A stretch of 64,000 nt of DNA from Antedon mediterranea (Eukaryota; Echinodermata; Crinoidea; Comatulida; Antedonidae). Under the pieces are notes generated by a model, which did no database searches, was not told the DNA's origin, and worked only from the letters and a program-made list of their open reading frames with translations. This document shows positions 1-64,000 of the stretch, piece after piece. Location of the stretch: contig NC_092671.1 in NCBI RefSeq assembly GCF_964355755.1, positions 34,365,304 to 34,429,303 of the forward strand, read 5' to 3'. Within the stretch, counting starts at the first letter, position 1, and each line of letters begins with the position of its first letter. The translations under genes were made by a program, and so were the position numbers.

Positions 1-229
1 TCTGGCATCTGGTATGGATGGGTGCATGTAGATATTCTTTAAAATGCTATTGAATCAGTTGAGCTTTATTAATTATTGATACAGTAGGCCTACATCCACT
101 GTTGGGACCCCGACACTAAAGGCAACAATGAGATTTGTTTGGATAGAATAATGAAAATAGGCCTAGGGGCAGGGACCTACTAGACTAGGCCTAACTAGTA
201 ATGGGAATGAATTCTTACATCCTGTCTCC

Positions 230-581
230 GGCGTTTGACAGAACTTGTCCTTTTGCGTTTCTCCGCAGTTTCACTATTTTTATTGTTTCTTATGGTCGGG
301 ACTGCATCGGCCTTTAAGTTTTAGCGTGGATGGTAGTCCCAATTTTCTTTTCATCATACAGGACGACTCAAAAAATCGTTTTCCACAAAGTGAACGCTGC
401 ATATTTTAGAATATTCATTAGGGCCTAGCTAGGCCTGGTTAGGCCTAGGAAAATCGGCTCTAGTAAACTGGACAAAACGAATCCACTGGCGTCTTATTCT
501 GGGGTTTTTTGTAAATAAAAAAAAACTTACATCATCGTTTGAAGTAAGAACACAACCACCAACGACACAATTGACTGGCAT
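230..581 (-). pseudogene. THAP zinc-finger domain gene fragment, degenerate
   Basis: Read on the minus strand from the ATG at 581-579, the frame begins MPVNCVVGGC and continues with VSFFLFTKNP, RRQW, then ICSVHF and, near 300-270, LKADAVPTI. These are the ordered landmarks of a THAP domain: the N-terminal C-x-C pair, the central tryptophan, CxxHF and the C-terminal AVP-like signature. All lie in one frame, but that frame holds four stop codons: one near 429-431 inside an AGGCCTAG palindromic insertion, and three between about 310 and 360. A GTAAGA donor-like site follows near 230. I read it as a decayed THAP gene or THAP-type transposase start. It is unrelated to the Roc-COR gene that follows on the opposite strand. 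Introns hiding some of the stops cannot be fully excluded. Confidence 0.6.
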
Positions 582-1558
582 AATATCGGAAAATAATGTA
601 AAACTTCGATGAAAATATACTCGCTCAATAGAGATACAATACAACACAATAAGATGGAGGAGATACTGTGGTGTACCACATGCAGCGCGACGGCGCGGTG
701 CACTCTGACCGAATTTCGGACGACTACAATTAGTGACGTCACGAACTGATTGGAATGTGACATTGCCGATTTTTAGGATTTCGTCACTCACCTTAAAATT
801 TCCTCTATTAAACATCGTTAAATATCACTTTTTTCATAAAATTTTGCAAAAAATGTTAAATATATCAATATATAGTTGTATGCAGAACGTATTTTGATGA
901 AAAAATGCTACTTTTAAAACGTGTCATGTGATCTTTAAGATTCTTAGCAAATGTGGCCAAAGCTTTAACAAACATTTTAACAAATCCAAAACGGATGCTT
1001 TGGATGTCAGATTGCCTGGTAGGCCTATATTTATTACGCAATTTTCCACTCAACAACCCAAAAAGGAATTTTTTAAATACATGCCAGATATGAAAAAATA
1101 TGCGGTTTTGAATCCCTACATATGTCATAGCAGTTTTTGTAATTTGTTAATTTATCACATACGGATACCTTTTTATAGACTACATGACAAATCAGTGTTT
1201 TACGACAATTTATGGGTGCCAGATTTAGGGTAAAAGAATGCCAGATATTAGTTAAATTATGCCATATTTATTAGCATCAGATGGCAGGTGCCAGAAGGGT
1301 CACAGTTATGCGAAAAAACATAATTACGACAAATTTTGTCACATTGCTTGCTGCACGCTTTTGTAATCGACTTTATAGAACAAATGAACTTTCCAGCTAT
1401 GGTTATCATCACTTAGCTTACTGATGTTTATTATTTCTAAAGATTCATTTCCCACCTGAATATTAGAGATTGGAAAGGTGTATATACGTAAATAGCTAAA
1501 TTCATGGTGACAAATGTATGCAAAGATTAAACCTTGCATTACTTTGTACTATTTACAG
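582..1558. other. Region upstream of copy 1 first visible exon, no supported gene
   Basis: No exon with family similarity was found here, although in copy 2 the switch-I exon lies about 850 bp before the matching exon. Weak similarity to the copy 2 intron starts around 1370 (for example the shared word ATGTATGCAAAGATT near 1517 and 46988). This suggests copy 1's 5' half is displaced or lost to the left. The small open frames here have no recognisable domain. Confidence 0.4.
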
Positions 1559-4500
1559 AATTGAATAAAGCAAGACAAGAATATATAAGTGCTCTTGCAG
1601 AAAACATTGTAACAGATATTTTGCAGGATAAAAAAGAGAAGCAAAATGAGGTTAGAACAATATGATTAAGATGATCACAACTATACATTTAAACAATACT
1701 TTTGAATCAATATCTTATTGTCTTCTATTTATTATGCTATGGTTTGCAATATACAGAGGTTAAGAGAAGATGACAAGAAAAAACAAGAAAATAAAGTGAG
1801 TGGCACCATTGCTGAACCAGAAGAAGCAAGTCCAATAAATTCCTCACACAAAGGTATGCAGTCTCTTTTTTCGGCCTTACCATGTTTTAAGGTAAATCTC
1901 TTATTCAGTAGTCTTGTGTGGGTTGATTGATATCACCACACAGGTAGGTAGAATTGCAATACAGATTTTGTCAATTTGTTTTAAATAATTTTTTTTTAAT
2001 GTTTATAATATAATGTGCATAATCTTCATCATATCTCAAGTAATGTCTATTGTGTTTAATGTCCTGCAAAATAGGGGTTTGGCTGTAGTGTTAAAGCATT
2101 ATTTTCACTCCTTTCTTTAATGGGAAAAGTGTCCCCTTAATAGGAATGTTCCCTGATTATGTGTGTCCCAAATAAGTTTACCTGTAGTTAAAAATAATGA
2201 GTGCACACGTTAAACAACTTATTTATAAACATTCAAATGTCTCCATTTCTGTTTTTCTGTTCGATAGAGAAAAAAGGTGAAACATTGATTGAAAGAGTCA
2301 TAAGAGCTGTTCGGAAAAAATTCATGAGGGTTTTGCCGATGGAAAGAAAAAAAGAAAAACATCAGGTTCAAAATTCAAAAGAATTTTACAAAAGAAGAAA
2401 AAATTGATAACAGGAGGTGGAAATCTAGAACGTACCTAATACAGTTGACAAACATTTGAACATTGCCTCCTCCATCCTTCGTTTTGGTTTATTTAGTGTG
2501 TACATAATAAATGACTTCCCTAATTTCAGTTTAAATCGTTTATGTAATGTTTTTAGAGAGAACAATTAATATTAAATCTGTGGTATCAGTATTACAATTA
2601 TGTAGCAACTTGTTTAAACAAAAATTGTTTGCAGCAACATGTTAATCACCTTAGAACCTACATCGTGCTAAATGTACACAACACTTTATATTTATACAAT
2701 GTATTAAATAAATGTATATTTGATTCGATTGTTATTACATATTAAATGAAGAACCCTGGTGCTTAACTATCCTTTGGCATTGATCTGTCACTTAATCTAA
2801 TATCAATCAATTTCATGTTGTAATTGGTTATTTTGCTTATTGTATTCCCATTTTCTTTTTTACTGTATCTTTATTGTATTTTGATTTTGCTTATACAGAA
2901 ATCAAGAGAAATGGGGAGCAATATAGAGGAACATGAAGAATTTGGTAAAGTTGAATGGAATTATACATCTATTTTAAATAGAGTAGTTAAACAATAATTA
3001 TAGCAAGATTAAATCATTAAATGTATGTAAGTACATGTGAATAGGATATGTATCATATGTATAGTTTAATTTAGCATATTCATGCAATTCATTATCCACA
3101 AGTTGAGAAGTTATGAGTAACTTTATGGTGTGTATAAAATATAATTATTAGGAAAGACATTACATGCTTTAAGCATTCCATTATGAATATTGTTTAATTA
3201 AAAATTTAGCATCTTTACATGTCGACCATGCTACACCGATGACACAGGATGTTCAAGACGCGGTTCAAGACGAGGTTATGGCACGCCTTATAAACATCCT
3301 TAAAAAAAAGGAAAAGCATGAACAGAATACAATGTTAGAAAAGAGTGAAGAGTTACAAGAGACAATTGATGATCTGACTCTCAGCATCTGGGATTTTGCA
3401 GGACAAGATCTTTATTACATTACTCACCAGGTAGTCACGGTCATATAGGCTGTATATTTTTTTCTTCAAATTATTAGCCCTCGTTTATTTATTCATTTTT
3501 TTTATTTCAGACAGGAATTCAAAATTAGGACAACTTTATTCATTCATTGTGCAAAATAAATTTAAAATGCCAGTGCAGGCCTAGTTATAACTAATGCTGA
3601 TTTTATATAGTTCATGTGATATATTGCCATCCATTAAAACTCAGTAGTTCCTTAAAATTTGAAATATTGAATTGAATATTGAATATTAAAGCAGGCTAAA
3701 CTCCTATTTATACAAAAGTGAAACTTATAAAAAACATATATATAAACTGAACAGGCTCAAATATCATTTCAGAACAAAAATGAATATGTTTATTTTTTGT
3801 TCATGCGATTGTTTACATGTTTGATACAGTATTCAAATTAAGATTATGTGTAATTATTACCTAATTAGTATTTATATTCAGTTGATTTATTTTTTCTTTT
3901 TATAGATGTTCTTGGTATCCCGTGCAATTTACATCATCTGTTTCAATCTCTGTCATGACCTCAATGCACCATCTAGAGTAGAGGTTTTTCATAGAGATAA
4001 TGGGAAGGTACAGATATTTCAAACAATAATTAAATAATAGTCTCTATGCAAACTAAATTTATTTAAAGTTATTTTACTTTGAGATTATATTTTTAATAAG
4101 TGAATTTAATATTCGAGTAAGATTAACTAGCTTTAATAACTTAACTAACATGAATTGTAGTGATTATGTGTAATGATAAGATATAAAGTAAAAGTGATAC
4201 AATTATTTTTTTTGTGAATTTGTTTAAACCATATTTACTGTATCTTGCATAAGTTTACGGGGAAGTTTAGTATTTGTTATTATAACTTTATACAATTATG
4301 TAACTATTGTTTAACATTGCATAGATTTCAGATGCTGACCACTATATGACCAACTTGGATCGTGTGCTTTTCTGGTCACATTCAATCTACTCAAATGTGA
4401 CCAGTACAACAGACAATCCAGTGTCAAACCTGAAACAACTTTCACCGCCTATATTTATTGTGGGCACTCACAGAGAAAGTCTGCCAGGCAATGATGAAGA

Positions 4501-7500
4501 GAGACAAGTTCTTGTGAGTATGATATTTACGCTTCTACCATTAGGAATCAGCATGGGCAAACTTTATTTACATTATTTCTATTAAACATATAACTATTTT
4601 TTACATCCATATTGGTATTTTGTAGACTGATGAAAAGTTTTCACTATTAAAGCAAGCTTTTAAGGGGAAACCATATGCAGGTCACATTGTGTTCAAGTAC
4701 TATGCCATTGATAACAGTATCAGGTCACCATTGGATAAGTCTATTGTTGAGCTTAGAGATCATATCACAGAGGTGGCTAAGAATGAACCATATATGGGGG
4801 AGAAGATGCCATTAAAATGGTTGAATTTCTTGCATGAAATTGAACAATTACGTCAAATTGAACACTCAATTACCTTCAAGCAGGTAAGTATAATTTATGT
4901 AACTACATCATAAGGGATGAATATACTACCCTGTGGAGGAAAAATAATTTTGGGAGATTTGATTAAGTATTGCTTTTGACATGATCAGCAAAAAAGAGAT
5001 AAGAATGGTTTATAATCCAGTTCTCCACTTTTTGTAACAAAATCTAGGTCAATGAGCTGTTTCCAGTTCACAGGTCATTTAGCAGCATGCAGCACATTTA
5101 CCTCTGTAAGTTGGAACAGAGGCAAGGAATAAAAAGAGCAAACAAAATTGTAATCAAGCATGTTTGTTTCCATGTGTGATGATGTATTTTGTTCACTTCC
5201 TTTTCAGAGTTACTTATTTTTTTAGTCAACATTTTCTTTTTGTTGGTAGGTACCAATTCTCTAAATATTTATGTATTTGATTTTATATGTTGCTTATATT
5301 TGAATTGTGTATTTAAATTTCAGGTAACAAAACTAGCTTCCAAGTGCCATATCACTAAACGGGATCAATTGTTTGCTATGTTGCATTTTCATCACGACCT
5401 TGGAAACATCGTTTACTACGGAGAACGAGATACACCGGATAGCGCCCTCAATGATATCATCATTATAATACCGCAATGGTTGATTTTCATTTTCAAGCTA
5501 GTTATCACAGTTAAAGATCCTTCAGATCAAGTATGAGATTTCGTGTATTTAATTCTATTTTATTATAGTACTGTACTTGTGTTGTAACACAAAGGTTTGT
5601 TTCTGCGCAACATACATTTAACAAGTGCTTAACTCATAGGTTCACCTAATATATTTTGGCTGATATATCTTTTAGTAATTATCAGTCAATATTGTTAAAA
5701 CATAATTTCCAGCAGCCTAATAATACCATTTATTGTTTCAATATTTTTTTCTTGTATAAGTAATTTGTATACTATTTAAACTCTATTTTACATTATTTTT
5801 AATCTTGTTTTGTAGTGGGCAGAGTTTAGAAGCTCTTGGAAAAAACTTGATGAAGAGGGTCTCCTAGAGGTGAGACTACTTAGACGTATGTGGCAAGACT
5901 TTCTTGAAAAATTTGAAGCATTTTTAGAGCTGATGCAGAAGTTTGACCTACTTTGTGTCAAGACTCAAGCAATTAAGGTATACTTAGGGTAGCGGTGAAG
6001 AAAACTTCCTGCTTGTTTTGAATCATTTGGTTTAACAGAATTATGTAAATATATAGCACCAAATACAACCAAGAAGCATCAATAGTATGTTTAAGATATG
6101 CTATTATAACTTTCAAAAAGGCAACAGGTTCTGAAGACGATCGCCTCTTCTATGTGCCATCACTACTAAAGAAAGATGAAAGTGATGAAATGGTGTCACT
6201 TGGCAAATTGACAAAGTCAAAGTCTGCTGCAGATCTTTACGTTGACTTTGATGGTTTCCTACCTGAAGGACTCTACTATCGACTCGTAGTAAGAATTGTA
6301 CATTGGTCACAGCAGAGGAAGCTTGATGCGGGATATAATCCTAGGCTCTTTTACCAGCAGGTGAAAGTATACATTGATCAGAATCACGATGCAATCATCA
6401 GGATCCTACCTGAAAGAAGATCTTGTATCCAGGTAGGTTTGCAACAAGTGTAGATGCATGTTTTTAAATCCTAAACACGAAGTTGTAGGACAGAACATCT
6501 AAAATTATTTTCTTTAAATTTGAAACTCTAAACTTAATAGAAGTAACAATTTTAATACTATGATTTTGTTATATAATTCTTTATTTTATATTCGCTAAAA
6601 ATATTTTAATCAGAATATGACCTATTTTATAATGAATTATACTTTCCATAAAGGTAAAATACCATTTCTGTAGTCTACTTGGTTATTAGTAGTATGATTT
6701 AGAAGCTTCCGCAAAAAAAAACCTACTTTAGAAATTTAACAATAATTAAGTAATTGACTTCAGTATCTAATACAAGCTTCTTGACATTTTTTCTATATAG
6801 GTGGTAATTTACAGACTTAAAGTTGGCGGTGAACAGCTTGAACCACCGCCACGTGTCTGCAAAGAGGTATGTGTTGGATTACAGCTCTTTTTATTTGAAT
6901 GTTCTAGAGTATAAATTTGAAAGTATTTTAACAATAAAAAAGTAGACTGCAAATAAAGCCATTTTGTGTGTATTTTAGCTTAAACTTAAAACCAAACAGT
7001 AATATATTAAAGATGTATTGTCCCCCTGAAAAAAATTTTTTTTTCAATATTTTTGTTGAATAGGCCATTTTAATTGCACATAAAAGTTATTCACTTTGAC
7101 CTCAATTTGGATTGAAAAAAATAATTTTTTACACGGGAAAATCGCAATTTAATGCAAAAATTAACCAACCGGAAGCTATTTGTCTGGAAGACAAATGTGT
7201 TCCGGTTTAATTTAACCCTTGACCTGAGTTAGCTCATAAATATTCATATTGTATGGATACATCGTGTGGATGATGATGCTTTCAAAATCAACAGCCAACA
7301 ACGATAGCAATGCATGCGTGCGAGAGAGTCGAGTAGTGATGCGAGACGAATCTTGAAGAAAACACGAAAACTATAGCTAGCAGAATGCTAAGTTAGAATT
7401 ACAGTTGGTAACTTTGATGTTGAATCTTATTCATTTAGGTGAGTTTTTGTTTCGCTAACAGGAGAGGCCTAGCTAGGCCCGAATTTGCTGCTACTGTACT

Positions 7501-10500
7501 ACTAGTCTACTACTACTACTACTAGCACTGACAGTCTCGAGTAGCCTAACTGCTGCCTACTTCTGTCTCTAGAAGTAGAGTGTAGTAGGCCTAGGCAGTA
7601 CACTGCTAGCTAGGGCTACAGTAGACCAGCACCAGAAGGGATGTATTTTTCTTTTAATCATGATGAATAGGTTTAATTTTTAAAGATTTCAACTATCTAT
7701 TCGGCAGTAAAAATTAAAAAAAAAAGAAAATCTAAATATTGTTTTGGATGTTTTACTGATGCAATATTTTAAAAATATTTTCTGTATCAAATGCAAAAGG
7801 TTCAAATTAACATTCCGCAAATAAACATTTTATGCAGATATTTTGACACAAATTTCTTTTTTTTTTTTAGGTTGATTGATTGAACAATAAGAGCAAGTAG
7901 TGAGAAACATAAAATGTATCGTACAGTGGCAACATTCACAATTTATTGAAACGTTTCTTACTATTAAAATGACACTTTGTAATGGATGTGAGTGATCTTA
8001 GAAGACTATAGCTGTCGTAATTACTGCCACAATCAACACATTGATAATTAGTAGACAAATTGACACAAAAAACAATACAGGAATTCAATAAGATATACTG
8101 TATATATATATTTTATTAACTCCTTTTGCACTGTAATATTTACAGTAAAATTATGAAGTGTAAGTAAATTTGAAGAATTTATCCTGTGTACTGTTGTAGT
8201 AGTTTTTTTTTTATTATATAATATACTGTACATATAATACAAAAAAAATTATACAATATTTTACAAGCTGGACCAAGAACATATTGGCCGAATGCAGCAG
8301 GAGAGTCAGAAATATTTTGCCTGCAATATCCAATCATATTCCAATACCGAGTCTATCATTGTTGTCTTTGGGTGACCTCTGTTCCAGTCTTCATCAGCTC
8401 AACGTCTTTAAAAAAAGTAAAAGCAAAGTATGAAAATCTGGAAAAAATAGATCATGCATATTTAGTGCAAAATTGGGCTAGTGAAATTGCTTACTTTGAC
8501 ATAGTCAAATAAGTATACTACCTTTCTATGGTAATTAAAACACATTACTTATAATGTTATAACTTATAAAAAGAGAAAATAAATATTTGACTTACTACAG
8601 TACAGAGAACATTTGTATGTGTTGTAAAATGGCTAAGCTGGCTTTTCCCCTCTGTCTACTTGTACAGTGCTGCTGGAAGGTTCTCAATTTCAGGCTTGTA
8701 TTGCAACCATTTTCCCTGAAAAAATGTTTGTTTTATTTTTCATCATAAAAATTAGTTAAATAAGCTTCAACTGTAAATATATATGGTACAGCAAGCTGGC
8801 TGTATTTTCGGAATGTAGCATTGATGGCATATAGCCTAGGCCAGTCTATGAAGAGTACAATGTATAGGGCCTAGCTGGGCATCTTCTGCAGGGACCCGAT
8901 TGTCACAGTCTGCTTGCTACTAGCCTAGTACTGTAATATGCAGCAGCATGTATTAATTATTCTAGGCCTAGCCCTGAACGGAAAAAATCCCAGGCTAAGT
9001 TAATTAATTTACCTTCCTGTTATTATTGCGTTATATATATTATTATATTTAAAATAACCGTCTAGGCCTACTTACCGACAAATTAACAGGTCAGCTTTAC
9101 ATACGATCAGGCCAGGGAAACCATGGAGTAAAATTCTTTACTCCATGGGGAAACCCACAGTCGAGTCGCGTCGATCTCTGGTGGTGTTGTTGTACATACA
9201 ACGTGCATCGTCCATTGTTAGATCAGATCTCTGCTGTGTGGATGCTCATTAACATATCATGCATATGTATGAGTTAGCTCTACCGGCCTAATTTCTGAGC
9301 CGATGAGTTCGAAAAAATGGTAAACTTATTTTGATTTTTTTATAAGCGAAATCAATATTTTTTTCGGATTTTTTTTCGGTGGAAGTGAATAACTTTATGT
9401 TAACTACAAAACGGTCTATTCAAAATTTGATTTTTTTCATCTTTATTTTTCATTTTTTGGGGGACAATACATCTTTAATGCATTATCTTGTATTTCTGAT
9501 TTACAGGTACATGAACTCATTGAAACAAACCTACGAGACATTGGCGACAAATGGATGAAACGTATTGTATTTAAATTCTGTGTTCTGTGCAACGTTTGTC
9601 CTATGGAAAAAGTACACTTGCACAAACTTGAAGAATGCCTAGGGTCAACGCCTCGATGTGGACCAGATGGTGGAATGAATACTAGCAGAATCAGACGTTT
9701 GTTTGGAAAGGAGGAAGCAAATCCAGGTACAAAAAAATAAAGAAATAATTACCTAGTATCAAAGGAGAAAGTAGCTGGAAAATATATTTTATTGCAACAC
9801 CTATTCTCTTCCCTTTTTGGATATAAGTCAAAATGTATATATCCAAAATAATAATAAAAAAACAAAATTAATAGTTATGTTGTATGATTCCGTTAATAAA
9901 AAGAAATGAGAATCTGAGAAAGACTATTCTATACTGTATTCAAATGATATGATACAGTGTCTCATACGTCTTTCAAATTTGAAATCTACATTACAAATCC
10001 TTGGTTTAGTTTAGTTTATTCGGTTCAGTCAAAACATAACTTAGAAAAAGCACAAGACCACAATATTAATAGAATGAACCGAGGAATAACCCAAGAAAGT
10101 TTAAAAGAAAACTTATTTCCATTGGGGTCCTCTATCTTTCCATGATACAGGCAACACGTGTGACACTGAACTAAATCTATTTGTAATACTAGACACATAA
10201 TGCTATTTATGTGCAGATACAGTACTGATAAGTCAAAAATTACTTCATGAATAAAACAAAAAGTATTTGTATTATTTCAGCATGCGAAGACACCGCACAA
10301 GTAAACTCAAATGTTCCACCATTTCTGCGATTTCTTATTGGAGCGTACAAAGACATCCCTTCACCTATCCTACCATTTGATATCATGATGCAGATTTGTG
10401 TTCGCCTGGACCCTCTACGCTCAGATGAATTTAACGATTGGCGTGGTGTAGCCTGTAAGGTTGGCTATGATTGTTATATCGACTACATGAAGGATATGAT

Positions 10501-10642
10501 GAAAAGTCCTACTATGTGTGTAATGCATGGATGGTCTGAGAAAGGTTTGTCATTGGATGATTTTAATAAATGTATGATTGAGATGAATCGTCATGATGTT
10601 GTACGTTTAATTGAGGAACATCTTTCAGGTAAAGAAGAATGA
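1559..10642 (+). CDS. ROCO-family Roc-COR-Death protein, copy 1 (5' part missing)
   Basis: Spliced gene with exons 1559-1650, 1757-1853, 2268-2365, 2899-2944, 3210-3430, 3906-4007, 4325-4513, 4626-4883, 5324-5530, 5816-5977, 6121-6432, 6801-6866, 9507-9726 and 10281-10642. All have AG/GT borders and compatible phases, giving 809 residues after the first split codon. The 3210 exon carries the Roc G3 motif DFAGQ. The 4325 exon carries IFIVGTHRE, equivalent to the G4 base-recognition site. Exons from 4626 to 6866 form the COR-like region. The last exon is a Death domain ending in KEE then TGA. P-loop, DED and leader exons are not in the window before 1559, so this copy is either cut by the window edge or 5'-truncated. 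Every visible exon is intact and about 80-90% similar to copy 2. Role as a GTPase-regulated death-fold signalling protein is inferred from family architecture. Confidence 0.85.
3210..3430 (+). CDS. Copy 1 exon with Roc G3 (DFAGQ)
   Basis: This 221-nt exon encodes a charged helix, then LTLSIWDFAGQDLYYITHQ. DFAGQ is the DxxGQ-type G3/switch II motif typical of Roc GTPases. The upstream helix (DAVQDEVMARLINILKKKEK) resembles the helices encoded by exons 1559-1650 and 2268-2365, suggesting internal duplication within an insertion in the G domain. Confidence 0.85.
7011..9474. mobile_element. TTAA-flanked DNA element, 2.46 kb, no transposase seen
   Basis: The intron between copy 1 exons 6801-6866 and 9507-9726 holds an element flanked by TTAA at 7007-7010 and 9475-9478. 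It starts AGATGTATTGTCCCCC and ends with the exact 16-bp inverse. Similarity between the two ends continues in degenerate form (AT-rich runs, GAGTTAGCTC near 7222 and 9272). The interior contains a TAC microsatellite near 7505, AGGCCTAG tracts and a short hairpin at 9122-9150 (CCATGGAGTAAA arms). I found no transposase. The TTAA target is that of piggyBac-type elements, but the terminal bases are not the usual piggyBac ones, so the class is uncertain. The matching intron of copy 2 lacks this element. Confidence 0.75.
10281..10642 (+). CDS. Copy 1 terminal exon, Death domain
   Basis: The reading frame includes ICVRLDPLRSDEFNDW, GYDCYIDYMKDM, SPTMCVMHGW and DVVRLIEEHL. These match the six-helix DEATH fold (LD, the W of the NDWR segment, TxxxLxxW-like helix 5). 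It ends at TGA 10640-10642. It closely resembles UNC5/DAPK-type Death domains in motif order. Confidence 0.8.
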
Positions 10643-12000
10643 GCAAAGTAGAATCAACGACAAACAATTACAATGTATTTAGGGAGTTATGTAGAATCAA
10701 CATGTCTTGAACTTAAATCAAAGACACGGTTTTTCGAAAATTACTTAGATCTTGTTTAAAATAGATTCTTGAATCGAGATACATATTTTTAAAGAATCTT
10801 GATATTGAATGATACATATTATATACACAGCTTTAATATTTAAATGTATTGTTCAATTAATTATATCATACTGAAATAAAACATGAAACTAAGCAACTAC
10901 TATACAAATATTATAATTTTAATGATAATAATAAAACAAGGTACTGTAAGGCAATATACTGTGAACAATTCAACAAAAACTCATTTTTTTTGTAGACGAA
11001 ACGGTCTTGATTAAGTGAAGTGAACTTACTTCTTCAGTCCTTGAGATACCAACACTCATTTGCATAAAATAATTTGATTATGATAACTATTATGATTACG
11101 TCGTCAGGAGATTTCTTAGCCAACATCGTGTATATTATTTAAAATGCATTATATCTATATTATCAGGTTAAATACGCAAATAGTAAACATTGTATTTTTT
11201 CTCAAGGATATTATCACCCATTACTATACAGTATTGGTAAGTAATTTAACCAGTTTTTGTATCTGTAATCGTTCATAACCATTTTTTTATGTTCTATATG
11301 TTTGAATGTGTTCATTCCATTACATAATTACTGTTCTTAATAACTTGACTAAACTGTAACCTATTTTGTTTCACGTGTAGTTGTTGTACCTCAGAAACTT
11401 GTGTTTTTTATTTTTTTTAATTAAGCAAGAGAGTAATAGTTAATCCTATTGCTATTACTAAGTACAGGTTCAGTAACCAATACCTTTTAAATTAAGCAAT
11501 AGAGTATACATAACATTTAATCCTATTGCTATTACTAAGTACAAGTTCAGTAACCAATACCTTTATAATCAATAGCTTTAGGAAATTCTGAAACTTGTTG
11601 AAAAAGGTTTAATGTAATATTTACCTTTGAACAATGCACATTTTCTTAATCTGCACTTTTTACAGATTTTGTCATTTTTTTTGAATATTTTGCGTGAATG
11701 TTTGTAGTTAGGTTGCACCAACGATTTGTCTTTCAGTTTACATACCGTACGTGTATAATAACCATGCAATTTTCAAATCAATGTTAAGTGTTATTGTGTA
11801 TGAATGAAGGTTAAAAGTAAATACTCGGTTGGCAGCTGAGTTTGTTTTGCTATTCTTTAAAATTAATAATTAGTTAGTATCTAACAATTATTAATAATTA
11901 TTTTTAAAGATATTTCTCTACTAATCCAATAAAGTTTAATTCTATAAATCTTCAATTACTTGTGATTTGTTACATTGTTTGTATTATTATTATGTGTTTT
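10643..12000 (+). other. 3' UTR and downstream flank of copy 1
   Basis: No coding sequence. An AATAAA lies at 10875-10880. Patches around 11620-11740 and 11920 match the flank of copy 2 at 58280-58640 (for example GAATGTTTGTAGTTA and TCTACTAATCCA), so the ancestral duplication unit extended at least 1.3 kb past the stop codon. Two imperfect repeats of about 90 bp containing AATCCTATTGCTATTACTA lie at 11430-11565. Confidence 0.6.
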
Positions 12001-12760
12001 TAGTCGCGTGGACGCGACTCTATAGTTCACTATGTCGGTCGGTCTGTCTGTCTGTCGGTCCGGTATCACTATGCGTTTTATCGCTTTTCTGTACTTTTTG
12101 AACTGTTTTGATGTCAACATGTTGTCATTTACGTGAAATTGTGCACCTCCTATTGTGAATGACGTTAGAGTTGCGCAACGTGATTTACGCGCGATTTAAC
12201 GATTTTCTCGTATTTAACATAGGTCAAAAACCAAATAACATTTAAATTGAAACTTTGCAAAAGTTTTATTTATATCAGGCGCTAACTTTCTGTTAAAAAA
12301 ATGTGTGTTTTACACAAAGTTACGCGTGCACGCGCATTTAAAATTTTTAAATGTGCAAAATTAATTTTTAATCAGCTTTCTACGCGTTTCTTGTCATTTT
12401 GAGCATGTCAAAAATTCCGATACGCGCGCAAATTTTTACGCGCGCTGTGCGCACGTAGCGTTAAATAATACTTTTTCGCGTGATTTATGTTTTTGCAGCC
12501 TTTTCTAATAGTTTTACCAACCTTTAAACAATTTCGACTTAAAATTACGTCATACGAGCACGTCAAATTGGAAAATTTGCGCACGTTTTTGATGAAAAAG
12601 TTCAAAAATTCGTCAAAATTGTGCCTTTTTAGTCGCGTGGACGCGACTCTATAGTTCACTATGTCGGTCGGTCTGTCTGTCTGTCGGTCTGTCTGTCGGT
12701 CCGGTATCACTATGCATTGTAGCACCCGACTTAATGGCTGTTGGCCTTGTTTTTTTTAAA
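12001..12760 (+). repeat. Hairpin-headed TAGTCGCG repeat family, copy A
   Basis: Begins TAGTCGCGTGGACGCGACT, whose 8-bp arms AGTCGCGT/ACGCGACT are perfect inverse complements, followed by CTATAGTTCACTATGTCGG and a GTCGGTCTGTCTG simple tract. The head recurs at 12630. The interior is rich in CG-containing words such as ACGCGCG. The element ends near TGTTGGCCTTGTTTT. Related copies are at 37157-37600 and 47919-48632. Class unknown; non-autonomous. Confidence 0.7.
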
Positions 12761-12969
12761 TATATTGGAATAGGATTGAAATAACCAGTAAAGTTGGTGG
12801 ATTTTTCGTCCAGATGGTTTTATAATTTTTTATAGCCAGAGGCGTAAGTTAATTGCCACACGCGACCTCACAGTTATAATTCGCGGATCTCCTGGAAAAC
12901 TTCCCAACGTGTTCCGTTGAAGTTATCAGTACATAAAGCAGACGTTGAACATTATCAGAGCATGGAGTA

Positions 12970-13372
12970 AAGAATAATTTCATTTATTTTCATTTATTTA
13001 TTTCACTTTACAAATATATAAATATAAAGTGGAGGAGCCTAAAAGAAAGCAACGCTTGCGGTGAATAGGCTCCTCAAAACAAAACAAATAAAATATAAAT
13101 AATATAACACAAGTAGAAACTCCAAAAAAACAACAATTAAACTAATATCTTTTCTCTAACACATAAGTTTAACATGTTTAGAACTAAAAAAACAAGTAAA
13201 AAATAGATTATATAAAGTATTTAAGAAATATCAAATATATCAATAATAAAAGAATTTACAAAGAACCTTCAACCAATAATAGTTTAAATTGACGTTTAAA
13301 TAAAGCACAGTTATGAGATTTTTTAAGAGATAAAGGAAGAGAATTCCAGAGTTTAGGATTATGGATGTCGCC
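12970..13372 (-). mobile_element. LINE 3' end, minus strand
   Basis: On the minus strand the frame NPKLWNSLPLSLKK...ALFKRQFKLLLVEGSL ends at a TAA (13256-13258). WNSLP followed by FK is the usual C-terminal signature of LINE reverse-transcriptase ORFs. An AT-rich 3' UTR runs to about 12970. It abuts an oppositely oriented LINE starting near 13376. Confidence 0.65.
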
Positions 13373-14083
13373 TGTGGTTTATAGACTTATTCTTGAGAAA
13401 CGGGCTCTGTTTAAAAAAGCTCGTAGAGTAAGCAGTACTTTGGCTTGGAATAAATACAAATGTATACGAAATAAAGTACGCAACGCGTCTAAGAAAGCAT
13501 ACAGTGACTCCATTTACCAATCTGTTTAGAAAGAAAGATAACCGGAAGTCATTTTGGTCTTTTATAAAAAGCAAGCGAAATTCATCTCAACTCATTGACT
13601 CCTTGTGGTTAATGGCATTACCATAAGACACCCTACTCAAATCGCCAACGAGTTCAACAAGTTGTTTGTGAGTTTTTTTACTGACTCCCCTAATTATAAC
13701 CTTGACCTTTTAGTATCGTGTGCACGCGCAAAAAAACATCGAACATCGACTTATAACTATACGTACATAATAGTAAGCCAACAACCACACAGTAGAAGCA
13801 ACAATGATATAACATGGCCTTGGCCTTGAAGTATCGTGCACGCGCGCAGCAAATAACAAATATCGTCTTGAACTATTACGTTCATTAAACAAACGAGTTA
13901 ACGTGCAAATATCGCGCGCATGAGCAGCAAATTATAATAATCCAACGCGCTAACCACGACCCTAACAGACGTATCGTGAACAAACAATTATTGAAACAAC
14001 TCAATACAATCATGATATAATGTAGTACCTCGATCAAAATTGTTTGAGTCTAGCATTAAATTTGATCTGATTTATTTTTTTAC

Positions 14084-14325
14084 ATTTGTGGCCGAAAAAT
14101 TCTCATTTTTTTTTTACATTTGTGGGCGTTATCACATTTGTGGGCGATGATCGTTTTCACATTTGTGGGCGCTGTTTATTACATTTGTGGTTGATGCGTT
14201 TTCACATTTGTGGGTGATGCGTTTTCACATTTGTGGTTGTTTTCACATTTGTGGGTGATGCGTTTTCACATTTGTGGTTGTTTTCACATTTGTGGGCGTT
14301 TTTACATTTGTGGGTTCAACAGCCT
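14084..14325 (+). repeat. Minisatellite CACATTTGTGGGYG
   Basis: About eleven copies of CACATTTGTGGG or CACATTTGTGGTTG, separated by 3-16 bp of T-rich or GATGCGTTT spacers. They lie inside the LINE fragment immediately before the transposon insertion. Short open frames across it are translations of the repeat. Confidence 0.85.
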
Positions 14326-14413
14326 CACTTCACCAACTTTGGACATTCCATCTCTTGCCGGTTTTCGTGTTTCACGTTGTCAGGTGGAATCTTTTATCAA
14401 AAACTTCGCAGCT

Positions 14414-14420
14414 AATAAAG
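14414..14420 (+). repeat. Left target-site duplication AATAAAG
   Basis: AATAAAG here and at 37073-37079 flank the inverted repeats directly. The duplication is 7 bp, or 8 bp (AATAAAGC) if the C at 14421 is assigned to the target rather than the element. Confidence 0.8.
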
Positions 14421-14537
14421 CACCCGATTCTGTAACTGTTACCATGTATATATATGGTTCACCGTTGCGCAGTTGTCAAGCATGTACATGGATACTGTCT
14501 GTCATTGGTCACCAGTGACGAAAGTTATCAAGTACAT
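14421..14537 (+). repeat. Left terminal inverted repeat of KDZ element
   Basis: Matches the reverse complement of 36956-37072 with one mismatch in 117 bp. It includes ATGTATATATATGG and CATTGGTCACCAGTGACG. Confidence 0.9.
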
Positions 14538-15832
14538 GCATGATGATATTGCTCTTGTTGCATGTTGTTATAATACAATCGCATTAGAGCGCTGCTGACG
14601 TCAGACAGCTACCAGTTAGCAGACGGATTTTGTGTACGGAGTTTATGTAATGTTAAATTTTTTTTTAAATATTTACACAACAAATTCAAAATTCCACGTT
14701 TACATTTTTAATTTATATATCTAGTATATTTTTTTGTTAAAGGATCACATTTTTATAGGTAAAAAAAGTGACGTAAAATAGTTCGTGGCAGGTGGGGGCT
14801 TAGCCTGCTGCGTCACACACTCTCTTGGCCCAACTAGGCCTGAATTTGAAGGGTGCTGGTCAATTCGTACCAGAACCAACTACTACCCATTTAATTGCCA
14901 ACCCGGCGAATTCGGGCGTCGTACCCAAATGTTAGGTCTTACTTTGGCTAGCATAGGCTATCCCCCACCCGCTAATTACAAGCCGCCTAGGCCTGGAAGT
15001 ACAGTATCTAGGCTAGTAGTAGGGGATAGTAGGCTAGGCCAGGGCTAATACTCTAGCTAGGGGAGGTCCCTCTGGACATACCCGGCCGCGACAGTAGGCA
15101 TAGTGGTGTGGGTACTTTCGTTGCCATTTTCCGGGCGGGGGTGGGGTGTACTATAGTATAGGCATGTTAGGCCAGCTAGCATACCCACTCCATTTCGTAA
15201 TTAATAGTCATACATACCTGCAAAAGACCCACGGCGCGTAAGCAACAATTTCCTAGGTGCGGATGCAATTTCTTCGGTGCCTATTGCAGTTTGAGACCAC
15301 TTGATTCTCATACCATCATACATTGTTTTTTAAATGTTTTAGAATGGCATCGAAGACCTTGCATGATTATTTATTAGACCAAGATGTACAGTATGTATGG
15401 TGCGTCATAACGTTATCTTTTCTATAAATGTTCCAATAAAATAATATTTAGCATGGCACTTAATTACGCTGTTATTTGGTCTTTGCTTCTCCTCCACCCA
15501 CAATCATAAATTATGTTAGCATTAACTTATTGGTTGCTAAAATAGTAGATAGTAGTACAGTAGTACCAAACTACATGTAACAATTGAGGGAATAAACAGA
15601 AAGAAAGAAGAAAATACCAAACTGCCTGTTCTTGTCATCTTGTATTTTATGTACTCAAATGGCAGAAATAAAAAGTAAGTCATTAAAGTTGCCATTAAAA
15701 AAAAATAAATGTACAGTACCAGTTTAAAAAGATAACTTATGCATATACTTAATAATCAGGGGCGGACGCAGGGATGTTGCCCCAGTTGCCCGGGCAACAC
15801 CCATAATTTCATACTAAATGTTTTTTTCTGCC
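14538..15832. other. Subterminal non-coding region of the KDZ element
   Basis: No supported gene. Contains CTAGGCCT palindrome clusters near 14830-15060 and a GC-rich tract near 15130. The open frame around 14785-15048 has no recognisable domain and consists mostly of these palindromes. Confidence 0.5.
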
Positions 15833-15835
15833 ACT

Positions 15836-16165
15836 AGTGAGTGAGTGGCCGAGCGGTTAAGACAGTGGAACCGTAATCACGTAGCCATAACATCGGCAGG
15901 GGTTCGAGGCTCACTCACTCCATGGTTCTGGTGGTAGAACGAGTCTTCTCGGATAAGGACTATAAACCGTAGGTCCAGTGTACACAACTTGCTCGTGTGC
16001 ACTTTAAAGAACCTAGTACATCTTTGGAGACGAGTAGGGGGTTACCCCGGTGTAGTAGTACATCACAGCCACTGATCACCAACTGGGCCCTCTGGGAGAT
16101 CAGTCTTTGACTGAAGAGGTCACCCAGTATAAAGATAAAACAAACAAATAAACTAAAATTTAGAT
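15836..16165 (+). mobile_element. tRNA-derived SINE
   Basis: The head GTGAGTGGCCGAGCGGTTAA contains a good RNA polymerase III A box (TGGCCGAGCGG, 15846-15856). A B-box-like GGTTCGAGGCT follows at 15901-15911. The tRNA-like part is type II in shape (long variable region). The body (TCTTCTCGGATAAGGACTAT and onward) ends in an A-rich AAACAAACAAATAAAC tail near 16160. It is not a functional tRNA gene because the B box and acceptor pairing are degenerate and a non-tRNA body follows. Confidence 0.8.
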
Positions 16166-17129
16166 CCCACTTCATCATAGGCATATATTAACCATATTAA
16201 CGTCGTTATAGAAGTCCATTGTTGGAAGTCTATGTAAATTGACTGACTGCAGCGTAAAATTAACCGCGCACAATTAACGACGGTCAGTGGATTTTTTTTT
16301 TCATTTCTCTACGACCGTAAAATTAGGGCGAATTTCCGTAGTAATTTACAAACCTGTGGCGTAAATGCTTGGTTTCTATTATGGCCCTGGACTCTTGGGC
16401 AACCCTCTTAAAATAGTCATGCCACCACCCCTGATAATTACCTATTGGGTCTAGGCTTGTTGTCACCTGGAATTTTGCCACTTGGCCTTTAGCAACCCAA
16501 AATATTGCTACCTGGCCTAAAAATCCAGGTGGCAACGTGCCAGAACCTGACTACTAAATGCAAACTAATGTCGAGAACTTGTGTGTTCAGTTAACTGCAA
16601 ATAGTCTCAACGCAGAAGATCATTGTCTTAATTACTCAGTATTGGTTTATATTTTGATACTTTTTTGTGTGACATTAGTATTGTTATGTTTCGTACACGC
16701 TAAAGACACTACAACAGTACACTGGTACAATAGACACGACTCAGTCAGGTGTGGATTCCAAGTGAACGAGGCATTTATTAACAACAGCCTATTATACTAT
16801 TCTACCCACAATATCAATGCGCGTAGACCAATCACCCATGTCTTAATACACGACAAGTATAATACTGGTAACTGGTTGTAAAGTTAAACATAAAAGACAC
16901 TTTCCCTGCAATTGTTGACGTTTTGTAAAAAATATGCATATACTGTATATTACTTTAAAAAAGTTGTATAGGCCTAGTTGGTAAACAGCGGTAACATACG
17001 AACATCGTACGCTTCAGATCTTCACTGCTTAAAAATGGAAGAAAATTATTGTAATAGGCCAGTATAGTATTTAATTTAACATGAAAAGCAGCTTAAAATA
17101 GATGAAAAAAAAACAAAAAAAATGTAAAT
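16166..17129. other. Non-coding region downstream of the cargo gene
   Basis: Nothing firmly supported. A 107-codon open frame at 16558-16881 has one hydrophobic segment (VLVYILILFCVTLVLLCFV) but no known domain, no splice context and no second copy for comparison. Confidence 0.4.
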
Positions 17130-17263
17130 TTAAATCCTCAAATGTTCTGGAACATTTGCTTCTGGCTCCCAGGTAAGTTTTTTGAAGCCAACCCACTTTA
17201 CTTGGTACATAAATTGTCCTTTCTTCTTTTTCTTTTTTAATATTTTTTCAAATGCATAAAATC
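17130..17263 (-). CDS. Cargo gene terminal exon, chromodomain
   Basis: Encodes GFYAFEKILKK...GQFMYQVKWVGFKKLTWEPEANVPEHLRI then TAA. The aromatic cage positions (Y/F near the start, W of VKW, W of TWEP) are present. Chromodomains bind methylated histone tails and occur in some integrases and transposases. Confidence 0.85.
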
Positions 17264-20200
17264 CTGAAAAAAAAAAAGAAGCAATTTTTACAAGCATGAA
17301 AATAAGTTAAACAAACTGTGTCTCCAAAACAATATTTGATTATTATCAGGGTTGTAATTATTATGTCTCTGCATCTTACCTTCTTTCAACTCAGTTTTCT
17401 TACTGGTATGCCCAATCTCCGAACAAATGTTTGCTAAATCTGTATTTTTTTCTGGGAAAAAAAACAGTTAAGCATTAATTGTTAAAAAAACATTTTCTTG
17501 GGGTTCCCTACTCTCTAATTTGAATGTATGTGCTATTGCTACAGTATTTAAAAAATGTATTTGAATTTAATTATGCACAAGGACACTTTATTGAGTAAAA
17601 ACTTAGTCTAGTGTATATTGTTGTGTTAAGGTCAATTAACTGTCAAATAATTTTTTTAATTTTATTTTTTTTAAAGCACTATAACACTGTATTGCTCATA
17701 GGTCATTCCATATCCTGTCACGTCTTTAACACAATTGTATTCATTGTATGTGTTGCTGTTTTAAATTTAAGTAGGTTTGCTAAATGTGTTACTCACCAAA
17801 ATCAATTAAAACTTCGTGAGGCCTAATGGTACCTTCAATTTCAGCTGTGGAAGAATTATGTTCATTGTGAAGAATATCACAAAGAAAAGTAAATACTGTA
17901 TAAACATTTTGATTCACACTAAATACACATTTTTAATGTATCAACAAATATAACATCAAATATCAAGTAAATGATGTTTAACTTACCATCAGCAATAACT
18001 GTTTCATTTTCTGTTACTGTGGATGAATAAATTGCAATAAATTTATATTTTATTCAATGACTATATCATATAATAGACTCGAACACCTTTCTACAACAAA
18101 TTGTTTGGTTGCATTAAATATCAAGTAAATGATGTTTAACTTACCATCAGCAAGAACTGTTTCATTGTCTGTTGCTGTGGATGAATAAATTGCAATAAAT
18201 TATATTGTATTCAATTACTATATCATATAATAGACTCGAACACCTTTCTACAACAAATTGTTTGGTTGCATTAAATATCAAGTAAATGATGTTTAACTTA
18301 CCATCAGCAAGAACAGTTTCATTTTCTGTTACTGTGGATGAATAAATTGCAATAAATTTATATTTTATTCAATGACTATATCATATAATAGACTCGAACA
18401 CCTTTCTACAACAAATTGTTTGGTTGCATTAAATATCAAGTAAATGATGTTTAACTTACCATCAGCAAGAACAGTTTCATTTTCTGTTGCTGTGGATGAA
18501 TAAATTGCAATAAATTATATTGTATTCAATATGCAGATGTAGTTTATAGTGAAATACAGTAGTACTGTTTACCTATATTATTTAAGAAAACAGTTGTGTG
18601 CCTTAATATACTATATATTAACCATGCACAAAATGTTAAATTAGATACTGACTATAGAATTTCAAATTCAAAGATATTGTAGATCTCTTAGATTTAAATA
18701 TCATCCAAAAAACTACTTTCTGTCATGACTGCAGATGATTAATTGACATACACTAGAATTGCAAAATTAATTTTCACAAAACCAAAATCTGAAAGGCCTC
18801 TAAATGTTTATTAATTACTGTAAATGTTCTTAAGCGATTAATGTTTGCTTTTTTTACAAATGGAGGTACAAGTTAGGTGGCATGCTGATTAATGAAGGTA
18901 AACTGTGGTATGAAATAGTTTGATAATTCGAAAGTTGGATATCATTGATGCATGCGACTGTGTGTCAGTCAAATTTTCTGAAACACATTTATTTTAGTTA
19001 AAACTTGCCTTCAAATTTAAGGTGATTGCTCTTTTCAATAATGCTTTCAAGTTCTTGGTAAGTGTACCTTCCTATTGGCTTAAAGCCAATAGGATCGAGG
19101 CCACAAACCCGCCACTTTCCGTTCATCACCTCCTTGTAAGGCACCCTATCTTTCCCTGATGCTTGTTCTGAAAAAACATCCCAGAGTTTAACAATTTAGA
19201 GTGAAGTGTAAATTTGTAATAATGAGTGTACATATAAATTATTAATACAGTAATAGTTTGATAAAAACTCTAGATGATTGGTATAGACATAGGATACTTT
19301 ATTTGTCAAAAATGTAATATTTTTTAAAAGATAAGATGTTAAAATACATTTAAAATTCTTGTAAGAAAATATTAAAATACATTAAATTAAATATGAAAAT
19401 TGCAATATTCAAAATACTGTGGATATCGCATTAATAATATAAAATAATTTAAAATACGTTTGACTTTGATAACATTTTTGATTCAAAACATCCTTTATTT
19501 TTAAAAATTGTGAACTTACTGAATTTGTTATTTAACAGCTCCTGCACTTCTCGTCTGAGCTTTTTCTTCTTATTTACTTGTGTTGCATTTGGACCTGTAT
19601 GGATTAAAATCAGATTGTAAGCATAAATATAAATCATGTTTTTACAGTATGTACTTGGACTACTGTGTTTAACACCATTCATTAATATATGATATAATAT
19701 AAGTGTCAGATCAGAGTGTACTGTATTTAATAAAGCAGTCATGTTACAATTATTATTTAAAAAATCTTTTTGTATTTAACATTCTGTGTTTCATCAATTA
19801 TTTAGGTAAGTTGAATATCTTGGTTGAAGTTATTTATTCTCATTATTTTATATACCCGTAGATATATAATTATTTTACTTACCATTACTAAACGATAAGA
19901 ACTTGGTTGTAAGCTGCTCCCGCTCCATGAAATAATTACCCTCCTCTGACCCAAAGGAGAATATTGTGTCGTTGTTTGGATGCAAAATAACAGCAATACA
20001 CTGGCATCCAAGGTTCACCATTTCTTGTATCTATGTACATTGTCATAAATATAATTATTGTTGGTAATTAGTACACAAAAGAACAGAAATACACATGTCT
20101 CGACTGGCCTTATTAACTGTACAAAAGATAATAAAAATAAAACATTTACTATGAAAAATATAAAGTAAAATCAATATTACACTATCTATAATTAGATAAA

Positions 20201-22147
20201 AAAAAAAATTATAGCAAATTTAAAATTTCTTGATTAGCAACATTTCATTATAAAACGTATGCATGGTTTGATTTTTCCGTTGTAAATCTGCTACAATGCT
20301 TACTTTTGTCAAATTTATGATGAAAGAGGTAATTTTAATTAAAATAATATTAATTTTTTTCCAATTTTAAAGTCTTTATATAAAACTATATTTAAAATGT
20401 TGTAAAAATGGTGCAGTCAATTCTAAATAAGTTTAACTTGCATTGAAAGAAGTTACACATTTTCAATTTATTGTATATAAACTTGATTTTTGCATCAAAT
20501 TTAAGTTTGTTATCGATTTGATCATCTAAATGCTTGTATGTTTTAACTTCTGATAACCTTTAATTGGGGAAGCAAGTACTTATATTAAAAAGCCAAGCAA
20601 TGCACATTGCAGGAAAATTAATTTTACTAACTTTCTTTTCAATTTCCTTGGTTTTTCGTGCTATTGCAATTTTATTCTGGCCTTCTGTCATTTGCGATGG
20701 TGTTGTTGGCAGTGGCAAAGCCAGTCTTGCCCGTTCTTCATAACTGGCAGATTCATTGGACTGTTTTAGTTCCTGCCACTTTTTTAGGCCACTCACACGA
20801 CAATCGGTATAAGTTCTGCCTTTGTCGAGTTCTAATGAAATACATAAAATATATTAATTTGATATAATATAAGTTTAAACTTTTACGGGTATATCATGGG
20901 ATTTTATCTGGCTCTTTTCTATTGTATGTCCATTTCATGTATGTACAGTATTTTGCCAAATCAAATCATACTATTACAATCTATATTCACCTTCCTTTAT
21001 GTGTTCAGACATGAACAGCTGGTGGCCCGTTTGTTTTCTTATTCTTAACTTTTCCTTGCAAGGACGTTTTTTTCCGGACAATTTTTTTTTGTAGTTGCCA
21101 ATCCAATCCTATAAGAACATAATATAATATATAGTATTAATTGTTTTCCTTTTGTTCTATTTCAAATTCTAATAATAATCGTTATACTCTATACAAAAAA
21201 CTAGATACAGCTTGAATATATTATTACAAAACAAACTCAATATTTTATAAACAATTGTAATATATTTTTTTTTATAAAAGTGGAACACACAGATCACCGA
21301 TTCACCAAACTAAATCAAAGGCCTTTTGGATGAGTTTTGAGCTTTTGGCATGAGTGTTGGTGATTATGTTTGTTGAAACTACAATCATTTTAAAACAATC
21401 AGTAGCAATAAAAAAATAAAAATTACTTATTTAACCTCTCTATTAAGCATTCCAGAAAAACGATCAACAATAAAAAAAAGCATTTATAGACATAAATGGC
21501 ATTAATAATATGATTAAGAGACATATTACATTATAATTATCCTACTTACTTTTACCTGTTCTTCCAACAAACCAGTTTTTTCAACTGCTTTTGCTAGTAA
21601 CACCTTCTGTCTGTCACTCCTATAACTTGACATACCCTTCTCATATAAAGCAATGAGAACCGATTTGTTTTTATCTCCAATTTGCCTTCGGCTTCGCTTA
21701 GTACACCTAGACCTAGGCAGAAGGTAGAAGTAGTAGTGTATACACTTTAATTAAAAGAATGCCTAGCTAGGCCTAGTAAGTAGTATTAATATAACCATGG
21801 AGTAAAGATTACTCCAGGCATGATATAACTATTTTTTACAAATATATAAATATAAGGCCTAGGCTAGGTCTACATTGAAAATTGTTCATAATAATAATAT
21901 AGTGTTTGTCATCAATTCAAGATGACATAGGCCTAGGCTACACTACAACACGTGCTGCTGCTTTATAGATTGTGTCACAGTGTATTTTAATAGAGCATTT
22001 TTAGGGTGTAAAATGAATGGTCGTTTTTATGTATAAATGTCTGAGCCTTGACTCTATAAATAGATAGTACTAGGCCTAGGGCCTAGCCTATGCTATGATT
22101 ATCTAGGCTAGTAGGCCTAGCGATACCTACCTTTCAATCTCATTCAT
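17130..22147 (-). CDS. KDZ-element cargo: homeodomain-like plus chromodomain protein
   Basis: Minus-strand exons 22131-22147, 21550-21706, 20991-21108, 20632-20831, 19883-20030, 19520-19594, 19009-19167, 18460-18489, 18302-18331, 18145-18174, 17987-18016, 17797-17844, 17380-17451 and 17130-17263 add to 1248 nt (415 aa plus TAA) with all phases matching. Residues about 8-70 read GDKNKSVLIALYEKGMSSY...TGLLEEQVKDWIGNYKKK, resembling a homeodomain whose recognition helix has QVxxWIGN in place of QVKIWFQN. Residues 372-415 form a chromodomain (FEKILKKKKK, YQVKWVGF, LTWEPEANV). The middle has unknown segments and a fourfold exon repeat. The 19009-19167 exon uses a GC donor. A DNA- and chromatin-binding helper for the transposase, or a target-site selector, is my inference. 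The first exon (MNEIER) is the least certain. Confidence 0.75.
17960..18530 (-). repeat. 158-bp tandem repeat carrying four copies of a 30-nt exon
   Basis: The exons at 17987-18016, 18145-18174, 18302-18331 and 18460-18489 sit at a 157-158 bp period with almost identical introns (GACTCGAACACCTTTCTAC is shared). Each exon is 30 nt, phase 1 on both sides, flanked by CACAG acceptor and GTAAGT donor. They encode (A/V)T(E/D)NETV(L/I)AD. Any number of copies keeps the frame. Confidence 0.9.
21550..21706 (-). CDS. Cargo gene exon, N-terminal half of homeodomain-like fold
   Basis: Encodes CTKRSRRQIGDKNKSVLIAL through TGLLEEQVK. Together with the next exon (DWIGNYKKKLSGKKRP) it gives three predicted helices, the last being basic. 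Two in-frame acceptors exist (21706 and 6 nt upstream), so a 2-residue NAGNAG-like variant is possible. Confidence 0.7.
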
Positions 22148-22523
22148 TGAAAAACAAGGTGATGTGTATAATAAGTGTAAAAATCTGTAAAATTCGTAGA
22201 AAATAATTATTCTGTACTAAAGTAACTCTTGTGTGTGGTAGCTGTTTGTGTAACAATTGTTTAACTGGGTGTTTAGTGGCTTCTCTCAGAGTGCTGAAGT
22301 GACGGCAGATAAAGATATAGGGCCTAGGCGCGCCAGGTGTAAGATATCATCCTCCTGTCATCCATCAATCCATCATCCATCCCCACCGTACCACCCAAGG
22401 CCCATACCATAGTTTTGTAGAGCTAGTGTGTAAAGAGGGCGCTTTCCGAATGACAAGTTTCCAAGTTTCCACCAATTAAATTGTCGCGTTGCGCCCCTAG
22501 CTAGCTAGCATCATGCATGCAGC

Positions 22524-22810
22524 TTAAGCCGATTTTCCACTAGGCGAATTTGTTCGCGCGAATCGAACGCGCCAGCTTGTACGCATGTGTATTCATGTTT
22601 ACGTCTTCCAAATCCTTCTCTACGCATGCGTATTAGCTGACGCCTTCGATTCGCGCGAACAAATTCGCCCAGTGGAAAATCGGCTTAAGCCGATTTTCCA
22701 CTGGGCGAATTTGTTCGCGCGAATCGAAGGCGTCAGCTAATACGCATGCGTAGAGAAGGATTTGGAAGACGTAAACATGAATACACATGCGTACAAGCTG
22801 GCGCGTTCGA
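22524..22810. mobile_element. Two back-to-back TTAA-flanked MITEs
   Basis: MITE 1 (22528-22684) has about 40-bp inverted ends (GCCGATTTTCCACTAGGCGA) and TTAA at 22524-22527 and 22685-22688. From 22689 a second copy runs in opposite orientation, sharing the central TTAA. It is cut short at about 22810 by a third MITE. The interior matches MITE 1 almost exactly, forming a near-perfect palindrome of about 280 bp. Confidence 0.85.
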
Positions 22811-22998
22811 TAAAGCGTGGTTCCCACTAGCGACGCAACACAAGGACGTAACGCAACGCAAGTGAATTGACCAATCACAAGCGATGGCTTATTCGCTTGT
22901 GATTGCTAACTGTCTATAACTAACTTCGCTTGTCATTGGTTAAAACGCTTGCGTTGCGTTTACGTCCTTGCGTTACGTTCTAGTGAGAACCAAGCTTA
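22811..22998. mobile_element. Third MITE, inserted into the second
   Basis: About 188 bp with inverted ends: AAGCGTGGTTCCCACTAGCG and, at the far end, CTAGTGAGAACCAAGCTT. Inner arms contain ACGCAACGCAAG and CTTGCGTTGCGT. Followed by a GATA microsatellite at 22998-23020. Confidence 0.8.
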
Positions 22999-23675
22999 AG
23001 ATAGATAGATAGATAGATAGCTAGCTAGCTCATCATGGAGGTATCTATTTTTATACCTCCATTGCTAGCTGATGATTCTCCCCAACTGAGATGTATAATA
23101 TTGATATTGTAATTTACTTTTTGGAAATATTTCCTTTTTCATTTTAAATATTTTATCCTTCACAGCACCAAGATTAGAAGAGATGTGCCACGTCAGTATC
23201 AAAGTACATACTGTACTCTTTTTTTATTCGTATTGATGAATTGCCACCCAACCAATAGGCCTACATGGATATTGTAAAATACATCTAACAATAACAGACA
23301 GATCCATCTATCTCTTAGTCTTATAAATAGATGTATCTCAGCTCTCCAAACTACTGCTGCTATAAATTCCCAATTGACAATGACATACTGTGCAGGGGGT
23401 TTGGAAAGGCTTCAATATAATTAGCGATGGCCTACTGCTACTGTACACTGTCAACATTGTCATTAGACAAGAAATGGAGGCACAGTTTATCCACCAGAGG
23501 GCTGGTGCTAATACAATCTATCATCCTCTCACTAGTAATGTATCAACCAGGGCTAGGCCTAGACTATTCCAGTAATTTAAAGGGGTTGCATTTAAATGAA
23601 AATGTTTAAAAAAAGATAACATTTTAGTAATTATTAAAATTAACCCATTTTGTAGATATCAAATTTCATTTGGTA

Positions 23676-23905
23676 TTGATTGTAGGATTTTCACAACTTA
23701 TTTTGCTTGTTCTAGTTGGGCACACTATATTATGTGTTATTGTATATTTTTTACAGAATGAGATGGTCCAGTGTAATATGAGTCAGTTGTTTATTTGTAC
23801 AATATGCAGGAGAGATCTGAGGCTAGAGAAGAACCAGTTTTCTGCTGATACCATTCATTTATATAAACAAACCAATGTTTTCCTAATATTGAACTACAAC
23901 AGACA
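23676..23905 (+). repeat. Left arm of outer inverted repeat
   Basis: Inverse copy at about 27470-27715 (for example AGAAGAACCAGTTTTCTGCTG versus CAGCAGAAAACTGGTTCTTCT). An acceptor-like TTTTTTACAG at 23747-23756 precedes an open frame with paired cysteines, but no gene can be assembled. Confidence 0.75.
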
Positions 23906-25368
23906 AAGGAATGATTAACATAAGGGTTTTACAATACATTAGGCTGTATTTTATTGAAAAATCCACTTAAAATTGTTTTTAAAACATCTTCATAATGAAT
24001 GACAACATGATGTAGCCTACTTTTTTACAATCACAAAAGGCATTGGATTTGTGAGACCTAATAATTGAAGAAAAATGTTTATTGGGAATATTTTTTATTA
24101 TAAGGCTAATATTACAAATATGGTGGTATTTAATGTTGCCAAACTATGTATTAGTGTAATGTGTTATAATAAAAATAAATACTATATAAATCACATTAAA
24201 ATAAATAAATACAATATCAAACGCCTGGCACAGAATAAATTCTAAATCGCCTGATACTGAAAATTTGTTAATTAAACTTGATAAGATGAGAAACACTGAC
24301 GAGATCTAATAAGATCGAAACAGTACTGTCTGCAGATTGGATATATACAGTTTAGAATTTGTTTTGAGTTTTATATATAATAAATAATTGAAAAAGCAAA
24401 TGTATTGTACGTATATGAATGTGGGTGTGTAGTGTACATGTACCGTATAGTATGTATTTTATATTAAAGTATACAATGTCCCTACACTGATCCTATATGG
24501 TTTTGGTTGGTCATGCAAATCATCTACAAACCAACTTATACTGTACTAATTATGTTACAGTAAGTAATGTGATGTATTAGGCCTAGTCACGTATTAAAAA
24601 ATCATAATGCATGAAATAATGCTAATATTGTTTGATGAAAAGGTGGGAAAAAGTGTTTAATAACATTGTTATGATATAAATAATAAAAAAATATGATATA
24701 AATATGACCATATTATCTTTATATTGACTATTTTTGATAATCATACCCCTTTAAAGTCATTTGTATTTCAACCTATATTATTTCTTTTGTATTAATATAG
24801 TGTATGTTATGTATTGTTTGTCTTGTTACATTTTGTTAATGTTATGTATTCTTATTATCTGCCTAACCAATATTAGTAATAATAGTTTATATATATATAT
24901 ATGTATATATATATAAACAATTCAGGCAAAGAACATTAATTCTAAACCGCCCGGTGATAAACTGAAATTTTAATTAATTAATTTGAAATATGTATATATT
25001 AATATGTATATATATATATATATATATATAACTTTCTTTCGCAAATAAAATGTATTATAAAAAATCTAATATAAAATGTCAGACCAGCTAAGTATTGCGT
25101 TTCAATTGCATTTTTTTTTTTAGTATAGGCGAATTATATATCTTTTTCTCTAAACAAGTGAATGATACCACATTTAGAATTAAGGTTTCTGTGTATGCAT
25201 TACCAAAATAGTAATTATATTTCAATGCACTTCTGCTTTTTGTTTTAAGATTTTTAAATGATTATTAACTATACATTAAATGGCAGGTTTTTAAAAAAAA
25301 AACGTTTTAAAAGTTAATTGTAGTATTTTGGTCCAGGATGAGGTGAAGTGTGTGTGTGGCACCAGAAT
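23906..25368. other. AT-rich filler inside the KDZ element
   Basis: No gene seen. TA microsatellites lie at about 24889-24915 and 25000-25030. Two diverged copies of a short segment (CAGAATAAATTCTAAATCG near 24231 and AGAACATTAATTCTAAACC near 24930) are present. Confidence 0.5.
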
Positions 25369-25369
25369 T

Positions 25370-26490
25370 ATTTTTTTCTGAAGAAAAGAAGTAAGCAGAT
25401 TCGCTCCAAACAATAGGATTCACATACAAAATCATTATTTTTCCAATATACATAGTATAACAGTATACTTACAGTACATAAGGTAAACTCGAGCAGAAGA
25501 ATAACACACATAAAAACCATATTCATTTTTTCGTCGAAAAGTGCCCTCTCTAGTTTCATATTAATAAATTAACTATTAATAAAAAAATTAATGGGTAATA
25601 TGAACATATTTTAAACATTAATGGTGGAAATTGGCTCTACTCCTAACAAAGCTTCATATCACCGAAATTCAACAACGTAGTCAACGCACTTCAATAAATA
25701 TCACAATTTAACAATCGTAATTTGGGAGGGCTGGATTTTGGTTAAAATCATATACAAAAAACATCGAGAAAAAATATTTTTCGTATTCAAAAACATTTGA
25801 AACTTCGTATATATGTTCAATATAGGTTGCTCTATCCACAGAAAATATTGCATACCCAACAGTAGTTTTTTTATGTTTTTTTTTTCTACAAAACCGTCAT
25901 GAAGTCGGAAAAATGAGTTGGAATTGTATGTACTTTCTTAAGTGCAAATTTTGTAACAACGTAAATTATAAAAATCGATTAAATGACTTGCTATTGATTT
26001 TCTTTTACATTATGGATGAAGTAACCTATATTGAACATATATACCAGGTTTCAAATGTTTTAGAATACGAAAAGTATTTTTTCTCGATGTTTTTTGTATA
26101 TGATTTTTAACCAAAATCCAGCCCTCCCAAATTACGATTGTTAAATTGTGATATTTATTTAAGTGCGTTGACTACGTTGTTGAATTTCGGTGATATGAAG
26201 CTTTGTTAGGAGTAGAGCCAACTTCCACCATTAAATGTTTAAAATATGTTCATATTACCCATTAATTTTTAATTAATAATTAATTTATTAATATGAAACT
26301 AGAGAGGGCACTTTTCGACGAGAAAATGAATATGGTTTTTATGTGTGTTATTCTTCTGCTCGAATTTACCTTATGTACTGTAAGTATACTGTTATACTGT
26401 GTACAGTAGGCCTGTATTGGAAAAACAATGATTTGTGTATCTTCTTGGGATTTGTTTGAAAGCGAATACTACACTTCTTTTCTTCAGAAA
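25370..26490. repeat. Large inner inverted repeat (arms about 470 bp)
   Basis: Arms at about 25370-25845 and 26010-26490 are mutual inverse complements (for example GAGAGGGCACTTTTCGACGA at 26302, inverse at 25535-25555) around a loop of about 165 bp. Each arm reads MNMVFMCVILLLEFTLCT immediately before a GTAAGT, which looks like a signal-peptide first exon in both orientations. A transcript through it would form a long hairpin. Confidence 0.8.
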
Positions 26491-27469
26491 ACATCTCATT
26501 TTACCAACAAACCCCAACCTCCAACACACCAGACCCTCCTGAAATCTACATAGTACATTATAAGCCAAATTAACCGTTTTAACTTTTTTTTTATTAAAAC
26601 CAATCTGCCTCAAGAATATATATATTTTTTATAAACAAATCAGGCAAAAGAACAGTAAACCATAATTACAATAATAAATAATAACATAAAGATTGATAGG
26701 AATTGTAAGTAATATTAATGAAATTAAAGTGCATTAGTTTAAAAAATAAAACCAAAAAAACTTAACTACCCTTCATTTGAATAAATCCCCCGGGGCTGTT
26801 TATTCGAGGGAGGGAGAAGGAACGTTTATGCAAAATTATGTTCTTTGGGAGGGGGAGGGGAGGATGGGGTTGTTATATGAAGAAGGCTTTTATTCAAAGC
26901 AGTCAATTAAAAAAAGTTCAGTCATATAAATATAATGTTAACTACTATTTTGGTAATGCATACACATGATAGAATTATGTTCAGAAATCTAAATTCTAAA
27001 TGTGGCATCATTAACTTGTTTAGAGAAAAAAATTATAATTGATGGGCTACACACAAAAAAAATGCAATAAATACTTACAATTATTATTAATATTTGTTAT
27101 ATAGGCAAAAAATATATAAATAATAATACTTAACATTAACACAATTATTTAACAAGTTAAGTACCGGTAATACTGTACATAACACTGAACTATAATACCA
27201 AAGGAATATATGAGTTAAATAAAATACAATGGATTTCAACGGCTATGATTATCCAAACATTTTTTTATATATAAAAATAGCACATTATAGTTCGGCAACA
27301 TTTATTTTTTGGTTAGATAACAAACCGTATTTGGAAATAGGCTATAACAAAAGATGTTGCAGATGTTGTAAAACCAATTTTAAGTGGGGTTTTCAGATAC
27401 ATTACACAAAGACAATTATTGTACTAAATCATGATTTTAATAATGCATTTATTAGTTATCAACCTTGAC
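26491..27469. other. AT-rich filler
   Basis: Nothing coding is supported. A purine-rich G tract (GGGAGGGGGAGGGGAGGATGGGG) lies near 26848-26871. Confidence 0.4.
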
Positions 27470-27715
27470 GTTAATATTAGGAAAACATTGGTTTGTTTAT
27501 ATAAATGATCAATGATATCAGCAGAAAACTGGTTCTTCTCTAGCCTCAGATCATTCCTCCTGCATATTGTATAAATAAACAACTGACTCATAAACACTGG
27601 GCCATCTCATTCTGTAAAAAATATACAATAACACATATAATATTGGGCCCTACTTGAACAAGCAAAATAAGTTCTGAAAATCCTACAATCAATACCGAAT
27701 GAACACAAATCACCA
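27470..27715 (-). repeat. Right arm of outer inverted repeat
   Basis: Inverse complement of 23676-23905 with a few indels. Short hairpins CATGGAGGTAT/ATACCTCCATG lie further outside on both sides (23035-23073 and 28204-28233). Confidence 0.75.
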
Positions 27716-28854
27716 AAATGGATTAATATTATTAAATTACAAAATATTTCAATGTCAAACTGTTATTGATTAAGCGTAATATTAATACTGGGGTTTTTTT
27801 TATCTACTGTACAAATCAATGTAGAATTGCATTACAACTAAACAATACAAATTTTCAATTTTGTAAAACAAAAAAATGTTTAATCATTGTATGTATACGA
27901 AGAAGTAATGTGTTGTTTAATAAACATTGTTAATAATTTGGTTGAGTATCTAAAAAATAACTTGACAAGCAAAATGCTGTTTGTGAGTTACTGTGATTTT
28001 ACACCAGTGGATTTTATTGCCCAGTGTCATTTGAGCCATATGTTGTAACTACAGTACAAGTCTGACCCATCAAGAGGTTGGTCTAACTGAAATACCTTGA
28101 ATAAGCCTCTTAAGTTTGACCTTGATGACCCTTGAAAGCTACCAAGAATTCCCAATGGTTTAAGCATATTTTAAAAAAGGTTTATAAATGAAGTTACACT
28201 AAGCATGGAGGTATAAAATAATACCTCCATGCACTAAGCCTACCTACCATAATATAACATTTAATCAAAGAAATTAGAACAATGTAGTATAATTTGGGAT
28301 TTAAATGATGTAAAATAGATGAAGAAAATAAAACTATGAATAGGCAATTTTGATGATTAATAAGTATTCACTTTCAGTTTCTTTAAGGTGATAATTAGGC
28401 AGTGAATTTGTCCATATATTGTACCATAACATTTAATCTAATTACAAGGTTTAAGTAAAGGTGAAAAACTACTGTTATGGCAGAAAAATTGTACCATGTA
28501 AAGAGACAGCCCTACCAACAACAATAAAAATAACTATTCTTAGATTAACAGGTATAATATAAAGCAAATTATAGGCCTCCATTATATATACTTTCAACAT
28601 TTTTTACCACAATCGCTGTAAAAGTATGTTATAGATGAAAATGAAATTAACACTATAAAAATATATAATAATGTTCTTTTGTGTCTCACTCGCTCCTTTT
28701 CTTTCATGTCATTTTTCAAATTAATATTATAAATTATTTGTCATATGCCTACTGTACTGTAAATCATTGGCATCACAATAATCTGAATCATTTGATCTCT
28801 TTCATTTTTTATCAAATAAAAAGATATTGTATTATAAAGCAATTCTAAAAACAT

Positions 28855-29170
28855 ATTTTAATAATAATAATATACTGTACTTTATTTTCACATGGAAACA
28901 CTTGAATCACCCAATGGTGTTTTTCATCAAGGCCATACAAGCCCATACATAAGTACAGAAAATTAGCAAAATGAATAAAAGAGAAAAAAATAAACATAAA
29001 GGGTAAACTAAACCCCACCGGACACCAACCCGGTATTTTTAAACAATGTTTCGGGATAACAATTAACACAAAATTTATGTATTTAAACTTAATTTAAAAA
29101 TATTGACATTAGAAATACATTTAAGATTATCTGGAAGGTTATTCCAAAGCTTACTAGCATGAAATGATAG
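28855..29170 (-). mobile_element. LINE 3' end, minus strand
   Basis: Minus-strand frame SFHASKLWNNLPDNLKCISNVNIFKLSLNT ends at TAA 29075-29077, giving the LINE RT C-terminal signature WNNLP...FK. Its 3' UTR ends in a TATTATTATTAAA-like tail near 28860. Confidence 0.75.
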
Positions 29171-29379
29171 ACTTTCAACATTTTTTACGACAAAATCACA
29201 TCAAAAGTATAGTGCTGTAGATGAAAATACAATTAACACTATAAAAATATCATAATGAACATAGAATTACAGTATGAAAAGGTAATATCCATTAATACAC
29301 CCAATAATAAGTATGTAGTAATAATTGCAATGATTATTGTTCCTTTTTAACCTTGTTAAATGTAAAGGCATTTGTAAGG

Positions 29380-29640
29380 AAGAGATGGCAAAAAGAGAGA
29401 TGTTTTTGTTGTCTGTGAAGAAGAAATATTTTGGTAAAACAGACTTTGTAAACAAGTAAATCGTGCAAGCAAAACCATAAAGTATAATGCTTGTAGTAAA
29501 CAAAGTGTTATGTTATACTTTACTATATTTTATTTGAATTTTAAAATTTAGCTATGCAGTATATCATTCAATAAGAAGAGGCAAATCTTAATTAGTGAGG
29601 AGATAACCCTAGACCTAAAGACTAACAATAATATGACAAC
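29380..29640 (+). pseudogene. Inverted, internally deleted copy of KDZ transposase 3' exons
   Basis: The plus strand matches the minus-strand exon at 31164-31351 (AGATGTTTTTGTTGTCTGTG), then jumps after GGTAAAA directly into the middle of exon 30716-30879 (CAGACTTTGTAAACAAGTAA), then into the end of the next intron and the start of exon 30069-30512 (CTATGCAGTATATCATTC). Because intron bases (GTAAAA, and the intron end before CTATGC) are retained, this is a deleted genomic inverted duplication, not a spliced retrocopy. Confidence 0.8.
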
Positions 29641-30068
29641 CCATTTATTGATGTTGTATAATATAAATACACGCAATATAAATATATAGAGTACCAAGGT
29701 CCTGTAGGCTTATACTCTTCATACATAATTGCAAAAAATAAGTCGATTCTAATAATTTTAGCATCCCGCTATAAATCCCAACATACATTTCGCGCGGATT
29801 GATATTAATAATAATAATTTACCATAAAACGGACATTTAAAACAAGGAACGACCTGGATTAATGTTTTTAAAGTAATATATATGCATTATTTTTACAAAA
29901 CGTCACAAATTGTAGGGAATGGGTCTTTAAGGAAAAAAAATTATCGCAATAGCCCATATGTTATTATGCTGTTTAGTTTTATTAAAACATGATAAAGCAA
30001 CTTTAAAAAACATTAACCAAACCTGGACGCATGTGCATGACTTGATGTAACACCAATATCTTTACAGG

Positions 30069-33000
30069 TTATTGTATATTATCACTTTCAACTCCATCAG
30101 AGGAACTAGCAATACTTTCAAAATCAGATTCATTCTCTGAATTACTTGTGTCAGAAAGCAGGGATTCTTCACTGCTGGAAGAATATAAGTCTGAATAGAA
30201 TGATTTATTTAATTCAGTCAAGTAGAAAGATGGAAGCATTGGTAAATCTATGTATTCCCTGAACAAATTTGAAAATTGAATAAGATTGTCTTCAATCTTC
30301 ATTAATTCGTTGGTGACTTGGGCAATCTTTCCACAAGATCCTGTTGTTTTAAGTAGTTTTACTTTGATGTCTAGGGCTTCGTGCTTCGCTATACAATGGT
30401 CAATGACCGACTGCATTTCAATCTTTACTAGGGTTATCTCCTCTTCTGCCCTGCTCTTTAAATCATTATTAGTTAAGATTTGTCTCTTCTTATTGAATGA
30501 TATACTGCATAGCTAAATTTTAAAATTCAAATAAAATATAGTAAAGTATAATATAACTAGAAATTACAAATGGATTCTTATTATTACTATTAATTATATA
30601 AAGTAAAATGTGATTTTAATTTTAAAATATTTGGTGTTTACTGTACATAACCATAACCGGTAGTTTATTCTAATTAAGTGATTATTGTTAAACAGTATTT
30701 CAACCTCATATTTACCTCAGATGCTGTTGCATTGTTGTAAAACATTCCATTAGGATCTTTAATATATGCAAATACGACACTTTGTTTACTACAAGCATTA
30801 TACTTGGAAAGTAGGCCCCTTAAGTTTTTGCTTGCACGGTTTACTTGTTTACAAAGTCTGTTTGCCACAGCTTGACCATCTAAATTGTAAAACAAAATTG
30901 TATTTTAATTGTAATACTCATTTTCACCTATATTGTGTAATCTAAATAATAACCCACTGCTCAATCAATAATCAACAAATTCCTTTAAATTTAACTATCT
31001 GAGGTTAAAAAGTAAAATGTTATTTTGGATATTGCACGGTAGTAGAAAAAAAGTAAAGGACCAAAGAAATTATAGGTCAATTAGTACACTTTTCCAACAT
31101 AATCAGCTGACAAATTGGATTTGAGTATAATAAAGTATGTTTGTGTATTATTTCAGTTTTTACCACAATATTTCTTCTTCACAGATAACAAAAACATCCG
31201 TTCTTGTGCGCATGCCTTCATTTTTCCTTTGATGTTTTCGATTTTCTTATTTGACATGGATATTTCAGCAGCTTTGAATTCCATCCCATCACTCTTCCAT
31301 CTCTTCCTTACATTATTCTCCTTCTCCATAGAAGAGACTGCATCCTCCATGCTGAAAGTATAAATTGTAGAGATAATTGAATGATCTTTACTTTTTTATG
31401 TGTCAAACACACTCAATATAATAAACAATACAACATACCTTTTGTATACATCTTGAAATTCTGAATCGGTAGTTGTCATACTTTGCCTAAACAAGAAAAA
31501 TAATTTATTTTGTCTAATTAATTTGGCAACATTTCCAAGATAATTCGAAAATTAAAATAATGTTCCAATCAACTTTTATGCACACACTCACAAACACACA
31601 CTCTTTAAAAAAACTCTTTGACTACTAAAGACTAGGCAATTTTGTGGATTATGCATGAAATACATACTGTACGTTAAAAACAACTTAAAAAAGCATACCT
31701 GAGCTGGGAAAGACTTTTCAGTTTAGATACATATTTTTCTTTCCAATTAGCTGAAAAGATTAACAATTATATATTATACAAACATAATATAATACCTTTA
31801 TTTCTGTTTAGAAACAAATTTAATATTTTTTTTGGTAAAAAACATACAGTACATAAGAGCAATTAAAAAGATTACAATAACATATCCTATATTTAAAGTC
31901 ATACCCTTATCTATCTGGACATTTGAACTCAATGCCATCTTTTCATCCTCCTTCCATTGCTCAATTACTTCAGGTGTAACATCTGTTGAAAACAATATGT
32001 ACACTGTTATGACCATGAAGTAGTCATGTATTTAATTTAGTATTTCATATTAATAAAACAAATAATAATTTCACTAAATAAGTTTTTACCTGTGGCTACA
32101 CTTCCTTTTTGTAAATTCAGCTCCTTTACTGCTTCATTTAACACATTAGATGCCTTTTTAAATTTCTTTAGTAACATGTTACCTGTGTTTGATCAAAAGA
32201 ATCAATAATAAATTAATGCAAAATGTTTTAACATTCTTATGAATTCTTATGAATGTAGAAGTAATATAGTATACATACCAATATTTTGTCGTTTCCGGCC
32301 AGAATAATGTAACAATGCATCCGTCAGCAAGTCAACTCTGTGTGATGGTGCCATTTCCTTGGTAATTTTTGAAAAATTCCGCAGGTATGACCAAAGACGT
32401 TCGATTCCCTCCCCATCAGTAAGACCAAAACCATTCAAACGTCGAGGGTTGTATAATACCTACGTTATAAGAAATTTCTGTTAAAAAATATTTTGTTTTT
32501 TTCTTGTGTTATTGTGTTAATAGATTGGTTGATTTACCTGACATGAACTTTTATGACCATAGCAATGGAAAATAGGTATTGCCATATCAACATTTCTTAA
32601 AAGTTGATCTTGCTTCTTCTGTAAAATGAAAACATACAAATATATTATATACATAGCAATTTTAACAAGGTCAGAGTTATTTAACAAAAATTAGTATAAA
32701 TTGTAAAAATACATGCCCAACTACTATGATCAGAAGATTTGAGTATATCCTGTTGTCTACTTTAAAATTTCATATATTATAATTACATTAACAACAATCA
32801 ATATAAAAAACAACTGACCTTAAGGTGTGATGATAAAACACATGCAATATCATAAGTCAAAAGCAGCCTTTGGTCCTTCACACATGCTTCATTGTACAGC
32901 TTTTGTAGTAGGAGCATCGGGTAGCCAAGTCTAAATAGAAGAAAGTTGTTTAAAATGTAAAGTAACTGAGAAAAGATATATTGAAAATTCTTAATGATTA

Positions 33001-35542
33001 CTTTTAGTAATTTCAGTAGCACTAGGTAGAGCAACACAATTGTATTTCTAAGAGAAAAAAAATATATTAAATATAGTCCAAAACTAATAGTGGTAAAAAA
33101 TAAAATACTTATTTACATTATATTCGCAGCCACAGTCTGCCCAAAATGTATTGCGTTGTACAATCTTGCCAAATTTTTTTTTATATTCAAGTTTAAGGCA
33201 AAATAAAGGGTAGCATTGTCGGTTGCTTCTTTTTCCACTATAGATCACCTCATGACGGTGCATAACATAGTGCTGTTTTGTTGCATTCACCGATTTTACT
33301 ATGCTATACTAGGTTTTTAGGTTCCGGCACCCGGACAAATTTTAGGACAGGTTAAAATTTTGTTCTCTGCATTAATACATGGCTACCATGGCAACTGGGA
33401 ACATAGTGTAAACATAGCATGAGATTTAAACACACCTTTCTCCATACCGCATGTTTATAAATTTGATGGGAAGTTCATGTCGACAAACGCTACCAAAAAC
33501 ACCAGTTACATCCATTTTGGTTTTTTTTGATCTGGATCGAAGGAGGTTAGCAGCTTTAAAATTATTACATTCCTGTACACAAAAGTATAACATGTGATAA
33601 AAAATTGGTTCAGTTATGTATATATCAAGTCAAAGTAGTTATAGCTCTATCTACTGTACCTGTTTTTTTGTATGGTCATTGTAGTTTTCGACAAATTGAT
33701 TGGATTCTTCATCTTCCAAGAAAAATTTTGTTTTGTACCTTGGTGGCTCCAAACTTTTTCCTGCCTTCCTCCTTCTAATAAGACCAAAATTTGCATCCAT
33801 GGAAATAACTTTTGTTCCTTTACCCTAAGAAAAAAATTCTACATGTAATTAAAATCAATTTATTTAAATAAAAGCAATTGAGTTGTAATTTAAACAAAGT
33901 ATTATTAATAAAAGTGCGTACCTTAGGACAAGCATAACACAATGTACCATCATCTATTGCTTCATCTGGCGTAGTAAGTTTGTAATAGGCATGGTGAAAT
34001 TCGAATAGAGTTTCTTTTTTAGCCAAAAGTTTTAATTTGTTGGCCTACCAAATGGAAACAGCAAAAAATAGCAATTAAAATTAATATTATGAACTACTAT
34101 GAATTAATTGTATGAACTTTGAAAATTAGCACAAAAGAACACTTTACCTCAAAATCCTTTAAGTGATTTGTTTGAATAATCGCTTCACAGAAGGATTTAG
34201 ATGAAACATGGCACTCAAGTTTACAGGTTCTCATCAGTTTCAAAAGGTCTAATGAGTAACCCACAGTAATGTTTGTAGATGTTGCTGGCCAAAGGTGGCA
34301 ATGTAAAAAAAAGGTATATTCTGGTTGGCACGAACAAATTTCAATTTGCAATTGATGGCATCGACCTAAAGATTAATAATTATGTAATATTATTATCAAT
34401 AATACAATTTTAAAAGGTTTCATACATTCGACATTAATCAAATATATATGATAGTACAGTAATCACATTTACATAGCAATTTAGAACTGTGTTTTACTAT
34501 ATAACCAATTTGGTTAGAGTAAAACACAATGATATAGAATAGGAAACATTTAATAATAATGATAAATGACATTTACATAGCAATTTAGCACTGTGTTTTA
34601 CTAGTATAACCAATTTGTTTCATACATTCAATATTAGTCAAATATATATGATAGTACAGTAACCAAAATAATCATTTGTGGCATACTGTATTAAAATGAA
34701 AATGTGTACAATACAAATTACCTTTAGCATCAAAAACAGTGACATATTTCAGCAATTTTACACCACAATCAACATGGTTTGAGTATATGGTCTTTATGGT
34801 GTCAGATTCATATCGGACAAATGTACCAACCTAAAATTAGGAAAAAACAAATTGAACATTTTAAGGTTTTTATATTTTGTTTTGTTATTTGCATATAATT
34901 TTTTTGCAAAACTTTACGCTAGTCGTAACTATTTCCACTTAGAAAGTACAAATTATTTAATTTTAATTTGTATTCACATGTATACCCTGCAAAAATAATA
35001 AAATTATTAGTTCATTCCAATTATGCGAAAGTAGATTTATTGTCAGCATTGTTTTTTTTAGTTTCTTTCTGTTTAAATGTAGAAAAAAAAGTGCCACCTA
35101 CTTTCCAAACCTCGGGTACATGCAATATCCTAAATCTGTGGGCTTCTTCAATGCATTTGTTGCAAAAGTATATACAAGGACCACAGTCTAAACATCTGTA
35201 AACCTGTTCCAAAGAAGATTTTTGGCATTGACAGCATTTAGCATTGTGCAGAGGGATCAATGTTTCCAATAGTGCTACATCAATCCCATCTCTAGCATTT
35301 TGCCACGCCTCGATCTCTCTTTGTTTTTCAGCATAATGTTTACTAGGGCCAGTGTTAGTACTAGTAGACGCTTGAGGGTGTTCTTCATCTGTTACTGGTA
35401 AATCTATGGGTACATGTATGCGACATTGTGGTTGTGGAATGTTTGTAGGCCTAGGCCTATTGCCACTAAGGTATACCCTTCTCGAACGAGATCTACTCGT
35501 GGTAGTTCTCACTCTTACAAAAAGCCGTTTTGATTTAACCAT
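30069..35542 (-). CDS. KDZ (Kyakuja-Dileera-Zisupton) transposase, intact, 16 exons
   Basis: Minus exons: 35102-35542, 34722-34830, 34148-34365, 33922-34044, 33660-33824, 33436-33572, 32819-32930, 32538-32618, 32279-32459, 32090-32182, 31905-31982, 31699-31750, 31439-31486, 31164-31351, 30716-30879 and 30069-30512. They total 2634 nt (877 aa), with no stop or phase clash. Residues 103-146 are a CxC cysteine/histidine cluster (CCQCQ, YRCLDC, CNKC, HRFRILHVPEVW) like those linked to KDZ transposases. Later come CHLWPATS, MDANFGLIRRRKAG (about 306-319), GVFGSVCRH (about 376-384), YDIAC (about 424), HCYGHKSSC (about 453) and GLTDGEGIERLWSYL (about 474-488), which form the conserved transposase core with candidate D, D and E residues. 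The C-terminus is helical, then Ser/Asp/Glu-rich. It would cut and paste the surrounding element. Confidence 0.9.
32279..32459 (-). CDS. KDZ transposase exon with DGEG-ERLW motif
   Basis: Encodes NPRRLNGFGLTDGEGIERLW and then SYLRNFSKITKEMAP. GLTDGEGxERxWS is the most recognisable KDZ signature and contains the presumed catalytic glutamate. Confidence 0.9.
35102..35542 (-). CDS. KDZ transposase first exon, CxC zinc cluster
   Basis: The start is placed at ATG 35542-35540 (MVKSKRLFVRVRTTTSRSRS). This gives an Arg/Ser-rich basic N-terminus before the zinc cluster. The frame is open further upstream to 35767, but that part has no family resemblance. The donor is AAA|GTAGGT at 35102, chosen because the next exon continues VGTFVRYES. 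Confidence 0.85.
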
Positions 35543-35779
35543 ACTAGAAAAAAAAAGATTATTATTAGTTAGACCATGTGAGAAATTTTGGGAGAAAGCA
35601 TAGTGGCATGCTGTTAGATTACTATGATGGGTCATTTTAATATCAGGGCAATAGCCAATACACGTCCATGCAACTCTGGAAATCTCGGAAACAAAAACAG
35701 GCCTCTCATCGCCGATCGGTGTGTTTTTCCAGAAAATTTTCTTCACACTATTATTATTATTATGCAAACCTGGTTACCT

Positions 35780-36640
35780 AGCTCCTAGCTAGGCCTAGAA
35801 CTTTGGTTAGGCCTACCTAGGCCAACATTTTTGCAGGGTGTTTTTTTTTTTGGGTACGAGTCATCAAAATAAAATGTGGGTACGAGTCAGCTAAAATAAA
35901 ATTGAGGTGCTGGTCTAGGGCTAAGCCTAGCTAGGCTAGCTTATTCCCCCCTACTAGGCCTACGTACGAGTTGGAATGGTCGATGATGATGGGCCGGCCG
36001 GGTACACGGGTTGATCTAGCCTGGCCCTAGGCATGGGCCGGAACCTCTAGGCCTAGTTATAGTATATAAAGTAGGGCCTACTACTACTAGCTACTAGGCT
36101 AGGGCGGCTAGGCCTACTAACTAGCTAGCTAGTAGGCCTAGTGCTATAGTAGGCCTAGTAGTAGGCCCTTCTAGTCTAGCTAGTAGGCTAGGCCTGCCTT
36201 TTAGGCCTACTAGCCTAGGCTTGGCCTAGCTAGCTAGGGCCTACATCCTCAGTCTAGCTAGCCTAACTAGTTAGTCTAGGCCTACTACTAGCTAGTAGGG
36301 CCTATAGCCTACCCTACTCTTCTAGGCGCACCTAGCCTAGACCCCTAGCTAGGCCTAGTTAGGCTAACCCTGTGGCCCCTACCCTAGCCTAGCTAGGCCT
36401 AGCTAGGCTAGAGGCCTACCTAGGCCTAGCTAGGCCTACTAGCCTAGCTAGGGCCTAGGCCCTAGTTTAGGTAGTAGACTACTTCTCCCTAACCGAGTGC
36501 TGGCAGTAAAACACTTACTTTGTAGCCTGACTAGCTAGGCCTGCCTTTATAGCGTATCCAAGGCCCTACACGGTGGTGTATGTAGGCTTGTATTGTAGCT
36601 AGTAAGCAGTAGTAGGCCTAGGCCTAGGCCTAGTGTAGAG
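35780..36640. repeat. AGGCCTAG/CTAG palindromic tract
   Basis: About 860 bp composed largely of AGGCCTA, CTAGCTAG and GCCTAGGC words in both orientations, which is self-complementary at many scales. Similar shorter tracts occur near 7465-7620, 8820-8990, 14990-15060 and 21700-22110. No ORF; possibly a mutation-driven simple sequence. It lies just upstream of the transposase start, where a promoter would be expected. Confidence 0.8.
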
Positions 36641-36955
36641 TAGTAGTAGAGCGTGCCGGAGCGTGCCATGCATCGTGTCCCATCATAGCGACCCCTGCGA
36701 CCACATAGGAAAATTTGCGATAATGCGCATGCTCAAATCACCATAAATATTTGAAATTATTATGACTTTTTGATAACTAAAAAATATATAATTTACTTTA
36801 AAAAAATATATTCTATACTTGCTTAAAATTCAATATTTATAAAGTTTTTAAAAACTATTTTAATAAACTCTTAAAATACATTAGCGTTTATTCACAATGG
36901 CGAAACATCGTCTGCTATTGGTTCTGGACGACTATGTTTAATACACAGGACAAGT

Positions 36956-37072
36956 ATGTACTTAATAACTTTCGTCACTGGTGACCAATGACAGACAGTA
37001 TCCATGTACATGCTTGACAACTGCGCAACGGTGAACCATATATATACATGGTAACAGTTACAGAATCGGGTG
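36956..37072 (-). repeat. Right terminal inverted repeat of KDZ element
   Basis: Reverse complement of 14421-14537 with one mismatch. Followed directly by AATAAAG (37073-37079). Confidence 0.9.
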
Positions 37073-37156
37073 AATAAAGCTTCTGATCCTGATGGTGTGA
37101 GTGTTCGGATGCTTAAACTCGCTTGTCCGGTAATTATTCCGGCTATCACACATTTT
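37073..37156 (+). mobile_element. LINE ORF2 fragment, 3' continuation
   Basis: Reads NKASDPDGVSVRMLKLACPV and then IIPAITHF. This is the N-terminal RT motif KAxGPDGIxxxxLK, in register with the frame that ends at 14420 once one target duplication is removed. It is then interrupted by a TAGTCGCG repeat cluster. Confidence 0.8.
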
Positions 37157-37600
37157 TAGTCGCGTGGACGCGACTCTATAGTTCACTATGTCGGTCGGTC
37201 TCTCGGTCTGTCGGTCTCTCTGTCGGTCCGGTATCACTATGCGTTTTATCGCTTTTCTGTACTTTTTTAACTGTTTTGATGTACAGACAATTAGTCGCGT
37301 GGGTGGACGCGACTCTATAGTTCACTATGTCGGTCGGTCTGTCTGTCTGTCGGTCTGTCTGTCGGTCCGGTATCACTATGCGTTTTATCGCTTTTCTGTA
37401 CTTTTTGAACTGTTTTGATGTAGAGACAATTAGTCGCGTGGGTGGACGCGACTCTATAGTTCACTGTCGGTCGGTCTGTCGGTCTGTCTGTTGGTGCGGT
37501 ATCACTAAGCGTTTTATCGCTTTTCTGTACTTTTTGAACTGTTTTGATGTACAGACAATTAGTCGCGTGGACGCGACTTATGACTGTTGGCCTTGTTTTT
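37157..37600 (+). repeat. Hairpin-headed TAGTCGCG family, copy B (four tandem heads)
   Basis: Heads start at 37157, 37292, 37431 and 37560 with a period of about 130-140 bp. Each carries the 8-bp-arm hairpin and, in the first three, the GTCGGTCTGTCTG tract. It ends ACTGTTGGCCTTGTTTTT. Apparent open frames on both strands here are translations of the repeat. Confidence 0.85.
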
Positions 37601-39600
37601 ATACAAGGGTATTTTACCCCGACCCTATGCATGAAGTACATTTTCTGAAGGCGTAGACTGGATAAGTATGTGAACTAATATAAAGATTAGATTAAATTAT
37701 TCTTTTCACCTTATACACCCCATGTGAACTGGGTGAACGTTCACGTCCTCGCTCTCTCTTTATTTAAGAGGCTTCCAATCAGCCTCTGAATTTAAAAGGC
37801 TTCCAATCAGTTTGGATATAGGTAATACTGAGGCAAGCCTCTCTTTGAATCAATGTACACACATTGTTTTGACAATGAAATTAATCTATATTTGTTTAAA
37901 TGGGCGGGGAGGCGAGGATTATTAATGAACAATCGTGATTTTGTTGTCACCAAACGTTAGAGGGATACACTTACTCAACCGAGGAATGTTTGTTATGGCG
38001 TAAAGGTTTGTTCATTTGCATGTAAACAATACGTAGTCAGATTCATGATATTTCAACGAGGCGAGTATAAATAAATCTTTTCTATATGGTTACAATCGGA
38101 AATTAGTGAAAACACGAAAATAAACAAAGTCAAGGTACGAAAAAGTTTGTGTAATAAGTCGTATTTAAGTTGTAGGCCTATTCGACATAAGCTTTCATTT
38201 CATTTCATATTATTTTCTCCCTACACTCACTAAGAGACAATCGACCATTACTGTGGGTAAACATCACAGAATCGACTAGAATAAAGTATATACTGTAATT
38301 GACAACTGTGTAGACGAAATGAACCAAAACGGTTGTTATAACTTGTATTTTGTCAATGCTTGATCAACCGATACTACAAGATTAACTCCAATAAAGAATG
38401 AAATTTTATTGGTTTTGTCTGCCTTGTTTATTTCTCGAATGCACTCTCTACATGATACTGCATCCCTCTACTCATCAAATTTGGGTTTGAGTTTGTTTGA
38501 TTTAGTGACTTAATCTTGGTTTTATTCATGTTTGTTATGTCTTTCTGTCAGTCAATTGTCTTGTTAGACTGATCACACAAGGATTAACGTGTCTTATATA
38601 GGCCTAGGTTTTCTGTCTTCTTGCGTGATCAACAAATATATACAGTTTTTTTCTTGGAAAATAAGATTTCAGGTAAGTATTTTATTATCTTCATACCAAA
38701 GTGTATTCAATGATCTTGTTACTTTGCCATTTAATTTTCAAAATTATGCCAATATATTTAAATGTGGTAATTATGAGCATGCGTATTGCTAAAATCAAAA
38801 AATGACAATTGATACTATCCACACGCATTGAGAGAAAAATAGCAAAAGTCAGCCATTAAGATTGGTAAAACGTGACAGTTTCTCTGACTCAAAAGACGAT
38901 TGAAACGACCATTATGTGTAGTGTGCCAAAAAAAAACCACACACATAGTTGTTGTACAGTAACTTTATCAATGCTAAATCACCATGCAATTGAGTACAAT
39001 ATATCAATAGGCAATTGCAACTAGTATTTGAATAAGTTAGGCAATTTGTCATAGAGTTGCATTCATTGTATCTGCCTTCTTGTTCATTTCCAGTGAAATA
39101 TGTACACGCATCTTCGTGTATTTGTTTAATAGGTTCATTGTATAATATTGTTACTGGATTTCTCATGATATTTTTTAAGTGATTTTTCTATAATTATCTG
39201 TTTGCGCGTAGCATTCCTGTACGAGACGTATTTTGTCTTCCTGTTCAATCCTTTATAACTCTCCATACGGTTTGACTTTTTGGATTGATAAAGTTTGTAA
39301 TGGGCAAGTGACCTTTACAGTTACTTTTTCTGGCTGGTCATTATATTATCGTGTTTACTGTTATTTCGATATGCTCTTTATAAATAATAAGACAAGTATG
39401 CTAATAATTATTATGAAAAGGTATTGGGAGTACAATGTTAACACAGGGTTTCTCAACAGTTTTTTTAGTGGGCCCATTGTATTCGTGTGAGCCAGATACA
39501 GCCTAGCGTCATTAGTGCCGTCAAATGGGCCTGCGTTTATGTACAATAACCGCTTTTTCTGTATTTTTTTAAGCTGTAGCTCAATCGTGGGCCGTAACTC
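37601..39600. other. 5' flank of copy 2, no supported exon
   Basis: Intergenic. GGCTTCCAATCAG occurs twice near 37780. No TATA box or start site can be named with confidence. The promoter of the 39601 gene should lie here or be preceded by a non-coding exon. Confidence 0.4.
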
Positions 39601-39638
39601 ATGGCATCAAATGTTTACACTGAAAAGAAAAAAGGAAG
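39601..39638 (+). CDS. Copy 2 first coding exon
   Basis: ATG GCA TCA ... GGA AG|GTAATA encodes MASNVYTEKKKG and ends in phase 2, exactly what the microexon series needs. Copy 3 starts MAFNFETEAEGSRKK with the same phase. A non-coding upstream exon cannot be excluded. Confidence 0.65.
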
Positions 39639-42600
39639 GTAATAATATTGTGATCAATAATATATCTATTATCTTGATCATGTTATATTTTCTAATAATA
39701 TATATCTAAGGTCTATTATCCTTTATAATTTAAAAATAATTAATTGATATTCAGAAATTGAATTGATTTGGAAATTGTATTATCAGTAATTATAGTTACT
39801 AGAGGGTGAGTGTAGACGATGGTTCTCGGAATGATAATGACTCGGGTAAAAAGGTTTTAAAAGGACTTCTTGTACGTTTTCTGTCGAAAATTATTGTTAT
39901 TGAAATTGCTTGACATTCGTACAACTAAACCTACTCTGTTTCGCAGTGTCTTAGATGATTAATAACATTTTAAAGTATAGTATTATTATTCAAAGTGATT
40001 TTTTATTGGGGACGTTTTGGGCGTTTATTCAAATAAATACCATCCTAATAATTAATACATTATTTAATTTAAACATCTTTTGAAACTAATTTCCGCGACA
40101 GAGTTGGCCGTTTCGAGAAGGAAGACGTTTTAGACGGCTTGCAACATGGGCAGACGTATCCCGGGCCTAACAGGACACAGTTATTCCTGCCAGCTTACTC
40201 AATGAAACTCGGCTATCGTGATTTCACTCGATTTTAAACAAAAGGTCTTATCATCAGATCTTCCTATGTAATTCTATAATACAATATACTCCGATGCTTT
40301 ATATTTAACTTGATCTTTATTAATTTGCAGTATAATTTTTATTTTTTAACTACTGTACCTTCACACGCGCGGTCCGATCCGAAAGTAAACAAAAAACTAA
40401 ATGGCTATAGCTCCTAACGGCCAACTTAGTTGAAACCAGGAAGTTGCAAGATGAACACCCGTGAACGATGAACTCATTGTGAATCCGGAAATTACTTGAA
40501 CCGCGCACAATTGAAGTTGAATTGAAAATCTACGGATGAAATCAGAAATTTGGTTCCATATTTCTTAGGAAGATATTATAAAGGAACAATATCGTAATAG
40601 TGGAAACTAATGTTATCAATTCTACGTTTCGCGGTACATCTGAGATAGATAAGGTAGGTAACCAAGGCGGAGATTTGTCCCGAAGTTTTTTCATTGTGCT
40701 CGCCTATGTCAGAATTAACCATAATTTATATATAGATGACGTATTGTAATACATCCAAACAATGTAAGCAAATGTGTTGCTATCATTTACACAATGTCAA
40801 AATGTTAATTATAAATATAGAATAAGACAAAGAAAAATGAATAAACATTAAAATTTAATTTGATGAATAAAAGAAAAATGATGGTTATTCAGACTTACGT
40901 AAACATGTTAATTAAACTTAATACTTTATTTTACAGTGAAATCTTGACAGACGAGACTGAGTTAGAGTAAGTATAAACTTAAACTAAGTTTTCAATTTAA
41001 TAATTAAAATCATGAATTTAAACAATGCATAACTATTCTGGCATTATTTATGTCAACATGTTTAATTAGCCTTAATACTCTTTTTAAAGAACTGACGGAT
41101 ATAAACATAAACATAAACTTATTATGTAAGCACATGGAATTTAATTTTAACACTTCGTAGAACATTTTTAATAGTACACATGAATGGACTTATCAAATAA
41201 AAATTGCATTATAGAAAACTTGTGCTATATTGATTTACATTTCGGTCTTTCAAATAAATGTAATAATTTAAAAAAAGTTAATATATTATTACTTTTTAAA
41301 AACACAACACGTATCGAAGGAGTTAGCTTTAAAAGACAACTTGACCGAGGACCATATTTTTACAACGTATTGGATATACATATGATTACAGAACAATCGC
41401 GAGATTAAGGATATCGTCGCACGCGCTCGCCGTACAGCCGTTTTCACTGTTGTTAACATACAAGATAGATAGGTACCGTCACTTCAATTGCTAATTTGAC
41501 CTGTATTAGCCTTAAATATGCCAAAATGTTTAGTTTTCTTAAGTATTTTGAAGAAACACTTCAATATCCAGATAGGCAAAAGAAACAAGAAAAAAATTCA
41601 ACATTTATATTTTTTACGATTTATTTAGAAAGTGTGTTTACTAGAAATGTTCGCGCTTTGTGAGACTTAAAATATGGTCCTCTGTCAAGTTGTCCTTTAA
41701 TGCCTCGCTTTTGGAAACATAGATAATCCGGTTGAGTATTATAGTATAAACAAGTACTAAGAAGAATTTACATTATTTATATAAGCTTACTAATAAAACC
41801 TTAATAATTTGTTACAGTAAATGGAATAGACAGCTAGAGTAAGTATAAACATAATTATCTGTATATTAATGCCATGCCAAAATGTAAAATGTATTACGTA
41901 ACAGTGGTAAAATACATAACAATTCAATTATTTCACGAGCACAAAGAATAATAAATGTATTACAAAACAATTGGAAAACAATGAAGTATAATGAAATTTT
42001 AATTTAATGGATTTTTATAATATAATTATGGTTAAGACAAAGCATAACAAAATCAAAATTGCATTTCTACACATCAGAAATTGGGTAGTGAATTCCTTAT
42101 ATTTTTAAAAAGCATAACTACATATAGAATGATCAGGTTTTAAATAATAATAGAGCAGTATATTGCAGAATTATTAAGACATTAATATTATGTAAGCTTA
42201 CTATTAAATCTTAATTATTTTACAGAGAACAGAGAAGAAAGAGAGAGTAAGTATAAACATACTATTGCTAATGGTTTGCCATGCTAAAACGTGAAATTGA
42301 TTACGTAAAACTTTAAAATACACTTTACAATGAAATATAATTTATGAAGGGGCTTGTATTAGGACCAAGACAAAGTATAACAAAATAAAGATTTCATTTC
42401 TTACACCTTGTGTATAAGCCAACTGTATAAACTAACTTAATATCTATTTACAAAAACAATATAGTAACCTACTACTTGTAAAATAATAATAAATCAATTG
42501 TTTTCAGCCTAAATGCCTCACTTTCAATCAATCAATAATCAACATTTTTATTCCATATTAAAAAAAAACATATACAAATACAATAACAATGATAATGGAA

Positions 42601-45600
42601 TGAGATACAAAATAAGCACAAGTGCATTAAACATGTAACCATACCAAACTAGAACAAACACTAGTACCAAAAAAACCTAACTTAAATATTTTTATTGATA
42701 TAATGTTGCTTCAATCTCTGCTTAAACAAACTTAATGTGGGGGATTGTTTTATATAATATGTTACATTCCAAATATGTGTTCTTGATAAGATATACATTG
42801 TTTTAGTTGTGGACAATAGTTTGACCTGTTTCTATATTTGAGTAATTATGGAATGCCGGGCCAAATCAGTGATTAAATGATGCTGTTAATAGATTATTGT
42901 TATATCTGTGCATCAATATAGCAGCATGGTTGCTAATAAATATTAGAGCAGATAATTTAAACAACTATTTGTCAACATACTATTGAATTTTTTATTTATT
43001 TTTTTTACAGAGAAGTGAGACAGGAAAAGTAAGTAGAATATTGCTTTACTATCCAATAACATGACCATATAGAATAATCAGGTTTTTTATAATAATACAG
43101 CAGAACATTTTGTGGAGAATTATTAAGACATTAAAATTTATGTAAGCTTACTATTAAATCTTAATTATTTTACAGAGAACAGAGAAGAAAGAAAGAGAAA
43201 GAATAAACATACTATTGCTAATGGTTTGCCATGCTAATATGTAATATGTGTTATGCAACATTTTAAATTACAAGTAGTATAATGAAATATAATTGTCATT
43301 TACTGTAGTAAATTGTATCTTTAAAATAATTTTCAATTTATTTTTGTTCTAAGTTCATGACATATTTTTAAATCATAATAAAGTCAAGGTTTAGTTTAAA
43401 TGCACCATATAAGAAAAAAATATAATAACAGGTAAAGTTTAAAAAAATTAAGACAATTTATAATTATGTATGTTTAATATAACGTAATGAATATGAATAC
43501 TTGTTTATCTTATAGAAAATGGGAAAGACTACGAGAGTAAGTATATTTACACGATATAGTAATTTACCATGTGAAATGTGAAATTTGTTACGAAACACTA
43601 ATGACATTGATTATGTAGAAGACATTACAAGTATATATGTTTTACTATTAAGACATTAGGTTTAAATAAATCACTAACAAAACTTAATATTTTTTGACAG
43701 AGAAACAAGTAGACTGTTAAAGTAAGTATATATATTATTTTTAATCTTTTGTCTTTAGACTTTGTGGCCAAGGATTGCCAATAGTAAATTAATCACTGTC
43801 CTATCAGATAGTTGGTAATCCCCCTGATGCAGGGCTATTTTGTGAACCAGTTCACCGAGGTAACCCCATTCTCTTCTCGAAAATGAAGTGGGTTCTAATT
43901 GGTAAAAATAATAGGTAAGACATAATTTTTTTAATGCAAAAATCATATAATACGTATAGTAAAATGAATACAATGTAAATGAAAATTTTATAATTTAGTT
44001 AGACACCAGGTGAAAATGCATACACTTAATGGAGAAAGAGTAATTAATGGGAGACACCAACTAAAGAGAAAACAATCGTAGTAGTAGTAGTTCAAAACAA
44101 AAGAAACACACTTTTCCACTTTATTTTTAATAGGGTGAAGTTTTGGTCAGTGACTGATGAACTTTCAAGTGAAATTAAAGTGAATGATTTTCAGATGCTG
44201 AAGATCGCCCTATATGACATAATCAACAACAAAAAGGAATTAAAAGCAGCGTCAGCTAATAGTTTGTTCAGACTATTACATTCAGAGGGTTACGTTGAAA
44301 TTAGTTGGTTTGTGGAAGTTGATTGTGATCTGCTATTTGAATTATTTGAGTTAACAGGACTTCAAAGACTATCTCAAATATTATCCAAGAACTATCGTAA
44401 GCAGAAGCAGACAAATATAATCACAGGCTACAGACGAATGCTAGTTAAACTTGGCAAATCATTAAATACTCAACAAGTTGAAATCCTTGCGAAGCTCTGC
44501 AATATTAGAAAAGTTGATTCAAAAAATGCGTGGAATTTAATTAGCAGATTGACTCAAGGCAAAATTGAAGACACTATAGAATCGTTGACAGCATTTGAAG
44601 CTCTTTTGAAAGACAAACAAGATTTGAATCATGTACTTACTATTGTAAAATCATTTGGTAAGTATATCTTTTTTAGCAGCATCGTTCTATTTCAATCAGA
44701 ATATCTTACTCTGGGCCAACTTTTAAACGCAAAATGTTCTGGTTTTTTTTATGAATGTTTTTAATATAAAAAAAACTGAAACAGTCATGATATCATAAAT
44801 GGAAATTTACACAATTCATTTCTAACCTGGCTCTAGTCTTACAATACAATTACAATTGTAATATTTGTTTTGATTTTAGAAAAATACTATAATACGCCTA
44901 ATAATATTTTTTTTTTCAGTGCAACAGAAAAAACTGAATGATGGTAAGAATAGTAGCTAAGCAGTAAATGTAATATTCAATATTGATCTAATGAGAATAG
45001 TGTCTGATAAGTTTGTTATATTTTGTAAATCGTTTATTTCGAATTAAAAATTATTTATTTGTACACCATGTTCCTTGACTGCATGTTATATTCTCCTTCA
45101 CTAAAAGTCATCTTATTCTAATATCATACATGTACTGCATATCTAAAAAATCCGAAACCACACACATGTAATTCCTAACCAAGTAGTGCATGTGTATTTA
45201 CATAATGTATGTCTTTTAAACATAATAATAGTTCCTCTTGAGGTGTTGGCTAGAGGGCAGGAGGCTAATGATGCATTTCTTGATGCCATACAAGAAGGAA
45301 GTAAATCTATATACCAAACACGTCTAATGCTTGTAGGACAAGAGCGTGTTGGTAAAACCAGTTTAACCAAAGCACTCACTGGTCAACCGTAAGTAGGCCA
45401 AAATTCATTAAATTCAGAACAACAAGAACAATAGTTACATTAACAATTATTTTTAATTAATTATAGATTTATTTTAAAACAGAGCCTGCGTATTTAAGAA
45501 CAATAGTTACATTAACAATTATTTTTAATTGATTATAGATTTATTTTAAAACAGATATGTTTCTTAAAATAATACATTGAAGGTTCATAGGAACACCTAA

Positions 45601-48600
45601 GAAATTGGGCAAAGATCATTAACGCTTGATGCATGACCAACCTTCGGGACTAGTACAATGGTAGCAATCTTCCATGTTTTGGCAAATATTTCCTTTACGT
45701 AACGCAGTGTCTCTTAGTAAAATGAGAAGCTAATTCAGTGTAAATTGATTTTTAGTTTATGTTACTCAGTTCATCATTCGTAACAAGTGGTACATATAAG
45801 TGTTGACTTCATTATAAAAATTAAATGATTTAAGTAATAACAATCCATCTGATTACACAAAATTAAAAGCTTGTATAAAGGTCACGGAGTTAGACCTAAT
45901 AGGCCAAATATGTTAACAGCGTGTCCTTTTCCTACACTGTATTGTTTAAATATTTTGAATGACTTTTGTATTGCTTGAAATAATATGTTAAAAGTTTGTG
46001 TCATAAAATGTGTTTAAGTTGTGATATGTAGTAGAATGTGTTTCAGATATAATACCACTTGTAACATTTATTTAGATTTGATGCTACTGAGGAAGTGACT
46101 GACGGAATTGAAGCATCATTGTCATGCACAATTAGTGTTAAGCATACTACTAACTGGAAACCAAGTCAAATTAAAGGTATAGTACATTCACATTCAGAAA
46201 TAAATATCTTAAATTAAAAATTGAAATTCCAAATAAGAAGTACGGATATGAATAGCCTCATTCATCCAAGCAGTATTAATTTTAGAAAGATATCAATCTA
46301 ATCATTCAACCTAAGTCGTGAAACACTGTTTACTAAACAAGTAAGTGTAGTGGATTAAGGAAGTTTCAAAGGGTAGGCCTAATCATTACTGTAGGTAAAC
46401 AATATCTGTATTTATTTTTTTATTTAAAAACATATTTATAGATACTAATATGGTCCTGTTCGTATAATGAAAATAAAATAGAAAATGAAAATTATAAAAA
46501 TGATTCTTCTATTCAACTATACTGTACAACTATAATAGAAAGTTGTATTGTGTTTCAAACCATTGCACCTAAAACACTAAGTGAACTATTCATGAGCATT
46601 CATTTAAGGAGGATTAATGTTGAGATTTTTCTAAAAGATCCATGTCAAAAACCATTTCAATGTTATTACTTACATGTATATATTTTGTCCATTTTAACAC
46701 GCTATAGCATAACCTCTGAGTTTTTTTTATAATTTGTTTAAAAATGTGCAGCTTCTGTAACCTCAGTAGTTTCTCAAAACATAATACAGAATTGGGTTGT
46801 ACGTTTATAGAGTAAATTTAAAAACGTTTTACTGAGTGTATCAGCTAATTTTGTATTTAATTGGCGTATATTAATGAGCATTCCAGTTTCACGGATTTGA
46901 ATTCCTTAACTACTTGATTCATGTCACATGGGCATTCAGAGATACAGAAGAGCGTAAAGTAACTAGGTAACCATTCATAATGACAATGTATGCAAAGATT
47001 TGCATTGCTTATATTCGCAGCAAAGAATGAAGTACGACAAGAATATATAAGAGCTCTTGCAGAAAAAATCATAACTGACATTTTGAAGGATAAACGAGAG
47101 GATCAACATGAGGTTAGAACAATGTGATTACGATTATTAAATGTAAACAATGCTTGTATCATTATGTTATCTGTTGTATTTATGCTAATTATTGTTAAAA
47201 TATGCCATTGTTTGCAATATTATACAGAAGTTAATGCACCATGGAAATGCAAAACAAGAAAATAAAGAAGTTGGCAGTGTTGCTGAGCCAGAGGAAGATA
47301 ATCCAATAACGTATTTAACTTCCTCACATGAAGGTATGAAAACTCGATTAATACAATACCATGTTTTAAAGTCCATCTGGTTACATATATTGAAGAACAA
47401 AGAAATAACAAAATTTACGATGGTTGGCAGCAACACATAAAACTGTTGGTAGGTAGAATTGCAATACGGATTTTGAATTTTATCCTTACTGGGAGTCCTT
47501 ATTATTAATACTCTGTCTTGTAGTACTTGATTTTATTCTGGTAGGAATGTATTTACATTATTATTGCATGTTGTTGTTGCTGCTGCTGTTTGTTTTTTTT
47601 TTTTGCTGTTTTTTGTTATTGTTTTCTTTGGCGTTGTCACTAACCAATTGTAAAGAGTTATAACTATTTTTCCAAATATTATTTCTCATTTCTCATACGA
47701 TATTTATTAAATATTAATTTACAAATAAATTGTATCAATAGTTAATAATTTGTGCAGACATTAAACACATCCATACATAACATTTAAATTTCTATTAGAG
47801 AGCACAAGTAAAACATTGAAAGAAAGAGTGGTAAGAGCAGTTAGAGAAACATTCAGAACGATTTTGACAATGAAAAGAAAGAAGGGAGAACAACATCAGG
47901 TCTGTATGCCTTCATTTTTAGTCGCGTGCAACGCGACTCTACAGCTCAATATGTCGGTCGGTTGGTCGGTCGGTCGGTTGGTCGGTCGACACTAACTTGT
48001 ATATGGCCTTGTCTTGATATCAGTTTCATCTAGCTAAGTCAATATATTACTTATGGCCAGGACTCGATGTGGTTATGTTTTTCACGATGCGCAATCAAAA
48101 ATTACGCGGTCTACGCACGATTTAATGAAATCACGTTTGTAATCATATCTTCACAAACATGAATCACAATTAAATAAAAGTTGGTACTCATAAATTTCAG
48201 ATCATATTTCATTATCATCATAATTATGACAATACAATTACGTGCGTAGCGCATATAACGCACGCGTACGCGCGCTTAAAATTTTTCAAAATTGTCAAAT
48301 TTATTTTCGATAAAATTAGAGTACGTTTCAGGCAATTTTAAGCGTTTAAAACATTGCAATGAGTGCGCAGATTTTTGCACTCGCACTGCACGTAAAACGT
48401 TAATACGCACTCTTTTTCCCTATTTGATTCACTTTCAAACTAGAAATTACGTTATACGAGCACGTCAAAGTGACAGGCTACGCACGTGTAAATTAAAAAA
48501 ATATAAATGTTTTTAAACATTTTCCACATTTTTAAACATGTTTAGCAATTTCGGTCGGCCGATTGGTTGGTCGGTCGGTCGGTGAACACTAACATGAGCA

Positions 48601-51600
48601 CGCAACTACAGCCATGTATATGGCCTTGTTTATTAACAGTTTCAGTTTATTTAAACATTATATAAACAAGTTGAACTTTCGATTAACCAATTGAGTACTT
48701 GATAATTAGTTTATCGAAAGTTAAAATGGTTTATACAATATTATTTTGAAACCAGATGAAATTTTTCGAGAATTTAAAAATTGTTCAGATTAAGGGTTTA
48801 GACAGAACAAATACTTTAAAAAATGTAATAAAAATTAAATTGTTTTGTATCAGTTTTAGGTGTCAACTTGCACCTAAAAACATTGCTGCTTGAAACAGCT
48901 TAGCCTTCAAATTCCACATCATGTCAATGCAACATTATATATTATTATATACTGTTTTATTAATCAGGGTATATACTAATGCATACTTTAAACATTATTA
49001 TTTCATTTTGTAACAGGTTATTTTGCTTATTTTGTCATCTTTGCCTTTTTTACTTGTACTGTATATTACTATATTGATTTTTGTTATACAGAAATCAAGA
49101 GAAATTGTAAGAACTAGATGGCACGCTCGCTTCGCTCGCGTACCATCTAGGTCGTGCCCACAGATGGTTCTCGAATACACAGTATTTCCAGCGAGAAAAA
49201 AATGGAGATTTCAAATGTACGTACCGCAGGACTATAATACATTGTCGTTTACAGAAACGAATAAATATACACAATGATTTATGTAGTCAACCAAAATTAG
49301 CACCCTGGGAATTACTTCCGAGAGAGAAACAAAATGAGTCAAATTTTTTTATTTGGACTCATTTAAACAAACCCAATTTGTGTTTTGTATGTAACATTAA
49401 GGGTTGAGGGATGGGGGAAGAAGATAGGTACAAAGAGGAAACATTTTAAAATATATTCTTATCCACTCAGTAACGAAATATTGTTTTTAATGTTTTATAG
49501 GCCTATAAATAATATACCACTAAATACAGTAAAACATTTACGATTTAATACGGTACTTTGTTAAAACTCTCACTGTCATAGTCGATTGAAATAGTAAAGT
49601 ACATGTAACGATACACCACTACGACGTTTATATATTTTTAAATTATTAATTAATACAAACGTTGAGAAGCAACTGTCAGTAATAACGTTTATTTATTTGT
49701 ATATTATATGTTTATAATCTAACAGTAGGGCCTACCCACACTCACAGTAATAAAGTTTATTTGTATATATTTTTATATTACATCTAACAGTACCAACACT
49801 CACAGTAAGAAATTTGCGATTTAAATTGGGATCAAAAGTGGTTAATACCTTAACAGTATTGTACAGCATTGCAATACTATTTATGTTTATTCTCCAAGGG
49901 GGCCCATAAATCTAAATCTATACCTCTATGGTTAAACCAAATAATTTGGAATGTTTATTTGTATATTATATGCTTATAATCTAACAGTAGGGCCTACCCA
50001 CACTCACAGTAATAAAGTTTATTTGTATATATTTTTATATTACATCTAACAGTACCAACACTCACAGTAAGAAATTTGCGATTCAAATTGCGATCAAAAG
50101 TGGTTAATACCTTAACAGTATTGTACAGCATTGCAATACTATTTATGTTTATTCTCCAAGGGGCCCATAAATCTAAATCTATACCTGTATGGTTAAACCA
50201 AATAATTTGGAATGTTCCATTCATCACAAATCAATACATTTGTAAAAACGTATATTAAATGTATCAAAATAGTATTTTTTAAAGAAAATCGGCCTGTCTT
50301 CAACATTATGATGCTGTACTCGAACTGTTCAACCGGTTTTCAGCTATTAAAAACAATTATCGTAGGAGGAGATAGGAAAATGCGAAGCCTCCTCGCATTT
50401 TTGTGGCGGGTATTTTTCAAGATGGACATCCATTAGACAGTGTATACCACGATCGGAAAACACCCCTATTTGGGGCAAATCGTTGAACCTAAATTCGTTT
50501 TAATCGTCAATAACTAATTATCTAACTTAATTTAATTAGTAAACAGGGTTACATCAGGTGGTTAAAATCAGTACCGAAAGTACGAACCAACTTTATATAC
50601 CATCGAGTAAAAATTCTAGAAGTAAGGCGCGATTTACCGAATTTTGCCCTTACGTAAATTTATATATAGAAGAAACAGGAAGATGATAAATTTGGTAAGG
50701 TGTAATGGAATGTGCAATGTATGGCTTCATTAAGTTGTTGCTTTTTGTATTTTCTATATCTTGATTTTGGTTACAAAAAAAAGGAATAGTAAAAAATAGG
50801 TATGATTTATTGGAATTATACATTACGACTAGATGGCACACGAGAGAAGCGAGGGTACCCATAGATGGTACACGAGAGAAGCGAGCGTACCCACAGATGG
50901 TACACGAGAGAAGCGAGCGTACCCACAGATGGTTTTTTATATTTAAACTCCTGTAAACAAACCCAATTTGTGTTTTTGTATGTAACATTAGGGTTGAGGG
51001 ATGGGGAAGAGGACGTTTACAAAGAAGAAAAATGTTTAAATATATTCTTTATCCACACTCAGTAACGAAATATTGTTTTCATGTTTTATAGGCCTATAAG
51101 TAATATACCACTAAATACAGTAAAACATTTGCGCTTTAATACTTTGTTAAAACTGTCACTATCATAGTCGATTGAAAAGTACATGTAACGATGCACCACT
51201 TCGACGTTTATATTTTTTGTAATAATTAATTAATACAAACGTTCAGAAGCAACTGTAAGTAATACAGTTTATTTGTATATCATGCGTCTATAATCTAATA
51301 GTGTATACCATGATCGGAAAACAGCCCTATTTGGGGCAACCCGTTGAACCTAAATTCGTTTTAATTGTCAATAACGAATTATCTAACTCAATTTAATTAG
51401 TAAACAGGGTTACATCAGGTGGTTAAAATCAGTACCGAAAGTATGAGCCAACTTTATATACCATCGAGTAAACATTCTGGAAGTAAGGAGCGATTTACCG
51501 AATATTTCCCTTACGTAAATTTAACTCGTTGAATATAATATTATATCAAGTGTATACATATCAGTAAAACGTTCATGTCGGCAAGTTATAGGTAAAATAA

Positions 51601-54600
51601 TATGGGCGTTTAGTTTATACGATAGTGAAAGACATTCCGTTTCGAAAATGCTGTATTTATTTATTCTTTACATTAAACAGCACTTGGTGCATCTTCACAA
51701 ATGACGCATGATACTCAAGAAGATGTTACTGAACTGGTTGTAGACATGCTTGAAGAAAAGAGAAGATCTGCAGAAAAAAACGTGTTGAAAGAGAGTAAAG
51801 ATTTACAGGAGACAATTGATGATCTGACTCTGAGCATTTGGGATTTTGCTGGACAAGATCTTTATTACATTACTCATCAGGTACTATAGTAATAGACCAT
51901 TTTAATATGTGTTCTTCACATTATTAGACATAATTTTAGATCTAGTTGACAAGAGATAACCATTCTTATATTACAATACAGAACTAAAAAACAAACAATA
52001 TAAATGTAAAGGTTGATATCTATACTATCGTGTATATAACTTATAATATGTAAACAATAATAAGTATTGTCTGGTCTGGCAATTTAAACATAACAGAATA
52101 TAAAAACTAAAGGTCGTCGTATACTATGGCTGATTAGCCTAAAGTCGATAATTGACTCAACTTTTTTTTAAATGACACAAATTTATAAAAAATATATCAT
52201 TAATTTTTTATTTATATTCACAGTTAATTACAATTTTGGTCGGTCGACAAATTCTACTTTTTTAATCAATATCAATATAAATTTTGAAATTATATAACTA
52301 TATTGGCAGAAAAATCAGATATATCAATTAAACAGAAATAAGAGAATTAAATTTAAAATGGTATGGGTTTTTTTTAATTTGATTGTTTATATGTTTATAA
52401 TCAAAATAATATGATATGCCTCAGATTATGTGTAATTAATATATTTATTCATTTTATAATTTCTTGGTTTTGATAGATGTTTCTGGTATCTCGTGCTATT
52501 TACATCATCTGTTTCAACCTCTGTCATGACCTCAATGCACCATCAAGAGTAAATGTATTTCACAGAGATTATGGAAAAGTAAGTAAGATAATCTAAACAA
52601 TAATTTGAATAATGATTTGATTTTTATAAATTCATTTTTAGTTGTCTATTTAGTTTTTGGGAGTAATCTGTGCCACGATGGTAATGTTGAGTTCAACTAT
52701 GCCTTTCACGACATCTTCAGCACACACAACATATTTAAATTAATCTATGCAAACAAAAACTTAACTGAAAGTTACATATTTGACCTAGATTACATTTTCA
52801 ACAACTTAATTTAATTTAATTATATGTAGTGATATTAATTAGTTTATCGAGTTGTAATTAACATACCGTAAGTACCATACCGTAACATATATTTACTGTA
52901 TCTAAGGAAGACATGTATTATATTATTTTTATGAATTAGTTTAAACCATAGACAAGTGTATTATTTGTTATTCTAATATTTTTGTGTATTTTTTAAACTT
53001 GTTTAGATTTCAGATGCCGACCACTACATGACTAACTTGGACCGTGTAGTTTTCTGGTCACATTCAATCTACTCACATAATACCACTGCCAGTACCACAA
53101 CAAATGCAGTGTTAAACCAGAAACAGTGTTCACCACCTATATTCATTGTGGGCACTCACAGAGAAAGTCTTCCTGGCAACAAGGAAGAGAGACATGCTAT
53201 AGTGAGTATGATTTATCAATTTAATACCCAGTCAAAGAAATATTTTTTTAATATGTATTACTATCAAATTATATAGTTATTTTTTTTTAAAGTAGACATT
53301 CATATTATTTTTTGTAGACTGAAGAAAGGTTTTCAGTAATAAGGAAAGCATTTAAGGGAAAACCATATGAACGCCACTTTGTGTTCAAGTACTATGCCAT
53401 TGATAACAGTGTCAGGTCACCATTGGATAAGTCTATTGTTGAGCTTAGAGATCACATCACAGAGGTAGCTAAGAATGAACCGTATATGGGCGAGAAGATG
53501 CCATTGAAGTGGTTACATTTCTTGCATGAAATTGAAAAATTACGTGCACAGAATGAACACTCAGTTACCTTCAAACAGGCATGTATACTACCTCTGTATA
53601 TCATATCATTCAAATGAAAGATGCATTAACATGTAGAAGAGGAACAACACATTTGGAATTTTCGATTATAAATACAAAATGCTTTTTTCATCAAAACAAA
53701 CATTAAATAAAAGAATGGTAAATTCAGCACAAAATATATGTCAATTACAGTATATGTGAGTTACATATATTATGTATGCCGCATACATTAATACAAAATC
53801 AAAGTCAGAATAGAGAAAGAAAAGACCTACAGTAGGTATACCATTTAGGATTGTTGCCAACAATAAAACAATTTAGCTTTTTCAGTTCATTTAATATAAC
53901 TATTGTAAAGCTTTTTTGTGTCCAGGTGTGATTATTTTTGTATTTTTCTTTCATTTTTCTACTTATTGTTCATATTTATATATTACTTATCAATTTTTTT
54001 TATCTTATACTTTTGTTTCTGTAGGCACCAATTCTCATAATTTGTGTTATGATTTGTTTGTATTTCATTCTATTGACCCTTTTTTCAAATGTCAGGTAAC
54101 CAAACTAGCTTCCAAGTGTCATATCACTAAACAGGATCAATTGTTTGCTATGTTGCATTTTCATCATGACCTTGGAAACATTGTTTACTACGGAGAACGA
54201 GACACACCAGATTGCGCCCTCAATGACATTATCATTATAATACCGCAATGGTTGATTTTCATTTTCAAACTAGTTATCACAGTTAAAGATCCTTCAAAAC
54301 AAGTATGAAATTTAGTTCAATTTTTTTTTTTCTGTGTTTCAAGTACAGATATTGGTGTGTTGTTTCAGTGCAACATGCATTTGATCATATGTTTTTAGCG
54401 TGGTAGTATTTCATTAGTTAACAATTAAAAATAACTATTTCAAACTAATTGTCAGCATTTTTTGCAGTTAATAGATATATATTTACAGACCATGCCTATT
54501 GATTTAAAAAAAAAATTGTATTTATATTTTATCAATATCTTGTTATCTTTATTTTCAATATGGTTCAAAATATTAAATAGGACGACCACTGTTATTTTAC

Positions 54601-57523
54601 CAAGTATTTCCCTCAGAAACTGAGCACTTAAGTGTATTTTTTTAGTATGCAGAGCTTAGAAGCTCTTGGAGAAAACTTGACGAAGAGGGTCTCCTGGAAG
54701 AAAGATTACTTAGACGTATATGGGAAGAATTTCTTGAGATATTCGAAGCATTGTTAGAGCTGATGCAGAAATTTGACTTACTATGTGTCAAGACTCCATC
54801 TACTCAGGTAAAGACAGGTTGATAGCAGTTAGTATCAAATTGTTTTTTCCGGTTGTTTCTGTATCAATTTACATAATTGTTTGAAATCGCCCAACCAGTA
54901 TCTGTGCAATATTGTAAACCTTTCGTTAGTCTCCTCATAGTTAATTTTAACAACAATTAATTTTATTATTTGAAATTGTTACAAAAGATAACAAGTATTG
55001 AAGGCAATCGTCTCTTTTATGTGCCATCACTGCTGAAGAAGGATGAAGGTGACGAAATGGTATCACTTGATAAACTGACAAAGTCAAAGAATACTGCGGT
55101 ATTTTACGTTGACTTTGATGGTTTCCTACCTGAAGGACTGTACTATCGACTCGTAGTGAGAATCGTGCATTGGTCACAACAGAGGTCACATGATGAGAGA
55201 TATGATCCTAGACTCTTTTACCAGCAGGTGAAGGTATACATTGATCTAAATCATGATGCAATCATCAGGATCCTACCTGAAAGAAGATCTTGTATTCAGG
55301 TAGGCTAGGAGTGTTTGCAGCCAGTGTATTACAAGTATGCCCTTAAAATCCTAAAGGTCAAATTTTCCATACTTAGTCCAAGAATTATCTTTCCATAATC
55401 ATGACATTTGTTTGATAAAACAACTTTCATTCTGAGGCACAAGTTCTCATATAAGTTAAAGTGTTAAACATGAAAAAAGAAAATTAATAAAACAGACTTT
55501 AAATACCTCTTGTTTTAATCAAGTTAATCACTTTCATAGAAATTAAAAAACACCAGAAAATTAATGTTTCAGTTATAAAAAGATACATTAAACGGTTAAA
55601 TCAAACCAAAAACCCACTGTCTGGCAGCCAATTTGACTATTTGTTGTTTTAAACTACAGTTAAAATAATTTGTTTTAGGGCCAATTTTTTGACAAAATGA
55701 AAAAATATTACATGTCATTAAAATGGCTTATTCAACAACAAAAATTAAACACAATTTTCAGGGAACAATTTTTTATTATTATTATTATTTATTTATTTTT
55801 AATTTAAATTGTTAAACAAATCCTGAATATAAAATTGTTATTACAATCAAGTAAATTTGTTTTTATTCTATTACACTGTAGGTGGTTATTTACAGACTTA
55901 AAGTTGATGATGATAAAGAGCTTGAACCATCACCGCGTGTATGCAAAGAGGTGAGTGATGAATGTTGTATTCCAACTTCTTCAATATGGTGAGAGAGTAT
56001 CTATATATAAATTATGGTTAATTCTGACATTGGCGAGCACAGTGGAAAAGCTTCGGGACAAATCTCCGCCTTGGTCCTTGGATACCCACCTTATCTATCT
56101 CAGATGTACCGCAAAACGTAGATTTGATAACATTAGTTTTCACTAATACGATATTGTCCATTTCTATCTTAGGAAGATATTATAAAGAGTTTTATAACAA
56201 ACTTTATTATTTCATCGGTAGATTTTTAACTTTACGCGCGGTAGAAGTCATTTCCTGGTTTACGGTAAGGTGTAAACCTCGGTTTAATACCTTTAGTAGA
56301 GCCTCTTTATTTGATTTAGGTATCATTAACACATGGAACTCATTACCCTTTCACATTGTTTCAAGCCCAACACTTAACACTTTCAAGCAAAAATATGACA
56401 CACACATAAACAGTAGGAGAGGAGGCAGCCTCTACGAGTAAATACAGTTTGACATTATCCCGAAAGAAACTTTCCAGATTAAACGCATATTGGTCTTGTG
56501 ACGCATTATTGATAAATTAAATGTATCCTGATGTTATGGCTAGGTTATACAAAAAAATGCATGCTGTAACAGGCACAGCAGATCTCAAGCCATGTTTAAG
56601 TACATAACTAGAATTGAGTAAAATGAATTAAGTAGTGACCAAAAATGTGCTTCTGATTATAGATGATACAGCTCCTCAAGAAAAACTTAAAGGACATCTG
56701 CCAAAAATGGATGAAACATGTTGCTTTTAACTTATGTGTTCTATCCACCGATCGTTTGGAGAAGGTCCTCTTGCACAAACTTGATGACTGCCTAAAGTCA
56801 ACTGGATGTCGACATCATGATCGAATGGATAATTCCAAAATTAGGCGTTTGTTTGGAGAGGAAATTTCAGGTACTGCTTAAAATCACTCTTAAAACAAAA
56901 ATATTTTAAATACCTGTAGGGCAAAACGCCATCCGGAAAATATCCATGACTTTCTATTACATGTCGAGGCTAAATACAGAATTAAACGTCCAAGTTAAAG
57001 TATAGTATCTTTTTTTCAAAACGTTTGAGCAGCAATCTTTTAAACTTGTCACCGTTAAACAATTATCATGGGGCTGCAGTTATACATTATGTCAAGGGTT
57101 AAAACAATCTAATCAAATAGAATAAAAAGCTTGGTTTTATAACAGCAACAATTTCTTTTAGTCTGCCAAGTCACTGATGCTCAAGGAACCTCAAATGTTC
57201 CAGGATTTCTGCGAAATCTCATTGGTGTCTATAAAGATATCTTTTCACCTATCCTGCCATTTGAAATCATGACAGAGGTTTGTGTTCTCCTTGATCCTCC
57301 ACAACCACGTGCTAATGACTGGCGTAGTGTAGCATGTAAGGTTGGCTATGATCATTATATCAACTACTTGATGGTCATGATGAAAAGTCCGACTATGGCT
57401 GTAATGCATGGATGTTATGAGAAAGGTTGGTCATTGGAAGACTTCGAAAAGTGTATGATTGACATACAACGTCATGATGTTGCAAGTTTGATCAATAAAT
57501 ATCTTTCTACTAAAGAGGAATGA
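39601..57523 (+). CDS. DED-DED-Roc-COR-Death ROCO protein, copy 2 (complete)
   Basis: Exons: 39601-39638, six microexons 40937-43721, 44134-44657, 44920-44943, 45232-45388, 46076-46176, 47021-47112, 47228-47333, 47799-47899, 49092-49106 plus 50670-50694 (split exon), 51681-51880, 52477-52578, 53007-53201, 53318-53578, 54096-54302, 54646-54807, 54988-55299, 55882-55950, 56663-56870 and 57162-57523. The sum is 3393 nt (1130 aa), in frame throughout. Charged leader (1-57), two DED-like bundles (about 65-230), P-loop GQERVGKT (about 275), TDGIE switch-I motif, DFAGQ (about 493), VGTHRE (about 588), COR, and Death domain (about 1040-1130). Copy 1 and copy 3 are its neighbours in the same orientation. 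The intron at 53579 has a GC donor. The start ATG (MASNVYTEKKKG) is supported by phase fit and by likeness to the copy 3 leader. Confidence 0.8.
40500..40741 (-). repeat. Interspersed repeat, inverted relative to 55995-56270
   Basis: The reverse complement matches the intron at about 55995-56185 (for example GGGACAAATCTCCGCCTTGG and ATCTATCTCAGATGTACCGC) and, more weakly, beyond. Both copies sit in introns of the same gene. Confidence 0.75.
40937..43721 (+). CDS. Array of six phase-2 microexons (18-30 nt)
   Basis: Exons 40937-40966 (30 nt), 41818-41838 (21), 42226-42246 (21), 43011-43028 (18), 43516-43536 (21) and 43701-43721 (21) each lie between a pyrimidine-rich (T)NNAG acceptor and a GTAAGT donor. 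All are multiples of three and start and end in the same phase, so any subset can be skipped. Joined, they encode EILTDETEL, DKWNRQL, EEQRRKR, EEVRQE, KKWERLR and EETSRLL, leading into KVKFWSVTDE of the DED exon. The 7-residue modules place hydrophobic residues at positions 3 and 6/7, as in a coiled-coil heptad. Copy 3 has a matching series. Confidence 0.8.
42500..42960 (-). mobile_element. LINE 3' end in the microexon intron
   Basis: The minus strand reads RTHIWNVTYYIKQSPTLSLF and then KQRLKQHYINKNI before a stop, resembling a LINE RT C-terminus. An AT-rich tail runs towards 42510. Confidence 0.55.
43066..43250 (+). repeat. Duplicate of the third microexon and its flanks
   Basis: About 185 bp matching 42121-42300, including AGCTTACTATTAAATCTTAA, the acceptor TTTTACAG, the exon bases AGAACAGAGAAGAAAG and downstream ACATACTATTGCTAATGG. 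Confidence 0.9.
43176..43196 (+). pseudogene. Dead microexon: intact acceptor, lost donor
   Basis: The duplicated 21-nt exon keeps its acceptor, but the donor GTAAGT of the parent (42247) reads GAAAGA here, so no GT follows. It is probably silent. Confidence 0.75.
44134..44657 (+). CDS. Copy 2 exon encoding two DED-like domains
   Basis: A 524-nt exon. The first bundle (DFQMLKIALYDIINNKKELK, then SANSLFRLLHSEGYVE and LLFELFELTGLQRLSQIL) and the second (YRRMLVKLGKSLNTQQVEIL, then AKLCN, LTAFEALLKDKQDLNHVL) follow the helix pattern of death effector domains, including the F-L-L core of helices 1-2 and the LL...L of helices 5-6. DEDs mediate homotypic assembly with caspase-8/FADD-type proteins. 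Sequence identity to named families is low, so CARD or a generic death fold is the alternative. Confidence 0.65.
45232..45388 (+). CDS. Copy 2 exon with Roc P-loop
   Basis: Encodes VPLEVLARGQEANDAFLDAI, then YQTRLMLVGQERVGKTSLTKALTGQP. GQERVGKTS is a GxxxxGKS/T Walker A/G1 motif with the preceding hydrophobic strand RLMLVG. Confidence 0.9.
46076..46176 (+). CDS. Copy 2 exon with Roc switch I (TDGIE)
   Basis: Encodes FDATEEVTDGIEASLSCTIS and onward. The TDGIE stretch corresponds to the T-x-G-I switch-I segment of ROCO GTPases. Phase 2 in, phase 1 out, compatible with neighbours. Confidence 0.8.
47919..48632 (+). repeat. Hairpin-headed TAGTCGCG family, copy C
   Basis: Head TAGTCGCGTGCAACGCGACT followed by CTACAGCTCAATATGTCGG and a GGTCGGTTGGTCGG tract. 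A second GGTCGG cluster is near 48552, and the end is TGGCCTTGTTT. It lies in the copy 2 intron after exon 47799-47899. This is the longest single copy, about 714 bp. Confidence 0.75.
49107..50669 (+). mobile_element. Repeat insertion that split a copy 2 exon
   Basis: In copy 1 the exon 2899-2944 is continuous. In copy 2 its first 15 nt (AAATCAAGAGAAATT) end at 49106 and similarity resumes at about 50661 (ATATAGAAGAA...GATAAATTTG|GTAAGG). The intervening 1.56 kb begins GTAAGAACTAGATGGCACGC and contains a tandem 280-bp duplication (49694-49950 and 49955-50220). A shorter, internally deleted copy of the same element lies at 50828-51525. Confidence 0.75.
50828..51525 (+). mobile_element. Second, deleted copy of the exon-splitting element
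   Basis: Starts with three tandem units of AGATGGTACACGAGAGAAGC, then matches 49360-49690 and 50445-50655 of the first copy, including ATCAGGTGGTTAAAATCAGT. It lacks the middle kilobase. Confidence 0.8.
51681..51880 (+). CDS. Copy 2 exon with Roc G3 (DFAGQ)
   Basis: Encodes DVTELVVDMLEEKRR, then LQETIDDLTLSIWDFAGQDL and YYITHQ. The last 110 nt are nearly identical to copy 1 exon 3210-3430, the best-conserved stretch of the two genes. Confidence 0.9.
55955..56465 (+). mobile_element. LINE ORF2 C-terminal fragment in copy 2 intron
   Basis: The frame ending at TAA 56439-56441 reads RASLFDLGIINTWNSLPFHI, then VSSPTLNTFKQKYDTH. This is the conserved end of LINE RT ORFs. The sequence upstream (55995-56185) is the repeat found inverted at 40560-40741. 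Confidence 0.75.
57162..57523 (+). CDS. Copy 2 terminal exon, Death domain
   Basis: Encodes VPGFLRNLIGVYKDIFSPIL, then EVCVLLDPPQPRANDWRSVA, GYDHYINYL and DVASLINKYLSTKEE before TGA 57521-57523. Same DEATH fold as copy 1. Substitutions are mostly at surface-type positions. Confidence 0.85.
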
Positions 57524-59880
57524 ACATGCATAACAAACCAGAATGCTCTTTGTCGATATGATTTTTCAGACTAATTTTATATTTTAGAACAATTACAGTA
57601 TTGGTAAGAAGTCAGAGTTTATGTCATAAAGTGAAAATACATAATGACATGAAGAAGATATTAATAAGATAACTAAAAATAATAACAAATAGCAACAACC
57701 TAAACACATGTTATCATTAGCATGATCATGTGATATATTTTCATTAAATTTGTTTAGACTTTTGGGGCCCACATGAAAATGAGGAACCAGTTTTTTTTCA
57801 TAATTGTTTTTATTATCTACACTATGTGGTTAGCTGTGTTGGTTTAGTTTAAAATGATATTATAATTATGTCATTTTCATATTTGTATTTGAAAACTGAA
57901 ATTGAAATTGGTATAAACAAGTAACAGTAATTACTTTATCGGTGTTTCGACATTATTTTATATGTGACATAACATAACCATTTATTATGTTGAGGTTTTA
58001 GTGTTTTGTAACAAATAGGCATTTATTCCATGACATACTGTACGTACTGTTTAATTGTTTTGGACTTTTAAATTAATTGCACTTTTCTCCTAAACTTCAC
58101 ATATGGTTTTTTGTACCTCAGAAATTATTTTTCTGTGTATATTGTGTAGCAAGATGCAAGAGAATTTACATATTATTTTATCGTATTTCTAGTACTAATC
58201 AAAAGTTTAATTAAATAGTATAGTAGTATAATAATCAATGTATCCTCAAAACTCTTTACAAAGTGTATTTATTTACATTTGAACAATGCATATTATAGTA
58301 TTTCTTCATCTGCAATGATGCCACATATTTGGTGGGTTTTTTTTTATGAATGTTTGTAGTTAAGTTGCACAACATTTTAGTCTTTCATTTACGTATTTAT
58401 CGTTTTTAAAAAATCCATTAATGTATGATATAATTGGTAGAAAAATATTACCCATGAAACTGATGTCATTTTGTTGTAGAGAGTCTGACGGATTCGAGTC
58501 TGACCTGCTTCCCGTTTTAAGATATTAATGACACCAACATCCAGAAGTTAACAAGTTTCCTTTAATTTCTTGATATTAACCATTTATCATCAATTATTAA
58601 CATAACATTAACATATGTTTTCTACTAATCCAGTATGTCTAATGTCCAGTAAGTATTCATTCAATAGGCATTCACCATTTTTTAAGTTGGATCCTTTTTT
58701 TCTCTTAATTTTTTATAATATTCTATATAGGCCTAACAGTTTTATTTTTTATTATAACATAAATGTTTAATATATCCTTTATGTTATGCTTGAATTCAGT
58801 TTACAAAGTACTATCCAAGGGTGTAGGCTAATGAGATAGGGGCACTAGTTTAAAAAAAGATTGAATAATATATGAGGGGGTATCTGAAAATAATATATGT
58901 ATTGGTCACAAAGAATATAAGATAATAAATAGAATTGAAGAAGTAGTACCTGATTGAAACTTGTAATAAACAAATAATTAAAGTTATTGTTTGTTTTTTT
59001 TATTATTTGTTGTCGTATCTACCTCGTCCCTATTATCACACTATGTTCTCATACCGACAAGGAACCCTTATTAATAAGTCGTCAGTAAAATTGTGTAGGT
59101 CTAGTTTTGTTATTTTATTGACATGATTTTAAAAAGTCTTTAATTTTTCACTTTTTGTAAAGTGGATTGCCTGATAACAAATCTGATAAAACACAATGAC
59201 ACAAGAGTCTTTTTGAAAAATAAATATTTGAGTGTATGGCGTGGGCAGATACTAAAAAACATTCATATTCAATGATAAAAGGAATAAGAAAATTGCTTTT
59301 ACAGGGAACTATCACTTGAATATAATGGGTTTCACGGTCTGTAGCTAACGCAGTATACGCCCATTTGTTTTATTATCAAACATCTATTGACAATTTCTTG
59401 TTAAAAATGTGTAAATCTCCTTGTAATAGTCTATAATTATACTAATTCATCGATCTAAGCTCCTAAAAGCACCCCTGTTGGCATACCATACCGGTACTGA
59501 AATGTATAAATGGACTCATTCATATTGATGAATAATAAACATTTTCCTAAAATATAAGTTTGAAAAAAGAGATTCGTGATTTTAATATTTAATAAAGTCA
59601 TTAATATAAAACCCCTATGCATGGACTGTACCATTTTTCGGAACATAGTTTTATAACATACTCTACCAAGTTTAACCTATAAATGGAACCCATATGGATT
59701 TGCCAAGGGTAACTTCTGAATTCTCTATGAGCTGTACATTCCGTTTATTGGAGATACATGGATACCTGATTGAAATTGCTCAAATATTTCTGAAAGACAT
59801 TGTACTGTATAGTAATAGTATTATTCCCCTTCCACACCTCTTTGAATTAAATCCGCCCTGATAGGCTCTTATGTACAGGA
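57524..59880. other. 3' flank of copy 2, intergenic
   Basis: No gene seen. Patches at 58280-58640 correspond to the flank of copy 1 at 11620-11950. The rest is AT-rich. Confidence 0.5.
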
Positions 59881-59884
59881 TTTC

Positions 59885-60440
59885 AAAGCAATAATCACAC
59901 TTATATTTTTCAAACAGTATAATCTATTATATTGAATAAAAATATCTATTATAAACAATTTGCCGTTCGTATGCCATGTCGTTATTTAGATGAGAAAAAC
60001 AGGTCAAAGGTTAAAATTACAGAAAAATAGGTGTTTCAGTCACTTTTTGAAAACAATGTTGCATTATGGCAAGTATAAACATATATATTGTGAACAATTT
60101 GACACCAAAATTGGCTCCTTACGACAAATATTTATTAATTTATGTTTTTATAACCTTATTCAATTATGTCAAAGGTTAATAACCACACTTCCGGTCATTT
60201 TCAAGCAATATCATCTGTTACACTGAATATAAATGTATATCTTGGGAACAATTTGCTCCTATTTTTAATTCTCTCCGACCTGCCGTTACTTAGATACAGC
60301 AAAAAGAGGTCAAAGGTCAAAATTGCTAACAATGGGGTTTCCGGTCAATTTTACAAAGAAAGTTCTGTTAGAGCTAATATAAACATATACATTGTGAACA
60401 ATTTGACACCAAAATTATCTCACTACGTCTAGAATTTCCA
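59885..60440 (+). repeat. Three diverged tandem units of about 170 bp
   Basis: Units share AGGTCAAAGGT, ATATAAACATATA and GTGAACAATTTGACACCAAA near 60000-60110, 60170-60260 and 60308-60420. The open frames across them are not supported as genes. Confidence 0.65.
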
Positions 60441-60829
60441 GAGATATAGCATGTTTTTATATTGGTCAATTTTGAACTTTGACCCTTATATCTCGAAAAC
60501 GCTTCCTATCCTGATCGATTACCTTCCATATTCGTAATCTACAGAAAATTCTGGTCTAGAAAAGTTGGATGGCAATTTGTCCCCTTTCGGGTGGTGATAT
60601 CCCCACCTCCTGCCACTGGTATCTTCAGCTTTAGCTTGCATCATTTAATATACCATTTTTCTGTCCAAAAAAATCTTTACGTTGTGGTGCGATGTTGCGT
60701 GTGTTTTAAAGAGAATTCCCAGGCTTGATCAGTATTGTTTAGTGTACATTTGCCACCTGCGTTATATCTAAATTAAGCCTTCTTTTCTCCCTAATATACA
60801 TTATAAATAGACTGATATTACGGGAATAA

Positions 60830-60935
60830 TATATATACTTTGTATATATACTTAATAAATATATATATATAATATATATACTTAATATATATACTTTATA
60901 TATATATATATATATATATATACTTTATAATATTT
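60830..60935. repeat. TA microsatellite
   Basis: Compound TATATA/ACTTTATATA simple repeat of about 100 bp. Confidence 0.9.
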
Positions 60936-61889
60936 CCGGGAAGTCCCCCACACCGTTTTCGAAACCAATAGAGTATTTCTGACTGACAATGGTCTGAATA
61001 AAATAAAGAAAGATAGTTCTGTCACCTTGCCAATACATATGAACCATGAAACCATTGATAACTATCTATATTATGGTCTGTGGGCTCATAAAATGCTGCT
61101 GCTATTCATTGGTTTTGCTCATTGCACGTTATTCATCTAGCTTAGAAAGATATATATATACAAATTGCTTGATTTCAGTATAAATATCTTATGGCGTTTT
61201 CCTTATAAATAAAATAACCGGTAAGTAGATTTGAAATTTTAATATTTACATTTTTGATTATGATCATCATTGTTTAGAACGTCTCTAAAGACGATTATTT
61301 TGCTTCAATGTACTTCAAATTGTAGACAAAAATTGATTGTTAGACATACAATACTCTACATACATGATTACAGTTGACTTTATATTTTTATTTATATACT
61401 CATGATATAACAAGTCTATTGCAAAATAATTATTTGGTAAAACTTACTTCATCGAGATAACCATTAGGAGACTACATTGAAATAATTAATTTATAATTTT
61501 TTTTTTTTAATTTTAAACGACTCTGTGTTATACATGCATCTTTTGACTTCATAAATCCCGCATTTCTTTTGTTTTTATTGATATTTTTTTAGTTTTCATA
61601 TGTATATTTTTCAATATTGATGTTTTTTATACTATGTTCATGTTGAGATGCCAAATAAAATGAAATGAAAAAAAAACCAAGACACATGGTGGTATCATAA
61701 TTATTTCTAAAAAATGCTTTCTCTCTAACTATAATGTTACACATATAGGCTAGTTTGTCTGCCTACAAGTTTCTAATTCAGAAACAACATTTTAAATTTT
61801 AAAGGTTGAACATTTTAAAAGAAGATAGATGTACCAACAAATATATTTTCAATTAATTAGGCATATTAAATTGAAGTACTGTACTTGTA

Positions 61890-64000
61890 ATGGCATTTAA
61901 TTTTGAAACCGAGGCAGAAGGCAGCAGGAAGAAAGAAAAGAAGAAAAAACGGTAATTATGTGTTAATTATGTATGCCTCGCTATAAAAATAGTAGTAGGC
62001 CTAAATAGAAAGTATGAACAATTAAATGATAAATATTGTGGTCTAGATGTCAATATTATTAGTAAGACAATTAAATAATTGATGCTGTTTTGTAAAGTAT
62101 CATTATACAAATAATTAATTAATACTGTATTAACATGTATTAATCATTGTATATACTAAAAATATTTTAAACAATTCAATATTGGTCAATTAATGGAAAT
62201 TTGAATTCTTTTGGCAATATATATGTATACACATTAACATTAACCTACTTAACGATCCATCATTGCAGTCACGAGTGTTGAGTTATTGTTACTAAACTAG
62301 AATCGGGTAAAAACTGATTTCGGTATAAAAGATAGTGAAAGTACATTTACCCTGCTAACACCTTAACAAATATAATTGTATTGATCATATGTACGGTATG
62401 CTATCTTTAATACGCTTGGCCACTTTTTACAACCAGTTCGAATTTCCCTTTTTTCATTTTGATCCATTACCATAACAACATAATAAGCCTATATAAAAAA
62501 AATAGTACGGTGAATTATCTATTACCATAGTTTCTACATTGTATTTAAAAACAAGTGCCCCAATACTAGGCTACAGTGAGCATCGAATTCCATTTCCTTG
62601 CTTATATATTGTAGTCTGTGAAAATTTTACAGCCATACCTGCTCAAAACTTAGTAATAATTGTACGACAATGTATTCGTCGGGATATTTAGAAAACAACA
62701 CATTCAGTCAGCATAATGTTCCTTCTCTCTGATATAACCTAAAGTAGTTCAATACTTTATTTTTACAGAGTTTCTACCTCAATCCCAGAATTGGAGTAAG
62801 TATGCTGTAACTATACTTAATGCCTTTAATATTAAAGTAAAACTTATGCTAATACCATGTAGAATCATGATGATTATTTTGTTGGTAATTTCAAACTGAA
62901 TGGTTCTTTGATAGAAATAAACTGATAAGCAGTTAATTTTATCACATTTATTTTCACTCCAGTAATGGTTATTACTTTAAAAAATACTAAATGCAAGCAT
63001 TTCATTGTTTTGACATTGTTAAATTTTTAGTATAATATAAGAAACGTTTCTATCATTATTACAAGGTACGAAATACAATAATAAAAAATACATAGAACAA
63101 ATTGTATAGAATACAAGAAAAAATAAAGTAATAATAGGATGAGTAAAAATGATTGTCAATATATAATGGATTGTAAACAATTCAGAATTATTTATACATT
63201 ATATCTATGTAAACATTACTGATGAAAGTTAAATCTTTTTTACAGAGAATGGAGAAGCCAAGAACTAGAGTAAATATCAACTTAGAATATTTTAATACTT
63301 TACTTTCAAAGTGTGAAATTTACTCATTATATGTCAGTACAAAAATCATATTCTAATCTAGATTGCTATGAAACTATTAGCATAACAACGTCAAATGGCA
63401 TTCACGAACTTTCTACACTATTTAGTGCTTAGGCAAATTTAAACATTATTGTCTAAAAGAAGAAATGTTGTTTGCCAAATTATAACATGTTGACGACTTT
63501 TAAATCGCGAACAAAGTTTCAAATCGAACAAAAATCAGTTTAAATAAAAATAATAAGCTACTGTACTAAACAATATAGGATGAAAAATAACAAAATACTG
63601 TATTTTATAGTCCAATTGTATCTAAATAATAGAATATCAGACATTAATTATGTACACATACTAATGAACCATTTAAATTATCTTTACAGAAAAGAGGGAA
63701 AATTTAAAAAGTAAGTATATTTTTTACTGTTTACAATAATTAGTGTGAAATTTAAAAGTACCTTCAAAGGTGGCTTACTGTAAATCGTATAAAAATATAT
63801 AATGGAAATGCCTTTTATATGCACTGCATTAAAATATTCCTAAACTTCCTAATGCATAAGAATATTTTTTTTTAATTAAAAAGCTGCTACAGCTGTGTAA
63901 ATAATAAAAACACCTTATAATATAACTTACGACAGTCAAACAATACAGAACTAATTATTAGACATTAATTACTAACCTACTAATAATGAAACTTCATTTT
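61890..64000 (+). CDS. Third paralogue, 5' end only (runs off the window)
   Basis: First exon 61890-61951 reads MAFNFETEAEGSRKKEKKKK and ends in phase 2 before GTAATT. Microexons follow at 62769-62795 (27 nt, VSTSIPEL), 63246-63269 (24 nt, EWRSQEL) and 63690-63710 (21 nt, KEGKFK), all phase 2 at both ends with TTACAG acceptors. EWRSQEL and VSTSIPEL align with copy 2 modules KWNRQL and EILTDETEL. The DED and Roc exons are expected beyond 64000. Confidence 0.7.

Follow-up and report, generated by a model that had tools for sequence, protein, structure and literature searches.

The closest described relatives of the element reported here are the KDZ (Kyakuja-Dileera-Zisupton) transposons, with which it shares a KDZ domain, a CxC cysteine cluster, a multi-exon transposase gene, terminal inverted repeats (TIRs) and a target-site duplication (TSD) of 7–8 bp. 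According to excerpts of the published description, Zisupton has an 8-bp TSD, and two fungal Kyakuja families have a 7-bp TSD and CA..TG termini without TIRs (PMC12730594). Extra coding parts of known KDZ elements are mentioned in excerpted accounts as well: TET/JBP genes in fungi and, in an isoform of Zisupton from platyfish, an F-box domain. The giant KDZ elements of algae contain additional genes, which the excerpted text leaves unnamed; sizes of 30.3 kb for Ectocarpus and 31.7 kb for Chlamydomonas are cited there (PMC12477816). A transposase gene combined with an accessory gene, as in our element, is found in RAG1-like/RAG2-like animal transposons (PMC7204232, in part).

Here we analyse a window of 64,000 nucleotides from Antedon mediterranea (NC_092671.1, positions 34,365,304 to 34,429,303). 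It contains a 22.65-kb insertion which we interpret, with a probability of about 0.83, as a complete two-gene KDZ cut-and-paste DNA transposon whose second gene is an accessory gene. With its homeodomain-like, GTF2I-repeat and chromodomain parts, this gene distinguishes the element from known KDZ transposons.

Results

The two TIRs (Table 1) are reverse complements over 122 bp with three mismatches and are separated by 22,408 bp. The preliminary description had reported 117-bp inverted repeats 22.4 kb apart with one mismatch; the first 117 bp indeed contain a single mismatch, and the repeats extend further. It had likewise placed AATAAAG directly outside both ends, which we confirmed as a TSD of 7 bp. 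When the element is removed and one AATAAAG is kept, a reading frame stays open over the junction (...VESFIKNFAANK/ASDPDGVSVRMLKLACPVIIPAITHF). We take the interrupted frame to be a LINE reverse-transcriptase segment. Regarding the earlier claim that the element splits such a frame, the closure holds and the LINE identity is putative, a 61-aa piece having returned no Pfam match. Upstream, the LINE-like frame shows stops and frame breaks at 13.4–13.6 kb, and a tandem TTTTCACATTTGTGGG array lies in this flank ahead of 14.32 kb. Downstream, it ends about 26 codons past the junction, where another repeat starts. That is, the host site is a relic of LINE-like sequence, and because the relic is broken on both sides, the closed-frame argument is confined to about 60 codons.

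The KDZ transposase gene, whose splicing like that of the second gene is predicted from sequence, shows no stop in its 877 aa and GT-AG borders at 15 of 15 introns. Its KDZ domain (aa 303–510) matched Pfam PF18758 at model positions 4–212 of 217 (E=2e-48, 165.4 bits, cut-off 26.6), in agreement with the earlier statement that the interior encodes a KDZ transposase. A CxC2/CxC1 cysteine cluster is located at aa 175–248. CxC2 scored 28.7 bits on a 256-aa N-terminal piece, above the curated cut-off of 27, and a borderline 26.5 bits, just below it, on the whole protein. A PDB search with the KDZ domain gave no match up to E=1. With ends, TSD and an open predicted transposase gene found, the description as one complete element is borne out.

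By its KDZ domain, CxC cysteine cluster and TIRs, the element belongs to the KDZ superfamily; compared by descriptions alone, it matches neither Zisupton nor Kyakuja cleanly. The CA..TG termini and the 7-bp TSD of the window copy fit Kyakuja, but a family MITE has an 8-bp duplication, and we did not place the element there because its long TIRs go against the published description. The earlier label 'Zisupton-type KDZ' is right in its KDZ part; for the Zisupton part, the TSD of 7 bp in the window versus 8 bp in the MITE does not decide between Zisupton and Kyakuja.

On the same strand as the transposase gene we found a second gene inside the element (gene 2). The preliminary reading of the whole, correct as to a KDZ element, had overlooked it. 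Twelve of its predicted introns are GT-AG and one is GC-AG; exon 1 is a guess and situated beyond the end of family copy 2. The predicted protein combines a weak homeodomain-like N-terminus (E=0.015, 15.6 bits versus a cut-off of 22.9), one GTF2I (TFII-I) repeat and a chromodomain. The chromodomain is above the Pfam cut-off (Chromo, E=3.4e-6), and its top matches in PDB are chromodomains of the Polycomb/HP1 kind (E=4.4e-6 for the best). The Pfam GTF2I match reached E=1.2e-5 and 26.0 bits on an 86-aa piece (curated cut-off 27) and E=2.2e-4, below the cut-off, on the whole protein; where tandem I-repeats were looked for, Pfam found one repeat only. When a 123-aa piece was searched against PDB, TFII-I/GTF2IRD1 repeats were the best three of the five matches with E<=10 (E=0.0046 to 0.029). 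An HMM built from three PDB I-repeats scored gene 2 at 21.4 bits, while the highest score in 20,000 shuffles was 11.7 bits. Of the 1,058 raw open reading frames (ORFs) of the window, its two top scores (12.6 and 6.8 bits) fell on ORFs containing repeat-encoding exons, followed by a third ORF at 6.3 bits. AlphaFold models of two single-exon pieces had low pLDDT (67 and 62) and poor best Foldseek E values (0.17 and 0.95), so that we claim no structural support for the domains.

Table 1. Features of the element and its insertion site, in window positions
Feature	Position	Strand	Details
Left TSD	14414–14420		AATAAAG, directly outside left end
Whole element	14421–37072		22,652 bp
Left TIR	14421–14542	+	begins CACCCG
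Insertion without counterpart in copies 2 and 3	15837–16148		tRNA-like SINE by eye
Gene 2 (predicted)	17130–22147	-	14 exons, 417 aa
Gene 2 exon 1 (putative)	22147–22131	-	
Gene 2 exons 2–5	21712–21550, 21108–20991, 20831–20632, 20030–19883	-	
Gene 2 exons 6–8	19594–19520, 19167–19009, 18489–18460	-	
Gene 2 exons 9–11	18331–18302, 18174–18145, 18016–17987	-	
Gene 2 exons 12–14	17844–17797, 17451–17380, 17263–17130	-	
Tandem units of ~157 bp	17954–18530	-	one 30-nt gene 2 exon in each
Region between genes	23618–27748		large imperfect inverted repeats
Inverted partial copy of KDZ exons 14–16	29388–29606	+	intron parts missing
KDZ transposase gene (predicted)	30069–35542	-	16 coding exons, 15 GT-AG introns, 877 aa
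Right TIR	36951–37072	-	ends CGGGTG
Right TSD	37073–37079		AATAAAG, directly outside right end

Relatives of the element occur elsewhere in the genome. Copy 2 (C2:22774093) consists of a family end (TIR bases 1–96, 94%) followed by gene 2 exons 2–14; in copy 3 (C3:12935258), the outermost 44 bp of the TIR lead into the 3' portion of gene 2. Outside gaps, 90 of 6,151 aligned sites differ from the window in copy 2 (1.5%) and 84 of 2,933 in copy 3 (2.9%), and the flanks of both are unrelated to those in the window. Gene 2 is broken in either copy: exons 2 and 4 have gaps in copy 2, and in copy 3 the gene is truncated and contains a stop codon. No KDZ sequence was found in the 80 kb examined for copy 2 or the 60 kb examined for copy 3. 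At C7:10371351-10373292, 3' sequence of gene 2 (82.6–94.7% by piece) directly adjoins the KDZ exon 2–4 region (75.5–90.5%), in the order and orientation of the window. This is an older, deleted family member, at which no TIR was found within the 10 kb examined. Copies 2 and 3, with an end and then gene 2, and the C7 copy, with gene 2 joined to KDZ, thus make gene 2 part of the transposon family. The MITE mentioned above measures 328 bp (duplication GTTAATGT). Among the genome search matches, the window copy alone has a complete KDZ gene of the family; the check for other full copies that had been proposed yielded none complete. Recent mobility, also claimed before, holds for the family, which moved fairly recently judging from the divergence and unrelated flanks of copies 2 and 3 and from the MITE.

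In copy 2, gene 2 carries 9 nonsynonymous versus 6 synonymous changes, which is not decisive for purifying selection, and its exons (15/1025) and introns (43/2981) do not differ in divergence. The same applies to the older copies (128/1448 in exons versus 96/1018 in introns). Five gene-by-copy alignments of older copies, when pooled, gave nonsynonymous changes at 81 of 1,118 sites and synonymous changes at 41 of 286 (pN/pS 0.51; P=0.0004 by Fisher's test, which assumes independent sites, and without transition correction). One older KDZ fragment has two stop codons. Since exons and introns do not differ in overall divergence, the selection signal is weak.

Further sequences were detected in the interior. 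The SINE-like insertion has a relative (91%) at C2:34748977-34749276; ARAGORN reported no tRNA, including in this insertion. Between the genes lie an inverted repeat (23618–23992/27358–27748, 82%) and a palindrome (25374–26491, 84%), which are probably nested elements or foldback. Nothing recognisable was seen in the 84 ORFs of at least 52 aa outside both genes, which were read by eye only. Rfam at gathering thresholds gave no matches for 14000–37500, and no relative turned up when viral contigs were scanned with 26 bp of the TIR and with portions of KDZ and of gene 2.

Discussion

In a two-gene cut-and-paste transposon as we propose it, the transposase, with its KDZ domain and cysteine cluster, would bind the ~120-bp terminal repeats, excise the element and reinsert it with a 7–8 bp staggered cut. 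The accessory protein may contact DNA via its homeodomain-like and GTF2I-repeat parts, and its chromodomain would bind a methylated histone tail. It could favour a particular chromatin state as the place where the element inserts or is maintained; alternatively, it could regulate the genes of the element. Accessory proteins of other two-gene transposons have targeting or regulatory roles. RAG2 has a chromatin-reading role, although the transposase and reader domain of RAG1-like/RAG2-like transposons are unrelated to those of the window element.

Four family copies including the window copy, one of them old, contain gene 2 sequence, and in the window copy gene 2 has an uninterrupted frame. We therefore doubt that it is a captured host chromodomain/GTF2I-repeat gene, carried as cargo without a role in transposition. 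Such capture is conceivable all the same: elsewhere, GTF2I repeats occur in host transcription factors of vertebrates, and transfer between host and element may have gone either way. Additional genes borne by giant algal transposons point the same way (PMC12477816, in excerpt).

Since a target duplication dates the ends and not the interior, the ends might have inserted as a smaller element whose interior grew or rearranged in place, the 22.65-kb unit never having moved. The SINE-like insertion, absent from copies 2 and 3, and the several nested inverted repeats of the interior would fit such a history; these nested repeats could be later than the window insertion. But the ends and both genes are common to other copies, piece by piece, so that the core composition is probably older than the window insertion and growth in place is improbable.

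That gene 2 is a separate transposon, nested in the KDZ ends or having picked them up, is very unlikely: copies 2 and 3 do present a family end and gene 2 with no KDZ in the stretches examined, and the middle of the element is rich in nested repeats, but self-comparison revealed no second terminal repeat pair around gene 2, for which reason we rejected an independent nested element. Moreover, in copies 2 and 3 gene 2 lies next to the very end that closes the window element on both sides, and the two genes adjoin at C7.

The two-gene KDZ transposon is large for a cut-and-paste element of an animal, as had been remarked, and larger KDZ elements are published from algae. It resembles the giant elements of Ectocarpus and Chlamydomonas in exceeding 10 kb, in its nested insertions and in its additional gene, and differs by its animal host; in many giant Ectocarpus families the transposase is predicted to be pseudogenised, whereas that of the window is open (excerpts of PMC12477816). 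As giant KDZ elements are already known, the new part is the TFII-I-like accessory gene.

The TFII-I repeat is mainly a vertebrate host domain. Members of the TFII-I family, among them GTF2I and GTF2IRD1 of the Williams-Beuren region, contain several I-repeats in tandem. Gene 2 is like them in one I-repeat-like domain and differs by its single repeat, its extra homeodomain-like and chromodomain parts and its location inside a transposon. For the stretch before the repeat, a resemblance to the TFII-I N-terminal module is ambiguous: with approximate sequences, module plus repeat scored 13.8 bits against at most 10.9 in 20,000 shuffles, and the module alone 10.3 bits, below the 13.3 of its best shuffle. 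In the open-access literature searched, no paper paired GTF2I with Zisupton, KDZ or Kyakuja, and the matches listed for TFII-I evolution and GTF2I domains contained no KDZ link. Descent of the vertebrate TFII-I family from a KDZ transposon accessory protein is a long shot. If true, a DNA-binding, chromatin-reading partner would have been domesticated from a transposon without the transposase, to be compared with RAG1/RAG2.

Because a whole giant KDZ element and young relatives are present in the same assembly, cell-based tests of this little-studied superfamily become feasible. Through its accessory gene, which unites a TFII-I-type repeat with a chromodomain and a DNA-binding-like part, the element is a concrete case in which one can test whether a cut-and-paste transposon is equipped for reading chromatin. 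This gene may show how the element is targeted, and it gives an unexpected hint at where the TFII-I repeat came from.

Results

An earlier, preliminary description had placed a KDZ transposon between inverted repeats of 117 bp. The inverted ends are real: self-comparison gave copies of 122 bp with 3 mismatches, and AATAAAG lies directly outside either end of the element as a perfect 7-bp duplication. The same description had a LINE frame split by the element. Rejoining the flanks with a single AATAAAG indeed left a frame open across the junction for about 60 codons, which we take to resemble a LINE reverse-transcriptase segment, but Pfam yielded no match on this short piece. Upstream, the LINE contains frame breaks and a tandem array, and downstream its frame stops where another repeat starts; the LINE was already a relic. 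Flanking frames gave Roc, COR, Death, DED and THAP matches, every one under the Pfam cut-off. Taken together with the exon structure and the size of the genome, they suggest an invertebrate animal as host.

Features of the element and its surroundings (window positions)
Feature	Position	Strand	Description
ROCO-type gene pair	1500-10700 and 45100-57530		Related; carry pieces of Roc, COR and Death that score under the Pfam cut-offs; either side of element region
GTCGGTC-rich repeat	11996-12134, 12637-12775, 37164-37570		~139 bp, five copies; three tandem right of insertion
Terminal inverted repeats (TIRs)	14421-14542 and 36951-37072
SINE-like insertion	15837-16148
Gene 2 (predicted)	22147 to 17130	minus	14 exons, 417 aa
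Perfect palindrome	22562-22811		250 bp; 125-bp arms, 100% identical, no spacer
Imperfect palindrome	25374-26491		1.1 kb, 84%
Inverted arms around it	23618-27748		~380 bp, 82%
Inverted copy of KDZ exons 14-16	29388-29606		Internally deleted; beside KDZ gene
KDZ transposase gene (predicted)	35542 to 30069	minus	16 exons, 15 GT-AG introns, 877 aa, stop-free
Open frame	44048-44761		238 aa; matches the death-effector domain weakly, under the cut-off (E=7e-4)

The KDZ transposase claimed for the interior was confirmed by a Pfam KDZ domain (aa 303-510, E=2e-48) in an open predicted gene. A CxC2/CxC1 cysteine cluster at aa 175-248 scored just under the Pfam cut-off on the whole protein, while CxC2 on the N-terminal piece scored above it. 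The inverted KDZ copy beside the gene might be a leftover of aborted gap repair. Elsewhere in the element, the perfect palindrome is either very young or an assembly artefact, and the imperfect palindrome with its outer arms resembles nested foldback elements.

The accessory gene 2 lies on the same strand. Its putative 17-nt exon 1 is a guess based on phase and a strong splice donor. One donor is GC, and four exons of 30 nt each lie in a tandem array of ~157-bp repeats. In Pfam, a chromodomain passed its cut-off (E=3.4e-6), a GTF2I repeat on a piece of the protein fell just short of its own (E=1.2e-5), and a homeodomain match was weak (E=0.015). In PDB searches chromodomains were the best matches of the whole protein, and the best three of its middle piece were TFII-I/GTF2IRD1 repeats at modest E-values (0.0046 to 0.029). 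As a control, we built an HMM from three PDB I-repeats. Gene 2 reached 21.4 bits versus 11.7 for the best among 20,000 shuffles, and among 1,058 unspliced window ORFs the two with its coding exons took the top places (12.6 and 6.8 bits; third, 6.3). Compared with TFII-I and GTF2IRD1 N-termini, gene 2 matched in order, N-terminal module then repeat; the module alone was not significant. Structure models of single exons were of poor quality and gave no fold match.

We searched the genome (354 Mb, 18 contigs) with the TIR and KDZ. The terminal-repeat search, proposed earlier, returned 19 matches. One match is a 328-bp MITE with an 8-bp duplication (C3:12496242-12496569, GTTAATGT). At C2:22774093 (copy 2), an end matching TIR bases 1-96 at 94% is followed by gene 2, as in the window; exons 2-14 align, two with gaps, and ~11 kb is inserted among the repeat units. 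At C3:12935258 (copy 3), the outer 44 bp of the TIR precede gene 2 in the same arrangement, the gene being reduced to its 3' part and carrying a stop codon. Divergence from the window is 1.5% in copy 2 (90 of 6,151 aligned sites) and 2.9% in copy 3 (84 of 2,933), and the flanks are different, so these are separate, fairly young insertions. KDZ was found neither around copy 2 (80 kb) nor around copy 3 (60 kb). Both lack the SINE-like insertion of the window copy. In a degraded family end at C2:12159760-12160241, a 42-bp stretch from the inner part of the TIR (bases 71-112) has been multiplied into a tandem array.

The KDZ query (26 of 26 candidates scored) gave 25 matches, 15 in the window element and 10, all partial, at seven other places. 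At C7:10371351-10373292, gene 2 3' sequence (82.6-94.7%) is directly joined to the KDZ exon 2-4 region (75.5-90.5%) in window order; no TIR was found in 10 kb around it. Other loci hold TIR pieces with KDZ exons 3-5 (C2:12159760-12162128) or parts of exon 1 (C2:34747412-34748055) and exon 16 (C4:14225309-14225617); the search further matched C1, C5 and C3:12962404 (29-48%). We read these sequences as a single two-gene transposon family that has decayed at every examined locus but the window.

Several features point to recent mobility, as suggested earlier: the two ends are almost identical, the 7-bp duplication is perfect, both genes are open, and ends of the family diverge by 1.5-2.9%. Tests for selection tend towards constraint, with a pooled pN/pS of 0.51 in older copies, though exons and introns did not differ from each other in overall divergence.

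Discussion

Fungal KDZ elements are described as having duplications of 7 or 8 bp and TET/JBP genes (PMC12730594), and Cryptococcus KDZ1 as 11 kb long with 241-bp TIRs and 8-bp duplications (PMC12810828). In Ectocarpus, giant KDZ elements of up to 30.3 kb contain nested TEs as well as additional genes (PMC12477816, which also cites an active 31.7-kb element in Chlamydomonas). KDZ relatives are known from lancelets, sea stars and mussels (PMC9297572), and F-box and CxC7 domains occur together in fish (PMC12062965). Mammalian GTF2IRD2, fused to a hAT transposase (PMC10641963), is a different case; among the open-access papers searched we found no report of a GTF2I-KDZ link.

The gene 2 protein may serve targeting or regulation, or may be mere cargo. 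Its domain make-up supports binding roles. Most likely, the KDZ protein would act on the long ends of the element in cut-and-paste transposition, with the gene 2 protein as its DNA- and chromatin-binding partner.
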